A stretch of 64,000 bases of DNA, from IMG/VR virus record IMGVR_UViG_3300025128_000015, positions 62,001 through 126,000 of that record. One strand, 5' to 3'. A program made the position numbers and the translations under genes. The notes below the pieces were generated by a model, which saw only the letters and a program-made list of their open reading frames with translations, was not told the DNA's origin and did not search any database. Shown here piece by piece: positions 1-64,000 of the stretch. Position 1 is the first letter of the stretch, and each line of letters starts with the position of its first letter. This stretch comes from a virus.

Positions 1-2
1 CG

Positions 3-194
3 CCTAAAGCTATGTTTCCACTTGGGTTTGATTTCCAAGTTGGATCAACAGTTCAAGGACAAGGACCGGGTGGACAACCTTTGGTCGCAAAAATTCTCTC
101 TGAATCAAATGATTCGGTCGTTTTGGATCATAACCATCCTTTGGCTGGTGAAGAATTGACTTTTGAGATTGAAATTATTGAGTACGATGAATAG
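3..194 (+). CDS. SlyD-like FKBP-type peptidyl-prolyl isomerase, C-terminal part
   Basis: The frame is open to the left edge, so only the last 63 residues are present. The ending VVLDHNHPLAGEELTFEIEI is the signature of the C-terminal strand of SlyD-type FKBP isomerases, in which LDxNHPLAGxxLxFEIEV closes the FKBP fold. Such proteins catalyse proline isomerisation and act as folding chaperones in the cytoplasm. It lies 23 nt ahead of recA, and two chaperonin genes lie downstream, so it may belong to a protein-folding toolkit. The metal-binding His tail of cellular SlyD is absent; the protein ends in acidic residues. Confidence 0.8.
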   Translation, partial: PKAMFPLGFDFQVGSTVQGQGPGGQPLVAKILSESNDSVVLDHNHPLAGEELTFEIEIIEYDE

Positions 195-217
195 AGCCAA
201 AAACACATGGAGGGAAC

Positions 218-1318
218 ATGGCAAGGAAAGCTAAAAAATTAGGAAAACTTAGTCTGGACGATATGCGAAACCTTATTAATCGTAAGGCAGGATTAGAAGT
301 CGCCCACGATCTAAGAGAAGAGAACCCAACTGAGGTAAAAGAGTGGATCTCCACTGGATCAACTTGGTTGGACAACATTGTTTGCAGAGGAAAAAAGGCC
401 GGCATTCCAGTAGGTAAAATTACTGAGATTGCTGGTCTAGAAGGAGCGGGTAAATCGTGGATGGCTGCAGAGATTGCTGCCAATGCTCAAAAAATGGGTA
501 TTGACGTTGTTTACTTCGATTCAGAGTCTGCTATCGATCCAAGTTTATTGTCTAGGTTAGGCATCGACTTGGAAAGATTTCTTTATGTGCAAGCATCAAG
601 TGTTGAATTTGTTTTAGAGACGATCGAAGAACTATTAGGCTCTAACGATAGTCAAATGTTATTTATCTGGGACTCTCTGGCTCTTACGCCGGCCATAACA
701 GATGTAGAAGGTGATTTCAACCCTCAGTCATCGATGGCTGTGAAGGCTCGAATCTTGGCGAAAGGGATGTCAAAACTTACTGTCCCTATCGCCAACACAC
801 AGTCAACATTTTTGGTATTAAACCAGCTTAAAACAAATATCGCTTCAAATCCTGCGCAGAGAATGGAGATTATGACAACACCGTATGTCACTCCAGGTGG
901 AAAAGCTATGCACTATGCATATTCACTGCGCATTTGGTTAACCGGCCGAAAAGCTAAGTCTTCGTTTATTATGAATGGAGACGACCGCGTAGGATACCAA
1001 GTACAAGTTAAACTAGAAAAATCACGCTTTGGAACATCAGGACGAAGGTGTCATTTTAAAATTATGTTTGCTGGTGAAGTTGGTATTCGTAATGAAGAGA
1101 GTTGGCTCGAAGCTTTAATAGGCTCAGAAAACCTAACTCAATCAGGTGCGTGGTACACACTACACTTTGAAGATGGGACATCACAAAAATTTCAATCAAA
1201 AAATTGGCTTGAAAAATTAAAAAGTAGTGAACAGTTCCGTGAAAGAGTGTTAGAGTTAATGCATGAAGAGATTGTTTTGAAATACGAAAGAAAGACAGAA
1301 CAATCTTCTTCTACATAA
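218..1318 (+). CDS. recA: RecA/UvsX-family recombinase
   Basis: 366 aa, close to bacterial RecA (about 350) and T4 UvsX (about 390). Walker A GLEGAGKS is at residues 73-80 and Walker B MLFIWDS at 147-153. The LNQLKTN segment near 201 matches the NQ motif at the RecA DNA-binding loop, and TPGGKAMHYAYSLRIW near 225 matches the L2/TxGGxAxxxxAxxR region. The family forms ATP-dependent filaments on single-stranded DNA and drives strand exchange. The start has a GGAGG site about 8 nt upstream. A strong terminator follows, so this gene ends a transcription unit with the SlyD-like gene. Confidence 0.93.
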   Translation: MARKAKKLGKLSLDDMRNLINRKAGLEVAHDLREENPTEVKEWISTGSTWLDNIVCRGKKAGIPVGKITEIAGLEGAGKSWMAAEIAANAQKMGIDVVYFDSESAIDPSLLSRLGIDLERFLYVQASSVEFVLETIEELLGSNDSQMLFIWDSLALTPAITDVEGDFNPQSSMAVKARILAKGMSKLTVPIANTQSTFLVLNQLKTNIASNPAQRMEIMTTPYVTPGGKAMHYAYSLRIWLTGRKAKSSFIMNGDDRVGYQVQVKLEKSRFGTSGRRCHFKIMFAGEVGIRNEESWLEALIGSENLTQSGAWYTLHFEDGTSQKFQSKNWLEKLKSSEQFRERVLELMHEEIVLKYERKTEQSSST

Positions 1319-1332
1319 GTCCCTCCCGTGTT

Positions 1333-1371
1333 AAGCCCCCGATGTTTAATTTAAGCAAAGGGGGCTTTTTT
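1333..1371 (+). terminator. Rho-independent terminator after recA
   Basis: AAGCCCCC (1333-1340) pairs with GGGGGCTT (1360-1367) around a 19-nt loop, followed by a T run ending at 1371. It separates recA from the next gene. Confidence 0.85.
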
Positions 1372-1405
1372 AAACTAATTAATTAATACTATCTAGGAGA
1401 GAGTT

Positions 1406-1777
1406 ATGTCCAAAAGAATTAAGAAATTGATTGTGGAAGCAATATCGGATAAAGTTCAAGAAGCCGAATGCATGATCCACACATCAGCAAAAGTAAACCT
1501 TACAGATGTTTTGACATCTATCCGAGCAATCGCCGGCGTGACAATTGTAAATTTAGTTGGATCGTCGAATAGAGTTTCAGATGATAGAGATGCGTCTTAT
1601 TTGAAAATTAAATTTATTCCAAATGTAACCTCTGCAGATGCATACATGAGAAACCTTGTTTCTTACGTGAGAAATCTGCCAAGCGTATTTACATTTGAAA
1701 TTAAAAAAGTTGAAAACCTAAAACAAAAGCTAGCCAGAAGAAGGCAGCAAAAAGATTTAGTAAAAATTGATATATAG
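1406..1777 (+). CDS. Conserved-looking hypothetical protein, ferredoxin-like (ACT-type) pattern
   Basis: 123 aa. I do not recognise a named family. The central part, with hydrophobic strands at VTIVNLVGSS and YLKIKFIP and alternating helices, suggests an alpha/beta ferredoxin-like fold; the C-terminus is basic (KQKLARRRQQK). Its start follows a good AGGAGAG site. It sits between recA and a 5'-3' exonuclease, so a role in DNA processing is possible but unproven. Confidence 0.65.
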   Translation: MSKRIKKLIVEAISDKVQEAECMIHTSAKVNLTDVLTSIRAIAGVTIVNLVGSSNRVSDDRDASYLKIKFIPNVTSADAYMRNLVSYVRNLPSVFTFEIKKVENLKQKLARRRQQKDLVKIDI

Positions 1778-1786
1778 AGGAAAACA

Positions 1787-2764
1787 TTGAAAACTAAGAG
1801 ATTATTATTAATCGATCAGCTAAACTTATTCTTTAGATCGTATATTGTCGATCCATCGTTATCAACAAATGGACAACCAATTGGCGGATTAAAGGGAGTA
1901 ATTAAATCTTTACAAAAGATTATCAGAGAGTCAAAGCCAGACCAAGTTATTATCTGTTGGGATGGACAAGGAGGCTCAACCCGCCGCAAAATCTTAAATA
2001 AAAACTACAAAGCTGGGCGCAAGCCACCTCGCCTGAATCGCGGCGCAAGAGTGCTAACAGAATCTGAAGAACTAACAAACAAATCGTGGCAACTCCAGAG
2101 GCTAACAGAGTATTTTAATGAAATGCCATTGATGCAATTTATGTTCAGCGGTGTCGAGGCAGATGATGTGATAGCTTATTTGGCAAGACACAAGCATTAT
2201 GAAAGCTGGCAAAAGGTTATTGTTTCAAGTGATAAAGACTTCTTTCAATTACTGGATGACAAGACAGTTTTATACCGGCCAGTACAAAAGCAGGTTTTAA
2301 ATAAAAAGAACTTGATAGAAAAGCACAACATACATCCTAACAATTTTGCCCTTGCCCGAGCCATGGCCGGCGATAAGAGCGATAATCTTGAAGGTGTAGG
2401 TAATATTGGTTTGGCTACAGCATATAAAAGATTTCCGTTTTTATCTGGATCAGATCCTGTTACGTTGACAGAAGTACTAGAGTACTCTGAAGAACAACTA
2501 AAAAATAGAAAATTAAAAGCATATGAAAATGTGGTCAACAATTCTGACATTCTTAAAAGAAACTATAAGATGATGCAACTCTACGTTCCAATTTTAGATA
2601 TTAATTCGAAAAAAACAATTCATGAGACAATACAGGACGCAGAGCTAGGCTTTAACAAAACAGAGGTCATCAAAATGATGACTCAGGATGGTTTTGGCGA
2701 GATAAACTTCAATGAGCTATTTGTGCACTTTAACAAAATAGTGATTGACAATAAACCTCTCTGA
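1787..2764 (+). CDS. 5'-3' exonuclease / flap endonuclease (FEN, RNase H-like)
   Basis: 325 aa, starting at a TTG codon behind GAGGAAAA. Acidic metal-binding motifs of the PIN/FEN family are visible in order: LLLIDQLNLFFRS at the N-terminus, VEADDVIAYLA, VIVSSDKDFFQLL, and GDKSDNLEGVGNIG, the helix-hairpin-helix region. These nucleases remove RNA primers and flaps at replication forks, as T4 RNase H and the Pol I N-domain do. The polymerase encoded downstream is of DnaE type and has no built-in 5'-3' nuclease, so this gene would supply primer removal. Confidence 0.9.
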   Translation: MKTKRLLLIDQLNLFFRSYIVDPSLSTNGQPIGGLKGVIKSLQKIIRESKPDQVIICWDGQGGSTRRKILNKNYKAGRKPPRLNRGARVLTESEELTNKSWQLQRLTEYFNEMPLMQFMFSGVEADDVIAYLARHKHYESWQKVIVSSDKDFFQLLDDKTVLYRPVQKQVLNKKNLIEKHNIHPNNFALARAMAGDKSDNLEGVGNIGLATAYKRFPFLSGSDPVTLTEVLEYSEEQLKNRKLKAYENVVNNSDILKRNYKMMQLYVPILDINSKKTIHETIQDAELGFNKTEVIKMMTQDGFGEINFNELFVHFNKIVIDNKPL

Positions 2765-2773
2765 TCCTATATT
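2745..2773 (+). promoter_or_regulatory. Sigma-70-like promoter for the helicase/RNR operon
   Basis: TTGACA (2745-2750), 17-bp spacer, TATATT (2768-2773), overlapping the end of the exonuclease gene. The sequence just before the -10 (ATCC) resembles the other phage promoters listed here. Confidence 0.6.
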
Positions 2774-2799
2774 AACTCTATACATTTAAAAGGGATGAG

Positions 2800-4170
2800 A
2801 TGAAAGAAGAACAGGCGAATTTTGCCAAATATGGCAAGAGCTTTCAAGAAATGCTAGCTCAATTAATTGTAAACGATCGTCCGTTTGCTGATCAAATCGA
2901 AGAAGTGCTTGATGTTAATTTCTTCGAACTAAAATATCTTCGTATTTTTGTGAGCAAGATATTTGAATATCGCAATAAATACGGTGTGCACCCAACAGGC
3001 AAGATTATTGCGTCTGTCTTGCGAACAGAACTGGACAACGAAAATGAGGCTGTACAAAAACAGGTCAGAGATTACTTTGCAAGGACTCTAGCTCGCCCAG
3101 TTGAAGATATAAAATATATTAAAGAGATAAGCTTGGATTTTTGCAAGAAGCAAAATTTGAAACAAGCTATTTTAAAATCTGTGGAACTTCTACAGTCCTC
3201 CTCTTATGACGAGATAAAAGATGTTATTGATAATGCACTTAAGCTAGGCGTTGATAATGATCATGGTCATGATTTTAAGAAAGACTTTGAGATAAGATAT
3301 ACACCACACGCAAGAAATCCTGTTTCAACCGGGTGGAAGATCATCGATGCAATCACAAAGTCTGGTCTTGGCAAGGGCGAACTTGGAGTGATCATTGCTC
3401 CCACAGGCGCCGGAAAGTCAATGGTTTTAGCACATTTAGGAGCGAAGGCGGTACAAAACGGAAAGAGTGTTGTACATTATACATTAGAGTTATCTGAAGC
3501 TGTTACGGGTCAAAGGTACGACAGTTGTATCAGCGGCGTTCGTTTATCCGATCTTATGTCGATGAAAGATATGGTATATGAAAGGATTAACGACGTAGAG
3601 GGTGGATTGTTGATAAAAGAGTATCCAACTAAGTCAGCATCAGTCAATGTTTTGCGGACTCACTTAGAAAAATTAAAAAAAAGAAATCAAAAAATCGATA
3701 TGATTTTAATAGATTACGCCGATTTGCTCAAGCCCACTACAAATTATAAAGAGAAAAGGACTGAGTTGGAATCTATTTATGAAAGCCTAAGAGCTTTAGC
3801 ACAAGAGTTTAATTGTCCAGTGTGGACAGCCTCACAAACTAATAGATCTGGGCTAAATGCAGAAGTTGTGACAATGGAATCGATCTCAGAGGCTTTCAGC
3901 AAATGTTTTGTTGCTGATTTTATTCTCTCAATCTCAAGAACAATCAAGGATAAGAATGCTAACACAGGCAGGATGTTTATCGCAAAAAACAGGAATGGTG
4001 TCGACGGACTCGTGTATCCTATCTTCATGGAGCCGGCCACTGTGAAGATTAAAGTTTTTGACCAAGAAGAGGACGCAGCTGAACTTCTAAGAGAGAAGAC
4101 TCCTAAAGAGAACGCTGATGCAATGAAAGAAAAGTATAAGAGTTTCAAAAAGCAAGCAAGGGGAGCATAG
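2800..4170 (+). CDS. dnaB: Replicative DNA helicase, DnaB/gp41-like
   Basis: 456 aa. The N-terminal helical domain (1-150) is followed by a RecA-like motor: Walker A APTGAGKS at 200-207, Walker B in DMILIDYADLL, and VWTASQTNRSG, the motif H3/H4 region of DnaB-type helicases. The family forms a hexamer that unwinds DNA ahead of the fork. No separate primase was recognised in the window. One base separates its stop from the next gene, so it is translationally linked to the ribonucleotide reductase. Confidence 0.9.
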   Translation: MKEEQANFAKYGKSFQEMLAQLIVNDRPFADQIEEVLDVNFFELKYLRIFVSKIFEYRNKYGVHPTGKIIASVLRTELDNENEAVQKQVRDYFARTLARPVEDIKYIKEISLDFCKKQNLKQAILKSVELLQSSSYDEIKDVIDNALKLGVDNDHGHDFKKDFEIRYTPHARNPVSTGWKIIDAITKSGLGKGELGVIIAPTGAGKSMVLAHLGAKAVQNGKSVVHYTLELSEAVTGQRYDSCISGVRLSDLMSMKDMVYERINDVEGGLLIKEYPTKSASVNVLRTHLEKLKKRNQKIDMILIDYADLLKPTTNYKEKRTELESIYESLRALAQEFNCPVWTASQTNRSGLNAEVVTMESISEAFSKCFVADFILSISRTIKDKNANTGRMFIAKNRNGVDGLVYPIFMEPATVKIKVFDQEEDAAELLREKTPKENADAMKEKYKSFKKQARGA

Positions 4171-4171
4171 A

Positions 4172-6028
4172 ATGGAAGAAGCATCAAAAATATTATCAGA
4201 CATTGCCGTGTATATGAAGTATGCACGATACCTGCCTAAAAAGCAGAGAAGAGAGACGTGGAAAGAACTTGTTACGAGAAACAAGAAAATGCACATAAAA
4301 AAGTATCCTCACTTAAAAGAAGAGATTGAAGAGAATTATAAGTTTGTATACGATAAGAAGATCCTACCTTCAATGCGCTCAATGCAGTTTGCAGGAAAGC
4401 CAATTGAAGTTGCTCCTAATAGGATCTACAATTGCGCCTATCTTCCAATTGATGATTGGAGGTCTTTTAGCGAGGCTATGTTCCTTCTTTTAGGTGGTAC
4501 CGGCGTGGGTTATTCTGTACAAAAGCATCACGTTGAGAAACTTCCAGAGATTCGAAAGCCGAACAAGAAGAGAACTAGGAGATATCTTATTGGTGATTCG
4601 ATTGAGGGCTGGTCTGACTCTATTAAAGTGTTGGTGCGCAGTTATTTTGAAGGAATGTCTGACGTCCGCTTTGATTTTTCAGACATTCGGCCAAAGGGAA
4701 GTATGCTTGTAACATCAGGTGGCAAAGCTCCAGGTCCACAACCCCTGAAGGAATGCCTGGTTAAAGTTAAAGGAATATTAGACGAGAAAGAAAATGGCGA
4801 CAAACTTACAACTATTGAAGTACATGATATTGTATGTCATATTGCGGACGCTGTACTTGCCGGCGGTATTCGCCGCGCAGCTCTTATCTCTCTTTTTAGT
4901 GCCGATGATGACGAGATGCTCGCAGCCAAAGCAGGCAAGTGGTGGGAAACAAACCCACAAAGAGGTCGATCGAATAACTCTGTCGTCTTGATGAGGCATC
5001 GAATTACAAAAGAGTTCTTCTTAAGCATTTGGGAAAGAGTTAAGGCATCTGGCTCTGGAGAACCGGGGTTTTATTTCACGAATGATAAAGACTGGGGGAC
5101 GAATCCATGCTGTGAAATCGCTCTGCGTCCTTATCAGTTCTGCAATCTTACAGAGGTAAATGCAAGTGATTTACAGAATCAAGAGGAATTGGAACGCCGC
5201 GTTCAAGCGGCAGCATTTATTGGCACACTTCAGGCTGGATATACTGACTTCCACTACTTGCGCGATATTTGGCAAAGAACAACTGAAAAAGACGCCCTAG
5301 TTGGTGTTTCTATGACAGGCATTGCCTCCGGCCGCGTTCTAGATTTAGATATGAGCGCTGCAGCCAAAATGGTTAAAAAAGAAAATGCAAGAGTCGCGCT
5401 AGAAATAGGAATCAATCCTGCAGCCCGCACCACCACTGTTAAGCCTGCAGGTACAACTTCCTTGACCTTGGGCACTTCCAGTGGAATCCATGCCTGGCAT
5501 AGTGACTATTATATCCGTCGAATGCGCGTTAGCAAGAACGAGCCAATTTATACCTATCTTTTAATACATCATCCAGAGCTGTTAGAAGATGAGTTTTTCA
5601 GACCGCATGATACAGCCGTGATTTCTGTACCGCAGAGGGCGCCAGATGAAGCTATAACGAGGAATGAGACCGCACACGATCTCTTAGAGAGGATCAAAAA
5701 GGTAAGCCAGGAATGGGTAAAGACCGGTCATAAACGAGGACAAAATACACATAATATCTCTGCCACTGTCACTGTGAGAGAGGGTGAGTGGGAAAGTGTT
5801 GGACAGTGGATGTGGGAAAACAGGAGAGCCTATAATGGACTTTCAGTTTTACCACACTCGGATCATACATATAAGCAAGCGCCTTTCGAAGATTGCACAA
5901 AAGAAGAATATGAAGAGATGATTCAGAATTTGCACAATATTGACTTAACAAAAGTAGTGGAAATGGACGATAATACAAATCTGGCCGGGGAACTAGCTTG
6001 TTCTGGCGGCTCCTGTGAAGTAAAGTGA
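4172..6028 (+). CDS. nrdJ: Adenosylcobalamin-dependent (class II) ribonucleotide reductase
   Basis: 618 aa, shorter than the 739-aa monomeric Lactobacillus enzyme. The reductase cysteines can be assigned: Cys88 in NCAYLP, the thiyl Cys313 and Glu315 in NPCCEIAL, the partner Cys324 eleven residues on, and the C-terminal shuttle pair Cys610/Cys615 in ACSGGSC. Spacing matches the monomeric class II family, which uses coenzyme B12 to make deoxyribonucleotides without needing oxygen. Glycine motifs LGGTGVGYS and PAGTTSLTLG are present. It lies in an operon with the helicase, and a glutaredoxin is encoded downstream. The host must supply or salvage B12. Confidence 0.93.
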   Translation: MEEASKILSDIAVYMKYARYLPKKQRRETWKELVTRNKKMHIKKYPHLKEEIEENYKFVYDKKILPSMRSMQFAGKPIEVAPNRIYNCAYLPIDDWRSFSEAMFLLLGGTGVGYSVQKHHVEKLPEIRKPNKKRTRRYLIGDSIEGWSDSIKVLVRSYFEGMSDVRFDFSDIRPKGSMLVTSGGKAPGPQPLKECLVKVKGILDEKENGDKLTTIEVHDIVCHIADAVLAGGIRRAALISLFSADDDEMLAAKAGKWWETNPQRGRSNNSVVLMRHRITKEFFLSIWERVKASGSGEPGFYFTNDKDWGTNPCCEIALRPYQFCNLTEVNASDLQNQEELERRVQAAAFIGTLQAGYTDFHYLRDIWQRTTEKDALVGVSMTGIASGRVLDLDMSAAAKMVKKENARVALEIGINPAARTTTVKPAGTTSLTLGTSSGIHAWHSDYYIRRMRVSKNEPIYTYLLIHHPELLEDEFFRPHDTAVISVPQRAPDEAITRNETAHDLLERIKKVSQEWVKTGHKRGQNTHNISATVTVREGEWESVGQWMWENRRAYNGLSVLPHSDHTYKQAPFEDCTKEEYEEMIQNLHNIDLTKVVEMDDNTNLAGELACSGGSCEVK

Positions 6029-6035
6029 GGATAAT

Positions 6036-6296
6036 ATGAAACCTTTTAACAGATACATAACCATAAAACCAGTTGAAGAGGAGCAAGAAGGTCCTTCAAT
6101 ATTGGTACCAGATGACTTCAAAGTCAAGAGAGCATCTTTTGTAAAGGCAGTGGTGCTCGAATGTGCGGATGACATTTCTCTAGCTCTAAAGAAGGGACAG
6201 ACGATCGTTGTAAATTCTGCCATGACTGAGGAGGTTACAATCGATGGAAACACTCATCATTTAATCCTAGAAAATTATGTTATGGGCTTGATATAA
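6036..6296 (+). CDS. groES: GroES-like co-chaperonin
   Basis: 86 aa. The start MKPFNRYITIKPVEEEQEG and the strand pattern through LKKGQTIVVNS and NYVMGLI follow the GroES beta-barrel layout, including a likely mobile loop near residues 18-32. The family caps GroEL; phage versions (T4 gp31, RB49 CocO) help fold capsid protein. A phage groEL lies 16 kb downstream, so a complete phage chaperonin pair is plausible. Start is 7 nt after the nrdJ stop with GAGG nearby. Confidence 0.75.
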   Translation: MKPFNRYITIKPVEEEQEGPSILVPDDFKVKRASFVKAVVLECADDISLALKKGQTIVVNSAMTEEVTIDGNTHHLILENYVMGLI

Positions 6297-6369
6297 AAAA
6301 GCTTTTTTAGGTCATCATGACTACTTATGGAGTGAACAAGGCAGCTAGCTGCTTAGGAGTTAAAAAGAT

Positions 6370-6960
6370 ATGAGTTCGTTGATTATGATGTTGTTGACCG
6401 CCCACGTTGCGGGAACTGTTCCGAATGTGGAAAAAGAAGAAATAAGCTATTTTGAAGTGGCCGAGCAGGCGATATTTAATTGCCCTACTTATAAGAATAA
6501 TTTAACTAAAGTTAAGCCGTCTGTTGTATTTGATCTTGTAGGAATAGAGAGAAAGTTTAGAGTACCATCAGAACTACGTGGTATGATGCTAGCGCATGCA
6601 TGCACTCATAGTGGTCTAGATGGCAGCATTTCAACTCTGCGCTATTGGAGAACAGACAAGGATCAAAACAAGGTAAAAACAATCTTTGATCTAGCAGACA
6701 ATCAGAAATTGACAAGATTTAACAGATTCCAGTTTCAGAGAACAGCCGACGTCTGGATGCGACGGGTTGTTAAGGGGCTAGACAAGAATAAGAAAAGGTG
6801 CCTTAAAGGTGACGAGTCCTGTAGTTGGATTAACGCCTGGCTTAATAGCGTAAAAAAATACAAAAAGTCCCCAAAGAAAGAATATAAGTTATTAAAGACT
6901 TGGCACCAGAAAATAAAAGAAAGAAAACAGCCTAAGAGACACGCTGCGTGTAATTGTTGA
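6370..6960 (+). CDS. Lytic-transglycosylase-like exported protein with altered catalytic motif
   Basis: 196 aa with a hydrophobic, signal-like N-terminus (residues 3-17). The segment VPSELRGMMLAHACTHSGLD aligns with the start of SLT-type domains in phage transglycosylases, where the usual form is ...AACxESGxxP, but the expected catalytic Glu is His here. The C-terminal part (RTADVWMRRVVKGL, SWINAWLNSVKKY, KLLKTWHQKI) follows the layout I associate with marine-phage transglycosylase-like proteins. It may be an inactive relative or use another residue. An 18-codon ORF at 6317-6373 overlaps its start and may couple translation. Confidence 0.55.
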   Translation: MSSLIMMLLTAHVAGTVPNVEKEEISYFEVAEQAIFNCPTYKNNLTKVKPSVVFDLVGIERKFRVPSELRGMMLAHACTHSGLDGSISTLRYWRTDKDQNKVKTIFDLADNQKLTRFNRFQFQRTADVWMRRVVKGLDKNKKRCLKGDESCSWINAWLNSVKKYKKSPKKEYKLLKTWHQKIKERKQPKRHAACNC

Positions 6961-7781
6961 AGAGCCCAGTTTATAAATGGCCACATGTTGTCATTGGAGG
7001 TAATTTAAATGCTTTTTTCTACGCACACAAAAAGGGTTATCACATCATCCCTAATATTGTGGATATCCCTTATGCTTACGACAGGCAACGCCTTGAAAAT
7101 GATTTGGGGGTAGAGTTTCCAACTGCACATGAAGAGTGGCAATACCTAGCTTATCGATTGAATCGGTTAGGTAAGAATCCATTTTCCAATAAGGTAAAAC
7201 AAATAAAAGTCTACCCTGAAGAAAAGCGCCTGCAAATCAATATTGGATCTCCAGTATTGTTTGATATCCAATATGAAGACCTTCGCGTTTTTGATACAGA
7301 AAATGTTATTGGTCTTGAAGAAGCAGAGGAGAGGATAAAGGGGTATTGTGTTTATGATTGGTATGACGTTAGGTCTGGGATGCTTCATAATCTAGACAAG
7401 ATTGAAGATGGAAACACTAATTTTGTTAAAAAAATCAAGTTTTTCCTATCCGAAAGAATTGATGGAAACCAAAATAAGAAAGACTTGGTTGCAGAATCGT
7501 TTTTAACACCGGATCAACTTCATGACATCGATTACTCAGAGACTTATTCAAGACTTAAATCTATTGATATGATGAAGCAGTCCGGTATAAAAGGAAAGAA
7601 GAACGGTTCAGGTAGTCATGTTTCTATAAAATTAGAATTATGGAAGCGAGAAATTAAAAAAATAAAAAGTGTAAAATCTTTTAAAAGAGATGGTATAATT
7701 GTTGATGGAAGACCTTTAGAGGAAGTGGTGAATGAGTTTTCATTTGGCGGGACTGATCCCGTTAGCAGGGCACGCTCTTGA
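6954..7781 (+). CDS. Hypothetical protein with Rossmann-like N-terminus
   Basis: 275 aa, starting at TTG codons that overlap the previous stop. The N-terminal stretch WPHVVIGGNLNAFFYAHKKG resembles a dinucleotide-binding beta-alpha turn (GGxLxA). The middle has alternating charged and hydrophobic segments, and the C-terminus is basic. I cannot name its family. It overlaps the next gene by 50 nt, so the two are probably a functional pair. Confidence 0.6.
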   Translation: MLKSPVYKWPHVVIGGNLNAFFYAHKKGYHIIPNIVDIPYAYDRQRLENDLGVEFPTAHEEWQYLAYRLNRLGKNPFSNKVKQIKVYPEEKRLQINIGSPVLFDIQYEDLRVFDTENVIGLEEAEERIKGYCVYDWYDVRSGMLHNLDKIEDGNTNFVKKIKFFLSERIDGNQNKKDLVAESFLTPDQLHDIDYSETYSRLKSIDMMKQSGIKGKKNGSGSHVSIKLELWKREIKKIKSVKSFKRDGIIVDGRPLEEVVNEFSFGGTDPVSRARS

Positions 7782-8556
7782 TTTTAAAATGCCTTGGCAC
7801 GATTCGTTGATGCCAATAGGTCCTGATTATTTGGCCGTTGAAAGAAGCGTTGTAGAGTGTGCCAATGCCGGCTGCGAGACAATATGGCTTATATGTGACA
7901 ACGACGTTCAGCCCTTGATTCGTCATCGCTTAGGCGAATATGTCCAAGATCCAGTTTGGGTCACTAGACATTATTCTCCCAGAAAAGGAGAGCACAAGAA
8001 GCCAATACCTTTATATTATGTGCCATTGAACATAAGAGATAAAGGAAAGAAAGACAGCCTGTCTTGGAGCATATTGCATGGAGCATATGTCGCAAATAAG
8101 ATATCATCCAAAATGAGCTTTTGGCTCCGTCCAGATAAGTTTTATGTTTCTTTTCCATACGGCTACTACGGACCAACGCTTACACGACAGCACCGCGACT
8201 TGATATCTAACAATAAAAACTTTTTTATTTCATATAATGACAAAACAGTTGTTGACGGAGAATATTTGGGGTTTACATTTAATCATGAGGACTATAAAAG
8301 ATTATTGGAAAACTTTAGAGAATCATATCACTTAGATGTTCATAAAACTAATTTAGACTTTTCCCTAAGTGAAATCTTCGATGTGATGGATAGAAAAAGC
8401 GCTAATGTGATTGACTTTATGAATTATTGGAGAATAGATAATTGGGAAAATTATTGTAAGTATATGTCAGAACAAGGGCACAGAACAAAGAGACCTTCAG
8501 AGCACATATTAAAATATCATGAATGGAACGATATTGGGGTAGATGAGACTAATTAG
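7732..8556 (+). CDS. Nucleotidyltransferase-like (GT-A fold) protein
   Basis: 274 aa. The opening HLAGLIPLAG, then MPWHDSLMPIG, then VECANAGCETIWLICDND, follows the pattern of sugar-nucleotidyltransferases (first strand, substrate loop, then AGxxxIxIV), but the usual GxGxR nucleotide loop and catalytic Lys are not conserved. It may therefore be a divergent NTP-transferase or glycosyltransferase-like protein acting on a sugar or nucleotide. Its long overlap with the upstream gene suggests joint action. Confidence 0.6.
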   Translation: MSFHLAGLIPLAGHALDFKMPWHDSLMPIGPDYLAVERSVVECANAGCETIWLICDNDVQPLIRHRLGEYVQDPVWVTRHYSPRKGEHKKPIPLYYVPLNIRDKGKKDSLSWSILHGAYVANKISSKMSFWLRPDKFYVSFPYGYYGPTLTRQHRDLISNNKNFFISYNDKTVVDGEYLGFTFNHEDYKRLLENFRESYHLDVHKTNLDFSLSEIFDVMDRKSANVIDFMNYWRIDNWENYCKYMSEQGHRTKRPSEHILKYHEWNDIGVDETN

Positions 8557-8558
8557 TA

Positions 8559-10388
8559 ATGATGAAGATTGGTGAAATATTAGATAGAAGAGGGAAAGAG
8601 TTACTCTCTGAAGCTCGTACCCCGTCCCAGAAAGAGATCGAAACTCATGCTCTGTCCATGGCGAAAAAGTATAATGTCCCTTTTGACATTATCATGCGCC
8701 ACATGTGGGTTGAGAGTCGCTATAATACAAAAGCAAGAAGCGAAAAAGATGCATATGGATTAATGCAGTTGATGCCAAATACAGCAAAGGGACTGGGAGT
8801 TGATCGATATGATTGGAAGCAAAACATTGAAGGCGGCGCCAAATACTTAGATCTCTTAAGAAAGAGGATACCTAAAAGAACTCAAAAAACCACCAACGCC
8901 AAAGGCGTGAAGAATATATGGCCGGCAATTGCCGTGGCATACTATTCTGGTGGCGGTGGGCTCAACAAGGTCGTCACCGCCGCCGCAAAGGCCGGCTATG
9001 TCGACAAAGAAGGCATGGTCGATTGGATGAGATACAGCAAGGAGACTGGAAGGTTCGCAAGGCGCATTCGCTACGCAGATGCAATTTATGATCCTAATCA
9101 TAGAATACAGAGGAGCCGTCTTAAGCGCCACCCTACATATACTATTCCGGTGCCTAAAGAACATATACACTCTAGCGGGCTGGAGGATTTTGGACAATCT
9201 CCAACTGGTACTGACGGCAAGACGACCGTGAGAGACTCAAGTGCTGCTCCTACGGTTATCTATATTGGAGACTCTACAACAGGCGGGATGGCACGTCATA
9301 TGAAAAAGGTCTTCAAGAAAAACGGTGTTAACGCACATGTTTTTCATGTCAATGGCGCCGGCGCAGCACTCATGCACACGATGGTAACAGGAAGATTTAA
9401 TAAATGGTCTAGCAAATATGACAAAGCTAAAAGAGAGAAGGCTATGTCCATTGCAGCCAAAATTGCCAATCTAAAAGCGCAAGGACCAGTATCAATTAGA
9501 ATTAATACTCTGGGTGGTAATGATCGCTTTCGTGTTGGTAGTGAGAAGAGCATAAGCAAGTACGTTGAGAATTATGTTAAGCCTCTTTTTAAGATGGTCG
9601 ATGAAGTGGGCGGTTCTGGCCGGTCTAAAACATATGATGCGGACTTAAAGAACAAGGCTATCGATGAAAAATATAGAGCGGCTGCCGAAGAGGTGGGCAC
9701 TCCCTACTATAGCGCCCGCGGCGCTGACGGCAAACCACAATCGTTTGGTAGTCCCTGGGCGCCAAGTGAACAATTTCCATGGAGAGAGAAGCAGGGCATC
9801 ACGGCTTATTACAGGCGACAAGCAGAAGAAAGAATCAAATTTAGCCTAAGCAATAAGAATATTAAATTTAGCCCCGGCCAGGCGCACCAGCCTGAGAAAA
9901 AGTTTTCTTTTAAGCCTTCATCCTCTCCGAGAGGACGGTTCTTGAGAAGCTACAAGTCGTTCCTTAAAAAGAATCCAGACTTTAATTTTGATAAATTTTA
10001 TAAAGATGTGGAGACTCATCTTGGTAGTGTTGCTTACGCCATGCCAAAACACGGATCCGATTACATTTTTGGACCAGAACACATGAGAACTTGGAAAGCT
10101 TTACAAAAGAAAAGATCAGCAAATTCTTTAAAACCGGATGCTATAGCTACTCCGACTGGTGCACCTATTGGCCCGATGACCAAAGAAAAAGAGCAAGAAT
10201 TGATTGATAAGACGCTTGCTCCTGTACAGGCTACAACAACGTCACCCACCCTAGTCAAAACTCCCACACCACCGTCTCCCGAGGTTAGCACCTCTACCAA
10301 CAAGACATCCCCTGATAAGCTTGTTAAAAAGGGATATAAGCCTGAAGACGGTGATTGGGTTGATGGTAAGTGGTATCCACACTATTAA
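8559..10388 (+). CDS. Lytic transglycosylase (SLT) fused to SGNH-hydrolase-like domain
   Basis: 609 aa. Residues about 25-170 form an SLT domain: HMWVESRYNTKAR carries the catalytic Glu, followed by AYGLMQLMPNTA and AVAYYSGGGGL. Residues about 220-400 look like an SGNH/GDSL hydrolase: VIYIGDSTTGGM (block I Ser), then INTLGGNDRF (block III Asn). The block V Asp-His pair could not be placed. The rest is low-complexity and Pro/Thr-rich with a C-terminal GDWVDGKWYPHY. It probably cleaves peptidoglycan and may remove acyl groups from it, either as a virion enzyme or at lysis. No signal peptide is visible. Confidence 0.8.
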   Translation: MMKIGEILDRRGKELLSEARTPSQKEIETHALSMAKKYNVPFDIIMRHMWVESRYNTKARSEKDAYGLMQLMPNTAKGLGVDRYDWKQNIEGGAKYLDLLRKRIPKRTQKTTNAKGVKNIWPAIAVAYYSGGGGLNKVVTAAAKAGYVDKEGMVDWMRYSKETGRFARRIRYADAIYDPNHRIQRSRLKRHPTYTIPVPKEHIHSSGLEDFGQSPTGTDGKTTVRDSSAAPTVIYIGDSTTGGMARHMKKVFKKNGVNAHVFHVNGAGAALMHTMVTGRFNKWSSKYDKAKREKAMSIAAKIANLKAQGPVSIRINTLGGNDRFRVGSEKSISKYVENYVKPLFKMVDEVGGSGRSKTYDADLKNKAIDEKYRAAAEEVGTPYYSARGADGKPQSFGSPWAPSEQFPWREKQGITAYYRRQAEERIKFSLSNKNIKFSPGQAHQPEKKFSFKPSSSPRGRFLRSYKSFLKKNPDFNFDKFYKDVETHLGSVAYAMPKHGSDYIFGPEHMRTWKALQKKRSANSLKPDAIATPTGAPIGPMTKEKEQELIDKTLAPVQATTTSPTLVKTPTPPSPEVSTSTNKTSPDKLVKKGYKPEDGDWVDGKWYPHY

Positions 10389-10399
10389 AAGAGAGAATT

Positions 10400-11257
10400 A
10401 TGAATATCGACAGCCTTATCGGCAACACCCCTTTGATCAAGATCACGGATAAGATCTACGCCAAGCTTGAAACTTATAATCCATCTGGCTCAATTAAAGA
10501 TCGCATGGCTTCATATATTTTGAAGAAGGCAGAAGAAAACGGTGATCTACGACCAGGACATACCATTGTGGAAGCCTCTTCCGGTAATACCGGCATTGCA
10601 TTTTCGATGCTTGCAGCTAATAAGGGTTATGGGTGTGTTATTATCATGCCCAAGAACATGAGCGAGGAACGAAAACAGATGATGAAATCCTTTGGAGCCA
10701 GAATAATTGAGGTGGGTGACAATGCTTTTAAAGACGCGATTAAAACAAGAGATGATTTAGTCAAGAATTTTGGCACGTACTGGTCTCCCATGCAGTTCAG
10801 TAATCACTACAACATCGAATGTCATGATCAAACGACCGGCGCCGAAATTGATAGACAGTTAACTGATATGAATTTAACCATAGCAGCCCTCGTCACAGGC
10901 TCAGGAACCGGAGGAACCATAATGGGATGCACTAAGCATTTAGGTAAATTATGGAAAAACATGAAAACAATTTTGGTTAAACCATATGAATCAGCTGAAT
11001 CTCATGGTATACAGGGTATTAATGACGGAGCCGACTTTTTGTGTGACATGAGGAAGGTGGATGAGGTCATAGAAATCAAAACAATAGAAGCTAAAGAAAA
11101 AGCAAGAATGCTGGCCAGAAAAAACGGCCTCTTGGTGGGTATTAGTTCTGGTGCTAACATCCTTGCAGCTGAAAAGTGGGTTCAAGAGAACGATCCGAGG
11201 GGTGTTGTCGTTACGTTCTTATGCGACCGCGGCGAGAGATATTTAAGTTGTATATAG
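10400..11257 (+). CDS. cysK: Cysteine synthase (PLP-dependent O-acetylserine sulfhydrylase family)
   Basis: 285 aa. PLP-fold landmarks appear in order: NTPLIKI, the PLP lysine in NPSGSIKDRMA, EASSGNTGIAFS (substrate loop), GSGTGGTIMG (phosphate loop) and VGISSGANI. Cellular CysK/CysM is about 300 aa and makes cysteine from O-acetylserine and sulfide or thiosulfate. The ATG at 10400 follows AAGAGAG; a longer GTG reading would only add residues shared with the previous gene. Cysteine synthase is an unusual phage gene. It could raise cysteine for thiol-dependent enzymes such as the ribonucleotide reductase and glutaredoxin encoded here. Confidence 0.9.
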   Translation: MNIDSLIGNTPLIKITDKIYAKLETYNPSGSIKDRMASYILKKAEENGDLRPGHTIVEASSGNTGIAFSMLAANKGYGCVIIMPKNMSEERKQMMKSFGARIIEVGDNAFKDAIKTRDDLVKNFGTYWSPMQFSNHYNIECHDQTTGAEIDRQLTDMNLTIAALVTGSGTGGTIMGCTKHLGKLWKNMKTILVKPYESAESHGIQGINDGADFLCDMRKVDEVIEIKTIEAKEKARMLARKNGLLVGISSGANILAAEKWVQENDPRGVVVTFLCDRGERYLSCI

Positions 11258-11260
11258 ATG

Positions 11261-11288
11261 TTGACTTCTGCTTGTTTGTTTCTATAAT
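11261..11288 (+). promoter_or_regulatory. Promoter for the DNA polymerase gene
   Basis: TTGACT (11261-11266), 16-bp spacer, perfect TATAAT (11283-11288), ending 22 nt before the polymerase ATG. Confidence 0.8.
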
Positions 11289-11310
11289 ATAACAAACACA
11301 AAGAGGTCAC

Positions 11311-14300
11311 ATGGAACGTACTAAATCATCTATTGCATTCGTGGGTCTGCACGCACACAGTGTTGCAGGATCACCATTCGATGGCTTCGGCTATCCACAA
11401 GAGCATATGGATTATGCTTATGAAAACGGCTGCAGCGCGCTCGCACTTACCGATCATGGGAACATGAATGGGCTGTCTCATCAAATTTTACATGCCAAAA
11501 AAATGAAGGAAGAAGGCAAAGACTTTAAACCAATCTTTGGGGTTGAAGCATATTTTGTTCCATCAGTTAAAGAATGGAAAGATGCATATGAAAAAGCCAA
11601 AGAGGATAAAAAGACTGCTAGAGATTTAGAAAGTGACCCAACGAAGACCGCCAATGAGGACGAGGGAGTTTCGAAGAGCAAATCCGATAACATTATTAAG
11701 GCGCGCCGTCACCTCATATTGATTGCTCAGAACCAAGCAGGTCTCAATAATATTTTCAAGATGATTTCTACATCTTTCCAAGGAGACAATTTCTACCGGT
11801 ATCCTCGTGTTGACTATGATTTGCTAAGCAAGCATAGCGAGGGGGTTATTGCCTCTTCAGCATGCTTGGGCGGCGTCTATGCGGGCAACTATTGGGACAA
11901 CCGTGAAGAGGGACCAGAGGCTGTTCTAGATGCCATGCGTAAGACTACCAAACGAATGAAAGATATCTTTGGTAAAAGGTGGTATGGAGAATTACAGTGG
12001 AACGATATTCCAGAGCAGCACGAGTTGAACAAGGCTGTGCTGCAAATGAGAGATGAGTTTGGCATCGAAGTGATCTCCACGGCCGATAGCCACTATCCCA
12101 CTCCAACGGCTTGGAAAGATCGCGAATTGTATAAGCGCTTAGGTTTTCTTAACAGACCAAAGAAGCCAGATTGGATGACATCTGAGCTTCCAATTGATGT
12201 AGAAGAGATTGGTTACGAACTATATCCAAAGAATGGCGACCAGATGTGGGAGTCATATAAGAAATATTCATCTGAAACTGGTCACGAATACGACGATCAA
12301 GTTGTATACGACTCACTCACAACAACTCATTGGATTGCTCATGAACTCATCGAAGATTTCCTACCAGACGATACGGTTCGCCTCCCAGGATTCGTTGTAC
12401 CAGAGGGAAAAACTGCGACACAAGCTTTAGCTAGAGCATGCGTTACTGGCTTGACAGATTTGGGGTTTAGCGAAAATGAAGAGTACATAAACAGACTCAA
12501 GCACGAGCTTCATGTAATTGATGACAGAGGGTTTAGCAAATACTTCTTGACGATGAAAGCAATTGCAGACAAAGCTAATGAGAATATGTTATCTGGACCC
12601 GGCCGAGGATCTGCAGCAGGATCTTTGGTTGCGTATGTTTTGGGAATCACACAGGTTGACCCAATCAAATATGGGCTTCTATTTAGCCGTTTCTTACGCG
12701 CTGACGCCACAGACTATCCTGATATTGATTATGATGTTAGTGATGCTTTTGGGCTAAAAGAGATCCTTGCAGAAGAATGGGGCGAGACGACAGTTGTGCC
12801 TATCTCAAATTTCAACACGTTGCAGCTGCGCAGCCTGATTAAGGACATTAGTAAATTCTATGAAGTACCTTTCACAGAAGTTAATCCTGTCACATCAAAG
12901 ATGATGCAAGAAGCTACACCGAGAGCCAAACAGGTTCATGGTGTCAAAGCTGGAGTATACATTCCAACATTCGAAGAGATCATGGAATACTCTGAATCAT
13001 TGCAGAAGTTCCTTAATAAGTATCCCCACATCAAGACTCACGTTGAAGCTTTATATGGGCAGGTACGTTCAACCAGCCGTCATGCAGGCGGCGTTGTGAT
13101 TGGAGAGGACCTAGACAAGCACATGCCATTAATTAATTCAGGTGGCGTTGTTCAGACTCCATGGTCTGAAGGGCAGAACGTTCGACACTTAGAACCACTT
13201 GGCTTTATTAAATTCGATTTATTGGGCTTGTCGACCTTGGAAATGATTCAAGGCGCCGTCGAACATATTCTCAAGCGTCATCATAAGGTTGAAAATCCTA
13301 CGTTTGATCAGATTAAAGATTGGTATGATAAAAACCTGCATCCTGATTCTATCAATTTAAATGATAAGAAAGTATACAAGAATATTTTTCATAAAGGCAA
13401 ATTCGTCGGAATCTTTCAGTTTACGAATGAAGGCGCACAGAAATTCTGCATCAAAGCAAAGCCTAAAAACATTATTGATATCTCTGCTATTACTTCAATC
13501 TATCGGCCAGGTCCTTTGAGCGCTGACGTCGATGAGCTTTACGTTGATGCAAAAGAGAATCCAAGCAAAATAAACTATCCTCACGACATTGTAAAAGGTA
13601 TTACAGAAGAGACGGCCGGCTTTCTTATTTTCCAAGAACAGATTGCTCTCTTGGCAAATAAGCTTGGTGACAACATCTCATTGGATGAGGCAAACAAACT
13701 TCGCAAGCTGTTGACTAAAAAAGGTACAGGCAAGGGGGCAAGAGAGAAAGATAAGATCCGTAAGAAGTTTGTTGCAGGCTGCATGAATAAAAAGATCGAT
13801 AAAGCGACAGCAGAAGCTATGTGGGAGAAATTTGAATACTTCTCAGGATATGGTTTTAATAAGTCGCATGCCGTATCTTATTCTATCTTATCCTACCAGT
13901 GTGCTTGGTTATTAAATTACTATCCTGCTGAATGGACGGCTGCATTCCTGGACAAAGAACCAGAAAAGCGCAAAGAGGCTGCAATTAATTTGGCACAAAA
14001 ATACGGCTTCAGTATCGAGCCAGTCAATATTAACACTTCAAATTGGCACTGGGATATATCTAAAGACGGAAAGACGATGATTCAGCCTTTAAGCTCAATC
14101 AAGGGCTTGGGCGATAAAGCTATTGAGCAGATTATTGATAATAGACCTTTCAATAGTGCTGAAGACTTGCTTTTTAACGAGGGCATCATTTATTCTAAGT
14201 TCAATAAAAAAGCTATGGATGTCCTCTGTCGATGCGGAGCCATGCGAGATTTACTAGATGAGAGGTTCTCAGGTATGAAACATTTCTGGGCTGCATGTGT

Positions 14301-14745
14301 TGCTGATCGACCGAAGAACAAGAAGAAGCTAGTTGAAAACATAGAATTGTATAAACCAGAGGGAGAGTACTCAGACGAGGAGAAAATCGAAAACTTGTCT
14401 TCGCTAACTGGTATATTCCCTATTACTTTGGTCATGACCCGCGATGTCCGAGAACGCCTTGAACATTACATGGTGCCGCCACTGGGGAGCACTGATCGTG
14501 AATTGGGTGATGTTGTCTGGTTTATCCCGCGAGAAATTATTCCAAAAAAGACAAAGACAGGAAGAACATATTGGATTGTCAGGGCTATTGACAGCACATC
14601 AACCGTAACAAGCATTCGTTGCTGGGGTGTTCGCGACAATGATAGACTTCATATTAATCGTCCATATATGGCCAGATTAGATTACGATCCAGCATGGGGC
14701 TATTCTACAAAGTCTATAAAGCATAATTTCAAACTTTTAGGTTGA
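11311..14745 (+). CDS. dnaE: DNA polymerase III alpha subunit, DnaE-type
   Basis: 1144 aa, about the length of E. coli DnaE. An N-terminal PHP domain (HAHSVAGSPFDG, then LALTDHGNMNG) is followed by the C-family palm: GPGRGSAAGSLVAYVLG from residue 429 and PDIDYDV with catalytic Asp471 and Asp473. FSGYGFNKSHAVSYSILSYQ marks the thumb/HhH region. The C-terminus has an OB-like segment. It is the replicative polymerase of the phage. A separate proofreading exonuclease or sliding clamp was not found in this window. It has its own promoter and an AAAGAGG site. Confidence 0.96.
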   Translation: MERTKSSIAFVGLHAHSVAGSPFDGFGYPQEHMDYAYENGCSALALTDHGNMNGLSHQILHAKKMKEEGKDFKPIFGVEAYFVPSVKEWKDAYEKAKEDKKTARDLESDPTKTANEDEGVSKSKSDNIIKARRHLILIAQNQAGLNNIFKMISTSFQGDNFYRYPRVDYDLLSKHSEGVIASSACLGGVYAGNYWDNREEGPEAVLDAMRKTTKRMKDIFGKRWYGELQWNDIPEQHELNKAVLQMRDEFGIEVISTADSHYPTPTAWKDRELYKRLGFLNRPKKPDWMTSELPIDVEEIGYELYPKNGDQMWESYKKYSSETGHEYDDQVVYDSLTTTHWIAHELIEDFLPDDTVRLPGFVVPEGKTATQALARACVTGLTDLGFSENEEYINRLKHELHVIDDRGFSKYFLTMKAIADKANENMLSGPGRGSAAGSLVAYVLGITQVDPIKYGLLFSRFLRADATDYPDIDYDVSDAFGLKEILAEEWGETTVVPISNFNTLQLRSLIKDISKFYEVPFTEVNPVTSKMMQEATPRAKQVHGVKAGVYIPTFEEIMEYSESLQKFLNKYPHIKTHVEALYGQVRSTSRHAGGVVIGEDLDKHMPLINSGGVVQTPWSEGQNVRHLEPLGFIKFDLLGLSTLEMIQGAVEHILKRHHKVENPTFDQIKDWYDKNLHPDSINLNDKKVYKNIFHKGKFVGIFQFTNEGAQKFCIKAKPKNIIDISAITSIYRPGPLSADVDELYVDAKENPSKINYPHDIVKGITEETAGFLIFQEQIALLANKLGDNISLDEANKLRKLLTKKGTGKGAREKDKIRKKFVAGCMNKKIDKATAEAMWEKFEYFSGYGFNKSHAVSYSILSYQCAWLLNYYPAEWTAAFLDKEPEKRKEAAINLAQKYGFSIEPVNINTSNWHWDISKDGKTMIQPLSSIKGLGDKAIEQIIDNRPFNSAEDLLFNEGIIYSKFNKKAMDVLCRCGAMRDLLDERFSGMKHFWAACVADRPKNKKKLVENIELYKPEGEYSDEEKIENLSSLTGIFPITLVMTRDVRERLEHYMVPPLGSTDRELGDVVWFIPREIIPKKTKTGRTYWIVRAIDSTSTVTSIRCWGVRDNDRLHINRPYMARLDYDPAWGYSTKSIKHNFKLLG

Positions 14746-14769
14746 CAAATGGAAAAAGGAGTTTATAAT
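14742..14769 (+). promoter_or_regulatory. Promoter-like sequence overlapping the next start codon
   Basis: TTGACA (14742-14747), 16-bp spacer, TATAAT (14764-14769). The -10 overlaps the ATG at 14768, so a transcript from here would start near the second in-frame ATG at 14777. Confidence 0.5.
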
Positions 14770-15043
14770 GGGTAATATGTCTCGTAAAATTAAGCGCAAT
14801 AAGAAAAAGAAAGCTAAAAAAGAACTAGCAACAAAAGTAGCGCTATTCGGACAAATAGGCGATGCATGTATGACATGCGACAAGTCTTTTGACAAGAAAG
14901 ACAGAGAGCAAGTTATGTCCTGGTCTGTTGTTGTTAGAGAACAAGAAAAGAAAGTAAACTTGTACTGTCCTGACTGTTGGGACAAGGCAAAAACAATTAT
15001 AGAAGAATTTAAAAAACATTTGGAGGATAAAAATGATTCTTGA
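14768..15043 (+). CDS. Small zinc-ribbon-like protein
   Basis: 91 aa. A lysine-rich N-terminus (about residues 5-20) precedes two CxxC knuckles, CMTC and CPDC, about 38 residues apart, a layout of small zinc ribbons. No family name can be given. Two ATGs (14768, 14777) are possible; AAAGGAG favours the first. It overlaps the dUTPase start by 11 nt. Confidence 0.75.
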   Translation: MGNMSRKIKRNKKKKAKKELATKVALFGQIGDACMTCDKSFDKKDREQVMSWSVVVREQEKKVNLYCPDCWDKAKTIIEEFKKHLEDKNDS

Positions 15044-15488
15044 ATATGCTAAAGTAAGAGAAAAAGCAAGAGCCCCAGAAAGAGCAAACCCAAGCGATGC
15101 TGGTTTGGACGTGTTTTTCAACCCAGAAAAGTCTGATATGGTAACTCTTAACCCAGGCGAGAGTGCACTTTTTTCAACTGGTGTCCGTTTCGGTGTGCCT
15201 CATGGATACATGCTGCAGGTCATGAATCGCTCCAGCATGGCTGCTAAACGAGGGCTTATCGTCGGCGCCCACTGTGTCGACAGTGGTTATGATGGAGAAG
15301 TCTTCATTGATTTGCATAACATTGGAAACCAGGTCAGAAATATTGAACCAGGAGACAAGATTGCGCAAGTGGTCCTTATCCCGGTGGTACCATTCCGTGC
15401 CCTGGAAACGTCTTCAGGGAACCTCTACGACTGGTATCCGATCACAATATCTGATCGTGGAGAAGGCGCCTTGGGGAGTACAGACTGA
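15033..15488 (+). CDS. dut: dUTPase (trimeric dUTP diphosphatase)
   Basis: 151 aa, the usual size. All five motifs are present: DAGLDVF, NRSSMAAKRG, GAHCVDSGYDGEV (catalytic Asp region), GDKIAQVVLIP and the C-terminal RGEGALGSTD, which closes over the substrate. It converts dUTP to dUMP, keeping uracil out of phage DNA and feeding thymidylate synthesis. It overlaps both neighbours and is co-translated with the DUF3310-like gene. Confidence 0.95.
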   Translation: MILEYAKVREKARAPERANPSDAGLDVFFNPEKSDMVTLNPGESALFSTGVRFGVPHGYMLQVMNRSSMAAKRGLIVGAHCVDSGYDGEVFIDLHNIGNQVRNIEPGDKIAQVVLIPVVPFRALETSSGNLYDWYPITISDRGEGALGSTD

Positions 15489-15868
15489 TGATATCACATA
15501 AGAGTTTTGAACCCGGCGAAGATCATTTGCCCTACAAAAAAGCCTTGGCTGGCCATGACTTCGGCTTTGGAGATGTTAGAGAACAGGAGAATGATGTCAT
15601 GGAAACTAAAAAAGGATGCAAGAAATGTGGAAAAGAAAAAACATGTAAACCAAAAAAAGAAAAGGTCAGTAACCCGGCGCATTATAACACTGGGAGGATC
15701 GAAGTTATCGATGCCATTGAAGATTGGGACCTTGGTTTTAACGACGGAAATGCGATTAAATATATTGCGAGGCATAAACACAAAGGCGACTCCGTACAGG
15801 ATATTGAAAAAGCTATTTGGTATCTCCAAAGGCATTTGAAAAATCTCAGGAGCGGTGTGCTCAGATGA
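15488..15868 (+). CDS. DUF3310-type protein (putative nucleotide-metabolism protein)
   Basis: 126 aa. The C-terminal half, with NPAHYNTGRIEVIDAIEDW, GNAIKYIARHKHKGD and DIEKAIWYLQRHL, is the hallmark of the DUF3310 family, common in phages and often annotated as a nucleotide kinase without proof. The N-terminal part carries a Lys/Cys-rich stretch (CKKCGKEKTCKPKK) that may bind metal. Its ATG shares its A with the dUTPase stop codon. Confidence 0.8.
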   Translation: MISHKSFEPGEDHLPYKKALAGHDFGFGDVREQENDVMETKKGCKKCGKEKTCKPKKEKVSNPAHYNTGRIEVIDAIEDWDLGFNDGNAIKYIARHKHKGDSVQDIEKAIWYLQRHLKNLRSGVLR

Positions 15869-16902
15869 ACTTTAAGAACTTCAGAAAGAGTTTATCATTC
15901 GATGATGTTTTGCTAATTCCACAGTATAGTGACATTGAAAGCAGATCTCAGGTTGATATAAGTAGCGAACTGGATGATAACTTTAAATTTAGGCTTCCCG
16001 TTATTTCTAGCCCCATGGACACTGTGACAGAAGAAGCCATGGCCATTGCTCTGCACGAGGCAGGAGGCTTCGGAATCATTCATAGATACAACACAGTCAC
16101 AGAGCAAGCTGATATAGTCAGAAAACTGCGAGAACGCAATAATACTATGCCGATTGCTGTGGCAATCGGGGCAACGGGAGACTATCTTAATCGTGCAGAA
16201 TCCGTGACTAAAATAGGCACGAATATACTATGTATTGATACTGCTCACGGACATCATGTGGCCATGGAACGAGCCATAAAAACTTTAAAAGATAATTATG
16301 GAGACAATATTCATATTATGGCTGGAAACGTCGCAACATTGGAGGCGTTCAATGCCCTGTCTGAGTGGGGAGCCGACAGCATTCGGGTCGGTATTGGAGG
16401 TGGAAGTATATGTTCAACAAGACTTGTAACTGGACATGGTATACCAACGTTGGAGAGTGTGATGGAATGCGCTCGCACAGGACACTCCACAAAAATTATT
16501 GCAGATGGAGGTATCAAGACCAGTGGAGACATTGTAAAGGCTTACGCAGCCGGCGCCGATTTTGTCATGATTGGATCTATGCTAGCGGGGACGGAGGAAA
16601 CACCAGGTGAAACGTTTCATAGTAACACAGGGAAAAGGTATAAGGTATACAGAGGAATGGCCTCCGCCGAAGCCCAATCAGATTGGAGAGGAAAATCTTC
16701 AACACCAGAAGGAGTCGCAACCACAGTTACCTACAAGGGAAAGGTTGCTCCTATATTGGATAATCTTGTGGGTGGTATTAGGAGTGGATTTAGTTATTCT
16801 GGTGTGCGCACATTGAGAGACTTTCAATTGAAAGCTAAATTCATCCGTCAGTCGGCCGCAGGACAGATAGAAAGTTCCACACATATTATGAGGCAAAAAT
16901 GA
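15865..16902 (+). CDS. guaB: IMP dehydrogenase / GMP reductase family enzyme without CBS domains
   Basis: 345 aa from the ATG at 15865, which overlaps the previous stop. The TIM-barrel motifs are clear: SLSFDDVLLIPQ, SPMDTVTEE, then GIGGGSICSTRLVTGHG with catalytic Cys183, and GSMLAGTEETPGE. The last and the KFIRQSAAGQIESS ending resemble IMP dehydrogenase. The length and Cys position match GMP reductase, and the flap Arg-Tyr of IMP dehydrogenase is not evident. The reaction, IMP to XMP or GMP to IMP, is therefore undecided. Together with the PurA-like protein at 27151 it points to phage control of the purine branch point. Confidence 0.88.
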   Translation: MNFKNFRKSLSFDDVLLIPQYSDIESRSQVDISSELDDNFKFRLPVISSPMDTVTEEAMAIALHEAGGFGIIHRYNTVTEQADIVRKLRERNNTMPIAVAIGATGDYLNRAESVTKIGTNILCIDTAHGHHVAMERAIKTLKDNYGDNIHIMAGNVATLEAFNALSEWGADSIRVGIGGGSICSTRLVTGHGIPTLESVMECARTGHSTKIIADGGIKTSGDIVKAYAAGADFVMIGSMLAGTEETPGETFHSNTGKRYKVYRGMASAEAQSDWRGKSSTPEGVATTVTYKGKVAPILDNLVGGIRSGFSYSGVRTLRDFQLKAKFIRQSAAGQIESSTHIMRQK

Positions 16903-17216
16903 AATATATATTTATATTAGCCTTGTTGTTTGTTGGTTGCAACAAGCCAAAGGTATATGAATGCCGCGGCTGGGATAAGAGAGCATGCATGTGCCCGAAT
17001 GGAGAAGTCGGCGTGCAAAAGTGTTCCCGTGGACCTGCCTTTGCAGATCCCCCACCGGTAAGGACATGGCTCCCATGTAACTGTTGTTTTATCATTAAGA
17101 AAGACGAACATGGCATTTATTATATAAATTATGATGATGCTTCTGGGTGTTGGGATGATATATATGACCCCTCCGTCCCATCCGTAGAGGAAATTATAGA
17201 GGAGGACACCGATTGA
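16899..17216 (+). CDS. Cysteine-rich predicted lipoprotein
   Basis: 105 aa. MKYIFILALLFVGC is a short signal peptide with a lipobox ending at Cys14, so the mature protein is probably membrane-anchored. The mature part has about ten cysteines (CRGWDKRACMC, CNCC) and an acidic tail. Function unknown. The ATG overlaps the upstream stop. Confidence 0.7.
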   Translation: MKYIFILALLFVGCNKPKVYECRGWDKRACMCPNGEVGVQKCSRGPAFADPPPVRTWLPCNCCFIIKKDEHGIYYINYDDASGCWDDIYDPSVPSVEEIIEEDTD

Positions 17217-17554
17217 AAGATCCAACAGTACCAGACCCAAGAGATCGTAAGAAGTTCATGTTCTATGACACGGAAAAGAGGCAAGCGGATTTACGCATTA
17301 AACTTCAACATGATGGAATGACTCAGAGTACATTTTTTCGAGTCATGATATCGGGATACTTAGAGAATGATGAAAATATTATAAATTATCTTAACATTTT
17401 TCAAGAAAAGTATAAAATGCGAGGTAAACATAAAATTAAAAAAGTTAAAAAATTGATTGATAAAGGTGAAGAATTGAAAAAGAAATTTAATATTGATGCT
17501 GGCGATATCGAAGATATATTTGATCTCGTCGAAATGGAGGGTCCTTCTCTATGA
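17213..17554 (+). CDS. Hypothetical protein with ribbon-helix-helix-like N-terminal half
   Basis: 113 aa, TTG start overlapping the previous stop behind GAGGAGG. The segment ADLRIKLQHDGMTQSTFFRVMISGYL resembles a strand-helix-helix DNA-binding pattern; the rest is lysine-rich helix. The next gene encodes a sigma-region-4-like protein, so the pair may regulate transcription. Confidence 0.6.
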   Translation: MKDPTVPDPRDRKKFMFYDTEKRQADLRIKLQHDGMTQSTFFRVMISGYLENDENIINYLNIFQEKYKMRGKHKIKKVKKLIDKGEELKKKFNIDAGDIEDIFDLVEMEGPSL

Positions 17555-17787
17555 AATGTTTAGAAAAGTGTATTGAGTTAGGTGTCTCGTGCCCTGTTAT
17601 AGACTGTCGGGCATGGATTGAGAGCGAGTCAGAATACAACTGTATTCATGAAGCTGTCGACTCTCAGGGAGAAATGACCCTTCGCGAAGTTGCCAAGAGA
17701 TTGAATGTTAGTTTTGTTAGAGTGAAGCAGATAGAAGATAAGGCAATAAAAAAATTAGGTAAAATCAAGAATTTTAAGACTATTTAG
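17551..17787 (+). CDS. Sigma-70 region-4-like helix-turn-helix protein
   Basis: 78 aa. An N-terminal Cys cluster (CLEKCIELGVSCPVIDCRAW) precedes a helix-turn-helix, MTLREVAKRLNVSFVRVKQI with EDKAIKKL following, which is the -35-recognition pattern of sigma region 4. There is no region 2, so it cannot act as a full sigma factor alone. It may redirect host polymerase, perhaps for late promoters, but this is inference. Confidence 0.75.
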   Translation: MKCLEKCIELGVSCPVIDCRAWIESESEYNCIHEAVDSQGEMTLREVAKRLNVSFVRVKQIEDKAIKKLGKIKNFKTI

Positions 17788-17788
17788 A
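17780..17788 (+). promoter_or_regulatory. Candidate late-promoter motif CTATTTAGA
   Basis: Located 65 nt before the acidic-protein gene, inside a small inverted repeat CTATT/AATAG. It belongs to the CTATTTAT-type set described in the findings. Confidence 0.3.
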
Positions 17789-17852
17789 ATAGTGAAATAA
17801 TTTGTGTTTTCAGCACAATCAAATGTAGAAAAGTTTCAAGGAGTTACATAAA

Positions 17853-18404
17853 ATGAAAAAACGTTTACTTAACGAACAAAAAACCCGGCGCTTTATGAAG
17901 CTGGCCGGCATTAGAAATCTAAGTGAGAACTTCATCGACGAGACAGATGTTGAAGAAGGTGAAGATCTTGAAGAAGGCGAACATGCAAAAGCTGACGATA
18001 TGGAAGAAGGAAGCTATGCAAAAGCAGACGACGAAGTAGAAGAAGGAGTTCATAGCGAGCTTGACGAACAGGAAGTCGATGGCGACACTCTTGCTGACTT
18101 TTTGGACTTTATCGCAGCGAAAGTAGAAGACTACGCAGACGAAAAAGACATTGATCTTGAGGTTGATGTTGAAGAAGAGCCCGGTATGGAAGACGATGAC
18201 ATGGACATGGACCTGGAAATGGACGATGAAGAGGGCGACGAGCCCGGCGCCATGGACCTGGAAATGGACGATGAAGAGGGTGAAATGGATCTTGACGCTC
18301 CAGAAATGGAAGACGAAGAAGATGAGCCTTCCATGGAAGAAGAGCTGGTTAATGAGGTTGCGCGTCGGGTAGCTCTCAGAATACTTAGCGAAATGAAACA
18401 ATAA
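17853..18404 (+). CDS. Very acidic protein, possible prohead-core or DNA-mimic protein
   Basis: 183 aa. A basic N-terminal leader (LLNEQKTRRFMKLAGI, residues 4-20) is followed by about 130 residues dominated by Asp and Glu with internal repeats (EEGEHAKADD/EEGSYAKADD and MDLEMDDEEG twice), then a helical end VNEVARRVALRIL. Acidic proteins with basic ends occur in T4-like prohead cores. A DNA-mimic role is an alternative. A perfect terminator follows. Confidence 0.7.
   Translation: MKKRLLNEQKTRRFMKLAGIRNLSENFIDETDVEEGEDLEEGEHAKADDMEEGSYAKADDEVEEGVHSELDEQEVDGDTLADFLDFIAAKVEDYADEKDIDLEVDVEEEPGMEDDDMDMDLEMDDEEGDEPGAMDLEMDDEEGEMDLDAPEMEDEEDEPSMEEELVNEVARRVALRILSEMKQ
18207..18280 (+). repeat. 29-bp direct repeat inside the acidic gene
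   Basis: Two identical 29-bp copies, 18207-18235 and 18252-18280, starting ATGGACCTGG and spaced 45 bp apart. They encode the repeated MDLEMDDEEG unit, an in-frame duplication. Confidence 0.8.
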
Positions 18405-18425
18405 ATAAATGGAATAAAATGACTC

Positions 18426-18453
18426 TTGACTTTTCAGAAAAACCCGCTATATT
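18426..18453 (+). promoter_or_regulatory. Promoter embedded in a terminator
   Basis: TTGACT (18426-18431), 16-bp spacer, TATATT (18448-18453). The -10 is formed by the centre of the terminator hairpin, so new transcripts lack its 5' arm and escape it. It would serve the gene at 18487. Confidence 0.6.
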
Positions 18454-18469
18454 TATAGCGGGTTTTTTA
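18441..18469 (+). terminator. Rho-independent terminator
   Basis: AACCCGCTATA (18441-18451) pairs perfectly with TATAGCGGGTT (18454-18464), followed by a T run to 18468. It closes the acidic-protein unit. Confidence 0.85.
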
Positions 18470-18486
18470 TTTACAGAGAGGTCATA

Positions 18487-18864
18487 ATGGAATCAGGTGG
18501 TTGGGAAGTTTTTCTATGGTATTCCCTTGGTGCAATATCATATATGTTTGTTTCTAGAATCATGAGATACGTTAATTTAGCATCTTTATATGATAGCGCT
18601 CTTACTGCTTCGTTAAATATTATCTTTATAGCAGATAAAGAGGTTAAATTTATGAACGAGTATCGATATAATAGTTTAAAAGATGCTGGGATTACTAGCG
18701 AAGAGATACAAAATTTAGAGGAAGCCAATAATCGTGCGATAGATTTGTGGCGCTTTCTCGTGATACAGAGTTTAATAACCATGACTCCCATATCGTTGCG
18801 GTCAAATTTAAAATTCAAAACCTGGGATCAGGCAGTTAAATTAATAGAAAAAAATAGGAAATAA
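18487..18864 (+). CDS. Hypothetical protein, possibly membrane-associated
   Basis: 125 aa. Hydrophobic stretches at about residues 7-20 and 88-104 flank an alpha-helical middle. No family is recognised. It is the first gene after the terminator-promoter element and lies just before a ClpP-like protease gene. Confidence 0.6.
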   Translation: MESGGWEVFLWYSLGAISYMFVSRIMRYVNLASLYDSALTASLNIIFIADKEVKFMNEYRYNSLKDAGITSEEIQNLEEANNRAIDLWRFLVIQSLITMTPISLRSNLKFKTWDQAVKLIEKNRK

Positions 18865-18865
18865 T

Positions 18866-19582
18866 ATGCTAGCAGAAGATAAAAAGCGTAAGAAGAAGAA
18901 GAAAGAAGAGAAAGAGCCTGAAGAGGTAGTCGAGCCGGATGAGCATGCGGACCAAGAAAAGGAGGATTCTGATTCTCCTATGTTGTTTGATATTAGTGCT
19001 CTTGCACCGCAGGAAAGTCCAAAGATCCGCGCCATGGGTATCTACGGAACCATAAATGAGGAAAAGTGTGCTGATGCTTTGTTTTCTCTCGTTGTGCTCA
19101 GTGAGACCGGCAAGAACGATGTGCTTGAAGATCCAAAGGACATGAACTCTAAAATAATTTCAGAGTATTTGCCAATAGATTTTTATATTTCTACGTATGG
19201 TGGTTCCGCGACTGACATGTTTGCTGTCTATGACGCAATAAGGCAAGTGAGAGAAACGTGTCCTATTCACACAGTGGGACTGGGGAAGGTAATGTCAGCC
19301 GGCGTACTTCTTTTGGCCAGCGGAACAAAGGGTGAGCGTAAAATTGGCGCCAATTGTCGTGTAATGATTCACGGTGTTATGTCCGGACAACAAGGACATC
19401 TTCATGATCTAGAAAACGAGATGGAAGAGGCAAAGTTTACTCAAAGACAATATGTTAAAGCTTTGGCCAAAGAGACAAACATGACTGAAAAGTACATCAA
19501 GAAGTTGATGGACAAAAAGATAAATGTTTATCTCGACGCAGAAGAAGCGGTTGATTTAGGTATCGCTGACATAATTATTTAA
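18866..19582 (+). CDS. clpP: ClpP-like serine protease (S14), copy 1
   Basis: 238 aa. A charged, Lys/Glu-rich N-terminal extension of about 60 residues precedes the ClpP fold: STYGGSATDMFAVYD (oxyanion strand), GKVMSAGVLLLASG with catalytic Ser, and RVMIHGVMSG with catalytic His. The C-terminal EEAVDLGIADIII also fits. ClpP-type enzymes cut unfolded proteins with a Clp ATPase, and some phages use S14 relatives as prohead proteases. A second ClpP-like gene is at 28821, so the two may form a mixed complex. No Clp ATPase gene is seen here. Confidence 0.9.
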   Translation: MLAEDKKRKKKKKEEKEPEEVVEPDEHADQEKEDSDSPMLFDISALAPQESPKIRAMGIYGTINEEKCADALFSLVVLSETGKNDVLEDPKDMNSKIISEYLPIDFYISTYGGSATDMFAVYDAIRQVRETCPIHTVGLGKVMSAGVLLLASGTKGERKIGANCRVMIHGVMSGQQGHLHDLENEMEEAKFTQRQYVKALAKETNMTEKYIKKLMDKKINVYLDAEEAVDLGIADIII

Positions 19583-19587
19583 AAGAA

Positions 19588-20487
19588 ATGAATTGGTTTA
19601 AAATAAGATACAACAAGAGATCTGCAAAGAAATATGGATGGAAACCTTCATGGTTCGGCGCTAACGAATTTAACTCCGAATTGTTAGAAAACATCAAAGA
19701 ATTCCAAGAGTTGCATGATTTGAAAGTCGACGGGCTCTGTGGGGAAATGACATATCGCAGAGCTTACACAAACAACTTAGCTTATAGCACTGGAGTTGAT
19801 GATAGCATGAACACAATTATCAAACAACATCGCATAATCTGTAATGGTGTCTCTGTACCAGTTAGGTGGGATAAGATTGAACTAAGTTGGATAAAAGAAA
19901 GTTGCTATTCGAAAGTAAAGCGCAAACCACGCAAGCCAACTATGGTGGTAACCCACTGGGACGCTACGTTATCGGCCGCATCTTGCAAGAGAATATTAGA
20001 GAAGCGAGGAATATCTACTCATTTTGTAATAGATAACGATGGCACTATAGTACAGCTTGTCGATACGCAAGACGTCGCTTGGCATGCAGGGATCCGCCGC
20101 GTAAATAAGGCTTCGATTGGTATTGATTTCAGTAATGCAGTTTACACTAAATACAACAAAGCGTATTCTAAAAAAGGTTTCGGCCTGCGCCCTGTCATAA
20201 GTGGATGGCGAGTGCACGGCTGGCGACCGAAACCATTCCTTGGGGCGTACCCAGTGCAGGTTGATGCCTACAAGGCTCTCCTAGAGGCTCTACACAAACA
20301 CTATGGGATTCCCCTAGAGTGCCCCTTAGATGACGATGGAAGCCTCTTAACTAGGATACATAAGCCCTCCAAGAGAGCTAAGTTTAAAGGGGTAGTTAAT
20401 CATTACAACCTGTCTAAGAAGAAGTGGGATACTCTAGGACTGCAGCTAGATGAAATTCTTGAAGAAATAAGACGTAACAAGGACTAA
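19588..20487 (+). CDS. N-acetylmuramoyl-L-alanine amidase endolysin with peptidoglycan-binding domain
   Basis: 299 aa. Residues about 25-65 resemble a PG_binding_1 domain (IKEFQELHDLKVDGLCGEMT). From about 105 the Amidase_2/PGRP fold is seen: VVTHWDAT with the first zinc His, THFVIDNDGTIVQLVDTQDVAWHAG (read in two parts) with the second His, and a late zinc-site region VNHYNLSKKKWDTLG. It cleaves between MurNAc and the peptide stem and probably lyses the host. There is no signal peptide, so a holin would be needed; a coiled-coil/TM candidate is at 26780. Confidence 0.9.
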   Translation: MNWFKIRYNKRSAKKYGWKPSWFGANEFNSELLENIKEFQELHDLKVDGLCGEMTYRRAYTNNLAYSTGVDDSMNTIIKQHRIICNGVSVPVRWDKIELSWIKESCYSKVKRKPRKPTMVVTHWDATLSAASCKRILEKRGISTHFVIDNDGTIVQLVDTQDVAWHAGIRRVNKASIGIDFSNAVYTKYNKAYSKKGFGLRPVISGWRVHGWRPKPFLGAYPVQVDAYKALLEALHKHYGIPLECPLDDDGSLLTRIHKPSKRAKFKGVVNHYNLSKKKWDTLGLQLDEILEEIRRNKD

Positions 20488-20495
20488 TTATAACC

Positions 20496-21980
20496 ATGGA
20501 TAAGAAAGTAATAGATAGATTATATGAACTATACGAACCAAAAGAAAGTATAACGTTCGATTCACTTTTGAATATGATAACAGAACAGATGTCTAATATT
20601 CAATTTCTTAGAGAAGACGAAGCTAGTACCTCTGTGTTTGATCAAGAAGAAATAAACATCAGTTTGCCGACGATTCGAATTACAGAAGATTTTGGAAAGG
20701 TGGGCACCAAGGACCGTGCAATGATCGAAAAGTTCGCCAGAAATATTGCCGGCAACACTTTAGAAGAAAAGTTGGCTAACTTAAATTCTGTTTTGACAGA
20801 GAAGAAAGAAGGCGCAACAGTGGGAGAGATTCTCTCAACAATGGTGATGGCTGAAATGTTGTATGCTATCCTAACGTCGTTTACTGAATCAGCGGGTGGA
20901 TTTATTTTTGAAGGCTTTCTTGCCGGATTGTTCGGAGATAAATCTGTTCAAATCACAACCCCCGAGGACATTCCGGGCATGGACGCAAAAGGGAAGCCAA
21001 TTACTGACGTTGTACTAAATGACAAGCATTATTCCTTGAAGCTTCTCGGTCAAACGACTGGTGTAAAGGGCTCGTTCAACAACATGGTGGAGCACTTTAA
21101 AGCTGTCCCCCATGTTATTTATTTAGATGCACGCCGCATAAACAAAGATCAGGGACTTCAGTTCGGAGAGTTCACTATTACGCTAGAAGGATTCTTGGAT
21201 ATATTTGTAACTCCGTTTTTAAAAACCGTATGGAGGCAAGAAGCCGATAATTTCGAAGATGCTGCGGCCTTTCAGCAAAAGATATATGAGTTGAAAAACT
21301 CGAATGTTGGTGTAAAACGAATTGCTTTTGGAAGGAAAGGCTTTTCGGAGCAAAATCCAAATTGGGCTATATTTGACTTCTCTCCGAAGGCAGGAATGTT
21401 ACAAGAGGGCAAGATCAGCCCAGAGGCAATGTCTCAGCTGATGGATCAGATTATCGGCGCCAATCCGGAGGAGTTGCAAAACTTTGCGAACTTCGCAGTA
21501 ATTTATGCTGAGAGTAAATTTGAGGGAACAAAAGCAGAAAAGCTCTTTGGCTCATACGGACTAGTCGACGAGATTAGAGAGGCGATAAATGATAAGAATC
21601 GAGCGGAAATTCTGAGGCTATTGGAGCTAACGCCAGGATACAAAGACCCGCAGCAATTCGAATTCACCAGAGACCAAGCAGAATCTATTGGTAATTTTAG
21701 AGAGGTGGGTACCTTGATGATCGGTGAACGGTACATGAAAGCAACGTGGGCAAGCTACGCAGACTTACTAAAAGAAACTATTGGACCCGTCTATCGTCAA
21801 TTACAAGCGTTTACAGATAACGTTAATAATTACTTCTTGGGTGTGACCGAAGAAGAAGACCAACAAGGCAGATCTGTATACGCACAAGATGCAATAGATG
21901 ATGCTCAAAAATTACAAGTGGTTACAACTAACGCTGTGGACAAGCTTGAAACCACCGAGCAAACAAAACCATCCGTTTAA
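20496..21980 (+). CDS. Large hypothetical protein, possible PD-(D/E)XK-like nuclease core
   Basis: 494 aa. Residues about 130-200 contain GFIFEGFLAGLFG, then PITDVVLNDKHYSLKLLGQ, then VKGSFNNMVEH. The order Glu, Asp, x-x-Lys resembles the active-site layout of restriction-endonuclease-like folds, and I associate such proteins with marine T4-like phages. The N-terminal 100 residues are helical and charged; the C-terminus has a Gln-rich helix. Whether it is a nuclease or a virion protein cannot be settled by eye. Confidence 0.6.
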   Translation: MDKKVIDRLYELYEPKESITFDSLLNMITEQMSNIQFLREDEASTSVFDQEEINISLPTIRITEDFGKVGTKDRAMIEKFARNIAGNTLEEKLANLNSVLTEKKEGATVGEILSTMVMAEMLYAILTSFTESAGGFIFEGFLAGLFGDKSVQITTPEDIPGMDAKGKPITDVVLNDKHYSLKLLGQTTGVKGSFNNMVEHFKAVPHVIYLDARRINKDQGLQFGEFTITLEGFLDIFVTPFLKTVWRQEADNFEDAAAFQQKIYELKNSNVGVKRIAFGRKGFSEQNPNWAIFDFSPKAGMLQEGKISPEAMSQLMDQIIGANPEELQNFANFAVIYAESKFEGTKAEKLFGSYGLVDEIREAINDKNRAEILRLLELTPGYKDPQQFEFTRDQAESIGNFREVGTLMIGERYMKATWASYADLLKETIGPVYRQLQAFTDNVNNYFLGVTEEEDQQGRSVYAQDAIDDAQKLQVVTTNAVDKLETTEQTKPSV

Positions 21981-21997
21981 TTTATTTAACTTTTCCG

Positions 21998-22025
21998 TTG
22001 ACTTAGGTATAATGGTTACTATTGT
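21998..22025 (+). promoter_or_regulatory. Promoter for groEL
   Basis: TTGACT (21998-22003), 16-bp spacer ending GGTTAC, TATTGT (22020-22025). Same architecture as the accessory-region promoters. Confidence 0.65.
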
Positions 22026-22051
22026 TACGTATATAACTACAAGGAGTTACC

Positions 22052-23632
22052 ATGGTTAAGAGTTATTCGCAAGGAAAAGACTTACGCGAAAAGATTCTCC
22101 GAGGCGCCAGTGTCCTGGCTGATAACGTTGCCTCGACATTAGGTCCCAAAGGACGAAACGTTATCTTACACAAAGAAGGCGCAAGCCCAATGATCACTAA
22201 AGACGGCGTAACAGTTGCAAAGTTTGTTAAACTGGAAGATCCGTTTGAAAACTTAGGTGCTCAAATTATCAAGCAGGCTGCGTCTAATACAAATAGCACA
22301 GCCGGCGACGGTACTACGACGTCGACTGTACTAGCCCGAGAAATGCTCTCTAAGGCACAGAAGTACATCGCTGCAGGTGCTAATCCAATTGATATCAAGA
22401 GAGGCATGGACAAAGCCACAGAGGCTATTGTAACAGAGTTAGAGAGACTAGCCAAGCCAATTAAATCAGAGGAAGATGTGCGACACATTGCAACAATCTC
22501 AGCCAATGGCGACACTAGTATCGGTGAGATGATTGCCATGGCCGTTGATAAGATTGGAAAAGATGGAGCCATATCAATTGAAGAGGGTCGATCGATGAAG
22601 ACGTCTTTGGATATTGTCGAGGGCTTTAGATTTGATGCTGGATATTGTGCACAAGCTTTCGTAACAAACAAGCGAAAGCAATCCATCAACTACGATGATG
22701 TTCTATTGCTGGTTACGAACTACAAGATTGAAATGCTTGAGGAAATTTTGCCTATACTTGAAGTAGTTGCAAGAGAAGGTCGACCATTCATAATTGTATC
22801 AGAAGAGTTAGAAGGACAAGCATTAGCTGCCCTTATCATGAATACCGTCAGAGGTACAATGAAGGTTGCAGCAATCAAAGCTCCAAGATACGGACAAGAG
22901 CGCAGGAGTATTCTAGAAGACTTGTGTATTTCTACAGGCGCCACCTTTGTCAGCAGGGATTCTGGACTCAAGCTATCAGATGTAAAACTTAAACATCTGG
23001 GTAGTGCTAAAAAGATTGAAGTGCTTAAGAATCAAACAACAATTGTGGATGGAAAAGCAGATTGGTCAAAGGTTGACGAAAGAATCGAAAGCCTTAAGTC
23101 TGAGATTAAACAGACAGATGGTATAGCAGAGTGTGAAAAACTTCAAGAGCGAATCACAAGACTTTCTTCTGGTGTTGCTGTAATTCGTGTTGGTGCACCA
23201 ACTGAGATTGAGATGGTTGAAAAGAAACATCGGATTGAAGATGCTTTGGAAGCAGTTAGGTCAGCACAGTTAGAGGGCACACTCCCTGGCGGAGGGACTA
23301 GCCTTATCCGAGCAGTTCAAGACTTAGAAGTTGAGACAGGTAACGATGATCAGCGTCTTGGCGTCGAGGTTATAAGACAATCAGCTTACGGCCCATTGAA
23401 ACAAATGTCAAAGAATGCCGGAGAGTCGTATGATTTGATTCTGAACAAGTTGTTAGATAGTCCGAACACACACGGCTGGAACTTTGCTACTAATGAAGTG
23501 GTAAACATGTATGAGAATGGTATCATTGATCCTGCTAAGGTAACCAGGACAGCTTTGCAAAATGCTACTTCTGTCTCATCGACTTTGATCACAACTAATC
23601 ATGCAATCGTGGAGGCCACAATTGAGAGTTAA
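22052..23632 (+). CDS. groEL: GroEL chaperonin
   Basis: 526 aa. LGPKGRNVIL, ITKDGVTVAKFV and AGDGTTTSTVLAREM (ATP site) are standard group I chaperonin motifs, and the apical and intermediate domains are full length. The Gly/Met-rich tail of cellular GroEL is absent. It would form the folding chamber with the GroES-like protein at 6036. Phage-encoded GroEL is uncommon and suggests a phage protein, such as the capsid, that the host chaperonin folds poorly. It has its own promoter and an AAGGAG site. Confidence 0.95.
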   Translation: MVKSYSQGKDLREKILRGASVLADNVASTLGPKGRNVILHKEGASPMITKDGVTVAKFVKLEDPFENLGAQIIKQAASNTNSTAGDGTTTSTVLAREMLSKAQKYIAAGANPIDIKRGMDKATEAIVTELERLAKPIKSEEDVRHIATISANGDTSIGEMIAMAVDKIGKDGAISIEEGRSMKTSLDIVEGFRFDAGYCAQAFVTNKRKQSINYDDVLLLVTNYKIEMLEEILPILEVVAREGRPFIIVSEELEGQALAALIMNTVRGTMKVAAIKAPRYGQERRSILEDLCISTGATFVSRDSGLKLSDVKLKHLGSAKKIEVLKNQTTIVDGKADWSKVDERIESLKSEIKQTDGIAECEKLQERITRLSSGVAVIRVGAPTEIEMVEKKHRIEDALEAVRSAQLEGTLPGGGTSLIRAVQDLEVETGNDDQRLGVEVIRQSAYGPLKQMSKNAGESYDLILNKLLDSPNTHGWNFATNEVVNMYENGIIDPAKVTRTALQNATSVSSTLITTNHAIVEATIES

Positions 23633-23957
23633 GATTAGTTATTCTGTCGCGCTGGACGAGATACCTGATAAAGCTAGGCAGTTGTTATATGATGTAGAGA
23701 AGAGTCTTCTATCTTCTTCTGAATGCATTCCAGAGTTTGAAGAGAGAGACTTATACGGAGATAGATACGGTGCATTCAAAGATAAGATTGACAAGACTAG
23801 GCGAAAGCTTTTCGTCGCTGATTCTAAACTACAAGATATTGTAACAATATTAGATGACTGGAAAAGAGCATCTTTAGCATTGGAAGTGGAGAAGTTTGAG
23901 TCACCTGCCATGGCAGCAGAAGGAGCAGAGAATGTTGAAATCAGCGATCAAGGGTGA
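23622..23957 (+). CDS. Hypothetical helical protein downstream of groEL
   Basis: 111 aa using the TTG at 23622, which is 8 nt after GGAGG and overlaps the groEL stop by 11 nt. An ATG at 23601 would add seven residues but has no clear ribosome site. The protein is a helical bundle type (LDEIPDKARQLLYDVEKSL) with an acidic end. Function unknown. Confidence 0.65.
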   Translation: MRVKISYSVALDEIPDKARQLLYDVEKSLLSSSECIPEFEERDLYGDRYGAFKDKIDKTRRKLFVADSKLQDIVTILDDWKRASLALEVEKFESPAMAAEGAENVEISDQG

Positions 23958-24171
23958 CCTTGTATATATACCCTCGCAAGTAACACTTTATAGATACTTC
24001 AGCACTTCAAGAGGGATGCAGGTGAGAGACTTTTGTAAGTTAGACTCTCCAAAACTGTTCTTGGTTGTTGAGTCTGTTCGAAATGAAAGAGAGATTGGTG
24101 TGCACCACGACGGAGACACCTGGTACGTTAAGCAGGCTGATATAATTTTAGAGGAAAGGGGTGCAAAATGA
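23932..24171 (+). CDS. Small beta-rich protein, distant relative of the MKVGDLV family
   Basis: 79 aa from the ATG at 23932, which follows AGGAGCAGAG. KGDLVYIPSQVTLYR at the N-terminus and beta-strand alternation (KLFLVVESV, DTWYVKQADIIL) resemble the SH3-like MKVGDLV proteins of the accessory region. It overlaps its upstream neighbour by 26 nt. Confidence 0.6.
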   Translation: MLKSAIKGDLVYIPSQVTLYRYFSTSRGMQVRDFCKLDSPKLFLVVESVRNEREIGVHHDGDTWYVKQADIILEERGAK

Positions 24172-24434
24172 TAATGCTAACAGAAGTTTACAAAAAAGGA
24201 TCTAAAATGCTTAACGAAAGTGAGTTTTCTTTGAGAGAGATCTTAGTAAATCCTAATAATGTGTTGATAATAAGAGAAGATGACAAGATTGAAAGTGATT
24301 TCAAGACCGGTCGACTTCCTGCTGGGTTGGATGAGAGACAAAAATTTACTAAAATACATTTAAGTTCATTAAATAATCACTCCATAACCGTGGTGGGAGA
24401 CATGATTTCAATTTGTAAGCGACTAGTGGGGTAA
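24168..24434 (+). CDS. Hypothetical small protein
   Basis: 88 aa. The ATG overlaps the previous stop and has AAAGGGG upstream; an internal ATG at 24207 with its own AGGA is an alternative start. Mixed alpha/beta composition (NVLIIRED, ITVVGDMISI) without a recognised domain. Confidence 0.55.
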   Translation: MIMLTEVYKKGSKMLNESEFSLREILVNPNNVLIIREDDKIESDFKTGRLPAGLDERQKFTKIHLSSLNNHSITVVGDMISICKRLVG

Positions 24435-24437
24435 CAC

Positions 24438-24674
24438 ATGGAAAAATATGTTCTTTTTATTATAGATGAATGTTCTTTCTGTTCAGAGGCGGTGCTTCTG
24501 TTAGAAGAAAAATCAAAAGATTATAAGATTGTCGATATTACTGATGACCTCAACGCCCGCGCCCAAATTAAGATGGCTTTCGGTTGGCCAACTTTTCCTA
24601 TTGTTTTAACAAGAAATGAAATGAAACTAAAACTTGTCGGCGGATACACGGATCTAAAAGAGGTCATCCGATAA
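24438..24674 (+). CDS. Glutaredoxin-like protein
   Basis: 78 aa. YVLFIIDECSFCSEAVLLL gives the strand and CxxC redox centre (CSFC), WPTFPIVL supplies the cis-Pro, and the VGGYTDL ending matches the glutathione-binding GG(Y/F)xDL region. Phage glutaredoxins often re-reduce ribonucleotide reductase, here plausibly the Cys610/Cys615 pair of the class II enzyme. Confidence 0.85.
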   Translation: MEKYVLFIIDECSFCSEAVLLLEEKSKDYKIVDITDDLNARAQIKMAFGWPTFPIVLTRNEMKLKLVGGYTDLKEVIR

Positions 24675-24675
24675 A

Positions 24676-25020
24676 ATGAAGCAAGATGAAACCTATTATT
24701 CAATGCCTAGAAAGAAAGTTTTAGATTATGTGACCAATGCACGCAAAGAAATTACTCTTTGTAGAGAATTAATAAGACAATATTTGAAGAACATAGGTGA
24801 AGATAGATGGTTAATAACCTCTCTATGTGATTTATATTCAGCTAACTACAAAATGTTGAGTGAACTATCTTTAATGTTAGAATACGGCTCTGATAAAGAA
24901 AATGATGTTGTATTGATGACAAAAGAGGATGTATCGATTATTGAAACCATTATTATTGCAAAACATTACTCTGCAAGAGAATTAAATATGAGAGGAAATT
25001 TGTCAATTTCATTACATTGA
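24676..25020 (+). CDS. Hypothetical helical protein
   Basis: 114 aa, directly after the glutaredoxin gene. Predicted mostly helical (VLDYVTNARKEITLCRELI). No known domain is visible. Confidence 0.55.
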   Translation: MKQDETYYSMPRKKVLDYVTNARKEITLCRELIRQYLKNIGEDRWLITSLCDLYSANYKMLSELSLMLEYGSDKENDVVLMTKEDVSIIETIIIAKHYSARELNMRGNLSISLH

Positions 25021-25130
25021 TTTGAGGTTTTAAAAATTGCAGTTAAATAAAATTTCATATTTTAACTAAATTATTGAAAATTTTAAGAAAAACTGGTACT
25101 TTATAAAAATAATTTTATATTTATTATGTG

Positions 25131-25149
25131 GGTGTAAAAAATTTTACAC
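25131..25149. repeat. Inverted repeat in an AT-rich gap
   Basis: GTGTAAAA and TTTTACAC form a near-perfect palindrome in the 159-bp AT-rich gap 25021-25179. It could be a weak terminator or an operator ahead of the PAP2 gene. Confidence 0.4.
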
Positions 25150-25179
25150 ACCGTTCTTTCATTTGGGTGGAGGGGTTGA

Positions 25180-25836
25180 ATGCCTGTCTTGCGAAAAGCT
25201 AATTATATGCTTGTTTTCGGTGCGTGTAACTTGTTCGTATATTTTCTTATACAGGGTTATGTGTCGAATGAGTATAATTTTTTGACACCCTTTGATACAG
25301 CTTTTCCATTTATGCCAGAATTCGTTTGGATTTATCAGAGTCTTCTGCCGGTGATCGCCTTGACAATGGTTCTTTTGGTTAAATCCAAACGACTCTTTTT
25401 CAATACTTTTTGGTCATGTCTGGTCGCCACAGTTGTGATTCATCTCTTTTGGCTTTTGTTTCCGTCTTTCTATCCACGGCCAGAAATAGATCCAGTAACT
25501 TTGTCTGAAGCTTTTGTGCAGTTATCATATGAGATAGATAATTCATCTAATACTTTCCCATCAGGACATGTGGCCTTTTCTTGGATTATGTATTTGGGAG
25601 CGAGGAAGAGCGAATTAGCTAAAAAGACTTCTGGTTTGTCTAATTTATATCTTTTGTGGGCCCTCGGCGTGTCACTTTCAACTTTGGCGATCAAAATGCA
25701 TTATGTTATCGACGTGATCGGCGGATTAGCAATAGCTAGCTTTTGTTTCTATCTAGTAGGCTGGGCGATAAGAAGATTTAATTGGTATCCCCCCGAAGAT
25801 ACTAGTTATAGATATGAAGGCATACAAAATAACTGA
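25180..25836 (+). CDS. PAP2-family membrane phosphatase
   Basis: 218 aa with five or six hydrophobic segments. The PAP2 motifs are PSGHVAFSW (catalytic His) and KMHYVIDVIGG (second His and Asp). The first motif, usually KxxxxxxRP, is weak or displaced. Family members dephosphorylate lipid phosphates such as undecaprenyl or phosphatidylglycerol phosphate at the cytoplasmic membrane. A phage copy might alter envelope lipids during infection. It overlaps the deformylase gene by 23 nt. Confidence 0.82.
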   Translation: MPVLRKANYMLVFGACNLFVYFLIQGYVSNEYNFLTPFDTAFPFMPEFVWIYQSLLPVIALTMVLLVKSKRLFFNTFWSCLVATVVIHLFWLLFPSFYPRPEIDPVTLSEAFVQLSYEIDNSSNTFPSGHVAFSWIMYLGARKSELAKKTSGLSNLYLLWALGVSLSTLAIKMHYVIDVIGGLAIASFCFYLVGWAIRRFNWYPPEDTSYRYEGIQNN

Positions 25837-26311
25837 TGACGAGAAGATATTAAAAACTCCGTGTAAACCCTGTCGCACAATCGAAGAGGGCGAACAAGTT
25901 GTCGCCATTTTGAAAGAGGTCTTGGGACAGAGCAAGGACGGCGTAGGACTAGCTGCGAATCAAATAGGCATACACAAAAGCGTCTGTCTGATTAACGTAA
26001 AGAAACCTATTGCCCTAATCAATCCTAAAATAGTTGCTAAGTTTGACAAATTCACGTACAAAGAGGGTTGTCTATCCTATCCGGGTGATTATGTTTTAAC
26101 TGAGAGGTTTAAAAATATTGTGGTGAAGGCAGATAATCATAAAAACTTGTTGAAATTTTCTTGCAACACACCCGAGGATACACTGGAGTGTGCTTGTATA
26201 CAGCACGAGATTGACCACCTAAACGGCATCACTATGCACGACCGAACCCCAACTCTGGCTATGCCAAAAGCAGCAGACTTGTTGATAAAGGGAATTAAAG
26301 ATGGCAAATAA
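25814..26311 (+). CDS. def: Peptide deformylase
   Basis: 165 aa. All three motifs are present: GVGLAANQIG, EGCLSYP (metal Cys) and QHEIDHLNG (HExxH metal site). It removes the N-formyl group from new proteins. Phage deformylases occur in marine myoviruses. The protein is near cellular length but lacks an obvious C-terminal extension. Confidence 0.95.
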   Translation: MKAYKITDDEKILKTPCKPCRTIEEGEQVVAILKEVLGQSKDGVGLAANQIGIHKSVCLINVKKPIALINPKIVAKFDKFTYKEGCLSYPGDYVLTERFKNIVVKADNHKNLLKFSCNTPEDTLECACIQHEIDHLNGITMHDRTPTLAMPKAADLLIKGIKDGK

Positions 26312-26480
26312 CTACATCGAGGACAAAGATGATGAGTATGAGTACGCATATTTGAGAGTTTCTTTGCAATCTCAAGACGAGGAATACGCCCTCTATAAGA
26401 GGTGGGTCCAGAGCCAGATTGAAATAGAAAACGATGCAGAGCCAGAAGAAGAGGGAGTGATTATTATTGATATGGCATAG
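26301..26480 (+). CDS. Small acidic hypothetical protein
   Basis: 59 aa, ATG overlapping the deformylase stop by 11 nt. Rich in Asp, Glu and Tyr (DDEYEYAYLRVSLQ). The stop lies within the repeated GCATAGTTACTTAT motif. Confidence 0.55.
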   Translation: MANNYIEDKDDEYEYAYLRVSLQSQDEEYALYKRWVQSQIEIENDAEPEEEGVIIIDMA

Positions 26481-26488
26481 TTACTTAT

Positions 26489-26734
26489 ATGAAGCAAATC
26501 ACCATAGTCGTTTCTAGATTAAGATTGGTTGTGGTTTGTTTGCTGTTAGGTTTTATAATTCTAGTTAGCCTTTTTACTCCAAAAAACGAAGAGTCAGAAA
26601 AGATGATAGTTGAATATAATGACACCGACACCTGCGAAATTCTATTGTGGAATGATGACAGACTTGTCGCACGCCTATACTCTAATGATTACAAAGACTG
26701 TAAGTTTTATTTAATAAAAAACTCGTCCCATTAG
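26489..26734 (+). CDS. Small single-pass membrane protein
   Basis: 81 aa. Residues about 10-29 (LRLVVVCLLLGFIILVSLF) form one transmembrane segment or an uncleaved signal, followed by a 50-residue beta-like exterior with two Cys. The gene start abuts GCATAGTTACTTAT, which also precedes the lipoprotein gene at 57848. Confidence 0.6.
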   Translation: MKQITIVVSRLRLVVVCLLLGFIILVSLFTPKNEESEKMIVEYNDTDTCEILLWNDDRLVARLYSNDYKDCKFYLIKNSSH

Positions 26735-26745
26735 GATTACTGCTA

Positions 26746-26754
26746 CTATTTAAA
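26746..26754 (+). promoter_or_regulatory. Candidate late-promoter motif CTATTTAAA
   Basis: Located 26 nt before the coiled-coil/TM gene at 26780; member of the CTATTTAT-type set. Confidence 0.35.
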
Positions 26755-26779
26755 AGTGGGCATAGGGAGGTTATTTTAG

Positions 26780-27103
26780 ATGGCTGGTGACAATGGTTGG
26801 AGTGAATATTCAAAGCTTGTTTTAAAAGAGCTTGAAACTCTATCTAGGGGCATTGCTGGATTAAATGAAGAGATTCAGGCACTTAAGAGTGATATAACAG
26901 AACTACGGTCCCGAGAAGATAAAGTTGAAGAGCTTCGCGCCTGGAAACAACGCTGTGATGAGATAGCGTCCCCTACTCAAATGAGAGCCTGGATCCGCGA
27001 AGTTGAAAGGTTAAAAACTTTCAAGACAAAATCAGTTACCATCTTCCTCGTTGTTCAAGGACTCATGACCGGAGCGTTAGCATTAAGTAACTTTTTCAAC
27101 TAG
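26780..27103 (+). CDS. Coiled-coil protein with C-terminal membrane anchor (holin/spanin candidate)
   Basis: 107 aa. A long heptad-like helix (residues 10-65, LETLSRGIAGLNEEIQALKS) precedes a C-terminal hydrophobic segment VTIFLVVQGLMTGALALSNF. This tail-anchored layout is seen in some phage lysis-associated proteins, but nothing proves the role. A GGGAGG site precedes it. Confidence 0.65.
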   Translation: MAGDNGWSEYSKLVLKELETLSRGIAGLNEEIQALKSDITELRSREDKVEELRAWKQRCDEIASPTQMRAWIREVERLKTFKTKSVTIFLVVQGLMTGALALSNFFN

Positions 27104-27128
27104 ACAGTTGAACATTTGTTCTTATAAT
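27101..27128 (+). promoter_or_regulatory. Promoter for the PurA-like gene
   Basis: TAGACA (27101-27106), 16-bp spacer ending TTGTTCT, perfect TATAAT (27123-27128). Confidence 0.65.
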
Positions 27129-27150
27129 TTTGGTAGACAAAGGAGTCATT

Positions 27151-28152
27151 ATGCTAGCCGATATTGTAGTCGGCGTGCAGGCCGGTGACGAAGCAAAAGG
27201 CAAGGTTACTCATCACTTGTGTAAGAGTGGTGATTATACGCATGTCTTAAGGTTCAATGGTGGCTGCAACGCTGGGCATACTATTTACCATGAAGGTAAA
27301 AAATTTGTAACACACCACATACCTGCTGGAGTATTCTATGGAATAAAATCAGTTATTGGTTCAGGTTGTGTTGTTAATGTAAACCAGTTCTTTAAAGAAT
27401 TGGAAGAACTCAAAGAGGGAGGAATAAACGTTGATGGAAAAATCTCTATTGCTGGAAACGCTCACGTCATTACTGACGAACATCTTGAACAAGATGGCAG
27501 AGATACTAGCATCGGTACAACAAAGCGCGGAAACGGCCCTGCTTATCGCGACAAGTATGATCGCAAAGGTAAGTTAGCTTCGCAGGTGCCAGAATTGCAG
27601 CATTATTTAGTTGATCTTTATGATGAGTTGCATAATAACGGCAGTGTAAAAGTATTATGCGAAGGCGCCCAAGGATTTGAACTAGACATTGATTGGGGTG
27701 ATTATCCATATGTAACTTCTAGTCATTGCACCTCTGCTTCAGCTTTATTAAATGGAGTTCCGTTTAATTGGGTTAGGGATGTGTGGGGAGTCGCAAAAAT
27801 ATATGAAACATATGTTGGAGCTAAAAAGTTTGAACCAGACGGATCAGAGTTTCCGCTTTTGCGAAAATATGGAGAAGAGTTTGGTGCTACAACTGGACGA
27901 CCAAGACAATGTAATTGGCTTAATTTAGATAGGCTCATTAAATCCGTAAAGGTAAACGGAGTCACCAGGTTGGTGATAAATAAAATGGATGTAATGAGAC
28001 AATTGGGAAGGTGGACACTAATTAGTGATGGGAAAGAGGTTAATTTTAAAACAGAAAACGACTTAAAAATGTTTTTACGACAAAAACTCTCCGGACCCGA
28101 TATTACTAATCCGGCTTTATTGTATTTTTCAGACAATAAGCACTCAATTTAG
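27151..28152 (+). CDS. purA: Adenylosuccinate synthetase family protein (PurA or PurZ0-like)
   Basis: 333 aa from the ATG at 27151 (AAAGGAG upstream), close to short archaeal PurA and well under the 430 aa of bacterial PurA. The P-loop GVQAGDEAKGK keeps the catalytic Asp13; NGGCNAGHT carries the catalytic His; GTTKRGNGPAY, EGAQGFELDIDWGDYPYVTSS (in two parts) and ATTGRPRQCNW are also conserved. Normal activity joins Asp to IMP. Related phage enzymes PurZ/PurZ0 act on dGMP to make 2-aminoadenine. Asp13 argues against canonical PurZ, which as I recall has Ser there. Confidence 0.88.
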   Translation: MLADIVVGVQAGDEAKGKVTHHLCKSGDYTHVLRFNGGCNAGHTIYHEGKKFVTHHIPAGVFYGIKSVIGSGCVVNVNQFFKELEELKEGGINVDGKISIAGNAHVITDEHLEQDGRDTSIGTTKRGNGPAYRDKYDRKGKLASQVPELQHYLVDLYDELHNNGSVKVLCEGAQGFELDIDWGDYPYVTSSHCTSASALLNGVPFNWVRDVWGVAKIYETYVGAKKFEPDGSEFPLLRKYGEEFGATTGRPRQCNWLNLDRLIKSVKVNGVTRLVINKMDVMRQLGRWTLISDGKEVNFKTENDLKMFLRQKLSGPDITNPALLYFSDNKHSI

Positions 28153-28163
28153 GAAAACAAGAT

Positions 28164-28325
28164 ATGAAAGTGGTAATTCCTGACCCAACTGAGAGCGTTC
28201 TTAGAAAAGTTCTAAAGGAACTTTACCTCTTAAAAATAGGGCTAAAAAACGAAAACTATGAAAGTTGTGCAAAAAAGATTGATTCCATACGTGCAATGGT
28301 TCAGGAAATAATTAACACAAAGTAG
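28164..28325 (+). CDS. Small helical hypothetical protein
   Basis: 53 aa, 11 nt after purA. Predicted helical (VLRKVLKELYLLKIGLKN). Probably part of the purA transcript. Confidence 0.5.
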   Translation: MKVVIPDPTESVLRKVLKELYLLKIGLKNENYESCAKKIDSIRAMVQEIINTK

Positions 28326-28353
28326 TTGACTGTTGTATAATGGTTCTTATATT
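28326..28353 (+). promoter_or_regulatory. Promoter for the first tRNA gene
   Basis: TTGACT (28326-28331), 16-bp spacer ending GGTTCT, TATATT (28348-28353), 17 nt before tRNA-Arg. Confidence 0.75.
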
Positions 28354-28369
28354 ACTTTTAAACCAAAAT

Positions 28370-28446
<77 letters not shown>

Positions 28447-28466
28447 TAAACTATAAGGAGAAAAAA

Positions 28467-28637
28467 ATGGCTGATGGAAGAGTTACAACTAAACAGTTGC
28501 AGGAACAATTAAATACAGTGTCGAGCCGTCTTAGTAAGATGGTTGACGATATGTATGTTCTAAAAGAGGAGTTAGGTCGCTTTAAAGCTGCCGTGGCTCA
28601 GGATCTTACTAAAGTTATTAAGAAGATTAATGACTAA
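28467..28637 (+). CDS. Small coiled-coil protein
   Basis: 56 aa between two tRNA genes, with AAGGAG upstream. The whole protein is a predicted helix with heptad pattern (QLQEQLNTVSSRLSKMVDDM). Function unknown. Confidence 0.6.
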   Translation: MADGRVTTKQLQEQLNTVSSRLSKMVDDMYVLKEELGRFKAAVAQDLTKVIKKIND

Positions 28638-28642
28638 AGATC

Positions 28643-28718
28643 GGGCTCATAGCTCAGTGGTTAGAGCTGCCGGCTCATAACCGGTAGGTCCCTGGTTCAA
28701 ATCCAGGTGAGCCCACCA
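28643..28718 (+). tRNA. tRNA-Met-type (anticodon CAT)
   Basis: Acceptor GGGCTCA/TGAGCCC, anticodon loop CTCATAA, T-arm CTGGTTCAAATCCAG, encoded CCA. The G1-C72 pair rules out a normal bacterial initiator. It could be elongator Met or an Ile tRNA modified to lysidine. Confidence 0.93.
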
Positions 28719-28723
28719 AAACC

Positions 28724-28796
28724 GCTAATGTAGCTCAATTGGTAGAGCAGCTGATTTGTAATCAGCAGGCTGTAGGTTCAAGTCCTATCATTAGCT
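28724..28796 (+). tRNA. tRNA-Thr (anticodon TGT)
   Basis: Acceptor GCTAATG/CATTAGC, anticodon loop TTTGTAA, T-loop GGTTCAAGTCC. No CCA is encoded. Confidence 0.92.
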
Positions 28797-28820
28797 TACA
28801 CACATATAAAAAGGATAAAG

Positions 28821-29456
28821 ATGATTTCAACTAATTGGATATCTGAAGTAGATTCAGATGAGCAGCCGCAAGCACTAGCAATGGCGGCCGAGGAAGCAGG
28901 GAGTGCATCCGATAAAGACCAAGTTTTGCAGGTTAATAACAGGATATATTTTTATTCTGAAGTAAAAAGAGCTAAAATTCTTACTTTAAACAAGACTTTA
29001 AAGAACTTGGAAATTAATTTGGCCAATCGTGCCGGCACTTTACAGACGACACACATCGGAGATATATATCTTTACATTAATTCTTATGGGGGTAGTGTGT
29101 TTGCAGGGCTCTCTGCTGTTGATTATATTAAAAACTCAGAAGTTCCCGTAACAACAATTATCGATGGCTGCGCTGCTTCAGCAGCCACGATGATGAGTGT
29201 CGTTGGATCACACAGATTGATGAACGAGTATGCCTTTATGCTTATTCATCAGTTATCTGCTGGTAGTTGGGGAAAATATGAAGAATTGAAAGACAACATG
29301 TCAAATAACGACTTGTTGATGAAAACTATCAAAGACATCTACACCAAGCATACGAAGATACCTGCTAAAGAATTATCGAAAATACTGAAGCATGATTTGT
29401 GGTGGGATGCCAAGACGTGTTTGAAGTACGGGTTGGTCGATGAGATCATAACCTAG
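28821..29456 (+). CDS. clpP: ClpP-like serine protease (S14), copy 2
   Basis: 211 aa. LYINSYGGSVFAGLSAVDYI, then DGCAASAATMMSVVG with catalytic Ser, then MLIHQLSAG with catalytic His, and DAKTCLKYGLVDEII at the end. It differs clearly from the copy at 18866, so the phage has two distinct ClpP-like subunits. They may assemble together with a host Clp ATPase or act in virion maturation. The last base of its stop codon is the first base of tRNA-Leu. Confidence 0.9.
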   Translation: MISTNWISEVDSDEQPQALAMAAEEAGSASDKDQVLQVNNRIYFYSEVKRAKILTLNKTLKNLEINLANRAGTLQTTHIGDIYLYINSYGGSVFAGLSAVDYIKNSEVPVTTIIDGCAASAATMMSVVGSHRLMNEYAFMLIHQLSAGSWGKYEELKDNMSNNDLLMKTIKDIYTKHTKIPAKELSKILKHDLWWDAKTCLKYGLVDEIIT

Positions 29457-29540
29457 CCGAAGTGGTGGAATTGGTATACACAACAGACTTAAAATCTGTC
29501 GCTCTTTGTGGGCTTGCGGGTTCGAGTCCCGCCTTCGGTA
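29456..29540 (+). tRNA. tRNA-Leu (anticodon TAA)
   Basis: Class II tRNA of 85 nt with a long variable arm, acceptor GCCGAAG/CTTCGGT, anticodon loop CTTAAAA, T-loop GGTTCGAGTCC. It begins at the final G of the clpP stop codon. Confidence 0.92.
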
Positions 29541-29547
29541 TTTTCTC

Positions 29548-29575
29548 TTGACCTTTGGTCATCGGTGCTTACTTT
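29548..29575 (+). promoter_or_regulatory. Phage promoter
   Basis: TTGACC (29548-29553), 16-bp spacer ending GGTGCT, TACTTT (29570-29575), upstream of the small genes at 29611 and 29760. Confidence 0.65.
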
Positions 29576-29610
29576 ATTAATAAGAAAAGAAACTACCAAA
29601 AAGAGGCTAC

Positions 29611-29751
29611 ATGTTAGATCACTTATTTAATTTAGTTTTAGCTTCTTCACAAAGTGAAGAGCTTTATAGGTTGGGCTGTTATGCCAGTGATACTTTTGCT
29701 GGGTATACAACAAATGGAAAATTTATTTTTTACGCAATGTGTGTTGCATAG
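29611..29751 (+). CDS. Small hypothetical protein
   Basis: 46 aa, first gene after the promoter at 29548, with AAGAGG upstream. Contains aromatic residues and two Cys. No domain is recognised. Confidence 0.5.
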   Translation: MLDHLFNLVLASSQSEELYRLGCYASDTFAGYTTNGKFIFYAMCVA

Positions 29752-29759
29752 GAGAATAC

Positions 29760-30008
29760 ATGAAGCTTTATTTATTAGTACAATATCAAAATCAGAGCGA
29801 TGACTCTTATGATTCCTGTGTGGTTGTGGCTAGAGACGAAGAAGCCGCCCGAAACGTACATCCAATGGGCGACTGGGACAGAGTAGACGTTTGGACTTAT
29901 GGACCTGAAGATATCGAGGTATCATATCTTGGCGAGGCCAGAGAAGACATAGAGAAGGTTGGCTTTTCCTTGAATGTAAATAATGTGATATGTTCTAGCT
30001 TTAATTAG
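29760..30008 (+). CDS. Hypothetical small acidic protein
   Basis: 82 aa from the ATG at 29760, with GGAG 5 nt upstream. Starts with a strand (KLYLLVQYQ) followed by ARDEEAARNVHPMGD, a pattern seen in small phage proteins of unknown function. An earlier in-frame ATG lies inside the preceding gene and lacks a ribosome site. Confidence 0.6.
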   Translation: MKLYLLVQYQNQSDDSYDSCVVVARDEEAARNVHPMGDWDRVDVWTYGPEDIEVSYLGEAREDIEKVGFSLNVNNVICSSFN

Positions 30009-30023
30009 ATGAACAGAGAGTGA

Positions 30024-30096
30024 TGCGCGGTAGCTCAGTTGGTAGAGCCGGCGGCTGTTAACCGCCTGGTCGCAGGTTCGAGCCCTGCCCGCGCAG
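30024..30096 (+). tRNA. tRNA-Asn (anticodon GTT)
   Basis: Acceptor TGCGCGG/CCGCGCA, anticodon loop CTGTTAA, T-loop GGTTCGAGCCC, discriminator G. CCA is not encoded. Confidence 0.92.
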
Positions 30097-30104
30097 TTTT
30101 TCCC

Positions 30105-30133
30105 TTGACCAAAAGCAAAGGAGTTGCTATATT
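30105..30133 (+). promoter_or_regulatory. Promoter abutting the uvdE start
   Basis: TTGACC (30105-30110), 17-bp spacer, TATATT (30128-30133), directly followed by ATG at 30134. A transcript would start near the second ATG at 30140. Confidence 0.55.
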
Positions 30134-31102
30134 ATGGATATGAAAAATTTAGGCTACGCATGTATTAACATGCAATTATCTTATCCCACCAAGTGGGGCA
30201 ATCAACCACGCGGCACCAAACCAATTACTACTAATCGCTCTATGATCAAGCGCACCTTCCAAGAGCGCGGTCTATCCTATGCATCAGAACTTGCGTTGCA
30301 AAATTGCCGTGACTTGATCAAAGTCCTCAAGTGGAATCATGCCAATGATATCCACTTCTTTCGAGTATCATCAGACTTGTTCCCCTGGGCTTCCGAGTAT
30401 AAACTCAACGCACTACCTGACTATGAAGACATATGTGAGGCTTTGCAAGAGGCCGGCAATTTCGCTTACGACAACGACCATCGTATTACAACACATCCAG
30501 GTCCGTTTAATGTACTTGGCTCGCCTAAACAGCACGTTGTAGATAACACTATCAAGGAACTCAATACTCATGCAGAAGTCTTCGACCTGATGGGATTGCC
30601 TACGACCCCATATGCCAAGATTAACATTCATGTTGGTGGTACTTACGGTGGTGATTTTGCCGGCACCGCCAAGCGTTGGTGCACCAATTTTCACAGGCTA
30701 TCTGAAACCGCTCAAGCTCGGATTACTGTAGAGAACGATGACAAAGCCTCCATGTGGTCTACGCAATACTTATACGATTATATTCACAAGGAAATTCTTA
30801 TTCCTATCGTGCATGACGTGCATCATCATAAATTTTGCACTGGTGGTCTGACTGATAAGGAAGCTATGTCACTAGCAGCGTCGACGTGGTTTGGCGTCAG
30901 ACCTGTTATTCACTATTCACAGGATCGCAGGATAGAATACAACGATCCAAAAATTCGTGCACAAGCTCACTCCGATTCATATTGGATCCCTGTTGATACA
31001 CATGACTTAGACGTCGATGTTATGCTGGAGTGCAAACACAAAGAGATCGGACTTTACAAGATGAGAGAACTGTTGCAACAACAACAACTGAGAGCGGCAT
31101 GA
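30134..31102 (+). CDS. uvsE: UV-damage endonuclease (UvdE/UVDE family)
   Basis: 322 aa. A TIM-barrel repair enzyme: LGYACINMQL at the start, FFRVSSDLFPWAS, RITTHPGPFNVL (metal His), INIHVGGTYGG, ITVENDD, IPIVHDVHHHKF and VIHYSQ carry the metal-binding residues of the family. It nicks 5' of UV photoproducts without a glycosylase step, useful to a sunlit-water phage. It may begin at ATG 30134 or 30140. Confidence 0.93.
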   Translation: MDMKNLGYACINMQLSYPTKWGNQPRGTKPITTNRSMIKRTFQERGLSYASELALQNCRDLIKVLKWNHANDIHFFRVSSDLFPWASEYKLNALPDYEDICEALQEAGNFAYDNDHRITTHPGPFNVLGSPKQHVVDNTIKELNTHAEVFDLMGLPTTPYAKINIHVGGTYGGDFAGTAKRWCTNFHRLSETAQARITVENDDKASMWSTQYLYDYIHKEILIPIVHDVHHHKFCTGGLTDKEAMSLAASTWFGVRPVIHYSQDRRIEYNDPKIRAQAHSDSYWIPVDTHDLDVDVMLECKHKEIGLYKMRELLQQQQLRAA

Positions 31103-31103
31103 T

Positions 31104-31277
31104 TTGAAACCGGGCGATCTTGTAGTGATACTATATGAAGCACGTAAATATTATCTTGCCATCGAGCCCATAGATTTGCTAGGCTATCCTGAGCAAAGAT
31201 GGGCGCTATTAGGACCAAAGGGAAACATAAGATATGTTGTTAGAGCAGAGATAAGGGTTGTAAATGAAAGCGGGTGA
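31104..31277 (+). CDS. MKVGDLV-family protein, copy 1
   Basis: 57 aa with a TTG start one base after the uvdE stop. Begins MKPGDLVVI and ends VVNESG. Its last 14 nt are the first 14 nt of the next copy, the overlap that links this family. Likely a small SH3-like beta-barrel; function unknown. Confidence 0.6.
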   Translation: MKPGDLVVILYEARKYYLAIEPIDLLGYPEQRWALLGPKGNIRYVVRAEIRVVNESG

Positions 31278-31479
31278 CCTTGTGAGAATCTATGACCCAG
31301 ACGAATCTCAACTGGATGGGCGCTCATACTCGGCCATCGGTTTACTGGTATCCATTGGATATAAAAGCTCGAACCCTGAGTCTTATCGAATATTTAATAT
31401 CTACTTGGATGGAAGTATTTCTTGGTTTGATGAGCCATATTGGGCTGCTGAAACTGTAAGCCCGGCCTTGACTGACTAG
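31264..31479 (+). CDS. MKVGDLV-family protein, copy 2
   Basis: 71 aa, beginning MKAGDLVRIYDPDE, with strands GLLVSIGY and RIFNIYLDG. Overlaps copy 1 by 14 nt. A promoter lies in its last codons. Confidence 0.7.
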   Translation: MKAGDLVRIYDPDESQLDGRSYSAIGLLVSIGYKSSNPESYRIFNIYLDGSISWFDEPYWAAETVSPALTD

Positions 31480-31495
31480 GTTTGGTTATTATATT
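31468..31495 (+). promoter_or_regulatory. Phage promoter
   Basis: TTGACT (31468-31473), 16-bp spacer, TATATT (31490-31495); the -35 lies in the end of copy 2. Leads into the membrane-peptide gene at 31514. Confidence 0.65.
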
Positions 31496-31513
31496 ATTTT
31501 TGTAGGAGGAAAC

Positions 31514-31606
31514 ATGTATAAAAAAAGAAAAGAAGCTGACAATCTTTTTATGACCTTGGTCGTTGCAGGCATTCTTGCTGTACTTAGCTACAACGCCGTA
31601 GTATGA
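31514..31606 (+). CDS. 30-aa membrane peptide
   Basis: A strong AGGAGG site precedes the ATG. A basic start (YKKRKEAD) is followed by the hydrophobic helix FMTLVVAGILAVLSY. It overlaps the next MKVGDLV gene by 4 nt. One of a set of tiny single-helix proteins in this region. Confidence 0.6.
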   Translation: MYKKRKEADNLFMTLVVAGILAVLSYNAVV

Positions 31607-31794
31607 AGCTCGGTGATTTGGTTAAGTGGCGCGACCCTGTGCCAAATCACCCTACTTGCCCTTCATTGTTCGGCTTGGTAGTAAGGCATCTAAAGCCCGG
31701 CTGGGTGAGTATCCATTGGTTTGCTGATGATGTGCCTGGTAACCCTACCCGCGAGCCTGTAATGCACTTAGAGATTATCAGTGAACATCGGTGA
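31603..31794 (+). CDS. MKVGDLV-family protein, copy 3
   Basis: 63 aa, beginning MKLGDLVKWRDP and ending EIISEHR, with Trp-containing strands (GWVSIHWF). The final 14 nt double as the start of copy 4. Confidence 0.7.
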   Translation: MKLGDLVKWRDPVPNHPTCPSLFGLVVRHLKPGWVSIHWFADDVPGNPTREPVMHLEIISEHR

Positions 31795-31963
31795 CGTTGT
31801 AATAGTAAAGCCGTTTTACGAAACCTTAGAGATTGTCGAAGGTTACGGCATCGTCTTAGACATATACGAAGATGATGATGGCTTTAGATGGTATAAGGTC
31901 AGGTTTGACCTTATTTTTGAATGGTTTGAAGACTACAAATTGGAGTTGATAAGTGAATCCTAA
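31781..31963 (+). CDS. MKVGDLV-family protein, copy 4
   Basis: 60 aa, GTG start, beginning MNIGDVVIV and ending LELISES, with an 'xGxVLDIYEDD' strand-turn typical of the family. Overlaps the next gene by 11 nt. Confidence 0.68.
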   Translation: MNIGDVVIVKPFYETLEIVEGYGIVLDIYEDDDGFRWYKVRFDLIFEWFEDYKLELISES

Positions 31964-32153
31964 ATGTATAGAATGTGATGAAGAATTTAATCCTAGACGA
32001 TATGAATTAGGTTATTATACTTGTATTGAGTGTGGAGAAGAAACTGCACAGAGAGAAATGTTGCGAAAATCAAAATGCATCGCACCTGCTTATAATAAAG
32101 GTGCATATATGTATGTGACAAGCTCACAAATGGCAAAAGATTTAGGAAGATGA
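31953..32153 (+). CDS. Small two-CxxC zinc-finger-like protein
   Basis: 66 aa, GTG start. CIECDEEF and CIECGEE give two CxxC pairs about 20 residues apart, a compact zinc ribbon. The rest is basic. It is embedded in the MKVGDLV chain and overlaps copies on both sides. Confidence 0.65.
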   Translation: MNPKCIECDEEFNPRRYELGYYTCIECGEETAQREMLRKSKCIAPAYNKGAYMYVTSSQMAKDLGR

Positions 32154-32335
32154 AAGTTGGTGACCTAGTATCGTGTATCTTTGATCCTGATGACGTTGGT
32201 ATCATTACGGATTGTTATGAATCTTTGTGTCTTGATGGCACTTATGAAGCGGTGGCCACTGTGCATTGGGTTCTTTTTAGGACGACAACACAGGAGCGTC
32301 TAGGTGACGGTTTGAAATTATTAAACAGTGTATAA
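32150..32335 (+). CDS. MKVGDLV-family protein, copy 5
   Basis: 61 aa, beginning MKVGDLVSCIFDPDDVGII and ending GLKLLNSV. The strand ATVHWVLF carries the family's conserved Trp. Overlaps the zinc-finger gene by 4 nt. Confidence 0.7.
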   Translation: MKVGDLVSCIFDPDDVGIITDCYESLCLDGTYEAVATVHWVLFRTTTQERLGDGLKLLNSV

Positions 32336-32350
32336 AAAGGAAAAAACATT

Positions 32351-32560
32351 ATGAAAATTATATTAATAGCTTTGTTCGCATGTCTATCTTTAGGTTGTGC
32401 AACATCAAGTGGTAAAAACTTCAGCAAAAAAGAAGTTCTCAACGACTTCGACCGAGCCTGGGATAGCTATTGGTCCAATAACCGTGAACGTTCTTGGTCC
32501 AAGTCATCACTGAAAAGAGATATCAAAAGGGTTAAGTTAAAATCTCCGCTTGAAAAATGA
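32351..32560 (+). CDS. Small predicted lipoprotein
   Basis: 69 aa. IILIALFACLSLGC is a signal peptide with lipobox LGC; the mature part is basic and Ser/Trp-rich (DRAWDSYWSNNRERSW). Probably membrane-attached in the periplasm. Its stop overlaps MKVGDLV copy 6. Confidence 0.65.
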   Translation: MKIILIALFACLSLGCATSSGKNFSKKEVLNDFDRAWDSYWSNNRERSWSKSSLKRDIKRVKLKSPLEK

Positions 32561-32754
32561 AAGTAGGTGACTTAGTAGAGTTTATGGATATGTCTTCCCA
32601 ACGCGACTCAAATGGCCGTAGAATCTTATTCCGTTCAGGTGTATACGGAATAGTCATTGGGAGGGACATTACCCGATCTTGGACTACTAGGTGGTTTGAT
32701 GGAGAAACAAGTTCGGACCCTGATTGGAGGCTAAGAGTGATTAGCGAGGTGTAG
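32557..32754 (+). CDS. MKVGDLV-family protein, copy 6
   Basis: 65 aa, beginning MKVGDLVEFMDM and ending LRVISEV. The core GVYGIVIGRD and TTRWFDGE keeps the family strands. ATG overlaps the lipoprotein stop. Confidence 0.7.
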   Translation: MKVGDLVEFMDMSSQRDSNGRRILFRSGVYGIVIGRDITRSWTTRWFDGETSSDPDWRLRVISEV

Positions 32755-32755
32755 A

Positions 32756-32920
32756 ATGGTAGATGGTTTAATAAGATTTTTGTTAGGATATATGGAGGAT
32801 GTAATCGTAAAAGCACGAGAAGAAAATCCTCACGTCTCCGTCATCATACAAAAGCATCTCGACGCGCTCAGAGAAGATTTGAATGAACATGATAAATTTT
32901 ATCCCATTGACGATAAATAA
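32756..32920 (+). CDS. Small hypothetical protein
   Basis: 54 aa, one base after copy 6. Amphipathic helices (GLIRFLLGYMEDVIVKA, then VIIQKHLDALRED). The final codons carry the -35 of the next promoter. Confidence 0.5.
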   Translation: MVDGLIRFLLGYMEDVIVKAREENPHVSVIIQKHLDALREDLNEHDKFYPIDDK

Positions 32921-32934
32921 GTTGTTCCTATAGT
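32907..32934 (+). promoter_or_regulatory. Phage promoter
   Basis: TTGACG (32907-32912), 16-bp spacer ending TTGTTCC, TATAGT (32929-32934), then TAAGTTGTAAT, the conserved initiation-region form. Confidence 0.7.
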
Positions 32935-32963
32935 TAAGTTGTAATCAGTGGATGGAGGACACT

Positions 32964-33749
32964 ATGTCTTGGAATGGAACTGTTAGATGCAGTTGGTGTG
33001 GACAGTCTGGTCATAATGCAGCAGGCTGCAAAGAAAAGCTTGAAAAAATGACAGGCTGGCTTGACAGCACCGATTTCGCAGAGCGCTCGCGAGCCACCAG
33101 ATACTTTGCGAAGAGAGGTCGAAAGGCTGAACGCGCTAAGAATCGTAGTTGTTCTTATTGCAGCGAGGTAGGACACACAAAGCGTACTTGCAAGGTGAGG
33201 AAGTCAGACATCTCTGTTTACGCGGAGATAATTTATGACGGACGGAAAAAGCTATACAAGTCTTTCCAAGAGAAAGGCTTCGGACCTGGTGCCCTTGTAT
33301 CCTACGAGGACAAAAGATGGTCCAGCGATACAGCCGAATACGTTACAGAAACGTATCTCGGCGTCGTCACGAGTGTCGAGCATGACGAATTGTCGCATAG
33401 AATTAATCACACACGATGGACCTGTAGCGACAGTAAATACGTTAAAGTGTCATGGATCAACCACCCTGCTGGTGGTATGAAATCGTGGCCCGCTTCTTTG
33501 CCTCTGCGCGCTATCGACGTTAAGAATCAATACTCGGATAGTTATAAGATAGAAGAAGTTGATTGGTCCCTGACTGACAGTGCAAGAATGAGGATTATTA
33601 CACCATTAGAAGACCCCGCACTAGCGTACCCTTCAATGTCTTCCTGTGAAAAGCTGGCATCGAAAATGTTAGATGAATCAGGAAAAGAGCGATGGAGAAT
33701 GCCATACGATTTGGAGGAGGAACTAGGCAAGAGGGGAGTGAAGGTGTGA
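32964..33749 (+). CDS. Double zinc-knuckle (CCHC) protein
   Basis: 261 aa from the ATG at 32964, 6 nt after GGAGG. Two CCHC knuckles are plain: CSWCGQSGHNAAGC and CSYCSEVGHTKRTC, separated by a basic linker. Then comes a beta-rich middle, including GFGPGALVSYEDKRW, which recalls the GxLV turn of the MKVGDLV proteins. CCHC knuckles usually bind single-stranded nucleic acid and are rare in phages. Likely RNA or ssDNA binding; function inferred only. Confidence 0.75.
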   Translation: MSWNGTVRCSWCGQSGHNAAGCKEKLEKMTGWLDSTDFAERSRATRYFAKRGRKAERAKNRSCSYCSEVGHTKRTCKVRKSDISVYAEIIYDGRKKLYKSFQEKGFGPGALVSYEDKRWSSDTAEYVTETYLGVVTSVEHDELSHRINHTRWTCSDSKYVKVSWINHPAGGMKSWPASLPLRAIDVKNQYSDSYKIEEVDWSLTDSARMRIITPLEDPALAYPSMSSCEKLASKMLDESGKERWRMPYDLEEELGKRGVKV

Positions 33750-33844
33750 AAAAGTTTATCGAAGAATTAAGAGATATCTTTTCACATGTTCTACGTGTGT
33801 GTATTTTTGCCTTGTTTCTCATTTTTTGCTATCCCATGTTCTGA
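33746..33844 (+). CDS. 32-aa membrane peptide
   Basis: GTG start overlapping the previous stop, behind GGGGAG. An amphipathic start (KKFIEELRDIFSHVL) leads into CIFALFLIFCYP, a single membrane helix. Confidence 0.5.
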   Translation: MKKFIEELRDIFSHVLRVCIFALFLIFCYPMF

Positions 33845-33850
33845 TTTTCC

Positions 33851-33878
33851 TTGTCTAGTGTTTTGCCGTGCTTATAGT
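33851..33878 (+). promoter_or_regulatory. Phage promoter
   Basis: TTGTCT (33851-33856), 16-bp spacer ending CGTGCT, TATAGT (33873-33878), then TAAGATGTAAC. Confidence 0.8.
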
Positions 33879-33908
33879 TAAGATGTAACTGATTAATGGA
33901 GTCGAAAT

Positions 33909-34523
33909 ATGACTGACAAGATCAAGAATCGGATTGAAAAGCTCTCGAAAGAGGAAATGTTATCTAACTGGGAGCATGGCTTTCTTGAATCTCTCCTTAA
34001 ATGGACTGAAAAGGGTAATCATTTATCACACCGTCAAAACACTACACTTCAAAACATTGAAGCCAAATATAGTGACGACAAGAAAGCTGCCCTGGAAGCC
34101 TGGAAAGGAAACTATACGTCAGAGATGCGAGAAAACATGACCATCATGGCTCATTATTATATCAATAATCCTCCCTATTTCGGAGATGTTGCCCGTCGTG
34201 TGATGAGCGATAAAGAAGACGCCTTTATTCCTTCAGAAAAGGTATATCGCGCCATGTGTGAAAACAAGTATGCTGCCCGCGTTATTGAAATCGTAAAGAC
34301 AACTCCCTTGTTTGAAGTCGGCTCGATGGCTAATGTACGAGCCAATGCCGGCGGTCATGCGTCACAATTCAAAAACAAAATGGTAATGATCTTGGAACAT
34401 GACTTAAATAATATAGTTTCTGCCGCGAAAGACGCCCGGCCAGTTCATGTTATTCCTGTGGGCTCGTCGAAGTCTTTCTGGACTGAAGAAAGATATTTGA
34501 AAAAAGCTAAAAAAGTTAGTTGA
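33909..34523 (+). CDS. Hypothetical helical protein
   Basis: 204 aa. Mostly helical, with an N-terminal charged region and a conserved-looking end (VHVIPVGSSKSFWTEERYLKK). No recognised family. It has its own promoter, and the next promoter's -35 overlaps its stop. Confidence 0.6.
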   Translation: MTDKIKNRIEKLSKEEMLSNWEHGFLESLLKWTEKGNHLSHRQNTTLQNIEAKYSDDKKAALEAWKGNYTSEMRENMTIMAHYYINNPPYFGDVARRVMSDKEDAFIPSEKVYRAMCENKYAARVIEIVKTTPLFEVGSMANVRANAGGHASQFKNKMVMILEHDLNNIVSAAKDARPVHVIPVGSSKSFWTEERYLKKAKKVS

Positions 34524-34547
34524 CCAAAGATAATTGGTTCCTATCTT
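34520..34547 (+). promoter_or_regulatory. Phage promoter
   Basis: TTGACC (34520-34525), 16-bp spacer ending TGGTTCC, TATCTT (34542-34547), then AATAGTGTAGAC. Confidence 0.75.
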
Positions 34548-34601
34548 AATAGTGTAGACAGAAACAATGAACATTAACCTAGTTACTCAAGGAGATGTAA
34601 C

Positions 34602-35666
34602 ATGGCCATCGATTTCAAAACATTTAATCAAGTTGCCCCGCATGTCGCGGCAGTCCACAAGCCTGTTCTTCTACGGGGACGCCACGGCGTCGGCAAATCC
34701 GAAGTTGTATACCAGCTAGCTGTCCAGCTTGATAAGCCAGTCGTCGAACGACGTGCCTCACAAATGACCGAGGGCGACTTGGTTGGTCTTCCTAAGACCG
34801 ATGGGGACGTAACCTCCTTTTGTCCTCCTGATTGGTTTCAGACGGCATGTGATAACGCGGTCGTGCTCTTCTTTGATGAAGTTGACCGTGCTGTCACCGA
34901 GGTTCGTCAGGGTCTATTCGAGCTAACAGATTCGCGTAAGCTGTTTGGTAATCATCTCCATCCCGATACTGTCATCGTTGCTGCAATCAACGGCGGCGAC
35001 CACGGTTCACAATATCAGGTTGGCGAGATGGACCCTGCCGAGCTTGACCGATGGACCGTCTTTGATGTCGAGCCTACGATTGAAGATTGGCTTGATTGGG
35101 CGAAGGCTAACGTCGATGGTGTCGTTTGGGACTTTATCAATCAGAATCGATCTCACTTAGAGCATCAGACTGACTTCGAGCCTAACAAGGTTTACCCTTC
35201 TCGTCGCTCTTGGAAACGTCTCAACGACTGCCTAGCACACGCTGGCTTCCTGTCCGATGATGCTGATAAGTCTTCGGTATATCATCTGGCGACTGCATTC
35301 GTCGGCTTCGAGGCTGCTGTGTCCTTCAACGACTTCGTTCAAAACTATGAACGTCAAGTGACCGTTAAGATGATTCTTGATGAGGGCAAGATTAATAAAA
35401 CGTCTAACTTCGGTATCAACGAGCATTGCGCCCTGATTGAGAAAATCGAAGCTAGTGATACTTTCACCACCGTATTAGCAGAAAATCAGGTTCAGAACTT
35501 GGCTAACTACTTCGTAACTTTGCCATCTGAACCCGCGATGAAGCTGTGGACTGCTATCGGCAAGGGTGTAAATGAAAATGTGATTGCACTGCACAAGTCT
35601 AAGGCTGACGATGGCACTAAGATTTCAACTCGCATGGTTACCATGCTTACCGGAAAAAATGAATAG
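34602..35666 (+). CDS. MoxR-type AAA+ ATPase
   Basis: 354 aa. Walker A GRHGVGKS at 26-33, Walker B VVLFFDEVDR at 86-95, and sensor region VIVAAINGG with Arg-finger candidates in AELDRW. MoxR ATPases work with VWA-domain partners as chaperones that insert metal or remodel complexes. The next gene encodes such a VWA protein, so the two form a MoxR-VWA pair on separate promoters. Its phage role is unknown; control of host or phage complexes is a guess. Confidence 0.88.
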   Translation: MAIDFKTFNQVAPHVAAVHKPVLLRGRHGVGKSEVVYQLAVQLDKPVVERRASQMTEGDLVGLPKTDGDVTSFCPPDWFQTACDNAVVLFFDEVDRAVTEVRQGLFELTDSRKLFGNHLHPDTVIVAAINGGDHGSQYQVGEMDPAELDRWTVFDVEPTIEDWLDWAKANVDGVVWDFINQNRSHLEHQTDFEPNKVYPSRRSWKRLNDCLAHAGFLSDDADKSSVYHLATAFVGFEAAVSFNDFVQNYERQVTVKMILDEGKINKTSNFGINEHCALIEKIEASDTFTTVLAENQVQNLANYFVTLPSEPAMKLWTAIGKGVNENVIALHKSKADDGTKISTRMVTMLTGKNE

Positions 35667-35687
35667 CTATGACTACCATATAATGAA

Positions 35688-35783
35688 GCCGTTCAACGCC
35701 TGTCCTGAATGGCATAAAACGGAGTAGAAAGCAGGCTGGGCTAGGTTGTCGGCCCGACGAGATGACCCTATTCGTTTTTTTTT
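35688..35783 (+). ncRNA. Candidate pseudoknotted RNA between the MoxR and VWA genes
   Basis: GCCGTTC (35688-35694) pairs with GAATGGC (35707-35713), and the loop sequence GCCTGT (35698-35703) pairs with GCAGGC (35731-35736), giving an H-type pseudoknot. A small GTCG/CGAC hairpin and a nine-T run (35775-35783) follow. It may be a riboswitch-like attenuator or a small RNA with its terminator. No known class was recognised. Confidence 0.5.
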
Positions 35784-35794
35784 CTAAGCACCCC

Positions 35795-35822
35795 TTGACG
35801 ATTGTTGAGGGGTGCTTATCTT
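35795..35822 (+). promoter_or_regulatory. Phage promoter inside an inverted repeat
   Basis: TTGACG (35795-35800), 16-bp spacer ending GGTGCT, TATCTT (35817-35822). AAGCACCCC (35786-35794) and GGGGTGCTT (35809-35817) bracket the spacer, a possible operator. Confidence 0.75.
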
Positions 35823-35857
35823 TCTAGTGTAAGACAACTACTTATTAAGGGAGCATC

Positions 35858-37069
35858 ATGTTCAACCTTAACGATCATATCTTTCGCCTACTTCAAGACG
35901 AACCTTTCTTTGCATCTTTATCGCGCAATGTGGATAAGACAGAAGATTCTAATGTTCCAACGGCCGGAGTGCGTATCAACCCTGATACTGGGTTCTTTGA
36001 GTTGTTATACAACCCTGAGTTCTTCGAGGGCCTAGAGACTGACAAACAACGTGCAGGTGTGCTAGTACATGAGTTTTATCACCTTGTGATGGAACATATT
36101 ATCGGACGCCTTCCTGACGAATTGTCAGGCATCTTTGAGAACCAGGTTGACCCCGAGAAGCAATCGCTTTTTAAATTATACAATATTGCCGCAGATTTAT
36201 CTATCAACTGCCATATTGGACGTGAGAACTTACCTGAGAATGGCTGCTTCCCTGGTCATGGACACTTCGAGGACTTTGAGCCATTCAAGACGGTTGAGTT
36301 TTATTATGAAAAGCTGAAGGAAAAGGCCGAACAAGAGCAGAAAGATGGTAAGACTGAAGGCGGCGTCGGTGATATGGACTCCTTCGATGACCATAGTCAA
36401 TGGGGTGGAAAGGCTTGTGACACAGCGACTAAAGAGATTGCTAAACAGCGATTGACAGAGGCTGTTAAGAAAGCTGCCGAAGATGCATCGAAGTCTAGCT
36501 CATGGGGTTCAGTGTCCGCTTCTATGAAAAAAGAAATTATGGACCGTATCACTCCAGTCTTAGACTGGCGCAAGGTGCTACGTTACTTCGTCAAGTGCTC
36601 TCAGAGGGCTGAAAAACGCTCTACAGTGAAGCGACTCAATAAGCGCTACCCTTACGTCCATCCCGGTCGTAAAGTCCGTAGGCAGGCGAGTATTGCCATC
36701 TCTATCGACCAATCTGGCTCGGTGTCTGACAATATGTTAGCTTCGTTCTATTCTGAACTTAACAAACTAGCTGAAATTGCTACTTTTACCGTCGTACCTT
36801 TTGATACCGAGGTTGCAAAAGACAAGGTGTATGAGTGGCGTAAAGGTGAAAATCGAAAGCGCGAACGTGTCCTGTACGGTGGCACTTGCTTCGATGCTCC
36901 TACTGAGTATGTCAATGCTGGTGGCTTTGATGCTCACATCGTCTTGACCGACATGTGCGCGCCTAAGCCTAAATCTAGCCGATGTCCTCGAATGTGGATG
37001 ACGGACGCGGAAAACGCTCGCCGCCCGTACTTCAAAACTAACGAGCGAGTGATTGCAATAACAAAGTGA
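35858..37069 (+). CDS. VWA-like protein with putative metallopeptidase motif (DUF2201-type)
   Basis: 403 aa. HEFYH at residues 71-75 lies in a putative metallopeptidase domain, followed by a charged linker and a C-terminal VWA-like domain with the MIDAS motif D284-Q-S-G-S. This two-part layout matches the DUF2201 group, usually encoded beside a MoxR ATPase, as here. The pair probably acts together on a metal-dependent or assembly step. It is the best clue to a defined two-gene system in the accessory region. Confidence 0.85.
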   Translation: MFNLNDHIFRLLQDEPFFASLSRNVDKTEDSNVPTAGVRINPDTGFFELLYNPEFFEGLETDKQRAGVLVHEFYHLVMEHIIGRLPDELSGIFENQVDPEKQSLFKLYNIAADLSINCHIGRENLPENGCFPGHGHFEDFEPFKTVEFYYEKLKEKAEQEQKDGKTEGGVGDMDSFDDHSQWGGKACDTATKEIAKQRLTEAVKKAAEDASKSSSWGSVSASMKKEIMDRITPVLDWRKVLRYFVKCSQRAEKRSTVKRLNKRYPYVHPGRKVRRQASIAISIDQSGSVSDNMLASFYSELNKLAEIATFTVVPFDTEVAKDKVYEWRKGENRKRERVLYGGTCFDAPTEYVNAGGFDAHIVLTDMCAPKPKSSRCPRMWMTDAENARRPYFKTNERVIAITK

Positions 37070-37077
37070 GGTGAAAA

Positions 37078-37257
37078 ATGGATTGGTATGCAATTTATGG
37101 GAAAGATATGAAAAGGGAGCATGACGAAGAAGAATTGACTTTCGATTATCAAGATATGGATGTATCCGAGCTTGATTCAATCGATGGTAAAAATGGTTGG
37201 GGATCAGGTTCACTAGAGCAGATTTCGACAGAGATCTCGTCAGACTGGTATGAATGA
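37078..37257 (+). CDS. Small acidic hypothetical protein
   Basis: 59 aa, 8 nt after the VWA gene. Rich in Asp, Glu and Ser (DEEELTFDYQDMDVSEL). It probably shares the VWA transcript. No domain is recognised. Confidence 0.55.
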   Translation: MDWYAIYGKDMKREHDEEELTFDYQDMDVSELDSIDGKNGWGSGSLEQISTEISSDWYE

Positions 37258-37619
37258 TGGTCCGTGCTTTTATTTTAATATGCTTAATGGCTACACCGAT
37301 TCTGGCCGAGAGACTACCCAGGCACGTTAAAACCCCTGAGTCCTGTAAGGTTGTCAATGTCACTGGCGAGAGAGATGGTAAAGTCTATAAGTTGTCCTGC
37401 TCTCGTTCACTTTCAAAAAGAATGAGAGGTTGGGTTTTCTTTGATAAAGATTGGTCCAAAGATAAGCGATATCGCACCCGTGTTTGGTATTCTCGACGAG
37501 ATAGCTGGCGAATGGAGGAAAAATCATATTGCAAGATACGAACCTGTCGCGCCTTCTCAATTACTATTTACAAGATTTTTTCATGTCAGTACTTGTCTGA
37601 TAAGAATCCGTTCCTATAG
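37254..37619 (+). CDS. Small secreted basic protein
   Basis: 121 aa with a signal peptide (ILICLMATPILA, cleavage likely after residue 18). The mature part is basic with five Cys, suited to the periplasm. The last codons contain the next promoter's -35 and spacer. Confidence 0.6.
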   Translation: MMVRAFILICLMATPILAERLPRHVKTPESCKVVNVTGERDGKVYKLSCSRSLSKRMRGWVFFDKDWSKDKRYRTRVWYSRRDSWRMEEKSYCKIRTCRAFSITIYKIFSCQYLSDKNPFL

Positions 37620-37620
37620 T
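37593..37620 (+). promoter_or_regulatory. Phage promoter
   Basis: TTGTCT (37593-37598), 16-bp spacer ending CCGTTCC, TATAGT (37615-37620), overlapping the preceding gene's end. Confidence 0.75.
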
Positions 37621-37643
37621 TCAACACACGATGGAGATGTTAA

Positions 37644-37883
37644 ATGTCAAAAAAACTTGATGCAACAATAGTCCTTGGTCACTGTATTATCACAGCCCTT
37701 AAAGCTGCCAAAGAACTACAAAAGCATGACAAGCGCGCAAAGCAGCTTGTAGAGGGTCTATCGCGTATAAAAGCTAACATGATGCCCATTATTCAAGAGG
37801 AATCTGACAAGATCTCAAAAGAGGAAGAAGAGTTCAATAGCTTTTCTAATTCAAAATCTGATTGGATTGAAGGCCGTCGTTGA
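37644..37883 (+). CDS. Small helical protein
   Basis: 79 aa, predicted helical and lysine-rich (KAAKELQKHDKRAKQLVEGL), with a Ser/Asn-rich end. GGAG lies upstream. Function unknown. Confidence 0.6.
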   Translation: MSKKLDATIVLGHCIITALKAAKELQKHDKRAKQLVEGLSRIKANMMPIIQEESDKISKEEEEFNSFSNSKSDWIEGRR

Positions 37884-37990
37884 TTGGTTGGGAAACCTGG
37901 CTGAGTGCAGTCGGAATACTCATCGCAAATATCGCCTTGACCGCAGGAATTATGTTCCTATTATATAAGCAAGAACAGAAAAGTAAATAA
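37880..37990 (+). CDS. 36-aa membrane peptide
   Basis: TTG start overlapping the previous stop. One helix, AVGILIANIALTAGIMFLLY, with a basic end. A promoter for the next gene lies within it. Confidence 0.5.
   Translation: MIGWETWLSAVGILIANIALTAGIMFLLYKQEQKSK
37937..37964 (+). promoter_or_regulatory. Phage promoter inside a membrane-peptide gene
   Basis: TTGACC (37937-37942), 16-bp spacer ending TGTTCC, TATTAT (37959-37964), 43 nt before the gene at 38008. Confidence 0.6.
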
Positions 37991-38007
37991 CTCCAAGAGA
38001 GGAAAAC

Positions 38008-38409
38008 ATGGGCTATCGCTCCGAAGTCGTTTTAGCAGTTGATTCAAATGTCGCTCCCGCCTTTATGGCTCTGACGGCAAAGCATCCAGAGGTTTTACAA
38101 CTCTGCAACGATGCTGACACCTTCCAATCTGGTTATGAGAATGAGGGCGACTGGTTCATGCACTGGTCACACGTTAAGTGGTACGACAGCTTCACAGAGA
38201 TCGAGATAATAAATAAGTTCATCCATGCACTTGAGATGGAAGACTTGACCGAATACGGCGCGCCCGAACATCCGGTTGATGAAAAAGGCAAAGAGATGGA
38301 TTGGTCCGAATGTTTCAGGTTTGTCAGGATTGGTGAGGAAATGGAAGATATCACAACCGCCGGCTGCGGTTTTTGGAATATTGGCATCAGCCGCCATATT
38401 GATTTTTAG
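38008..38409 (+). CDS. Conserved-looking phage hypothetical protein
   Basis: 133 aa, starting MGYRSEVVLAVD, a start I associate with small phage proteins of unknown role. Aromatic-rich middle (WFMHWSHVKWYDSF) and alpha/beta pattern. It heads the largest MKVGDLV array. Confidence 0.65.
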   Translation: MGYRSEVVLAVDSNVAPAFMALTAKHPEVLQLCNDADTFQSGYENEGDWFMHWSHVKWYDSFTEIEIINKFIHALEMEDLTEYGAPEHPVDEKGKEMDWSECFRFVRIGEEMEDITTAGCGFWNIGISRHIDF

Positions 38410-38420
38410 AGAGGCAGAAA

Positions 38421-38585
38421 ATGAAAGTCGGTGACAAAGTAGAACATATTAACAAGCCTGAATACGGTATCGGCAAGATTGTGAGATTCTACGCGAATCA
38501 AAGCACGGTGCTGGTCGAGTTTCCAGATGATAAAGGCTTGTCTTATTGCGATTATCACTCTTTGGTGAAGAAAAAAAGTCGGTGA
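38421..38585 (+). CDS. MKVGDLV-family protein, copy 7
   Basis: 54 aa, beginning MKVGDKVEHINKPEYGIGKI and ending VKKKSR. Its final AAAGTCGGTGA is a remnant of the family's start sequence, as if a following copy had been lost or had drifted. Confidence 0.68.
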   Translation: MKVGDKVEHINKPEYGIGKIVRFYANQSTVLVEFPDDKGLSYCDYHSLVKKKSR

Positions 38586-38587
38586 TT

Positions 38588-38668
38588 GTGGAATACTTTA
38601 TTATTAACAACGCAGCTATTGTAATGGTTGTTGGAATGCTTTTGTTTTTCAAAGGAAAAAATAAATGA
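38588..38668 (+). CDS. 26-aa membrane peptide
   Basis: GTG start without a clear ribosome site. One hydrophobic helix (IVMVVGMLLFF) and a basic end; its stop overlaps the ATG of copy 8. Confidence 0.4.
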   Translation: MEYFIINNAAIVMVVGMLLFFKGKNK

Positions 38669-38820
38669 AAATCGGTGACTTGGTAAAATATGTAACAGGT
38701 TGCATTAGTGTAGTTTTATATATTAATGATGCTGGTGGGACTGTGAAAGTTGTTAGCAACACCGGAAACATCTGCTGGCTAGTTACTTCTGATTGCGAGG
38801 TTATAAGTGAAAGTCGGTGA
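38665..38820 (+). CDS. MKVGDLV-family protein, copy 8
   Basis: 51 aa, beginning MKIGDLVKYV and ending CEVISESR. The shared last 14 nt (GTGAAAGTCGGTGA) start copy 9 in another frame. Two Cys lie in the body. Confidence 0.7.
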   Translation: MKIGDLVKYVTGCISVVLYINDAGGTVKVVSNTGNICWLVTSDCEVISESR

Positions 38821-38995
38821 TTTAATTGAGTATGATGATGGTTCGGTGGGAATTGTTACAAGCGCACCATATAGTGCATTTAATGGTCAAGTGAGCGTCG
38901 TCAATGTTTTGTGGCAGGGCTCCGACAAGCCGTCAAAGATGGACATAACAGCCATTAAGAGCGGCATTGTGAGGGTGGTTGATGAAAGTCGGTGA
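38807..38995 (+). CDS. MKVGDLV-family protein, copy 9
   Basis: 62 aa, GTG start, beginning MKVGDLIEYDDGSVGIV and ending VRVVDESR. The strand VNVLWQGS has the family Trp. Overlaps copies 8 and 10 by 14 nt each. Confidence 0.72.
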   Translation: MKVGDLIEYDDGSVGIVTSAPYSAFNGQVSVVNVLWQGSDKPSKMDITAIKSGIVRVVDESR

Positions 38996-39149
38996 CTTAG
39001 TTAAGCGTGACGCTTGGCCGGCGCATTATTATCAAATCATAGAAATCTATGATAACCAGTACCGCGCAAAAAGGCTGTGTCTCTTGAATTTGACGACTGG
39101 TAGATATGCTACTGATATACAACCGTCACATGTAAAAGTGTTGAGCTAA
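38982..39149 (+). CDS. MKVGDLV-family protein, copy 10
   Basis: 55 aa, beginning MKVGDLVKRDAWPAHYY and ending VKVLS. It overlaps copy 9 by 14 nt. Its stop shares one base with the ATG of copy 11 (TAATG). Confidence 0.7.
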   Translation: MKVGDLVKRDAWPAHYYQIIEIYDNQYRAKRLCLLNLTTGRYATDIQPSHVKVLS

Positions 39150-39349
39150 TGAAGGTCGGTGATTTGGTACAGCTTCAAAGAGGCACGCGGAAACATTGGG
39201 ATCTACCTACAGGTATTGCCCTACTGGTCGAAAAGCTACCGCGAAATGATAGCTTAGAATATGATTGGAAGGTTTTGGTTGATGGTCGTAACATCGAACT
39301 TGGTAGGCAGCTAGAGCAATCGGCGGAGGTCATCAGTGAAAGTCGGTGA
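39149..39349 (+). CDS. MKVGDLV-family protein, copy 11
   Basis: 66 aa, beginning MKVGDLVQLQRG and ending AEVISESR. Core strands TGIALLVEKL and DWKVLVDG. Overlaps copy 12 by 14 nt. Confidence 0.72.
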   Translation: MKVGDLVQLQRGTRKHWDLPTGIALLVEKLPRNDSLEYDWKVLVDGRNIELGRQLEQSAEVISESR

Positions 39350-39506
39350 TTTGATATATCACAAGTGGGGTAAAGACTGTGGCATTGTGGTCGGACGTCC
39401 CGATCCAGCGACACAACCGCCGCCGAACAACTGGTATGTAATGTTCGGCACTAAAAGAGTGATGGTTCATGAGATAAGCTGCGAGGTCTTAAATGAAAGT
39501 CGGTGA
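39336..39506 (+). CDS. MKVGDLV-family protein, copy 12
   Basis: 56 aa, GTG start, beginning MKVGDLIYHKWGKDCGIVV and ending CEVLNESR, with WYVMFG as the Trp strand. Overlaps both neighbouring copies by 14 nt. Confidence 0.72.
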   Translation: MKVGDLIYHKWGKDCGIVVGRPDPATQPPPNNWYVMFGTKRVMVHEISCEVLNESR

Positions 39507-39648
39507 CTTGGTAAAAGATAAGCTATGGGGAGAGTTGGGCATAGTAGTCTGTGTACCTCCAATGCCTTCTATGATAGAAGTTTGCTGGACTGGAGAAAAG
39601 CCCAGAAGACAAAAGCATCTCTTGGGAGATCTTGAAGTTCTGCGATGA
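39493..39648 (+). CDS. MKVGDLV-family protein, copy 13
   Basis: 51 aa, beginning MKVGDLVKDKLWGELGIVV, with IEVCWTGEKP as the Trp strand and an LEVLR end. Last member of the unbroken chain. Confidence 0.72.
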   Translation: MKVGDLVKDKLWGELGIVVCVPPMPSMIEVCWTGEKPRRQKHLLGDLEVLR

Positions 39649-39684
39649 TATTACAGAATTGGTTGGAGAATAAAGTTAAAACAA

Positions 39685-39693
39685 CTATTTATT
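39685..39693 (+). promoter_or_regulatory. Candidate late-promoter motif CTATTTATT
   Basis: It lies 22 nt before the leader-type gene at 39715 and within a small hairpin ACAACTA/TAGTTGT (39681-39701). Confidence 0.4.
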
Positions 39694-39714
39694 GTAGTTG
39701 TTAGGAGAACTAAA

Positions 39715-39924
39715 ATGAAAATCACAAAAACACAACTTAAGCAGATTATCAAAGAAGAGTTGGATACTGCTTTAAAGGATCCTCGTACTGACGAACTCGA
39801 AGCCGCTTTAGAAGTATCGTATAATACAAACCTCGATCCAGAAGAAGCAGCGGCTGATATATTAACAGTGGTTGAGGAGTTCCTGTCTGCCAAGCTCGGT
39901 ATGCCCATAGAATTGAGATATTAG
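39715..39924 (+). CDS. Small protein with type A virion-leader module
   Basis: 69 aa. MKITKTQLKQIIKEELD is the clearest form of the leader found on many proteins in the 45.8-55.6 kb block. The rest is acidic helix (EEAAADILTVVEEFL). Together with its CTATTTAT motif this suggests a late, possibly capsid-internal protein that sits inside an early-type region. Confidence 0.65.
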   Translation: MKITKTQLKQIIKEELDTALKDPRTDELEAALEVSYNTNLDPEEAAADILTVVEEFLSAKLGMPIELRY

Positions 39925-39936
39925 AACGGAGGCTAA

Positions 39937-40128
39937 ATGAAAGTCGGTGACTTGGTAAAAATAGTTGAATACGCTTCGCGTCATACTCCTCTTGGTACAG
40001 TGGGAATAATCACTAAGAAGCTACCCAAACCCTACCCGCATGAACGTTATCACCAGTGTTATGAGGTCCGCTTCAACAATGGATACACCGGCAATCATGC
40101 TAATTTTTGTTTGGAGCTTTTGAAATAA
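39937..40128 (+). CDS. MKVGDLV-family protein, copy 14
   Basis: 63 aa, beginning MKVGDLVKIVEYAS, with GTVGIITKKLPKP as a core strand and CYEVRFNNGY. GGAGG precedes the ATG. Confidence 0.72.
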   Translation: MKVGDLVKIVEYASRHTPLGTVGIITKKLPKPYPHERYHQCYEVRFNNGYTGNHANFCLELLK

Positions 40129-40131
40129 TCC

Positions 40132-40159
40132 TTGTCGGCTAGGAAGTTGTTCCTATGTT
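40132..40159 (+). promoter_or_regulatory. Phage promoter
   Basis: TTGTCG (40132-40137), 16-bp spacer ending TTGTTCC, TATGTT (40154-40159), then TGAGACGTAAC. Confidence 0.78.
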
Positions 40160-40188
40160 TGAGACGTAACAGAGAACAGGAGTTCAAA

Positions 40189-40428
40189 ATGTTGAAAAAG
40201 TTCGTTGTACCAGTGACCTGGATGGTCAGTTCCTACGTTGAGGTTGAAGCCATCGACGAAGACGGAGCAGCCCACGAAGCGATGGGAGTTGATATAGATT
40301 CACTTCCTAATCCTGAGTATGTAAGGTTTAGCTATGAGGTCGATGAACAATCAATCGAAGAAGTGTCATTCGAAGGCACTGAAGCCGGCGACTTTACCAC
40401 CTGGGAAAAGATCCCCGGAGGTTTTTAA
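40189..40428 (+). CDS. Small hypothetical protein
   Basis: 79 aa from the ATG at 40189, with AGGAG upstream; an earlier in-frame start would overlap the promoter. Strand-rich start (KKFVVPVTWMVSSYVEVEA) and acidic body. The structured RNA at 40433 follows 5 nt after its stop. Confidence 0.6.
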   Translation: MLKKFVVPVTWMVSSYVEVEAIDEDGAAHEAMGVDIDSLPNPEYVRFSYEVDEQSIEEVSFEGTEAGDFTTWEKIPGGF

Positions 40429-40432
40429 CATT

Positions 40433-40577
40433 AAAGGTTCTCGGTGGTGCCTTAGCGGCTTAAAAGGCAACCTTTCAAGTTCTTAGCCTCTCAGATGATC
40501 AAGAGAGTAAGGAAAACGATGAAAGCTAGACCATCGACTCGGAATGGCCCAACGAGCGCCGGGAACCTTTAATTTTT
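40433..40577 (+). ncRNA. Structured RNA with four hairpins and terminator
   Basis: AAAGGTTCTCGG (40433-40444) pairs over 12 bp with CCGGGAACCTTT (40559-40570), followed by a T run (40573-40578). Inside are four hairpins: GGTGCC/GGCAACC (40446-40473), CTCTC/GAGAG extended by CTTA/TAAG (40482-40511), CGATG/CATCG (40517-40536) and CTCG/CGAG (40538-40556). AACCTTT also occurs at 40469-40475 and could pair with the 5' arm instead, giving a switch. No coding potential and no known RNA class was recognised. It follows the gene at 40189 and ends the transcript. Confidence 0.75.
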
Positions 40578-40581
40578 TCAC

Positions 40582-40609
40582 TTGTCTATTAATAATCCGT
40601 TCCTATGTT
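40582..40609 (+). promoter_or_regulatory. Phage promoter
   Basis: TTGTCT (40582-40587), 16-bp spacer ending CCGTTCC, TATGTT (40604-40609), then ATAGATGTAACGGG. Confidence 0.82.
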
Positions 40610-40642
40610 ATAGATGTAACGGGAACAACAGGAGTTGATAAC

Positions 40643-41116
40643 ATGCTTCACGAGAAAGCTGTAAAGAAAGTAGAGAAGGCGCTAGGCGTCAAGGTTGAAC
40701 TTATTGGTAATTGCCGCTATGGTTGTACTTACGATGGACACGTACTGTCTTGGCTAGTTCAGCGAAAGTGGAGGTCAGAGGGCACAAAACTCCTCAAAGA
40801 TGGGCCTCTTGAAGCCTCTAACTGGCACATCCGACGAGAGGATGACCATTCGGATTCGATGGTTGATTACTTTGCTGGTTCGTATCGTGAGAACGTAACG
40901 CAACTGATCAACGCGGTTAGACCGCCTAAACCTAAGTTTCCTGTTGGTTCACTAGTGCAGGGCAAGGAAAATAAAAGGGCTCAACGTCAAGGCTATGCTA
41001 ACCGTCTTGCTATCGTAACCGAGGCAGGCAGATACATGTATTTGAAATGGGTATCAGGTAAAGAGGACCGATATCGTATTAGCTACCCTGAACGAGATTT
41101 TCAGTTGGCAGGGTAA
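40643..41116 (+). CDS. Hypothetical protein, possible LPD29-like plus SH3-like tail
   Basis: 157 aa from the ATG at 40643 (AGGAG upstream). The first part, with CRYGCTYDGHVLSWLVQ and MVDYFAGSYRENVTQLI, recalls a small domain (LPD29-like) found in polyvalent phage and plasmid proteins. The end, FPVGSLVQGKENKRAQ, has the GSLV turn of SH3-like proteins. Function unknown. Confidence 0.62.
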   Translation: MLHEKAVKKVEKALGVKVELIGNCRYGCTYDGHVLSWLVQRKWRSEGTKLLKDGPLEASNWHIRREDDHSDSMVDYFAGSYRENVTQLINAVRPPKPKFPVGSLVQGKENKRAQRQGYANRLAIVTEAGRYMYLKWVSGKEDRYRISYPERDFQLAG

Positions 41117-41124
41117 AATAATCC

Positions 41125-41152
41125 TTGTCTACTCAAAAAGCGTGCTTATTGT
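41125..41152 (+). promoter_or_regulatory. Phage promoter
   Basis: TTGTCT (41125-41130), 16-bp spacer ending CGTGCT, TATTGT (41147-41152), then TTAGATGTAACGGG. Confidence 0.8.
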
Positions 41153-41182
41153 TTAGATGTAACGGGAACAACGGAGAAAAAG

Positions 41183-41356
41183 ATGACCCGAAAAGATTTT
41201 CAGATGATTGCAGACGTCGTTAAAATGATTGACGATAAAGACACCCGCCACACGGTTGCGATGAATTTCGCGGTCAAGCTCAAGGATGTGAATCCTCGCT
41301 TTGACATTAACCGTTTCGTTGGAGCGTGTAATAGCCCTATGAAGGCGAAAGCCTAA
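41183..41356 (+). CDS. Small helical protein
   Basis: 57 aa directly behind its own promoter, with CGGAG upstream. Helical pattern (DFQMIADVVKMIDDKDTR), including an HTVAMNFA segment seen in small phage proteins. No known domain. Confidence 0.6.
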   Translation: MTRKDFQMIADVVKMIDDKDTRHTVAMNFAVKLKDVNPRFDINRFVGACNSPMKAKA

Positions 41357-41388
41357 CCGAGAAATTTTTTCCTTGTGAGGTAAATATT

Positions 41389-41595
41389 ATGAAGTATAAC
41401 ATACGAGATTTGGTTACTTTACGCGGACGGCCAGATCCGCTTGGTTTCATCACAAAATTAAAAGGCTCAACAGCTTTTGTTTTATGGTGGCCAACGTCAA
41501 AAAAACCGCAGCACAAGACGTTCTGTGATGTTGAACGCCTGATTGTCATGCAATCGTCACAAGTTAAACGAGGACGTCCCAGGAAAAAGAAGTAA
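41389..41595 (+). CDS. MKVGDLV-like protein with C-terminal AT-hook
   Basis: 68 aa, beginning MKYNIRDLVTLRGRPD and ending KRGRPRKKK. The body matches the SH3-like family (FITKLKGSTAFVLWWP), and the RGRP core in basic residues is an AT-hook, which binds the minor groove of AT-rich DNA. This is the best hint that the family may bind nucleic acid. Confidence 0.65.
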   Translation: MKYNIRDLVTLRGRPDPLGFITKLKGSTAFVLWWPTSKKPQHKTFCDVERLIVMQSSQVKRGRPRKKK

Positions 41596-41786
41596 TGTAT
41601 CTAAATCGATTAAAAATTAATTTTATAGTGACAGCGAATCAAGCACTTGCACAATCTCGAAGTTCGTCAAGTGGACTCCTTCAGGACTCTGTTGAGTTAG
41701 AACGCTGGCGACAACGCCACACCTTTGAATTCACCAATTATATCAGGAGCTTACGCCACGATGGCTTTTCTTTTTTTAGACGATAA
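41595..41786 (+). CDS. Small hypothetical protein
   Basis: 63 aa, ATG overlapping the previous stop (TAATG). Ser-rich middle and basic end. The next gene starts inside its 3' end. Confidence 0.45.
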   Translation: MYLNRLKINFIVTANQALAQSRSSSSGLLQDSVELERWRQRHTFEFTNYIRSLRHDGFSFFRR

Positions 41787-42015
41787 TGAGGCCGAGGGTC
41801 TTTTAGCTGCTGCCCGTGAGGGTCAAGCTGCAAAGCTCGAACTCATTGAAAACATTGAAAAAAACTTAAATTCGCCTTGGGCTAGTGCCGAGTATGGCGT
41901 GACAGATCTTCGTCACTTACAGGCGGATTATGGCCGCACATCGCGATTAATCAACGAAATTGAAAAAAGATCAACTTTTTCCCTTGTCGATGATAAATCC
42001 GTTCCTATGTTCTAG
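41761..42015 (+). CDS. Small helical protein
   Basis: 84 aa from the ATG at 41761, with AGGAG 11 nt upstream. Helical (EAEGLLAAAREGQAAKLELI). Its last ten codons carry the next promoter, so DNA there serves both purposes. Confidence 0.55.
   Translation: MAFLFLDDNEAEGLLAAAREGQAAKLELIENIEKNLNSPWASAEYGVTDLRHLQADYGRTSRLINEIEKRSTFSLVDDKSVPMF
41984..42011 (+). promoter_or_regulatory. Phage promoter
   Basis: TTGTCG (41984-41989), 16-bp spacer ending CCGTTCC, TATGTT (42006-42011), then CTAGGTGTAACAGG. Confidence 0.82.
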
Positions 42016-42045
42016 GTGTAACAGGAAACAACACGGAGAAATTTC

Positions 42046-42195
42046 ATGTTCAACTGCATTGAAGACATTAAAAACGCTAGCCGTTCCGAGCTAGTTCAAT
42101 ATCTTGAGTCCTGGGGTACAGCTTGCTATGACGACGAGTCAACTAGTTTACTTCGAGACGCTGCCATTGATACCTTTGAAACGGAGGGATGCTAA
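42046..42195 (+). CDS. 49-aa hypothetical protein
   Basis: Direct product of the promoter at 41984, with CGGAGAA upstream. Helical and acidic (DIKNASRSELVQYLESW), with three Cys. Function unknown. Confidence 0.6.
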   Translation: MFNCIEDIKNASRSELVQYLESWGTACYDDESTSLLRDAAIDTFETEGC

Positions 42196-42196
42196 G

Positions 42197-42403
42197 ATGT
42201 TAACACCTATCGGTGACGAAAGTGAAGATTTTGAACTCAAAGAGGGTTCAGCCTGGATTACAGTCGGAAACATTAGCGTATACATTCGCAAATCCGATGA
42301 AGGCGTTGCAGTTGATTTATTTCCAGTAGGTGGTGAGGCTCAAGAGAATTCTCTAGCCGGAACGTGGGCCACGTTTGCAGAAGCCGCGCCTGACGCGGTG
42401 TGA
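42197..42403 (+). CDS. Small beta-rich acidic protein
   Basis: 68 aa from the ATG at 42197, which follows GGAGG. Strands AWITVGNISVYIRKSD and GVAVDLFPVG suggest a small beta protein. No family is recognised. Confidence 0.6.
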   Translation: MLTPIGDESEDFELKEGSAWITVGNISVYIRKSDEGVAVDLFPVGGEAQENSLAGTWATFAEAAPDAV

Positions 42404-42404
42404 T

Positions 42405-42500
42405 GTGGTCGTCGCCGCTTATCTTATTGGTTACGCTACCGTCGTCATAGGCGGCGCGTACCTTTTAGCTCGATACTTTGACGGAGGTCCAAGTGACTGA
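42405..42500 (+). CDS. 31-aa membrane peptide
   Basis: GTG start just after the previous stop, weak ribosome site. Helix VVAAYLIGYATVVIGGAYLLA. Overlaps the next gene by 8 nt. Confidence 0.42.
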   Translation: MVVAAYLIGYATVVIGGAYLLARYFDGGPSD

Positions 42501-42702
42501 TATTGTTATTAAAAATGTTGATGTTCCCATGTTACGAGAACAGCGTGATGCTGTCCTTAACGTCTTGGATGACATCGACGATATAAAGTCATTCGCTCCT
42601 GACTTTTTTTGCCGCTTGATGACACCGCGCATTGAACGCTTGGAAGGTCTTACCAACCTTCTCGATTCGATGTTAGATAACGCGGAGGGCTTCGGTGATT
42701 GA
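42493..42702 (+). CDS. Small helical protein
   Basis: 69 aa, GTG start at 42493 with CGGAGG 5 nt upstream. Helical and acidic (REQRDAVLNVLDDIDDIKSF). Function unknown. Confidence 0.58.
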   Translation: MTDIVIKNVDVPMLREQRDAVLNVLDDIDDIKSFAPDFFCRLMTPRIERLEGLTNLLDSMLDNAEGFGD

Positions 42703-42790
42703 CATAACGGTTATTGTTTGGCTCGGGCTAACCTTCGGTATTCATTGGGTTTTTGAGAGGCGGCAGAAAAAAGGTAATTATTACCTTTAG
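42695..42790 (+). CDS. 31-aa membrane peptide
   Basis: GTG start with GGAGG 6 nt upstream. Single helix ITVIVWLGLTFGIHWVF then a basic end (ERRQKKG). Confidence 0.52.
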   Translation: MIDITVIVWLGLTFGIHWVFERRQKKGNYYL

Positions 42791-42833
42791 TTAGAAAAAA
42801 AGCCGTTCCGAGAATTTTTTTTCATTTTACCCC

Positions 42834-42861
42834 TTGAAAAGTCAAAATCCGTTCTTATATT
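42834..42861 (+). promoter_or_regulatory. Phage promoter flanked by an inverted repeat
   Basis: TTGAAA (42834-42839), 16-bp spacer ending CCGTTCT, TATATT (42856-42861). TTACCCCTT before it and AAGGGGTAA after it are inverted repeats, a likely operator. Confidence 0.78.
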
Positions 42862-42895
42862 TAAGGGGTAAGAGACAAACAAAGGAAAAAAAGAC

Positions 42896-43090
42896 ATGAC
42901 GAAAGTTCAAGCCATTCAAGAGTTCAAAAATTACCACCTTCCAAGCGTCAAAGAGCAATACGAGCAGGACGGAAAAAAAGATAGTGGTGCTCGTAGTCAA
43001 GCATGGCATTGGTTCACCGATAGTCTTTGCAAAGGTGGTAACATTACCGAGTCCCAGTATATGCGATGGACAACCCCTAACTTTTGCTAA
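42896..43090 (+). CDS. Small hypothetical protein
   Basis: 64 aa behind its own promoter, with AAAGGAAA upstream. Pattern KEQYEQDGKKDSGARSQAWH with aromatic residues near the end. No domain is recognised. Confidence 0.58.
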   Translation: MTKVQAIQEFKNYHLPSVKEQYEQDGKKDSGARSQAWHWFTDSLCKGGNITESQYMRWTTPNFC

Positions 43091-43118
43091 AAAAAGATTA
43101 TTTTTTTCATTTTACCCC

Positions 43119-43146
43119 TTGTCTAGGCGAATTTGGTGCTTATTTT
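43119..43146 (+). promoter_or_regulatory. Phage promoter
   Basis: TTGTCT (43119-43124) preceded by TTTACCCC, 16-bp spacer ending GGTGCT, TATTTT (43141-43146), then ATAGGTGTAACAAG. Confidence 0.82.
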
Positions 43147-43186
43147 ATAGGTGTAACAAGAAACCCTAAACCCTAAGAGGTTCATA

Positions 43187-43267
43187 ATGCTTGTTGAAGG
43201 TATTATCGTTTTAAGTATTCAGTTAATTCTTAGCCTAGCTACTTGGCAGTTTCTTGCGAGGTCATAA
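43187..43267 (+). CDS. 26-aa membrane peptide
   Basis: Direct product of the promoter at 43119, with AAGAGG upstream. Nearly all of it is one helix (IIVLSIQLILSLATWQFL). It ends one base before MKVGDLV copy 15. Confidence 0.58.
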   Translation: MLVEGIIVLSIQLILSLATWQFLARS

Positions 43268-43486
43268 ATGAAAACAGGCGACTTAGTAAAATTAAAGCAA
43301 CCGACGACGAGAGACTTCAAAGAGGTCTTTCTAATTGTCGACACCTTGCAACTCGGTCCAGGCGCTCGCGCTACTTATGGCGAGGAAGGGTCTAATTGGT
43401 TAAAGTTGGAAGGTCGAGAAGGTTGGTATACTAGCGGATGGACACGATCCGCAGATTACGAGGTAGTAAGTGAAAGTGGGCGATAA
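43268..43486 (+). CDS. MKVGDLV-family protein, copy 15
   Basis: 72 aa, beginning MKTGDLVKLKQPTTRDF and ending YEVVSESGR. Overlaps copy 16 by 17 nt, a longer form of the usual overlap. Confidence 0.7.
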   Translation: MKTGDLVKLKQPTTRDFKEVFLIVDTLQLGPGARATYGEEGSNWLKLEGREGWYTSGWTRSADYEVVSESGR

Positions 43487-43727
43487 GGTAAAACTAGTAG
43501 GCAAGACAAAGCACGGCAAGAATCGTGTACGTGAGCAAGGCCATGATTGGGTCGTTGTAAAGACATCCAACAATTTAGCGTTTGCCGATAACCGCGAACA
43601 AGAGTTCGCACTTTTACGCGCCAAAGAACGGCCTCATGAGCATTGGCGATGGGTCGCCGTACAAAATGATAAGAACTTTCTCGTTGAGGTATTAACCAAT
43701 GATAATGAGAGGTTAGAAGGTGCGTAA
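43470..43727 (+). CDS. MKVGDLV-family protein, copy 16
   Basis: 85 aa, GTG start, beginning MKVGDKVKLVGKTKHGKN; strands DWVVVKTSN and WVAVQNDKNFLVEVL. Its stop lies within the first of the GTGCGTAA repeats. Confidence 0.68.
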   Translation: MKVGDKVKLVGKTKHGKNRVREQGHDWVVVKTSNNLAFADNREQEFALLRAKERPHEHWRWVAVQNDKNFLVEVLTNDNERLEGA

Positions 43728-43829
43728 AACATTTCGCATATGCCTATATAGGGCGAAAAAGTGCGTAATTTACTTCCCAAGTGCGTAAAAAGTTTCGCAC
43801 CTAATAGGCTAAAATCGACTATTAGTCGA
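43719..43829. repeat. GTGCGTAA repeats and palindrome upstream of the sigma gene
   Basis: GTGCGTAA occurs at 43720, 43761 and 43781; the first and third form the dyad GTGCGTAAAA..TTTCGCA. TCGACT/AGTCGA (43815-43829) is a palindrome. They lie in the 332-bp gap 43728-44059 before the sigma gene, where no other gene is seen, and may be repressor or replication-protein sites. Confidence 0.55.
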
Positions 43830-43989
43830 GGGTCTAAAGTGTCCTAAGTCATTGAATTCACTAAAGAATCAAAATAAATGCCCAAAATGGCAAAGTTGGC
43901 ACAGGACTTGCAATATATATAGGTATGAATTCACACTTTGTCGACAGTATAGAAAATCAAAAGAAAGTGAAAAATAATACTTTTACCCC

Positions 43990-44017
43990 TTGTCTGGCCA
44001 ATTCTGGTGCTTACATT
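43990..44017 (+). promoter_or_regulatory. Phage promoter for the sigma-factor gene
   Basis: TTGTCT (43990-43995) preceded by TTTTACCCC, 16-bp spacer ending GGTGCT, TACATT (44012-44017), then ATAGGGGTAAGAG. TTACCCC and GGGGTAA flank the core as an inverted repeat. Confidence 0.82.
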
Positions 44018-44059
44018 ATAGGGGTAAGAGGAAACACTAAAAGCTCAGGAGCTTCAAAT

Positions 44060-44884
44060 ATGCTTAACTCAATCGCAATCTTAGCCGCAACCGTTCAAAT
44101 CCTTAGCCGCGACGAGCAAATCAGTCACGTTGCTGCTTTTCAGAAGACCGGCGATAACCGCGCCATGGATGCACTTATCCGCTCCAATATCCCGCTTGCT
44201 ATCAAGATTGCAAAAAAGCACATCCGCAACGGTGTCGATATCGATGATTTATTGATGGAAGCGATCACCGGCATTATGCGAGCAGCAGAATCTTTTGATT
44301 CTACTTGTGGCGCTTCTTTCACTACATACGCACGTCAATGGATGACGGCAAATTGTCAGCAGTTCGTTCAAGAAAATTGTGGAACGATTCGAGTCGGCTC
44401 CCGTGTCGCTCGCAAGTTGTACGCTTCGCTTCCTCGCTTGCGTCGACAATTCGGCCATGATGTCGACGTCGACACGATTGCACGAGAGCTTGACCTTGAT
44501 GCTAGCGCTGTTGAAGCCGCGCTTCAATTACTTGGCAAACGAGCCGCTAGCTTAAACGCTCCGCTAAATGCCGAGGGTGCAACTGTTGCAAATATTGTAG
44601 CAGATAACAAGATTCTAGCAGAAGAGAAAGTTATACGTTCTGAGAGTAGCCGGAATATTGCCGAGGTTGTAAATATTTTTAAGCAAACGATTAAGAATGA
44701 TCGCGACACTAAAATATTTACACACCGTATTGCTTCCGATTTATTCGAGAACGATAAGATGACAACCGTACAACTTGCTTCTGAATTCAATGTATCTAAG
44801 CAGCGTATTGCTCAGATTGAGAAAGGTATGACTCAGAAGCTACGCAAAGCACTCCAAACGTGTGCAGTAGCAGCCGTAAACTAG
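44060..44884 (+). CDS. Sigma-70-family sigma factor (RpoH/RpoD-like, short)
   Basis: 274 aa from the ATG at 44060 (CAGGAG upstream); an earlier ATG at 43925 would run through the promoter. Region 2 is clear (HIRNGVDIDDLLMEAITGI, FTTYARQWM), region 3 follows (VGSRVARKLYASLPRL, IARELDLDASAVEAAL), and region 4 has the helix-turn-helix TTVQLASEFNVSKQRIAQIE. Region 1.1 is missing, as in group 3 factors such as RpoH. It probably redirects host polymerase to phage promoters. Its own gene carries the recurrent TTGTCT/16/TATNNT promoter, which suggests autoregulation or shared use. Confidence 0.93.
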   Translation: MLNSIAILAATVQILSRDEQISHVAAFQKTGDNRAMDALIRSNIPLAIKIAKKHIRNGVDIDDLLMEAITGIMRAAESFDSTCGASFTTYARQWMTANCQQFVQENCGTIRVGSRVARKLYASLPRLRRQFGHDVDVDTIARELDLDASAVEAALQLLGKRAASLNAPLNAEGATVANIVADNKILAEEKVIRSESSRNIAEVVNIFKQTIKNDRDTKIFTHRIASDLFENDKMTTVQLASEFNVSKQRIAQIEKGMTQKLRKALQTCAVAAVN

Positions 44885-45190
44885 GTTTACATAGTGTTCT
44901 ACCCAGGACATAGCTTTATAAGGTATTGAAAACATTAAGAATTGCTTAGGGTGACTATATTACGTGGTAATTAGTTTTTGCCTATGAATTCAATAGGATA
45001 GGAGAAAGAGAGAAATGCATTAGGAAATGAGAGATTAATCTAGTGTGTACACTAACTATACGTCAACTTACTTTACATGTGTAATTATTCACCACTATGA
45101 CGTAACGCTTCACACACGGCGTTATATTGCACATGTAAAGCTACTATACAGGCAAGTGTTAACTTGCTATACACTTAAAGGAGAAGCTAA
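44885..45190. other. 306-bp noncoding region with a large stem-loop
   Basis: No convincing gene is seen. CTTTACATGTGTAA (45071-45084) and TTGCACATGTAAAG (45127-45140) are inverted with one mismatch, and TAACGC/GCGTTA (45103-45124) nests inside. GCAAGT/ACTTGC (45152-45167) lies just before the next gene. CCAGGACATAGCT at 44903 recurs in similar form at 45812. It could be a structured RNA, an origin element or operators. Confidence 0.5.
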
Positions 45191-45331
45191 GTGTCTGATA
45201 TCATGTACATTATTTTTATGGTGTTTTGCCTACTGTTTGGCGGCGCCATTGGCTACTTAATTGGCCTTGAAGCCTGGATTGTCAAACAAGGCAAAATTAA
45301 AAAGGCTAAGGATATCAAGGACTTAATTTAA
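45191..45331 (+). CDS. 46-aa membrane protein
   Basis: GTG start behind AGGAGAAG. The N-terminal two-thirds is hydrophobic with a Gly zipper (MVFCLLFGGAIGYLIGL), and the end is basic (KQGKIKKAKDIK). Probably a single-pass inner-membrane peptide. Confidence 0.6.
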   Translation: MSDIMYIIFMVFCLLFGGAIGYLIGLEAWIVKQGKIKKAKDIKDLI

Positions 45332-45356
45332 GTTTTCCTTAGTAGGAGAAGAGAAT

Positions 45357-45596
45357 ATGGGCGAGGTTATAGACTTCACAGAACATTACATGCATAAGCT
45401 AATAGAAAAGTACGCAAAAGATAATGACCAGCAAATGGCCTGGGCTCTTAGCGAGACGCTAGACAAGTATATCATGGGCGAGATAGGCATACTATTGATT
45501 GAAGGCGTACCTGTGCCTTATATTGAGAAGGCTATACCGGCCGAGACTGTAAAGAAGGTAGACAGTCCAGAAAATAAGGAGGAAGGTGACAATTAA
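45357..45596 (+). CDS. Small acidic hypothetical protein
   Basis: 79 aa, AGGAGAAG upstream. Helical start (VIDFTEHYMHKLIEKYAKD) and acidic end. After it, 45597-45828 holds a weak hairpin ATGTGTA/TACACAT and a C-rich run but no gene. Confidence 0.6.
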   Translation: MGEVIDFTEHYMHKLIEKYAKDNDQQMAWALSETLDKYIMGEIGILLIEGVPVPYIEKAIPAETVKKVDSPENKEEGDN

Positions 45597-45828
45597 CTAT
45601 ACATAAGTGTGAATATATGCTACAATCATAAAACATGTGTATTTTTTACACATAGCTTAAAAACGTAAAGCAGCTATACAGTACCCCCCCTCCCCTGGGA
45701 CCGGAATCTATGCATAGTAAGTATACGGTATATGGCTGGGCTAGATACGTGCACGACACACACAGAAAAATTCCAGATTTTTGCAATGGTTAAGCCTAAT
45801 TACTATATCGCCCAGAGGACATAGCTAT

Positions 45829-47271
45829 ATGAAAATCACAAAGTTGCAAATCAAAAAAATAATCCAGGAAGAAATTGAGAATGTTTTAGAAGAACGCAGT
45901 GAGTTCTACGACGGAACCTCCTGGCACTCGTCTCCTGGCACAGCAAAAGAGAAAAGAGATGCTTATATACATAGAATGAAAGCTAAGAGAGCTAAGATTA
46001 CGCCAGGCAGTCCTGCATACAATCCGGCCGCGCCGGTCAGCGATCCTGGATTCAAAAAGAGAGATGAGTACGTACGCAGTATGAAAGCTAAGAGAAGCTT
46101 CCCATTCCGGAAAGCGGATTTTTTGAGTCAGGTAAGGCAACAATCACTCCCCGTCGACGCAGCCTGGACCCCGACTCCGGACCATACACGGCGAGCGCGT
46201 TATGACTGGGATAATGAGAGCGGTGTGACAATGTACGAGCGCCCGTTTCCCGGAGAGTTCCCGACAAAACAGTATAGTGGGACACTTGATGAAGGCGAAT
46301 TAGATGAAAAACGTGCCGGCGGTGATGGCGGCTTCATCGTGATGGATCTTGACGACCCGGATTATGATTTTTTGGCAGACAAAAGCAACATATATCGCGG
46401 CCGGAGCGAGAAGGATAATATCAGGAAATTTCCTGGTATTATCGACGGCGGTGGGGCTCTAGGTATTGTACGGGATCCGGATTCTAAATCAGGATATACC
46501 GTTCTTGTCGACGTCGAGGCTATGCGGGACGGTAAGGGAATTACAAAGCCATATCTCATGGATAACTACAAAGAAGTTTTTAGAGACAAGTCCCATCCAA
46601 AGCATGAATTAGTTAAACAGCAATTAGCCGCTAGAAGAGGCTATAATGCATTAATGAAACAACCGCGGGTGAAACGTTTCATTAAGCAAAAAGGCGATCC
46701 ATATGGACAAGCTAATAGAAAGGCTGCAGATCCTAGTACTAAACCAAAATTACCAAAAAATTGGAAAAGTTTAAGTCCGTCGGATCCGCGAAGGGTTGCG
46801 TATAGAGATTGGAAAAAAGGAAAGACGCCAGCACCAACCGGCGATGCGGCTAGAGCGAAACGCAAAGAATTTCTAGCAACAGCAACGCCAGGGCAATTAG
46901 GCAAAGATAATGAGGCGCGTTTGGCGCTTGGCTTACCTTTGCCGGCAGAAACTCAAAGCAAAATAGCAGCTATCGGAAAAGATGTTGATAGACTCTCAAA
47001 ATCAACCGCGCAATCTAATCTTGGAGGGTTAGAAGGGAACTTTGCTGTTGAGCAGCCGGCTCGCGTTGCAACTAGCAAAAAAAGCATAGCTAAAAAAACA
47101 GCCAAAGCAAAACCGCCTAAAAGGCTTGGTACGGTACCAAGTACACCTGGAATGCTTACAAAAGGCATGCAATATAAGCTAAGAGAAGAAAAATCACGTA
47201 TTAGGAAGTTAATTGAAGAAGTATACGATGAAGTCTTGGCCGAAGAAGGTTGGTTTGAGCCACATATTTGA
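45829..47271 (+). CDS. Basic virion-type protein with N- and C-terminal leader modules
   Basis: 480 aa from the ATG at 45829, in AGAGGACATAGCTATATG. It begins MKITKLQIKKIIQEEIENVL and ends with a related helix, RIRKLIEEVYDEVLAEE. The middle is Lys/Arg-rich with the repeats RDAYIHRMKAKRAK and RDEYVRSMKAKRSF, and LPKNWKSLSPSDPRRVAYRD recurs in the metalloprotease at 62182. It is probably packaged in or on the capsid and binds DNA; function inferred. Confidence 0.7.
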   Translation: MKITKLQIKKIIQEEIENVLEERSEFYDGTSWHSSPGTAKEKRDAYIHRMKAKRAKITPGSPAYNPAAPVSDPGFKKRDEYVRSMKAKRSFPFRKADFLSQVRQQSLPVDAAWTPTPDHTRRARYDWDNESGVTMYERPFPGEFPTKQYSGTLDEGELDEKRAGGDGGFIVMDLDDPDYDFLADKSNIYRGRSEKDNIRKFPGIIDGGGALGIVRDPDSKSGYTVLVDVEAMRDGKGITKPYLMDNYKEVFRDKSHPKHELVKQQLAARRGYNALMKQPRVKRFIKQKGDPYGQANRKAADPSTKPKLPKNWKSLSPSDPRRVAYRDWKKGKTPAPTGDAARAKRKEFLATATPGQLGKDNEARLALGLPLPAETQSKIAAIGKDVDRLSKSTAQSNLGGLEGNFAVEQPARVATSKKSIAKKTAKAKPPKRLGTVPSTPGMLTKGMQYKLREEKSRIRKLIEEVYDEVLAEEGWFEPHI

Positions 47272-47417
47272 CCTGATGAGCTTGACTGGCCCGGTGGGTC
47301 AAAGATTATTTCGCAACTTAAACGCAAGAAGAAAGCGAATAAACGAAAAGCTAAGAGGTAAACGTGAGGGTAGAAAAAATCTCGGGAAAAAAATCGCGGA
47401 TTTTTGGCGGGGTTCTC

Positions 47418-47445
47418 TTGTCTAAGCAACTAATTATTCTATGAA
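47418..47445 (+). promoter_or_regulatory. Weak phage-type promoter
   Basis: TTGTCT (47418-47423), 16-bp spacer, TATGAA (47440-47445), before the gene at 47460. The -10 and initiation region fit less well than elsewhere. Confidence 0.4.
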
Positions 47446-47459
47446 AAGGACGAAACCGC

Positions 47460-48887
47460 ATGAAAATTACCAAACAAAAACTTGAAAGTCTTATTTTAGA
47501 AGAAATCAAATCTCTCCAAGAAGGGTCTCCATTCCAAGAAAAAGCCAAGGAAGCGCAGAAGGAATTCCAAGACTCGCGTCCATGGACGGTAAGTGTGTTA
47601 GCTAGCTTTCCGAAAACTAATCGTTTGGACAATAACGTGCCAAACACACTCCGTGACTTTATAAGCTCCTCTGGTGCAGCTGTTGTTCACGAAGATTATA
47701 GAAGTGAGTGGATAAAAAGAGGTCATAGGGTTTATGACCTCGATTATATCAAAAATGGAGGACTCCAAGGAAGTAGAGGTCCTCTAATTTTAAAAATTAT
47801 TGAGGATGCTTTCAGCTTTCCGTTGCAACCTTATGTCGACGGCGAGGGTCGTGAAACTCCTCGCGAAAATGCGCTGGAGAGTGATCCTTTGGTATCTCGA
47901 CCACAATTTGCTAAGGATCCTGATGGGAGACGCTATATTACTTTTACCACCAAAAGTGGGTCATGGGTCGTTATAGATACTCCTCCAAGAGATACACCGT
48001 CTCAGGATCCTCAGCCAGGAATTACAATCGGACCAGCTCCTGCAGGACAAGGATTGGCAGAAAATAAAATGAAGCTCACAAAACAACAGCTTAAACAGAT
48101 CATTAAAGAAGAGATTGAATCACTTCTAGAGCAAGAACAAGATTCTGTAGAAAGTATGATCTATAGATTTATGGAAAGTGGAGCAAATATCTCTGATGAT
48201 AAATATGAGACAGATAAGTGGAGTGATTTTCATGATCCAATCGATCCTCGTACCGCCTCAATTGAGAGAGATGGTAAACAAATCGCACCTATCATTAATG
48301 ACGCTTTTGATACTAAAGAAATTAATCGAGATAGAAACGATAAACCAGGGAGATTAACAGGGCGAGCATCCCTGCAAGAAACAGAGGATGGAATGCCTTA
48401 TATACCTTTCTTTGTTAAAGGAAATCCGGGTGTGCCTGATATGTTATATCGCGTTGTCAACAATCCTAATGGTGGAATCATAATTGAGCCGGCTCCTGAA
48501 AGAATGAATTATAATGAAGCTCTCGAACAAATCATCAAAGAAGAGATTGAAGGTCTCTTAGATGAGATTGACCTTGATGAAAAGCGTAAAAAAAAACGTA
48601 AAGGCAAAATGCCTAAAAAATTCTCTGTTAAAAGCGGCGATAAATCAAAGTCTGGTGGATTGACGTCAAAAGGTGTTAAGCGTTATAGAAGAGCTAATCC
48701 TGGCTCTAAATTAAAGACGGCCGTTACCAAGAATCCTAAAAAGCTTAAAAAAGGTGGTAAGGCTGCAAAGAGAAGATTATCTTTCTGCAGAAGAATGCGT
48801 GGCATGAAAAAGAAATTGACAAGCAAGAAGACTGCAAGAGATCCGGATAGCAGAATTAATAAAGCTTTAAGAAAGTGGAATTGCTAA
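47460..48887 (+). CDS. Three-leader fused protein with C-terminal basic domain
   Basis: 475 aa. Leader modules occur three times: MKITKQKLESLILEEIKSL at 1, MKLTKQQLKQIIKEEIESLL at residue 204 and EALEQIIKEEIEGLLDE near 352. Two similar domains follow the first two, both ending in Pro-rich VVxxP..GIxIxPAP. The C-terminal 110 residues are strongly basic (GLTSKGVKRYRRANPGSKL, RINKALRKWNC), a DNA-binding-like domain known from phages. It looks like three once-separate genes joined in frame, perhaps cut apart by the prohead protease. Confidence 0.72.
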   Translation: MKITKQKLESLILEEIKSLQEGSPFQEKAKEAQKEFQDSRPWTVSVLASFPKTNRLDNNVPNTLRDFISSSGAAVVHEDYRSEWIKRGHRVYDLDYIKNGGLQGSRGPLILKIIEDAFSFPLQPYVDGEGRETPRENALESDPLVSRPQFAKDPDGRRYITFTTKSGSWVVIDTPPRDTPSQDPQPGITIGPAPAGQGLAENKMKLTKQQLKQIIKEEIESLLEQEQDSVESMIYRFMESGANISDDKYETDKWSDFHDPIDPRTASIERDGKQIAPIINDAFDTKEINRDRNDKPGRLTGRASLQETEDGMPYIPFFVKGNPGVPDMLYRVVNNPNGGIIIEPAPERMNYNEALEQIIKEEIEGLLDEIDLDEKRKKKRKGKMPKKFSVKSGDKSKSGGLTSKGVKRYRRANPGSKLKTAVTKNPKKLKKGGKAAKRRLSFCRRMRGMKKKLTSKKTARDPDSRINKALRKWNC

Positions 48888-48888
48888 T

Positions 48889-49143
48889 ATGAACATTACA
48901 AAAAAACAAATCAAACAAATTATTAGAGAAGAATTGCAAAACATTCTCGATGAAGACGGACATGAAGATGTGCCTTCAGCTAGAAGAGCAATGCAAACAA
49001 TTATTGAAGATGCTGGAGAGATGCTAGAGGCGCTAGATCAAATGGAAGGCAATCTTCCAACTTGGTGGACAAATAAAATGGCCGTTGCAGCTTCTATGCT
49101 TAATAAAATGAGAGATTATCTTTTGATAGACTCAGAGGAATAA
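48889..49143 (+). CDS. Small protein with type A leader
   Basis: 84 aa. MNITKKQIKQIIREELQNIL leader, then a helical body ending NLPTWWTNKMAVAASMLNKM, a motif I associate with small virion proteins of marine myoviruses. One base separates it from the previous stop. Confidence 0.7.
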   Translation: MNITKKQIKQIIREELQNILDEDGHEDVPSARRAMQTIIEDAGEMLEALDQMEGNLPTWWTNKMAVAASMLNKMRDYLLIDSEE

Positions 49144-49146
49144 AAG

Positions 49147-49512
49147 ATGAAATTATTATTTGAAAATTGGAGAAAATTTATTAATGAATCCGCATTTAGT
49201 GGAAACGGACCTTTATCTGAACCTATTGAGGAAATTGGAGGATTAAGATTCAACGACAGAGCACCGTTCGGACAAGAGCGTGATCCTACGGGACCTAGCG
49301 CTTCTGTAGCCAGAGGGCTTGAAGCTCCAGTTCCTGCAGAGATTGCAGATGAGATGGAAAACGTGCACAAAGAAAATCCGAAAATGGATATCGATAGCAT
49401 CCTTGATGCAGTCGATAAAAAGTTCCCAAAATTTGATTTATTCGCGTATTATAATCATGATCTTGTCGACGAAGCTATTGAATTATTTAAAAAGGAAAGG
49501 ATGACTAAATAA
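49147..49512 (+). CDS. Protein with type B leader
   Basis: 121 aa. MKLLFENWRKFINESAF is the second leader type, like T4 MKTYQEFIAEA; a cut after FINE is predicted by analogy. The rest is a soluble acidic domain (MDIDSILDAVDKKFPKFDLF). Its stop overlaps the next start. Confidence 0.65.
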   Translation: MKLLFENWRKFINESAFSGNGPLSEPIEEIGGLRFNDRAPFGQERDPTGPSASVARGLEAPVPAEIADEMENVHKENPKMDIDSILDAVDKKFPKFDLFAYYNHDLVDEAIELFKKERMTK

Positions 49513-50513
49513 TGAAACTTTTGCTTGAAAATTGGAAAAAATATATTAATGAAGGTGTTATGGATGATAAGCCTTATCGTACCGATGCTCAAGCAAAAAA
49601 AGAGTTAGAAAATAATATTTACACTGAAGAAGCTTCAAAAGACAGTATCGAAAAGACTGTCAAAGACGTTTTAAAGGATGAAGGTGGCGCATCAGGACTA
49701 GATCCTATTAAAAAAGCTGTTGAAGATCTAGATTTACCAGACAATTTTGACTTAAAAGACTTCCTTAAAGGTTTAAGAGGTGTCGGACAACACGAAGATG
49801 GTGATTATATCCTTGAAGATGGCGAAGAAATCGATGTTAGAGAAGGAATTGAAATATTTTTGGAAGCTCAAGACGATGTTTTAGAAGAAAAACGTCGTTC
49901 AAAACGCGGAAAAGGCAGAAAAAAGAAAAAAAAGAAGAAGAAAAAGAAAAAAGACGCATGTTATCACAAGGTTAGAGCACGATATGATGTCTGGCCATCT
50001 GCATATGCCTCTGGTGCTCTCGTAAAGTGTCGCAAAGTCGGTGCAGCAAATTGGGGCAACAAAAGCAAAAAGAACGAATCCGTCGATTTAGAAGCTATTA
50101 TTAGAGAAGAAGTTGAAAGTTATTTAGATGAATGTTGGAGTACTCATGAGCGCGTGCCTGGTACGATAAAAGGCACTAAAGGATCTTGTCGTCCTAAAAG
50201 CGAAGGGGTTAAAGCCGGCTTAGAAGAGAAAAAAAGAAAAAAGCGTAAGCTAACGTCTAAACCTAGCTCTGAAACGAGTCTTCGTGACTGGTTTGGCCGT
50301 AAAGGCGCAAAAGGAAAGAAAGGTGGCTGGGTTGATTGCAATACTTGTAAGACTGTTCGCACAAAATCCGGCAAGAAACGCAAGAGCTGCAAGGCTTGTG
50401 GGCGTTCTGGGAGCGAAAAGAGGTCAAAGTACCCGTCTTGTCGTCCAACGCCGTCAGCGTGCGGGAAACGCGGCCGCTGGGGAAAGAAAGCTAAAGCAGG
50501 AAAGAAAGGATAA
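49512..50513 (+). CDS. Lysine-rich DNA-binding-like protein with type B leader
   Basis: 333 aa. MKLLLENWKKYINEG leader; acidic helical part to about residue 125; a 17-residue Lys/Arg run; CYHKVRARYDVWPSAYASGA, a phage-conserved basic domain; an internal type A-like helix LEAIIREEVESYLDE; then CNTCKTVRTKSGKKRKSCKA, a zinc-ribbon-like tail rich in Lys and Gly. Highly basic and modular, consistent with packaged internal proteins that coat DNA. Confidence 0.72.
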   Translation: MKLLLENWKKYINEGVMDDKPYRTDAQAKKELENNIYTEEASKDSIEKTVKDVLKDEGGASGLDPIKKAVEDLDLPDNFDLKDFLKGLRGVGQHEDGDYILEDGEEIDVREGIEIFLEAQDDVLEEKRRSKRGKGRKKKKKKKKKKKDACYHKVRARYDVWPSAYASGALVKCRKVGAANWGNKSKKNESVDLEAIIREEVESYLDECWSTHERVPGTIKGTKGSCRPKSEGVKAGLEEKKRKKRKLTSKPSSETSLRDWFGRKGAKGKKGGWVDCNTCKTVRTKSGKKRKSCKACGRSGSEKRSKYPSCRPTPSACGKRGRWGKKAKAGKKG

Positions 50514-50536
50514 TATGAGTGTAGAAATATTACACA

Positions 50537-50545
50537 CTATTTATT
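50537..50545 (+). promoter_or_regulatory. Candidate late-promoter motif CTATTTATT
   Basis: It lies 19 nt before the leader-type gene at 50565, in an ACACTATTTATTATATAAGG context. Confidence 0.42.
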
Positions 50546-50564
50546 ATATAAGGAAATTATCACA

Positions 50565-51194
50565 ATGAACGTTACAAAAGAACACCTCAAACAAATCATC
50601 GAAGAAGAACTCTTGGAGATGATGAATGAAAAATCCACGGACATCGACGAAGCTGTTTTGGGTTTGAATATAGCGGGTCAAGCGAATCCGAAACTTCGGA
50701 AGAAAGTTAAGAAAGCATTAGAAGATGAGCCTGGTGGTTCGCGTTCGTCCGGCATGCCAAATCCATTAAAACAATTAAAAGATTATGCCCGTGATCGGAC
50801 TGGTAACGTTGATCGAGGGTATTATGATAGAGAAAAAGCTAAAAGAGCTGGGAAGAACGCAGCTGCAGCCCGAAGAGACAGAAAAGCGACAAAAACTCGT
50901 GAACGTGGTAACATCGCTCATAATTTTGGAGGAGGCGTAGCGGGTTCCGGTATGACCGGTGGATATAGCATGCCTGAGCCGCGGCAAACATTTGGAGAAC
51001 CGGCGCCAACAACTAAAGTACCCAGAAAGAAAAAAAGATACACGCGAATCCCGGCTGATTTAGAGTCTGCAGTATCAGGTAAGGGTAAAAGTGTCTGGGT
51101 ACCAATAGATGAAAACGATATCACAAAAGCTGATCTTAAAAAAGTAATTCGTGAAGAACTTGAAGCTTTCTTGGATGATCACTACAGCAAATAG
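50565..51194 (+). CDS. Basic protein with leader modules at both ends
   Basis: 209 aa. It begins MNVTKEHLKQIIEEELLEMM and ends ITKADLKKVIREELEAFLDD, so the type A module is present at both termini around a basic, Gly-rich centre (AKRAGKNAAAARRDRKATKT). Likely a virion-internal protein. Its stop faces the minus-strand gene at 51196 with one base between. Confidence 0.7.
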   Translation: MNVTKEHLKQIIEEELLEMMNEKSTDIDEAVLGLNIAGQANPKLRKKVKKALEDEPGGSRSSGMPNPLKQLKDYARDRTGNVDRGYYDREKAKRAGKNAAAARRDRKATKTRERGNIAHNFGGGVAGSGMTGGYSMPEPRQTFGEPAPTTKVPRKKKRYTRIPADLESAVSGKGKSVWVPIDENDITKADLKKVIREELEAFLDDHYSK

Positions 51195-51195
51195 T

Positions 51196-51438
51196 TTAAT
51201 CGGTATTCCTTACTATACTTACAACCTCTAAGCTTTTTGGGTTACACCAGACAATACCTACTTTAAAAAAGTATACTTCAATGATTATTGTTTCTGGTTC
51301 TGTTTCCATAAAATCCCAGACGTCGATATCAATAATAATTCCTAAATCATTCCAACGTTCTTTTGGAGCGTTTAAATTATCATAAAGATTTTCGTCTTGA
51401 TTGAATCTTGTCCACCTAACCATGTCGCCTACTTTCAT
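51196..51438 (-). CDS. MKVGDLV-family protein, copy 17 (minus strand)
   Basis: 80 aa, beginning MKVGDMVRWTRFNQDENLYD, with strands DLGIIIDIDVWDF and TIIIEVYFF. It is a member of the accessory-region family placed alone and reversed among late-type genes, probably a moved-in copy. Confidence 0.7.
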   Translation of the reverse strand: MKVGDMVRWTRFNQDENLYDNLNAPKERWNDLGIIIDIDVWDFMETEPETIIIEVYFFKVGIVWCNPKSLEVVSIVRNTD

Positions 51439-51531
51439 ATTAATAACTAGGCATGAAAGCAATAGATCGTGTCTTTTAAGGCATGTATAAGATTTAAGTT
51501 CTAATTATTATTAAAGGTGAGACTACAAATT

Positions 51532-51699
51532 ATGAGCAACAATTTTTTAAGCATAAAAGAACTTCGTAAATTAATACAAGAAGTTGTCAAAGAAGTAGAA
51601 GGCGAAAATCCAGAATTAATCGATCCAGATGGTGGTAAAGTTTTTCACATCGATGATGATGGAAATATTGTATACCATGGTGAAGAAGAGTCAGACTAA
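51532..51699 (+). CDS. Small protein with leader-like helix
   Basis: 55 aa from the ATG at 51532. IKELRKLIQEVVKEVEGE resembles the type A module, followed by a short acidic beta segment (KVFHIDDDGNIVYH). The stop overlaps the convergent lipoprotein gene by 4 nt. Confidence 0.58.
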   Translation: MSNNFLSIKELRKLIQEVVKEVEGENPELIDPDGGKVFHIDDDGNIVYHGEEESD

Positions 51700-52031
51700 C
51701 GAGATGGCCGTTTCTTTTTTCCTTTCTTATTAGAAAACTTCTTATTTGGTTTCTTGTGTGGTTTCTTGACTTTTACTCTAGGCTTATAAAATCTTATGCT
51801 TCTGTTGTATGTCTTGTATTTTCCACGATAATTTCTAATATGCTTACGATATATGTATCTACTAGATACAACCTTCATCTTATATGGTAAATAAACATAT
51901 GTTCCATAAAGATTATCATAATAAACATAAGCCGGCTTCGTTGTATAAGAAACGCTAGGCGTCAAGGTGGCGAAACAACCGGTTAAGGTAAATACTAAAA
52001 CAAGAACAACAGATAATAAACGTTTTTTCAT
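51696..52031 (-). CDS. Basic predicted lipoprotein (minus strand)
   Basis: 111 aa. LLSVVLVLVFTLTGC is a signal peptide with lipobox TGC. The mature protein is Tyr-rich and then strongly basic (RVKVKKPHKKPNKKFSNKKG). AGGAG precedes the start. Reversed orientation and odd composition suggest an inserted cargo gene, possibly surface-exposed in the host. Confidence 0.68.
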   Translation of the reverse strand: MKKRLLSVVLVLVFTLTGCFATLTPSVSYTTKPAYVYYDNLYGTYVYLPYKMKVVSSRYIYRKHIRNYRGKYKTYNRSIRFYKPRVKVKKPHKKPNKKFSNKKGKKKRPSR

Positions 52032-52126
52032 TTTGTTCTCCTGTTCATAGCAAAAGTATAGTTACTTTTTTTTAAAAGTAAAGGAATTTCTTTAACTAAT
52101 TATATGGGAAAGGAGATAATAAGAAT

Positions 52127-52852
52127 ATGATTTTATCTGAAGCCCACGTAGAAGTTTTTGTCTTAGAAGAAATGATTAAACTTCTCGGAGAATATTCTGA
52201 TCTTGAAGAAGAATTTATTAAAAGAAAAAAAGGTGGTGCGTTTGATCCAGCAACGTTTTCAAGCGATGTATCTCCAGAAGAAGTTGAAAAAGCTTTTAGA
52301 GCGCAAAATATAGAAAAAGGTATGTCTCCTGAAGCAGCAAGAGAATATGCTAAAGCGCAAGTTAAAGCAAGAACTGCCAAGAGCGAAGAGCCCACAGAAG
52401 AAGTTCCTGAAATTGGAGCGTCCGTCGAAGGTGGTAGTGAAATGGGCGGTGGATCTCAAGAAGGTAGAATGCAAAAATGGTCTGACCGGTCAGAGGAATT
52501 GATGAACCTAGAAAATTTGTTTACTATCGACAATTCTTTCCGAAATGCAATTGCAGAATTAAGCAAAACCACTAGTGGAGAACCGACAAGCGACGAACCT
52601 TCTTATATGCTAGCAACAGCATTATTAGGTCTCGTCGAGCAAGTGCCTGGCGAGCCAAATACAAATGAAGAAAAAGTTAGAGAATGGTTGGTTAATTATT
52701 TGCCCGCAGGACAAAATAAAGATATGACAATACAAAGAATAATTTATTATATGTCCCGAGCAGCTAGCTCAAAACCCACATATAACCAAGTTTGGGCTGC
52801 ACAGAAGGGTGTCCTTGACTTTCTCTCTCAAAGGGCTTCTAGGGGCGTCTAA
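52127..52852 (+). CDS. Hypothetical protein of the late block
   Basis: 241 aa. An acidic N-terminus (VFVLEEMIKLLGEYSDLEEE) with a leader-like helix, a Glu/Lys-rich middle (VSPEEVEKAFRAQNIEKGMS), then a helical C-terminal domain. AAAGGAG upstream. No family is recognised. Confidence 0.6.
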   Translation: MILSEAHVEVFVLEEMIKLLGEYSDLEEEFIKRKKGGAFDPATFSSDVSPEEVEKAFRAQNIEKGMSPEAAREYAKAQVKARTAKSEEPTEEVPEIGASVEGGSEMGGGSQEGRMQKWSDRSEELMNLENLFTIDNSFRNAIAELSKTTSGEPTSDEPSYMLATALLGLVEQVPGEPNTNEEKVREWLVNYLPAGQNKDMTIQRIIYYMSRAASSKPTYNQVWAAQKGVLDFLSQRASRGV

Positions 52853-52889
52853 ACAGTACTGTGGTGAATTTAAAACAAAGAGGAAACTA

Positions 52890-53174
52890 GTGGCTAAAAG
52901 AAAAGTTGGATTTGGGGCACTCCTAGAAGAATTAGAACAGGAAGAAGAAGTATATATTCCTAAATCTTATATTGTATGTCCCGCGTGCAAAGACGAATTT
53001 AGATCTGATGAATGTCCGCAGAAAGAAGATGAAAAGATATTCTGTTCCTGTGGTAATTTAGAATTTGGCTGCATTGAAGGCGACGGACATCCGTGTAGAA
53101 TTGGATCCAAAGGCGGATTCACAACTGTTAAGTATAAAACAGTTTATCCTAAATTTATCGATAAGAACATCTAG
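52890..53174 (+). CDS. Zinc-binding small protein
   Basis: 94 aa from the GTG at 52890 (AGAGGA upstream). CPACKDEFRSDECP and CSCGNLEFGC form a four-Cys zinc site, followed by beta strands. It is probably a structural zinc ribbon, role unknown. Confidence 0.65.
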   Translation: MAKRKVGFGALLEELEQEEEVYIPKSYIVCPACKDEFRSDECPQKEDEKIFCSCGNLEFGCIEGDGHPCRIGSKGGFTTVKYKTVYPKFIDKNI

Positions 53175-53177
53175 ATA

Positions 53178-53186
53178 CTATTTAGA
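53178..53186 (+). promoter_or_regulatory. Candidate late-promoter motif CTATTTAGA
   Basis: It lies 36 nt before the leader-type gene at 53223 and matches the copy at 17780. Confidence 0.35.
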
Positions 53187-53222
53187 TTATAAGACTTTTT
53201 ATTCACCGCGGAGATAAAAAAC

Positions 53223-53867
53223 ATGAAGTTAACAGAAAACGTTTTAAAACAAACAATTAGAGAAGTTATTAGTGAACTTCTAGAAGAAGACAAGCCAAAG
53301 CCGGCAAGAGGCCCAAAGGAAGCAAGTGAATTTTTAAAAACAGTGACTGACGCTGCCAAAGAAGCTGATAAATCTGGAAAAGAACAAAGAAAAGTGGCTA
53401 GCCCAGCGCGAAAGAAAGTTAAAGAAGATATCGACGAAGTAAGTGGCGTACCTGTTGCTAAAGATGATGACTTTGATCCTCTCGCTGCGTCTGAAGCCCT
53501 AGACAAAGTTGCCGGGGTTGATGATGTAAAAGCATTAGACGTCGGACCTGTTAATGAAAAACTTTCTGATAAGCAGTCTAAAAATATGGACAAAGATGAC
53601 GATGGCGATATTGACGCAAAAGATTTAAAAGCTCTTCGTAATCGTAAGTCAAAAAAGAAAGGTGATGTTTCTGAACAAGAAATGCCAGACCCTGAGCTTC
53701 CGAAAGTTCCTGACGTTAAAACAGAAGTGCCTGCTGCAGAAAAAATGACTCCTCCAAAAGCTCCGGCTGGTCAACAAACAACGACTCCTATGTCTTTAAA
53801 AGAGCATGCTTCGGCCAAGCACAATCGCATTTTTGAATCCTTAGTTAAGAGTATTACAAAGAAATAA
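53223..53867 (+). CDS. Leader-type protein with EF-hand-like loop
   Basis: 214 aa. MKLTENVLKQTIREVISELL leader, then an acidic, Lys-rich disordered body and the loop DKDDDGDIDAKDLKALR, which has the DxDxDGxI spacing of calcium-binding EF-hand or dockerin loops. Pro-rich stretch near the C-terminus. Probably a virion-associated protein. Confidence 0.65.
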   Translation: MKLTENVLKQTIREVISELLEEDKPKPARGPKEASEFLKTVTDAAKEADKSGKEQRKVASPARKKVKEDIDEVSGVPVAKDDDFDPLAASEALDKVAGVDDVKALDVGPVNEKLSDKQSKNMDKDDDGDIDAKDLKALRNRKSKKKGDVSEQEMPDPELPKVPDVKTEVPAAEKMTPPKAPAGQQTTTPMSLKEHASAKHNRIFESLVKSITKK

Positions 53868-53877
53868 GGAATCTAGT

Positions 53878-55620
53878 ATGAAAATTGATACTAAACGTTT
53901 AGATCATATCATTGAAGAAGTGTTGGAAGAAGTTATTTCTGAGCAATCCTTTGTTCGTGACGGCGACGACGCGACATTGGACCGAATTAATAAGCAAAGA
54001 ACACCTGTATCCGTGGAGCCGGTAAAGGCGCCTGAATGGGCTGAGATGTATTTTAAATCCAATCCAGGTTTAAGAGAAAAATACACAAAAGCCTATTCAG
54101 ATCCAAATTTTAGAGCAAGAGCAGACGCGCACGATGCTAAAGTTATAGCAAATAATAAAAAATATGCACTCAACAAGAAGAAAGGAAATGTAACGATCCG
54201 ACAACCTCAATTAACTTCTGTACAGTTGATGGGAAATAAGGTTCTTGATGATTGGTATAAAAACACTTCGCCAGAAGATCGAGCAATGAAAGATTACTCC
54301 GGAAATCCATCTGCACGAGCCAAGTTTTATAAAAAAATGGAAAAAAGAGCCAAGGAGAAAGGTGGAAATTTAGATGTATCAAAGCTGGGCGATGATGATG
54401 TTTACGGCGACGGGGGAACACTGGGACTCACACCAGACGCTGCTCCTGGTACATGGGATGATCCACTTGGTTATAAAGGACAGACTCAATTTAAATTTCA
54501 AAAAGATATTGTAGGCAAACCTGGTGAAAAAATAGATTCTGAAAGATTAAAACGTCGATCAAAAGATTTCGAAGGATTTCATGCCGGCGACTTAAATATA
54601 AGCCCTGAGATGGCCGGAACAATTGAAGATGTTGGTACGTTTATACTTCCAACAAACGCATTAGAGGCTGTAATTAGCCTTGTGCCTTTCGGAAAATTGT
54701 TCGGACTCGTTGGTAAACAGGGAACAAAGATTGCGGAAAAAGAAGTCGCAAAAGAACTTGTAAGCCAAGGTGTTGATAAAGCTGTAGCTCAAAGAATTGC
54801 AAAAGCACGTATGGATTATTTTGCAAAAGAAGCTGCTGAAAAGGCCGCTGCTAAGAAACTTGCAACAAAGGGTGGAATAAAGCCTGGTGGAGTTTTAAGT
54901 CCGTCGTCGCGGCTATCTCAAAAGCCTCCAAAGCCTGGATTTTTAGGAAGATCAAAAGTTGAAATACAAGATATGACTAAAAATCTCAAGAATTTTGCAT
55001 CTAAATATTTAGGACCAGAAACTGTTAATAAAGCAATGAGAAATGCTAGTGGTAAAGGCTTTAAAGAAGGAGCCAAAGGATTTGCAAAGGGACTTGCTGG
55101 ACAGTTGCATCCAATGCATCGATTATTTGGATCTAGCTGGCATGGTGCGCCAATGACATATGTTTTAGCTAAAATATATAATGCACAGAAAGGATCAAAA
55201 TTTGACCAAGAAGATCTTGGGGAACTTAGAGATATACTTGGGCTAAAAACTTTGGCAGATGTAGAGCGAGCGATGATAAACAGCGACAAAGAAGTAAGAA
55301 AACAAAATAAAGAAGCGTATGAATTAGATCGAAAGCTTATGAGAGGCGGATCCACGGCGGATAGAAGTACTGATATAATTATCGACGGCCTTATAAATTC
55401 CGGAATGGTTAATACAATTGATTCTTATAATATTAATGTAATGAGAGAACTTATAAAAAGCATGAAATCAAATCCTGCATATGGAAGTAGTAGAGTTAAG
55501 TTTCCCACGGAAGAAGAATTTATTAAAGCTCTAAAAGCTAAAGGCATTAAATTAGATATCGACACTCCATTAGTTAAAGAGCACATTGTCAACTTAGTAA
55601 TGGAAACTCTCGGGTATTAA
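53878..55620 (+). CDS. Large leader-type virion protein candidate
   Basis: 580 aa. It starts MKIDTKRLDHIIEEVLEEVI, a type A leader variant. Near residue 256 is a hydrophobic stretch, LPTNALEAVISLVPFGKLFG, that could insert in a membrane, followed by Ala/Lys-rich helices. The C-terminus (LVKEHIVNLVMETLGY) again resembles the module. It may be an internal or ejected virion protein, inferred from layout only. Confidence 0.65.
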   Translation: MKIDTKRLDHIIEEVLEEVISEQSFVRDGDDATLDRINKQRTPVSVEPVKAPEWAEMYFKSNPGLREKYTKAYSDPNFRARADAHDAKVIANNKKYALNKKKGNVTIRQPQLTSVQLMGNKVLDDWYKNTSPEDRAMKDYSGNPSARAKFYKKMEKRAKEKGGNLDVSKLGDDDVYGDGGTLGLTPDAAPGTWDDPLGYKGQTQFKFQKDIVGKPGEKIDSERLKRRSKDFEGFHAGDLNISPEMAGTIEDVGTFILPTNALEAVISLVPFGKLFGLVGKQGTKIAEKEVAKELVSQGVDKAVAQRIAKARMDYFAKEAAEKAAAKKLATKGGIKPGGVLSPSSRLSQKPPKPGFLGRSKVEIQDMTKNLKNFASKYLGPETVNKAMRNASGKGFKEGAKGFAKGLAGQLHPMHRLFGSSWHGAPMTYVLAKIYNAQKGSKFDQEDLGELRDILGLKTLADVERAMINSDKEVRKQNKEAYELDRKLMRGGSTADRSTDIIIDGLINSGMVNTIDSYNINVMRELIKSMKSNPAYGSSRVKFPTEEEFIKALKAKGIKLDIDTPLVKEHIVNLVMETLGY

Positions 55621-55859
55621 GCTTCAGATAATATATGCAAATGGTTACATAACATAAGTGAGTCTGGTTCTCCTGAAGCTTCTCTATCCCAGATTAACCA
55701 TTCTATTTCTGCAAACTCTCGGTTGTCTTCTGTTTCAAAAACAGTCATGATAATTCCCATGTTAAGTTTCCAATTATCGTCAGGTATACCACCAATAACC
55801 GTATTAATTTTATTGAAGGTATACATTGACCTGACCGTAACTAAGTCGCCTCTCTTCAT
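55617..55859 (-). CDS. MKVGDLV-family protein, copy 18 (minus strand)
   Basis: 80 aa, beginning MKRGDLVTVRSMYTFNKI, with LNMGIIMTVFETED and FAEIEWLIWD strands. Convergent with the large leader protein, overlapping its stop by 4 nt. Like copy 17 it sits alone among late genes. Confidence 0.7.
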   Translation of the reverse strand: MKRGDLVTVRSMYTFNKINTVIGGIPDDNWKLNMGIIMTVFETEDNREFAEIEWLIWDREASGEPDSLMLCNHLHILSEA

Positions 55860-55865
55860 ATTATT

Positions 55866-55874
55866 TATAAATAG
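55866..55874. promoter_or_regulatory. TATAAATAG / CTATTTATA motif between divergent genes
   Basis: On the minus strand it reads CTATTTATA, like the other late-motif copies, 6 nt before the minus-strand gene. On the plus strand TATAAATA equals the T4 late-promoter consensus and could serve the gene at 55929. Orientation unresolved. Confidence 0.4.
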
Positions 55875-55928
55875 TTTTTAGTTAACAGTTGTCTTAACTA
55901 GTTAATATTATAGTGTTAGTGTAATCTT

Positions 55929-56141
55929 ATGAATATAATGTTTTTACCAGAAGTGGATAGATTGATAAATATTTTCCCTAAGCCTTTGAAAATAAGAGAG
56001 ATGGAAAAAAAGATTGTCCAACCTGTTGAAAACACTAAGCTTTTATACAAAGATATCGCACACCACTTTAGTACAGAAGATTTAATAGAGTTAACAAAAT
56101 ATGCAAACAATATTCGAAAGTTGGAGAAGTTTTATGTCTGA
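55929..56141 (+). CDS. Small hypothetical protein
   Basis: 70 aa, helical and Lys-rich, with no strong ribosome site. It overlaps the NUDIX gene by 41 nt. No domain is recognised. Confidence 0.45.
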   Translation: MNIMFLPEVDRLINIFPKPLKIREMEKKIVQPVENTKLLYKDIAHHFSTEDLIELTKYANNIRKLEKFYV

Positions 56142-56544
56142 GCGCGTCGGTGAAGCTCATGAAAAAGATACTGATCAAGTTGGATTGGTTATCGTATTGG
56201 ATTCGCAAGAACGCGCATTGCTTATGAAAAGAAGCGAAGAAGTAGGTTATGGGGCCAATCAGTGGTCTATACCCGGTGGACATGTTCAAGAAGGTGAAAC
56301 CTATGAAGAAGGAGCGATTAGAGAGACTAAAGAAGAAACCAATTTAGACGTTTCTAATTTGGAACACTTCAAATCTAATGGCCGTCTTCATTATTACATA
56401 GCTCATGGTTTTAGCGGAGATCTCAAAATCAATTTTGAACATACAGACACAGCTTGGGTTACTTATAAAGATCTAGAAGACTATGATATTGTTGAAGAAA
56501 CAGAAGTCTTATTAAAAAAACTCTTAAAAGGGGTGAGTGAATAA
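56101..56544 (+). CDS. NUDIX hydrolase with type B leader
   Basis: 147 aa. The NUDIX box GGHVQEGETYEEGAIRE with TKEETN following fits Gx5Ex7REUxEExGU. These enzymes hydrolyse nucleoside diphosphates linked to another group, such as oxidised dNTPs, NAD-type molecules or RNA caps. It begins MQTIFESWRSFMSERV, a type B leader, which suggests the enzyme is packaged in the virion and delivered on infection. Confidence 0.88.
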   Translation: MQTIFESWRSFMSERVGEAHEKDTDQVGLVIVLDSQERALLMKRSEEVGYGANQWSIPGGHVQEGETYEEGAIRETKEETNLDVSNLEHFKSNGRLHYYIAHGFSGDLKINFEHTDTAWVTYKDLEDYDIVEETEVLLKKLLKGVSE

Positions 56545-56559
56545 AATTCAATTAAAGAG

Positions 56560-56587
56560 TAGAAAGTCTAAAAAATGTTCTTATATT
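56560..56587 (+). promoter_or_regulatory. Possible phage promoter
   Basis: Weak TAGAAA (56560-56565), 16-bp spacer ending TGTTCT, TATATT (56582-56587), inside a TTCTTATATT/AAATATAAGAA palindrome. Confidence 0.4.
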
Positions 56588-56618
56588 ATAAATATAAGAA
56601 GTCTTACAGGAGGACACA

Positions 56619-56870
56619 ATGAAAAAAGTTTTATCAGTTTTAACAATCTTAACAATTTTAATTTTCAGCACTAGTGCTATCGCCGGAGGTGGAAAGGCAA
56701 AATCTAAATTTTATGATTTCTCCGACCAGCTTATTGATGGCACTATTGCCAAGCCACAAGCGATGGTGAATGATGTAAAAGGCAAGGTCAAGTTTGATCG
56801 TTTGCTTCGACTTAAGAAGTCATTCATGCCTTCGCTTTTGCAAACTGCAAAAGAAAGGGTTTTTAAATGA
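56619..56870 (+). CDS. Small secreted protein
   Basis: 83 aa. VLSVLTILTILIFSTSAIA is a signal peptide, cleavage predicted after AIA; the mature part is basic (GGGKAKSKFYDF). AGGAGG upstream. Periplasmic location expected; function unknown. Confidence 0.65.
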   Translation: MKKVLSVLTILTILIFSTSAIAGGGKAKSKFYDFSDQLIDGTIAKPQAMVNDVKGKVKFDRLLRLKKSFMPSLLQTAKERVFK

Positions 56871-56968
56871 AATATGATAGGGAAGATGAGATTACCATTT
56901 ATATGCTGATCTTGTCTTCCTTTATCATGTTTGGTACTATAGCGTATGCTTTAATCGTGGGGTGTTGA
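56867..56968 (+). CDS. 33-aa membrane peptide
   Basis: ATG overlapping the previous stop. Charged start (KYDREDE) then ITIYMLILSSFIMFGTIAYA, one membrane helix. Confidence 0.52.
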   Translation: MKYDREDEITIYMLILSSFIMFGTIAYALIVGC

Positions 56969-56970
56969 TT

Positions 56971-57144
56971 ATGTGTTTAGTGTGTATTGAATTTCAAAAA
57001 GGTAAATTATCTGTTCTTGAAGCAAAGAGAAATCTTAGAGAGATGCACACCAACGTTGGTACTGATCATACTCTTGAAGCGCTTAAAATAATTGAAGATG
57101 TAGAAGATATAGAAAAAGTAAAGGATGGCCATGACTTAGAATGA
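56971..57144 (+). CDS. Small conserved-looking hypothetical protein
   Basis: 57 aa from the ATG at 56971. MCLVCIEFQKGKLSVLEAKR is a start I associate with small proteins in marine phages; the rest is acidic helix. It overlaps the next gene by 4 nt. Confidence 0.6.
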   Translation: MCLVCIEFQKGKLSVLEAKRNLREMHTNVGTDHTLEALKIIEDVEDIEKVKDGHDLE

Positions 57145-57473
57145 AAATTGAATTCGATAGATTCACCATTAGAATCATTCCTGAAAATGAACAGGATGTA
57201 GCTTTCATAGAAGATACTATGGGTCTATGTGAGGATGGTGCTACTTTGTCTCTCGAAAGAATTGATAGTGAAAATATTGACATGGGGTTTAGATTGGAAA
57301 CCGATTTGCCAAATATGCCAAAACCTAGTAGAAACCAATCAAAAAAGAAAGTTGAAACATTTCAAAGACCTATAGACGATCTTATTGATGTCGTAGGGTC
57401 ATGGGACGGTCCACCATATAAAAGAAGCGGCGATACGAAAGAGCTAGACGAAAATTGGAGTAAAGAAGATTGA
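57141..57473 (+). CDS. Hypothetical acidic protein
   Basis: 110 aa. Beta-rich start (IEFDRFTIRIIPENEQDV), Pro/Lys middle and charged end. ATG overlaps the previous stop. No family is recognised. Confidence 0.55.
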   Translation: MKIEFDRFTIRIIPENEQDVAFIEDTMGLCEDGATLSLERIDSENIDMGFRLETDLPNMPKPSRNQSKKKVETFQRPIDDLIDVVGSWDGPPYKRSGDTKELDENWSKED

Positions 57474-57628
57474 GCCCATATCACTCACATGAAGAAATAA
57501 CAGATGAACAAATAAGAGAGTGGTACAGTAAGGCTAGCTTAAATAAATTTAATGTTTTCGATGATTATAATAAGATCATACTTCAATTGTGTAGAAAACT
57601 ATTAGAAGGTATTGATGATGAAAAATGA
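57470..57628 (+). CDS. Small hypothetical protein
   Basis: 52 aa, TTG start overlapping the previous stop. Helical (EEITDEQIREWYSKA, DDYNKIILQLCRKLLE). Overlaps the coiled-coil gene by 11 nt. Confidence 0.48.
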   Translation: MSPYHSHEEITDEQIREWYSKASLNKFNVFDDYNKIILQLCRKLLEGIDDEK

Positions 57629-57833
57629 AAAAGTTGTCGAAAAATTAAAATTACAGATTAAGCAATTGAATGAAGAAATTGCAAAACTGATAGACGAGAA
57701 CCAATCTTTATGGGATATGCTTGAAGAAATAACAGCATCCGATATAAAGAATTGGTCGGAAACTCTTCAAAAAGAACATGAAAAAATAAAATTTGATAAG
57801 TTGATGATTACAAAAAAGATGGGTAATGCATAG
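57618..57833 (+). CDS. Small coiled-coil protein
   Basis: 71 aa from the ATG at 57618 (AAGG 8 nt upstream; 57615 also possible). Heptad-rich helix KLKLQIKQLNEEIAKLIDEN. Its final codons form part of the repeated GCATAGTTACTTAT sequence. Confidence 0.55.
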   Translation: MKNEKVVEKLKLQIKQLNEEIAKLIDENQSLWDMLEEITASDIKNWSETLQKEHEKIKFDKLMITKKMGNA

Positions 57834-57847
57834 TTACTTATGTAATT

Positions 57848-59767
57848 ATGAAAAAGTTTTTGCTCATATTATCATTGGGTTTCATCTCTTTATCGTGTAG
57901 TGACCTCTTCATGGATGATCCGCAAATGACGTTTGCTGATATATCGCAAGCAGATGATGAAGAACTACCTACAGTTGTACCTTCGGAGAAATATAAGTTA
58001 GACTGTTATCGTACAGAATACTATTTTTGTCCAGGAGTTAGTGGACCTTTATTTAGGATTGCTGTTGTAAAAGATATTTGTAAAGATCCTCCAGAAGTTA
58101 TTTCGATGAGTGAGTGTGAAGAATTTCTTGAATGTGATCCTAGTCAGTTTAAAATGGGCGAAGAAGATTGTGTAACCCCAATGGGATTACCAGGTAAAAA
58201 AACCATCTATTGTGATAAAGGACATATCAAAGAAGGAAAATGTGAAACTGAATGTATCGAAGAAATCTGTGACGGTCTAGACAATGATTGTGATGGTGAA
58301 ATTGATGAAGGCCAATTAAATGCTTGCGGCGAGTGCGGCGCGGAAGATCCAGAGATATGTGATGGTATTGATAATGATTGTAACGGATTGGTCGATGAAA
58401 ATTTAGTTAGACCGTGTAACACAGAATGTGAAAGCGGTTATGAAACTTGTGTCGACGGTGATTGGGGTTCCTGTACAGCGAAACAGCCCGAAGAAGAAAT
58501 ATGTGATGGATTTGATAATGACTGCGACGGCGCCGTTGATGAAGGCTTAGATTGTCTTTGTACTATTCAAGACATTGGAACTTTATTTCCTTGTGAAGAA
58601 GATCCACTGCTTTGTGGTACAGGATATAAAACTTGTGAATGTAAAACACAAGATTGCACAGTAATTGGTTTTACTCCCTGTTTTGCTATGTGTGCATGGC
58701 AAACTCCATTGGATCCAAATTGTGATCCTCTTTTAGGTATGGCGCTTCCATATGAGCTATGTAATAATCATGATGATAATTGTAATCAGTTGATTGATGA
58801 AGATTTATATAAGATGTGTTATACCGGACCTCCGGACACTCTCAACGTAGGAATCTGTCTAGCTGGTATGCAAACATGTGAGAAGGGCGCCTGGGGGCAT
58901 TATAACGCATCCGGAGTGTTTATACAGGGGTATTGTAAGGATGAGGTCTTGCCGCTCTTAGAGGATAGCTGTAATGGGCAAGATGACGATTGTGATGGAG
59001 AGGTTGATAAAGAAGGTGAAATGGAAGATACTGACATTCTCTTTATTATTGATTGGTCTGGATCTATGCATTCTGAAATTGAAGCTGTATTAATGGCCTT
59101 AAATCAATTCGCTAAGAATTATAAAGACGAAGAAGTTATACAATGGGGATTAATTGTTGGTCCGCGGGTTCCTGGTAATTATGGTGCTAAGAATTACTTA
59201 GAAATAGTTAGTAATTTGGCATCATTTGAAGACTTTATGAATAAATTTTCTTCTCTCGACAAAAATACAATGAACGGACAACACGAAATGCTTTATGATG
59301 CTGTGTATCTTTCCTTAATGGATTTGACAGGTGCAGAGCCATGGAGCTTGGACGAAATGACATGGACAACAATGGTTGGAGATGCAATACAAGAATCGAT
59401 TCCAGAACTTGAAAATTTTAAAATTAACTGGCGTCCGAATGCAAAAAGAGTTATTATTACCTTCTCCGATGAACATGGGCAAAGCTTTATGATACCAAAA
59501 AGTATTTTAGGTGGTAGTTGGAATTCAAATTACGATGGAGTAACACAAGATATTCTATTAAGTATGATTGCGACGTCGCTAGATACGGTTATATATACTT
59601 TTAGTAATCTAACAAGCAAAAATTCTTCAATGCCGTTTGGCGATACTGGATGGGAACCTTTGGCTCTTATCAATGGTGGAAAGTGGTATGAGCTAAGCCA
59701 TAGTTCTACGCAAATGTATTCAAATCTTATGGAAATTATAGATAAAGAGGTTTGTGGAAACGAATAA
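57848..59767 (+). CDS. MopE-repeat and VWA-domain surface lipoprotein
   Basis: 639 aa. FLLILSLGFISLSC is a lipoprotein signal. Five copies of the MopE-type motif follow (ICDGLDNDCDGEIDEG and relatives, between residues about 135 and 395), a Cys-paired, Asp-rich, probably calcium-binding unit. Then comes a VWA domain with MIDAS D402-W-S-G-S. The combination is typical of secreted bacterial proteins, notably in Myxococcota, and very unusual in a phage. It may be displayed on the host cell, acting in superinfection control or adhesion, or be a virion adhesin. Confidence 0.85.
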   Translation: MKKFLLILSLGFISLSCSDLFMDDPQMTFADISQADDEELPTVVPSEKYKLDCYRTEYYFCPGVSGPLFRIAVVKDICKDPPEVISMSECEEFLECDPSQFKMGEEDCVTPMGLPGKKTIYCDKGHIKEGKCETECIEEICDGLDNDCDGEIDEGQLNACGECGAEDPEICDGIDNDCNGLVDENLVRPCNTECESGYETCVDGDWGSCTAKQPEEEICDGFDNDCDGAVDEGLDCLCTIQDIGTLFPCEEDPLLCGTGYKTCECKTQDCTVIGFTPCFAMCAWQTPLDPNCDPLLGMALPYELCNNHDDNCNQLIDEDLYKMCYTGPPDTLNVGICLAGMQTCEKGAWGHYNASGVFIQGYCKDEVLPLLEDSCNGQDDDCDGEVDKEGEMEDTDILFIIDWSGSMHSEIEAVLMALNQFAKNYKDEEVIQWGLIVGPRVPGNYGAKNYLEIVSNLASFEDFMNKFSSLDKNTMNGQHEMLYDAVYLSLMDLTGAEPWSLDEMTWTTMVGDAIQESIPELENFKINWRPNAKRVIITFSDEHGQSFMIPKSILGGSWNSNYDGVTQDILLSMIATSLDTVIYTFSNLTSKNSSMPFGDTGWEPLALINGGKWYELSHSSTQMYSNLMEIIDKEVCGNE

Positions 59768-59768
59768 T

Positions 59769-59777
59769 CTATTTATA
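59769..59777 (+). promoter_or_regulatory. Candidate late-promoter motif CTATTTATA
   Basis: Directly after the lipoprotein stop and 14 nt before the fibre-like gene; also followed by GGGAG. Confidence 0.42.
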
Positions 59778-59791
59778 TTGGGAGAAATATT

Positions 59792-61120
59792 ATGGGTAGT
59801 ATATATGGAGCTGATGCATCTATCACTGGATCTCTTGCAGTTGATGGTGATATTGACTTAGGCAGTGGTGATGATGATATAAATGTTGATTCTGGAACTT
59901 TGTTTATTGATGCTGATAATAATAGAGTTGGAATAGGAACGTTAACGCCCGACTATACACTTGACGTGGTAGGCAATATTGGAGTAGATCAATATATTTA
60001 TCACAATGGAGATGGTAACACACTCATCAATTTTGCTGATGATAAAATAGTCCTCAAGGCTGGCGGAAAAGCGATGGTTACTATGGAGGAAAAAGGTTCT
60101 GCTCCTCACGATGTTACCATTAATGACGGAGGCAACAATGTTGACTTTATTGTTAAGGGCAACGGCTCCAACGAAGGAAATCCGCTTCTAATGTGTGATG
60201 CTTCTACCGGTAGAGTAGGAATCAACGGCGTAGGTTCTCCCGAATGTGAATTGCATGTTGATGGCGACGTTAAAATCGCTGCTAGCTCAGGAGACACCAG
60301 CTTGATTGTACAAGGTACACAAGACGTTACACTCGGATTGGTCGCAGATACCGACAACTCAGGAGGAGAAGATCAAAACCCTAGTCTTTATATGTCACAG
60401 GAAACTTCAACAGCCGGGGCCTATCAATTTCTAATGGGTTTAGAAGGAACTGCCAATTTAAGTTTTACAGGCTCGTATACTAATCAACCATTTATTCTTT
60501 CGTTAAATTCTGAGACTCATAACTCCCTTCGAACATTTCAAATTGCCACAGCAGATGGTAATGATGTTTCGTCTAGATTTTCTATCGCAACAGGTGGTAG
60601 GATAGCTATTGGAGATGCAGTCCAAGCTGCTGATGCTCGTTTACATATTAAAGAAACCGTTGGTGATATTTTCAAAATGGAAAATACTACTGCTTATGGA
60701 ATTACTTATGGTCAATTGGTAAAAGAAAGCTTAACTCTTACTGACGGTGGATCGCCTTTAGATACAACTTTAGATCTTCCTGCTGCTTCTATGATTACAG
60801 ACGTTCTGATAACAATCAAAACAGCCGGCGGTGGTACAGCACATACAATCGATAACGTTGCTTTAACATATGGTGGTTCAACATCTAATATCAAAGGATC
60901 TAGTTTTTCTGGTCTGAGCTTAATTAATAATCCTTCTCAAGGAGTTGCTGCAGGAACACAATATGTTGTAGGAAATACAGATCAAAGTTTTCCTGCCGGC
61001 CGAGCAACAATGCTGCTTGCTGGTACTGCAGACGTAAAACTAGTTTACACAGATACAAATATTACCACTGAACCTATCGTAGATGTTGTGGTATTCTATA
61101 AGAAATTTGATACATCTTAA
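59792..61120 (+). CDS. Tail-fibre-like beta-rich virion protein
   Basis: 442 aa. Repetitive short beta units, including VGIGTLTPDYTLDVVGNI, a motif widespread in tail fibres and related repeat proteins, plus Gly/Asp/Thr-rich strands (SITGSLAVDGDIDLGS). The C-terminal 140 residues look like a separate globular domain. No chaperone autocleavage motif was seen. Likely receptor-binding or a decoration fibre. Confidence 0.78.
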   Translation: MGSIYGADASITGSLAVDGDIDLGSGDDDINVDSGTLFIDADNNRVGIGTLTPDYTLDVVGNIGVDQYIYHNGDGNTLINFADDKIVLKAGGKAMVTMEEKGSAPHDVTINDGGNNVDFIVKGNGSNEGNPLLMCDASTGRVGINGVGSPECELHVDGDVKIAASSGDTSLIVQGTQDVTLGLVADTDNSGGEDQNPSLYMSQETSTAGAYQFLMGLEGTANLSFTGSYTNQPFILSLNSETHNSLRTFQIATADGNDVSSRFSIATGGRIAIGDAVQAADARLHIKETVGDIFKMENTTAYGITYGQLVKESLTLTDGGSPLDTTLDLPAASMITDVLITIKTAGGGTAHTIDNVALTYGGSTSNIKGSSFSGLSLINNPSQGVAAGTQYVVGNTDQSFPAGRATMLLAGTADVKLVYTDTNITTEPIVDVVVFYKKFDTS

Positions 61121-61171
61121 TAAAAGTTGTTTTTTTGTATTTTTTATATTTATTAGAGGAGCTTTGCTATA

Positions 61172-62158
61172 ATGTATACATGGAAAAAATTCATTGAAGA
61201 AACAAAAAAGGTCGACTTAGAGGGTTTTAAGTTTCAAGATACCTTAAACCCTAAAGTTTGGGACAGAAAGCATCTAAAATCTGATGTTCGCGATAAGTTA
61301 ATGGCAATTGCAACGGACTTTTTCGTTGGACTTGGCTTCGATGAGAAGTTAATAGACGATATAACCTTTACAGGATCACTGGCAAACTACAATTGGTCCA
61401 ATTATTCAGATGTTGACTTGCATATTTTGGTCGATTTTACAAAAATTGATGAAAACACAAAGTTAGTTGGTGAATTCTTTCGAGCAAAGACGTCAATTTG
61501 GAACCAAAAACACAATATTGAGATTTTTGGATTCGATGTAGAACTTTATGTACAAGATTCTAATGAACCACACATATCAACAGGCGTTTATTCTGTTCAA
61601 AATCGTGATTGGTTGAAAAAACCTTCTAAGTCAAAGCGTAAGATTGATCTAGAAACAGTAAAGATCAAAGCATTTTCTCTTATGGATCAGATTGAAAGGG
61701 CAGAAGACTTGTATGATAGCCAAGATTATCAAGAAGCAAAGGATTATGCAGTAAAATTGAAGGATAAGATCAAGAATTTGCGTCGAACAGGGCTTTACAC
61801 CGGTGGACAATACTCAATTGAGAACATTGTTTTCAAAGTATTGCGTAGAAACGGGTATTTGGGACAACTATTTGGTTTAATTGGTCGTTCTTACGACAAA
61901 ATCATGTCTCTTAACGGCAATTTTGAGAAAAAATTGAAAATTTACGTAAATAAAGGCGAAGAAAACGAAAATGATGGCTTTAATCGTCTAGAAGAAGAAG
62001 AAAAGTACCAAAAAAGGGTCAAATCGCGCCACAAAAGGCTGAAAACAGCCAATTTAGGGCACTCTGTAGGCATTAAAACCCCTAATAGTGGTCCATATAA
62101 CGAAGATCCAGAGCTAAAAAGGGCTAAATCAGCCCCTCCAGGTTTTGGGGGTTCTTGA
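61172..62158 (+). CDS. Pol-beta-type nucleotidyltransferase with type B leader
   Basis: 328 aa. TGSLANYNWSNYSDVDLHIL carries the GSx..SDxDxH/L pattern of minimal nucleotidyltransferases, with a further Asp/Glu in VELYVQD. It begins MYTWKKFIEETKK, close to T4 MKTYQEFIAEA. The C-terminus is basic and repetitive (EKYQKRVKSRHKRLKTANL). It may modify a host protein or RNA, or a nucleotide, after injection. Target unknown. Confidence 0.8.
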   Translation: MYTWKKFIEETKKVDLEGFKFQDTLNPKVWDRKHLKSDVRDKLMAIATDFFVGLGFDEKLIDDITFTGSLANYNWSNYSDVDLHILVDFTKIDENTKLVGEFFRAKTSIWNQKHNIEIFGFDVELYVQDSNEPHISTGVYSVQNRDWLKKPSKSKRKIDLETVKIKAFSLMDQIERAEDLYDSQDYQEAKDYAVKLKDKIKNLRRTGLYTGGQYSIENIVFKVLRRNGYLGQLFGLIGRSYDKIMSLNGNFEKKLKIYVNKGEENENDGFNRLEEEEKYQKRVKSRHKRLKTANLGHSVGIKTPNSGPYNEDPELKRAKSAPPGFGGS

Positions 62159-62169
62159 TATAAAGCAAA

Positions 62170-62178
62170 CTATTTATA
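62170..62178 (+). promoter_or_regulatory. Candidate late-promoter motif CTATTTATA
   Basis: It ends 3 nt before the ATG at 62182, so transcripts may favour the second ATG at 62194. Confidence 0.38.
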
Positions 62179-62181
62179 GTT

Positions 62182-63459
62182 ATGGATTTTAAAATGGATA
62201 AAGAGTTCAAGATCAACAACCATACAGATATGGACGTTAACGGTTTATCTGGTGAAATTACTAGACTATATCCTTATGCAAAGGAAAAATTAGGTTTTGA
62301 TAAGCCAGTTATCATTAATTTGCTGTCTGATCCCAAAAATAGCAAGAACATCTTTGGAAAAACAGCTCAATATAGTCCCTCCGACATGACTATTGATATA
62401 TTTGTTGATGGCCGACATCCAAAAGACATATTACGTTCTTTATCACATGAATTAGTGCATCATTCACAAAATTGTAGAGGAGACTTTGATAATTTAGATT
62501 CTACAGGAGAAGGGTATGCACAAAAAAATCCTTTTTTAAGAAAATTGGAAGCTGAAGCCTATTTACTAGGCAACGGTTTGCTATTTCGCGACTTTGAAGA
62601 TATGAGGAAATCAAAAATGAAAACTAACGAAAACAAATTCAACTTAAGAGATATGATTAGAGGAGTTCTCAAAGAAACATTCAATAATACATCGATAGAA
62701 GAAGATGCTTATGAAGATGAGCCAATGGAAGAAGGTGAAGAACAAATCGAAGCTTTCGATGAAGCAAAATTACCAAAAAACTGGCGGAGCCTTCCAACAA
62801 ACCATCCTGCTAGAGTAGCATTCCGTAAAAAGTATCGTGCACGCGGGGCAAAAAGGTCCGCGAAAAGAAAATCTGGTGGACCTAAAGTTGCTAGAACCAT
62901 GAACTTTTCTGATAAAGAGGGTAGTGTAATTACAGCAAAACCAAGAAAAGGTAGAGAAATGAAATTTTCTGATAAAGAGGGTAGTGTAATTACAGCAAGA
63001 CCATCGAAAAGGCGTAGAAGAAAAGGTCAAAGAAGCAGTGATAAAATGAGCAATCTCGCAAAACTTTTAAAGCTAACGGAACCAGAAAAGATGTTTGCTA
63101 AAAAGGGTAGTAAACCAAAAGGACCAAGAAGTCCCGATGCCATGGATGCAGCTATGAAGGCAGCAGGTGTAACTAAGAAAGATAGGCAACCTGGATACAG
63201 TTTTGATACAAAGAAAATAGCTGGTAAAGGTGAAGATGCTAAGATTGCTAAAACCATGGATAGAGAAGTTGAAGGTGATCCTGGTGCTAATATATTGGCT
63301 CTCATGAAGAATAAGGGAGATGAGAAACCCAAACGAATGACGGCGGATCCGGTGAAAGATCAGCTTAGAGAAGCAAAAAATAATGTAGATAATCGAAATG
63401 ATAAAGAGTGGTACAATGACACTCTTTTCGAAAATCTCGTTAAAAAATGGACAAAGTAA
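62182..63459 (+). CDS. Zinc metalloprotease-like virion protein
   Basis: 425 aa. LSHELVHHSQNCRGDFDN has the HExxH zinc site, with Glu in LEAEAYLLGN as a likely third ligand. The domain ends near residue 140. A leader-like helix FNLRDMIRGVLKET follows, then a basic C-terminal half with LPKNWRSLPTNHPARVAFRK, shared with the protein at 45829, and a tandem repeat FSDKEGSVITA. It may process virion proteins or host-wall components. No clear ribosome site precedes 62182; ATG 62194 is possible. Confidence 0.78.
   Translation: MDFKMDKEFKINNHTDMDVNGLSGEITRLYPYAKEKLGFDKPVIINLLSDPKNSKNIFGKTAQYSPSDMTIDIFVDGRHPKDILRSLSHELVHHSQNCRGDFDNLDSTGEGYAQKNPFLRKLEAEAYLLGNGLLFRDFEDMRKSKMKTNENKFNLRDMIRGVLKETFNNTSIEEDAYEDEPMEEGEEQIEAFDEAKLPKNWRSLPTNHPARVAFRKKYRARGAKRSAKRKSGGPKVARTMNFSDKEGSVITAKPRKGREMKFSDKEGSVITARPSKRRRRKGQRSSDKMSNLAKLLKLTEPEKMFAKKGSKPKGPRSPDAMDAAMKAAGVTKKDRQPGYSFDTKKIAGKGEDAKIAKTMDREVEGDPGANILALMKNKGDEKPKRMTADPVKDQLREAKNNVDNRNDKEWYNDTLFENLVKKWTK
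62905..62998 (+). repeat. 34-bp tandem repeat in the metalloprotease gene
   Basis: Two identical 34-bp copies, 62905-62938 and 62965-62998, period 60 bp, beginning TTTTCTGATAAAG. They encode the repeated FSDKEGSVITA unit. Confidence 0.85.
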
Positions 63460-64000
63460 ATGGATCCCAACATTGTTAAAGTTGAAGCTGCAAATACGGA
63501 TGGTTATTTAACTTCTACAAACTCAAATTGGGCTACAGCTAAAGGTGCAGCATCTGGAGGTACCGGATCTGGCGATACTGATACTTCTGCCAATTATTTA
63601 GAGATAAAAGCTGTTTTAAGTAGCGGTGATTACATAATAAGAAGAGCATTTATGCATTTTTCCTTTTCTTCTTTTATTGTCGACGATATTTCTAGTATAA
63701 ATATTCATTTTGGTGGAATTACCGGATATGTTGGAGATAAAATCATATTTGTTCAAAGTACAGCGTTTGATGATGCATTAAGTGCTGCAGATTTTGATGC
63801 TATAGTAACAACATCGTCAGGTGTCTATTCTGGAGCTACTGGGCATACATTATTAGAAAATGCTAATACTGTTGCTTTAAATTCAAATGCAATAAGAGAT
63901 GCCAAGGCAAATAAAGTCCTCCAGGTAGCTATTTTAGATTTTACTCATGATCTTTCGAATTCGGCGCCGACAGGAACAAGTTCTGTTTCTAGGATTGCAT
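63460..64000 (+). CDS. Fibre-like protein, N-terminal part (runs off the window)
   Basis: 180 codons visible; the ATG is next to the previous stop. Gly/Ser/Ala-rich start, then LEIKAVLSSGDYIIRRAFMH and beta strands, similar to carbohydrate-binding or DNRLRE-type jelly-roll repeats. Probably a tail-fibre or baseplate appendage. The end is outside the window. Confidence 0.65.
   Translation, partial: MDPNIVKVEAANTDGYLTSTNSNWATAKGAASGGTGSGDTDTSANYLEIKAVLSSGDYIIRRAFMHFSFSSFIVDDISSINIHFGGITGYVGDKIIFVQSTAFDDALSAADFDAIVTTSSGVYSGATGHTLLENANTVALNSNAIRDAKANKVLQVAILDFTHDLSNSAPTGTSSVSRIA

What the first reader, a model, noticed from the sequence alone, without database searches (positions are those of the whole stretch)
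31104..55859. Expanded family of at least 18 MKVGDLV mini-proteins
Eighteen proteins of 50-85 aa begin MK(V/I/A/L/P/T)GDLV or close variants: 31104, 31264, 31603, 31781, 32150, 32557, 38421, 38665, 38807, 38982, 39149, 39336, 39493, 39937, 43268, 43470, and on the minus strand 51196 and 55617. After the start they diverge strongly, keeping only a GIV strand, a VxW strand and often an EVISESR end. This is paralogue expansion of a likely SH3-like barrel. A relative at 41389 ends in an AT-hook, hinting at DNA binding. So many divergent copies in one phage suggests an arms race or multi-target inhibitors.
Basis: partly seen in the sequence, partly recalled or inferred. Interest (0 to 1): 0.85.

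Follow-up and report, generated by a model that had tools for sequence, protein, structure and literature searches.

The report
Shuffled phage mini-gene cassette array
A large uncultured tailed phage carries a set of about 19 tiny, very different proteins with a shared barrel-like fold, packed as overlapping gene cassettes that related phages gain, lose and swap precisely at one short shared DNA junction, which looks like a ready-made way of re-assorting small proteins that probably act on the host.

Summary
In detail: all 18 ORFs exist at the stated coordinates, and a 19th lies outside the window in the same 189.6-kb virus record. The number is far above chance. Two copies from different subfamilies model as five-stranded SH3-like barrels.

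One claimed protein motif is mostly something else. The 'EVISESR' end is the Shine-Dalgarno site, start codon and first codons of the NEXT gene, read in another frame across a 14-nt overlap. Unrelated upstream genes end the same way.

About 120 other viral-contig stretches carry the same junction and about 1,000 such genes. All 22 large records tested hold 9-25 copies. Homologous cassettes lose DNA similarity at the junction and rarely keep their neighbours, unlike ordinary genes nearby. One window cassette is 94% identical to a copy in a phage whose backbone genes are only 67-71% identical. Purifying selection acts on the proteins.

Best reading: an array of SH3-like binding modules, re-assorted by recombination at a coding stop-start junction, probably serving host takeover or counter-defence. 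The architecture is well supported; the targets are inferred and untested.

The parts
31104..31277 (+). family gene 1 (TTG start, 57 aa), overlaps the next gene by 14 nt
   Evidence: absent from relative L130
31264..31479 (+). family gene 2 (71 aa)
   Evidence: orthologue L130:5414, 59% aa, pN 0.25 / pS 0.91
31603..31794 (+). family gene 3 (63 aa), overlaps the next gene by 14 nt
   Evidence: orthologue L130:5757
31781..31963 (+). family gene 4 (GTG start, 60 aa); modelled as an SH3-like barrel, pLDDT 91.7
   Evidence: dN 0.11 / dS 2.1 against L130
32150..32335 (+). family gene 5 (61 aa)
32557..32754 (+). family gene 6 (65 aa)
38421..38585 (+). family gene 7 (54 aa); its KKKSR end reads a dead junction (fossil of a lost or replaced next cassette)
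   Evidence: near-identical to L130:12573 up to GAAAGTCGGTGATT, then unrelated DNA; the next start codon is not present here
38665..38820 (+). family gene 8 (51 aa), 14-nt overlap with the next
38807..38995 (+). family gene 9 (GTG start, 62 aa), 14-nt overlap with the next
38982..39149 (+). family gene 10 (55 aa), 1-nt overlap with the next (TAATG)
39149..39349 (+). family gene 11 (66 aa), 14-nt overlap; 82% aa to L078:1769
39336..39506 (+). family gene 12 (GTG start, 56 aa), 14-nt overlap
39493..39648 (+). family gene 13 (51 aa); modelled as an SH3-like barrel, pLDDT 84; 94% DNA identity to a cassette in a distant phage
39937..40128 (+). family gene 14 (63 aa)
   Evidence: L078:1049-1232 at 79% DNA
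43268..43486 (+). family gene 15 (72 aa), 17-nt overlap with the next (GGC instead of GGT moves the stop by one codon)
43470..43727 (+). family gene 16 (GTG start, 85 aa; divergent MKVGDKV subfamily)
51196..51438 (-). isolated family gene 17 (80 aa), no junction
55617..55859 (-). isolated family gene 18 (80 aa), no junction
38791..38821 (+). reference junction: Shine-Dalgarno GAGGT, start GTG, MKVGD codons; read in another frame the same DNA is EVISESR and the stop of gene 8
   Evidence: (repeat family D4)
39320..39350 (+). junction between genes 11 and 12
39477..39507 (+). junction between genes 12 and 13
43454..43484 (+). junction between genes 15 and 16
43252..43267 (+). half junction (TGCGAGGTCATAA) before gene 15 with no family gene upstream: probable remnant of a lost cassette

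Best explanation
The window holds three groups (6, 8 and 2 genes) plus two isolated copies of a family of 51-85 aa proteins with a Tudor/KOW-like SH3 barrel. Each tandem gene is a cassette. It starts at a conserved DNA junction of about 30 nt (GAGGT-n5-RTGAAAGTCGGTGAY-TTGGT) and ends by running into the next copy of that junction. The junction does four jobs: it gives the upstream protein its last strand residues and stop codon in one frame, supplies the ribosome binding site and start of the next gene, encodes the first turn and strand of the next barrel, and gives a stretch of near-identical DNA at many boundaries (shown from sequence). Recombination between any two junctions therefore keeps both reading frames intact (follows from the sequence). 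The array gains, loses and swaps whole cassettes between phages (shown by comparison). The phage's own RecA/UvsX-like, gp32-like and SbcCD/gp46-47-like proteins probably carry this out (genes shown, role inferred). The barrels most likely act as small protein- or nucleic-acid-binding modules that each bind a different host target early in infection, for host takeover or counter-defence (inferred). The shuffling would then let a phage lineage re-sort its repertoire.
For: 18 genes in place, motif far above permuted controls. Overlap of exactly 14 nt in 6 of 15 adjacent window pairs, in 17 of 32 adjacent pairs of four loci found through a different gene, and in 492 of 1,012 genes overall. Wobble positions at the start are fixed as DNA: Val3 is GTC in 79% of overlapped copies and 58% of solitary ones, against 20% in gene bodies; solitary copies still use GGT 72% against 30%. 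DNA identity of homologous cassettes with unlike neighbours falls from about 85% to about 27% just upstream of the start, and to about 35% within 10-15 nt after the stop. Gene order: cassette pairs at 70-79, 80-89 and 90-99% aa identity keep a homologous family neighbour in 12, 24 and 19% of cases, ordinary genes of the same loci in 52, 78 and 100%. Cassette 39493 is 94% identical in DNA to one on a contig whose MoxR/VWA genes are 67-71% identical. Fossil junctions. Fold. Purifying selection: pN 0.02-0.36 against pS 0.21-0.91 in 8 orthologue pairs. Recombination genes.
Against: No target, expression timing or phenotype is known. Fold matches are weak in E-value (best 0.037 PDB, 0.0018 viral), partly because the barrels are small. 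Only two of 18 copies were modelled. Most loci were collected with the junction pattern, so their overlap frequencies are inflated; the unbiased figures are 6 of 15 and 17 of 32. The same comparative pattern would arise if cassettes were copied by illegitimate recombination with selection only for intact frames. The dispersed promoter-like element sits directly before only one of the groups (43268), so early expression is not established.
Confidence: 0.6

Rival explanations
1. Plain tandem duplication followed by divergence inside one phage lineage; the shared start is leftover homology and the overlap is ordinary gene packing.
For: Copies sit in tandem on one strand and share their 5' ends; phages pack genes tightly.
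Against: Many window copies are closer to copies in other phages than to each other. Similarity ends at the junction on both sides. Neighbours are shuffled far more than ordinary genes. A cassette is much younger than the phage backbone around it.
Confidence: 0.1
2. The junction is conserved only as an efficient translational restart (ribosome binding site plus start codon context). Mosaic breakpoints fall there merely because other breakpoints destroy genes.
For: The junction contains a good Shine-Dalgarno with suitable spacing, and stops in two or three frames. Selection for intact genes alone can place breakpoints at gene borders.
Against: GTC at codon 3 and GGT at codon 4 are kept beyond start-context needs, also in copies with no overlapping upstream family gene. 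Matches of 24-43 nt at 81-97% identity link junctions of different phages.
Confidence: 0.3
3. The proteins are nucleic-acid or RNA-polymerase binders (KOW, UvrD-Tudor and NusG-like) that tune transcription, rather than multi-target inhibitors.
For: The PDB fold list holds NusG/Spt5 KOW, UvrD/PcrA Tudor and RapA. T4 MotB, a DNA-binding early protein, is predicted to have an N-terminal KOW domain (PMC7827196). The AT-hook neighbour 41389 is conserved.
Against: Net charge varies from -10 to +4 in the window with a mean of -0.9 over 947 proteins, so there is no common nucleic-acid surface. One common target would not need 9-25 unlike copies.
Confidence: 0.3
4. Mostly neutral 'ORFanage' filler: selfish mini-gene cassettes that persist because they are easily copied and cost little.
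For: High turnover, open-ended diversity (645 clusters at 50% identity among 1,028), and some copies with internal stops.
Against: Purifying selection on orthologues and conserved fold residues.
Confidence: 0.15

Closest known systems
Tudor / KOW / SH3-like small beta-barrels (NusG and Spt5 KOW, PcrA/UvrD Tudor, HspQ/YccV, PetP, MutS2 MSSS, DUF1918, DUF2158)
   Same: Five short strands with a GD turn before strand 1; fold and weak profile matches
   Different: No member passes any curated Pfam cut-off that was checked for window copies; stand-alone 51-85 aa; arranged as arrays
T4 MotB (KOW domain plus OB fold; PMC7827196)
   Same: Small phage protein with a predicted SH3-like/KOW domain, from a non-essential region, early expressed
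   Different: Single two-domain protein conserved in T-even phages, not an array of divergent single-domain copies
Phage SPO1 host takeover module (26 genes; PMC6873191)
   Same: Cluster of mostly small genes, many acting on host machinery
   Different: In the passages read, the genes are not described as one fold family and no shared recombination junction is described; role here is by analogy only
Early anti-defence regulons of archaeal viruses (PMC11065993)
   Same: Many diverse small accessory genes sharing a conserved DNA element at their starts
   Different: There the element is a promoter and the proteins are mostly unrelated; here it is a coding stop-start junction and the proteins share a fold
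Gene cassettes of integrons (from general knowledge)
   Same: Interchangeable small genes joined at a conserved site
   Different: No integrase or attC-like site was looked for; the junction is coding DNA at both ends

Membership tests
SH3-like small beta-barrel (fold level) | five-stranded barrel in a 50-80 aa domain | tested here: met
   AF2 models of two subfamilies, pLDDT 84.1 and 91.7; five strands complete in 31781, last strand reduced in 39493
SH3-like small beta-barrel (fold level) | structural match to solved members | tested here: inconclusive
   top hits are nearly all SH3-like, TM (query) about 0.5-0.77, probability mostly about 1.0, but E 0.037-0.05 at best
SH3-like fold in all 18 copies | sequence signal beyond the shared start | tested here: inconclusive
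   significant as a group (p = 1.4e-7), not for most single copies
Named Pfam families (HspQ/YccV, DUF3553, PcrA_UvrD_tudor, DUF1918, KOWx_SPT5) | score above curated cut-off | tested here: not met
   window copies all below cut-off; 40 relatives give only scattered weak hits, best E 0.0021
PHROG families | significant hit of window copies | tested here: not met
   best E 0.022 for ten window copies; scattered hits to 9 unknown-function families among 40 relatives
Anti-defence / defence protein families (PADLOC) | profile match | tested here: not met
   one weak hit among 40; the library holds defence proteins and few inhibitors
Phage host-takeover module | early expression and effect on host | not testable with these tools
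   no expression data; nine-copy promoter-like element confined to the same region
Recombining cassette array | breakpoints at a shared site and loss of gene order | tested here: met
Integron cassette | attC site and integron integrase | not tested
   not searched for

The most novel reading that the evidence does not exclude
A phage-borne diversity system: a coding stop-start junction serves at once as ribosome binding site, barrel start, stop codon and homology site, so that cassettes of a single small fold can be re-assorted freely among phages, giving each genome a changing panel of 9-25 binders against host targets, comparable in role to a repertoire locus.
Probability: 0.35. Interest if true: 0.85.

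Novelty: new variant of a known kind. Interest (0 to 1): 0.68.

Why it matters
Large phages carry hypervariable stretches of tiny unknown genes. Here one such stretch resolves into a single fold family with a visible rule for its variation. This gives a sequence handle (the junction) that pulls out about a thousand such proteins from viral contigs, and a concrete testable claim: that coding overlaps can act as frame-safe recombination sites. If the barrels bind host proteins, the arrays are a ready library of small natural inhibitors. It also shows how an apparent conserved protein end (EVISESR) can be the shadow of the next gene's start, a trap for profile-based family building.

Tried and rejected
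EVISESR as a functional tail: rejected. An ESR-type end is present in 94% of copies with the 14-nt overlap, 1% of copies with another overlap and 15% without a following family gene, and it also ends apparently unrelated proteins (L093, L071). General DNA binding: not supported on charge. 41389 as a family member: not supported. Family in cultured phages: tblastn of one copy and of a consensus found nothing at E up to 1 in 50,697 records, and no near DNA match exists. Profile scan of genome contigs could not be run with the alignment; the junction pattern found 12 stretches there, several in MAG contigs rich in family genes, others probably chance. In-frame fusions of two copies: none found. 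Literature: six searches for a description of such arrays found none. A Pfam call failed on wrong coordinates and was repeated.
Full report
What is there. The window is bases 62001-126000 of a 189,594-bp virus record. The record codes for a terminase large subunit, portal, contractile tail sheath, RecA/UvsX-like, gp32-like and SbcCD/gp46-47-like proteins, i.e. a large T4-type tailed phage. All 18 ORFs of the finding are present; a 19th is at record 135157-135348. Permuted motifs occur 0 or 1 times in the same ORF set, against 13 for GDLV and 19 for the relaxed form. The genes lie in groups of six (31104-32754), eight (38421-40128) and two (43268-43727), plus two isolated copies on the minus strand.

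The end motif is the next gene. Reading the DNA at the borders shows ...GAG GTT ATA AGT GAA AGT CGG TGA... = E V I S E S R stop. In another frame the same bases are GAGGT (ribosome binding site), then GTG AAA GTC GGT GA. = M K V G D of the next gene. The overlap is 14 nt. Among 1,012 family genes in 133 loci, 492 overlap the next family gene by exactly 14 nt and 52 by 4 nt. These loci were mostly chosen by the junction pattern, so the unbiased figures matter: 6 of 15 adjacent pairs in the window, and 17 of 32 in four loci found through the neighbouring VWA-domain gene. The ESR-type end is found in 94% of 14-nt-overlap copies, 1% of copies with other overlaps, and 15% of copies with no family gene after them. 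Proteins that do not look like family members but stand before a junction end the same way (L093, 153-codon frame; L071, 96-codon frame). A last strand of the type LEV(I/V) is part of the fold and is also seen in isolated copies; the SESR part is the overlap.

The junction is conserved as DNA. Codon 3 (Val) is GTC in 79% of overlapped copies and 58% of solitary ones, while Val in gene bodies is GTC in 20%. Codon 4 is GGT in 72% of solitary copies against 30% in bodies (in overlapped copies it is fixed by the stop codon). Frame-0 stops directly before the start occur in 65% of overlapped copies. Isolated minus-strand copies use other codons but keep MKxGD(L/M)V, so there is a protein-level reason too.

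Cassettes move. For 226 homologous cassette pairs (65-99% aa identity, different loci), DNA identity is about 85% from the start codon inward but 27-30% upstream of the junction, and falls to about 35% within 10-15 nt after the stop. Immediate family neighbours are homologous in 12, 24 and 19% of pairs at 70-79, 80-89 and 90-99% identity. Ordinary genes of 100 aa or more in the same loci keep theirs in 52, 78 and 100%. Pairs are not independent, and the two tests differ slightly in coverage rule. Against its nearest relative L130, the window's two main groups have eight orthologous copies in the same order and six copies of their own, and lack three of L130's, although the intervening genes are collinear. 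Gene 38421 is nearly identical to L130 up to the junction, then the DNA is unrelated, and the next start codon is missing in the window: a fossil junction. Gene 39493 is 94% identical over 144 nt to a cassette of another phage; on the same contig the MoxR and VWA genes are only 67% and 71% identical to the window's. This is direct evidence of recent cassette exchange.

How widespread. By base count about one chance hit would be expected in a collection of that order (my estimate; the collection's exact size is not given). Twenty mononucleotide shuffles of the record gave none, against four in the real sequence. All 22 large records tested (158-293 kb) hold 9-25 profile matches at E up to 0.01. 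They were chosen because they hold a junction, so prevalence among phages in general is not measured. Clustering at 50% identity gives 645 clusters among 1,028 proteins, 452 of them singletons. Nothing was found in 50,697 annotated phage records.

Fold. AF2 gives five-stranded barrels for 31781 (pLDDT 91.7) and 39493 (84.1, last strand reduced). The two profiles align over their length at 99.4% probability. PDB matches are PetP, Tudor (53BP1, ERCC6-L2, UvrD), KOW (NusG, Spt5) and HspQ, all at weak E-values. Viral matches include many 53-80 aa phage proteins of unknown function. Weak Pfam hits point the same way; for window copies none passes its cut-off. Without the shared start and end the window copies score above shuffles as a group (p = 1.4e-7) but mostly not singly.

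Selection. Eight orthologue pairs with L130 have pN 0.02-0.36 and pS 0.21-0.91. Control genes have pN 0.02-0.27. The copies are real, constrained genes, evolving at the fast end. No sign of positive selection was seen, but synonymous sites are often saturated.

Function. What follows is inference. Many unlike copies of one small binding fold, variable charge (-10 to +4), fast turnover and protein constraint fit a set of binders with different targets. In phages that suggests host takeover or counter-defence. T4 MotB (predicted KOW domain, DNA-binding early protein, PMC7827196), the SPO1 host takeover module (PMC6873191) and the archaeal-virus early anti-defence regulons (PMC11065993) are analogies. 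A transcription-related role for some copies is a serious rival. Confidence is about 0.9 for the overlap explanation of EVISESR, 0.85 for cassette shuffling at the junction, 0.8 for an SH3-like fold in most copies, and 0.45 for host-directed binding with different targets.

Noticed in passing
32896, 33840, 40121, 40571, 41114, 41973, 42823, 43108, 43979 (+): A promoter-like element of about 55 bp (CCTTGTC-n17-TTAT..T.TAGgTGTAAC) occurs nine times, only between 32.9 and 44.0 kb of the window and nowhere else in the record; it stands before many small genes, including family gene 43268.
   Followed up: partly
39715-39924, 45781, 47460, 50565, 53223, 53878 (start coordinates): Several otherwise unlike proteins share the N-terminal prefix MKITKxxLxxIIxEE or close variants, as if a common leader or targeting segment.
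   Followed up: no
41389-41595 (+): Small protein with an AT-hook-like tail (KRGRPRKKK), kept in relatives L130 and L131; possibly SH3-like but not a significant member of the family.
   Followed up: partly
34602-37069 (+): MoxR-type AAA ATPase next to a DUF2201 metallopeptidase/VWA protein; PHROG labels the second as an HNH endonuclease, which Pfam does not support.
   Followed up: no
L145 (CP070664.1, candidate division WOR-3 chromosome): Seven profile matches in a MAG chromosome, six of them in two groups about 62-66 kb apart: a possible integrated or mis-assembled phage.
   Followed up: no
G021:142647-142808 and G019:15346-15513 (records of L040 and L113): Family copies with one internal stop codon, probably decaying cassettes.
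   Followed up: no
35785-35818 (+): Strong terminator-like hairpin (15 pairs) just before the VWA gene.
   Followed up: no
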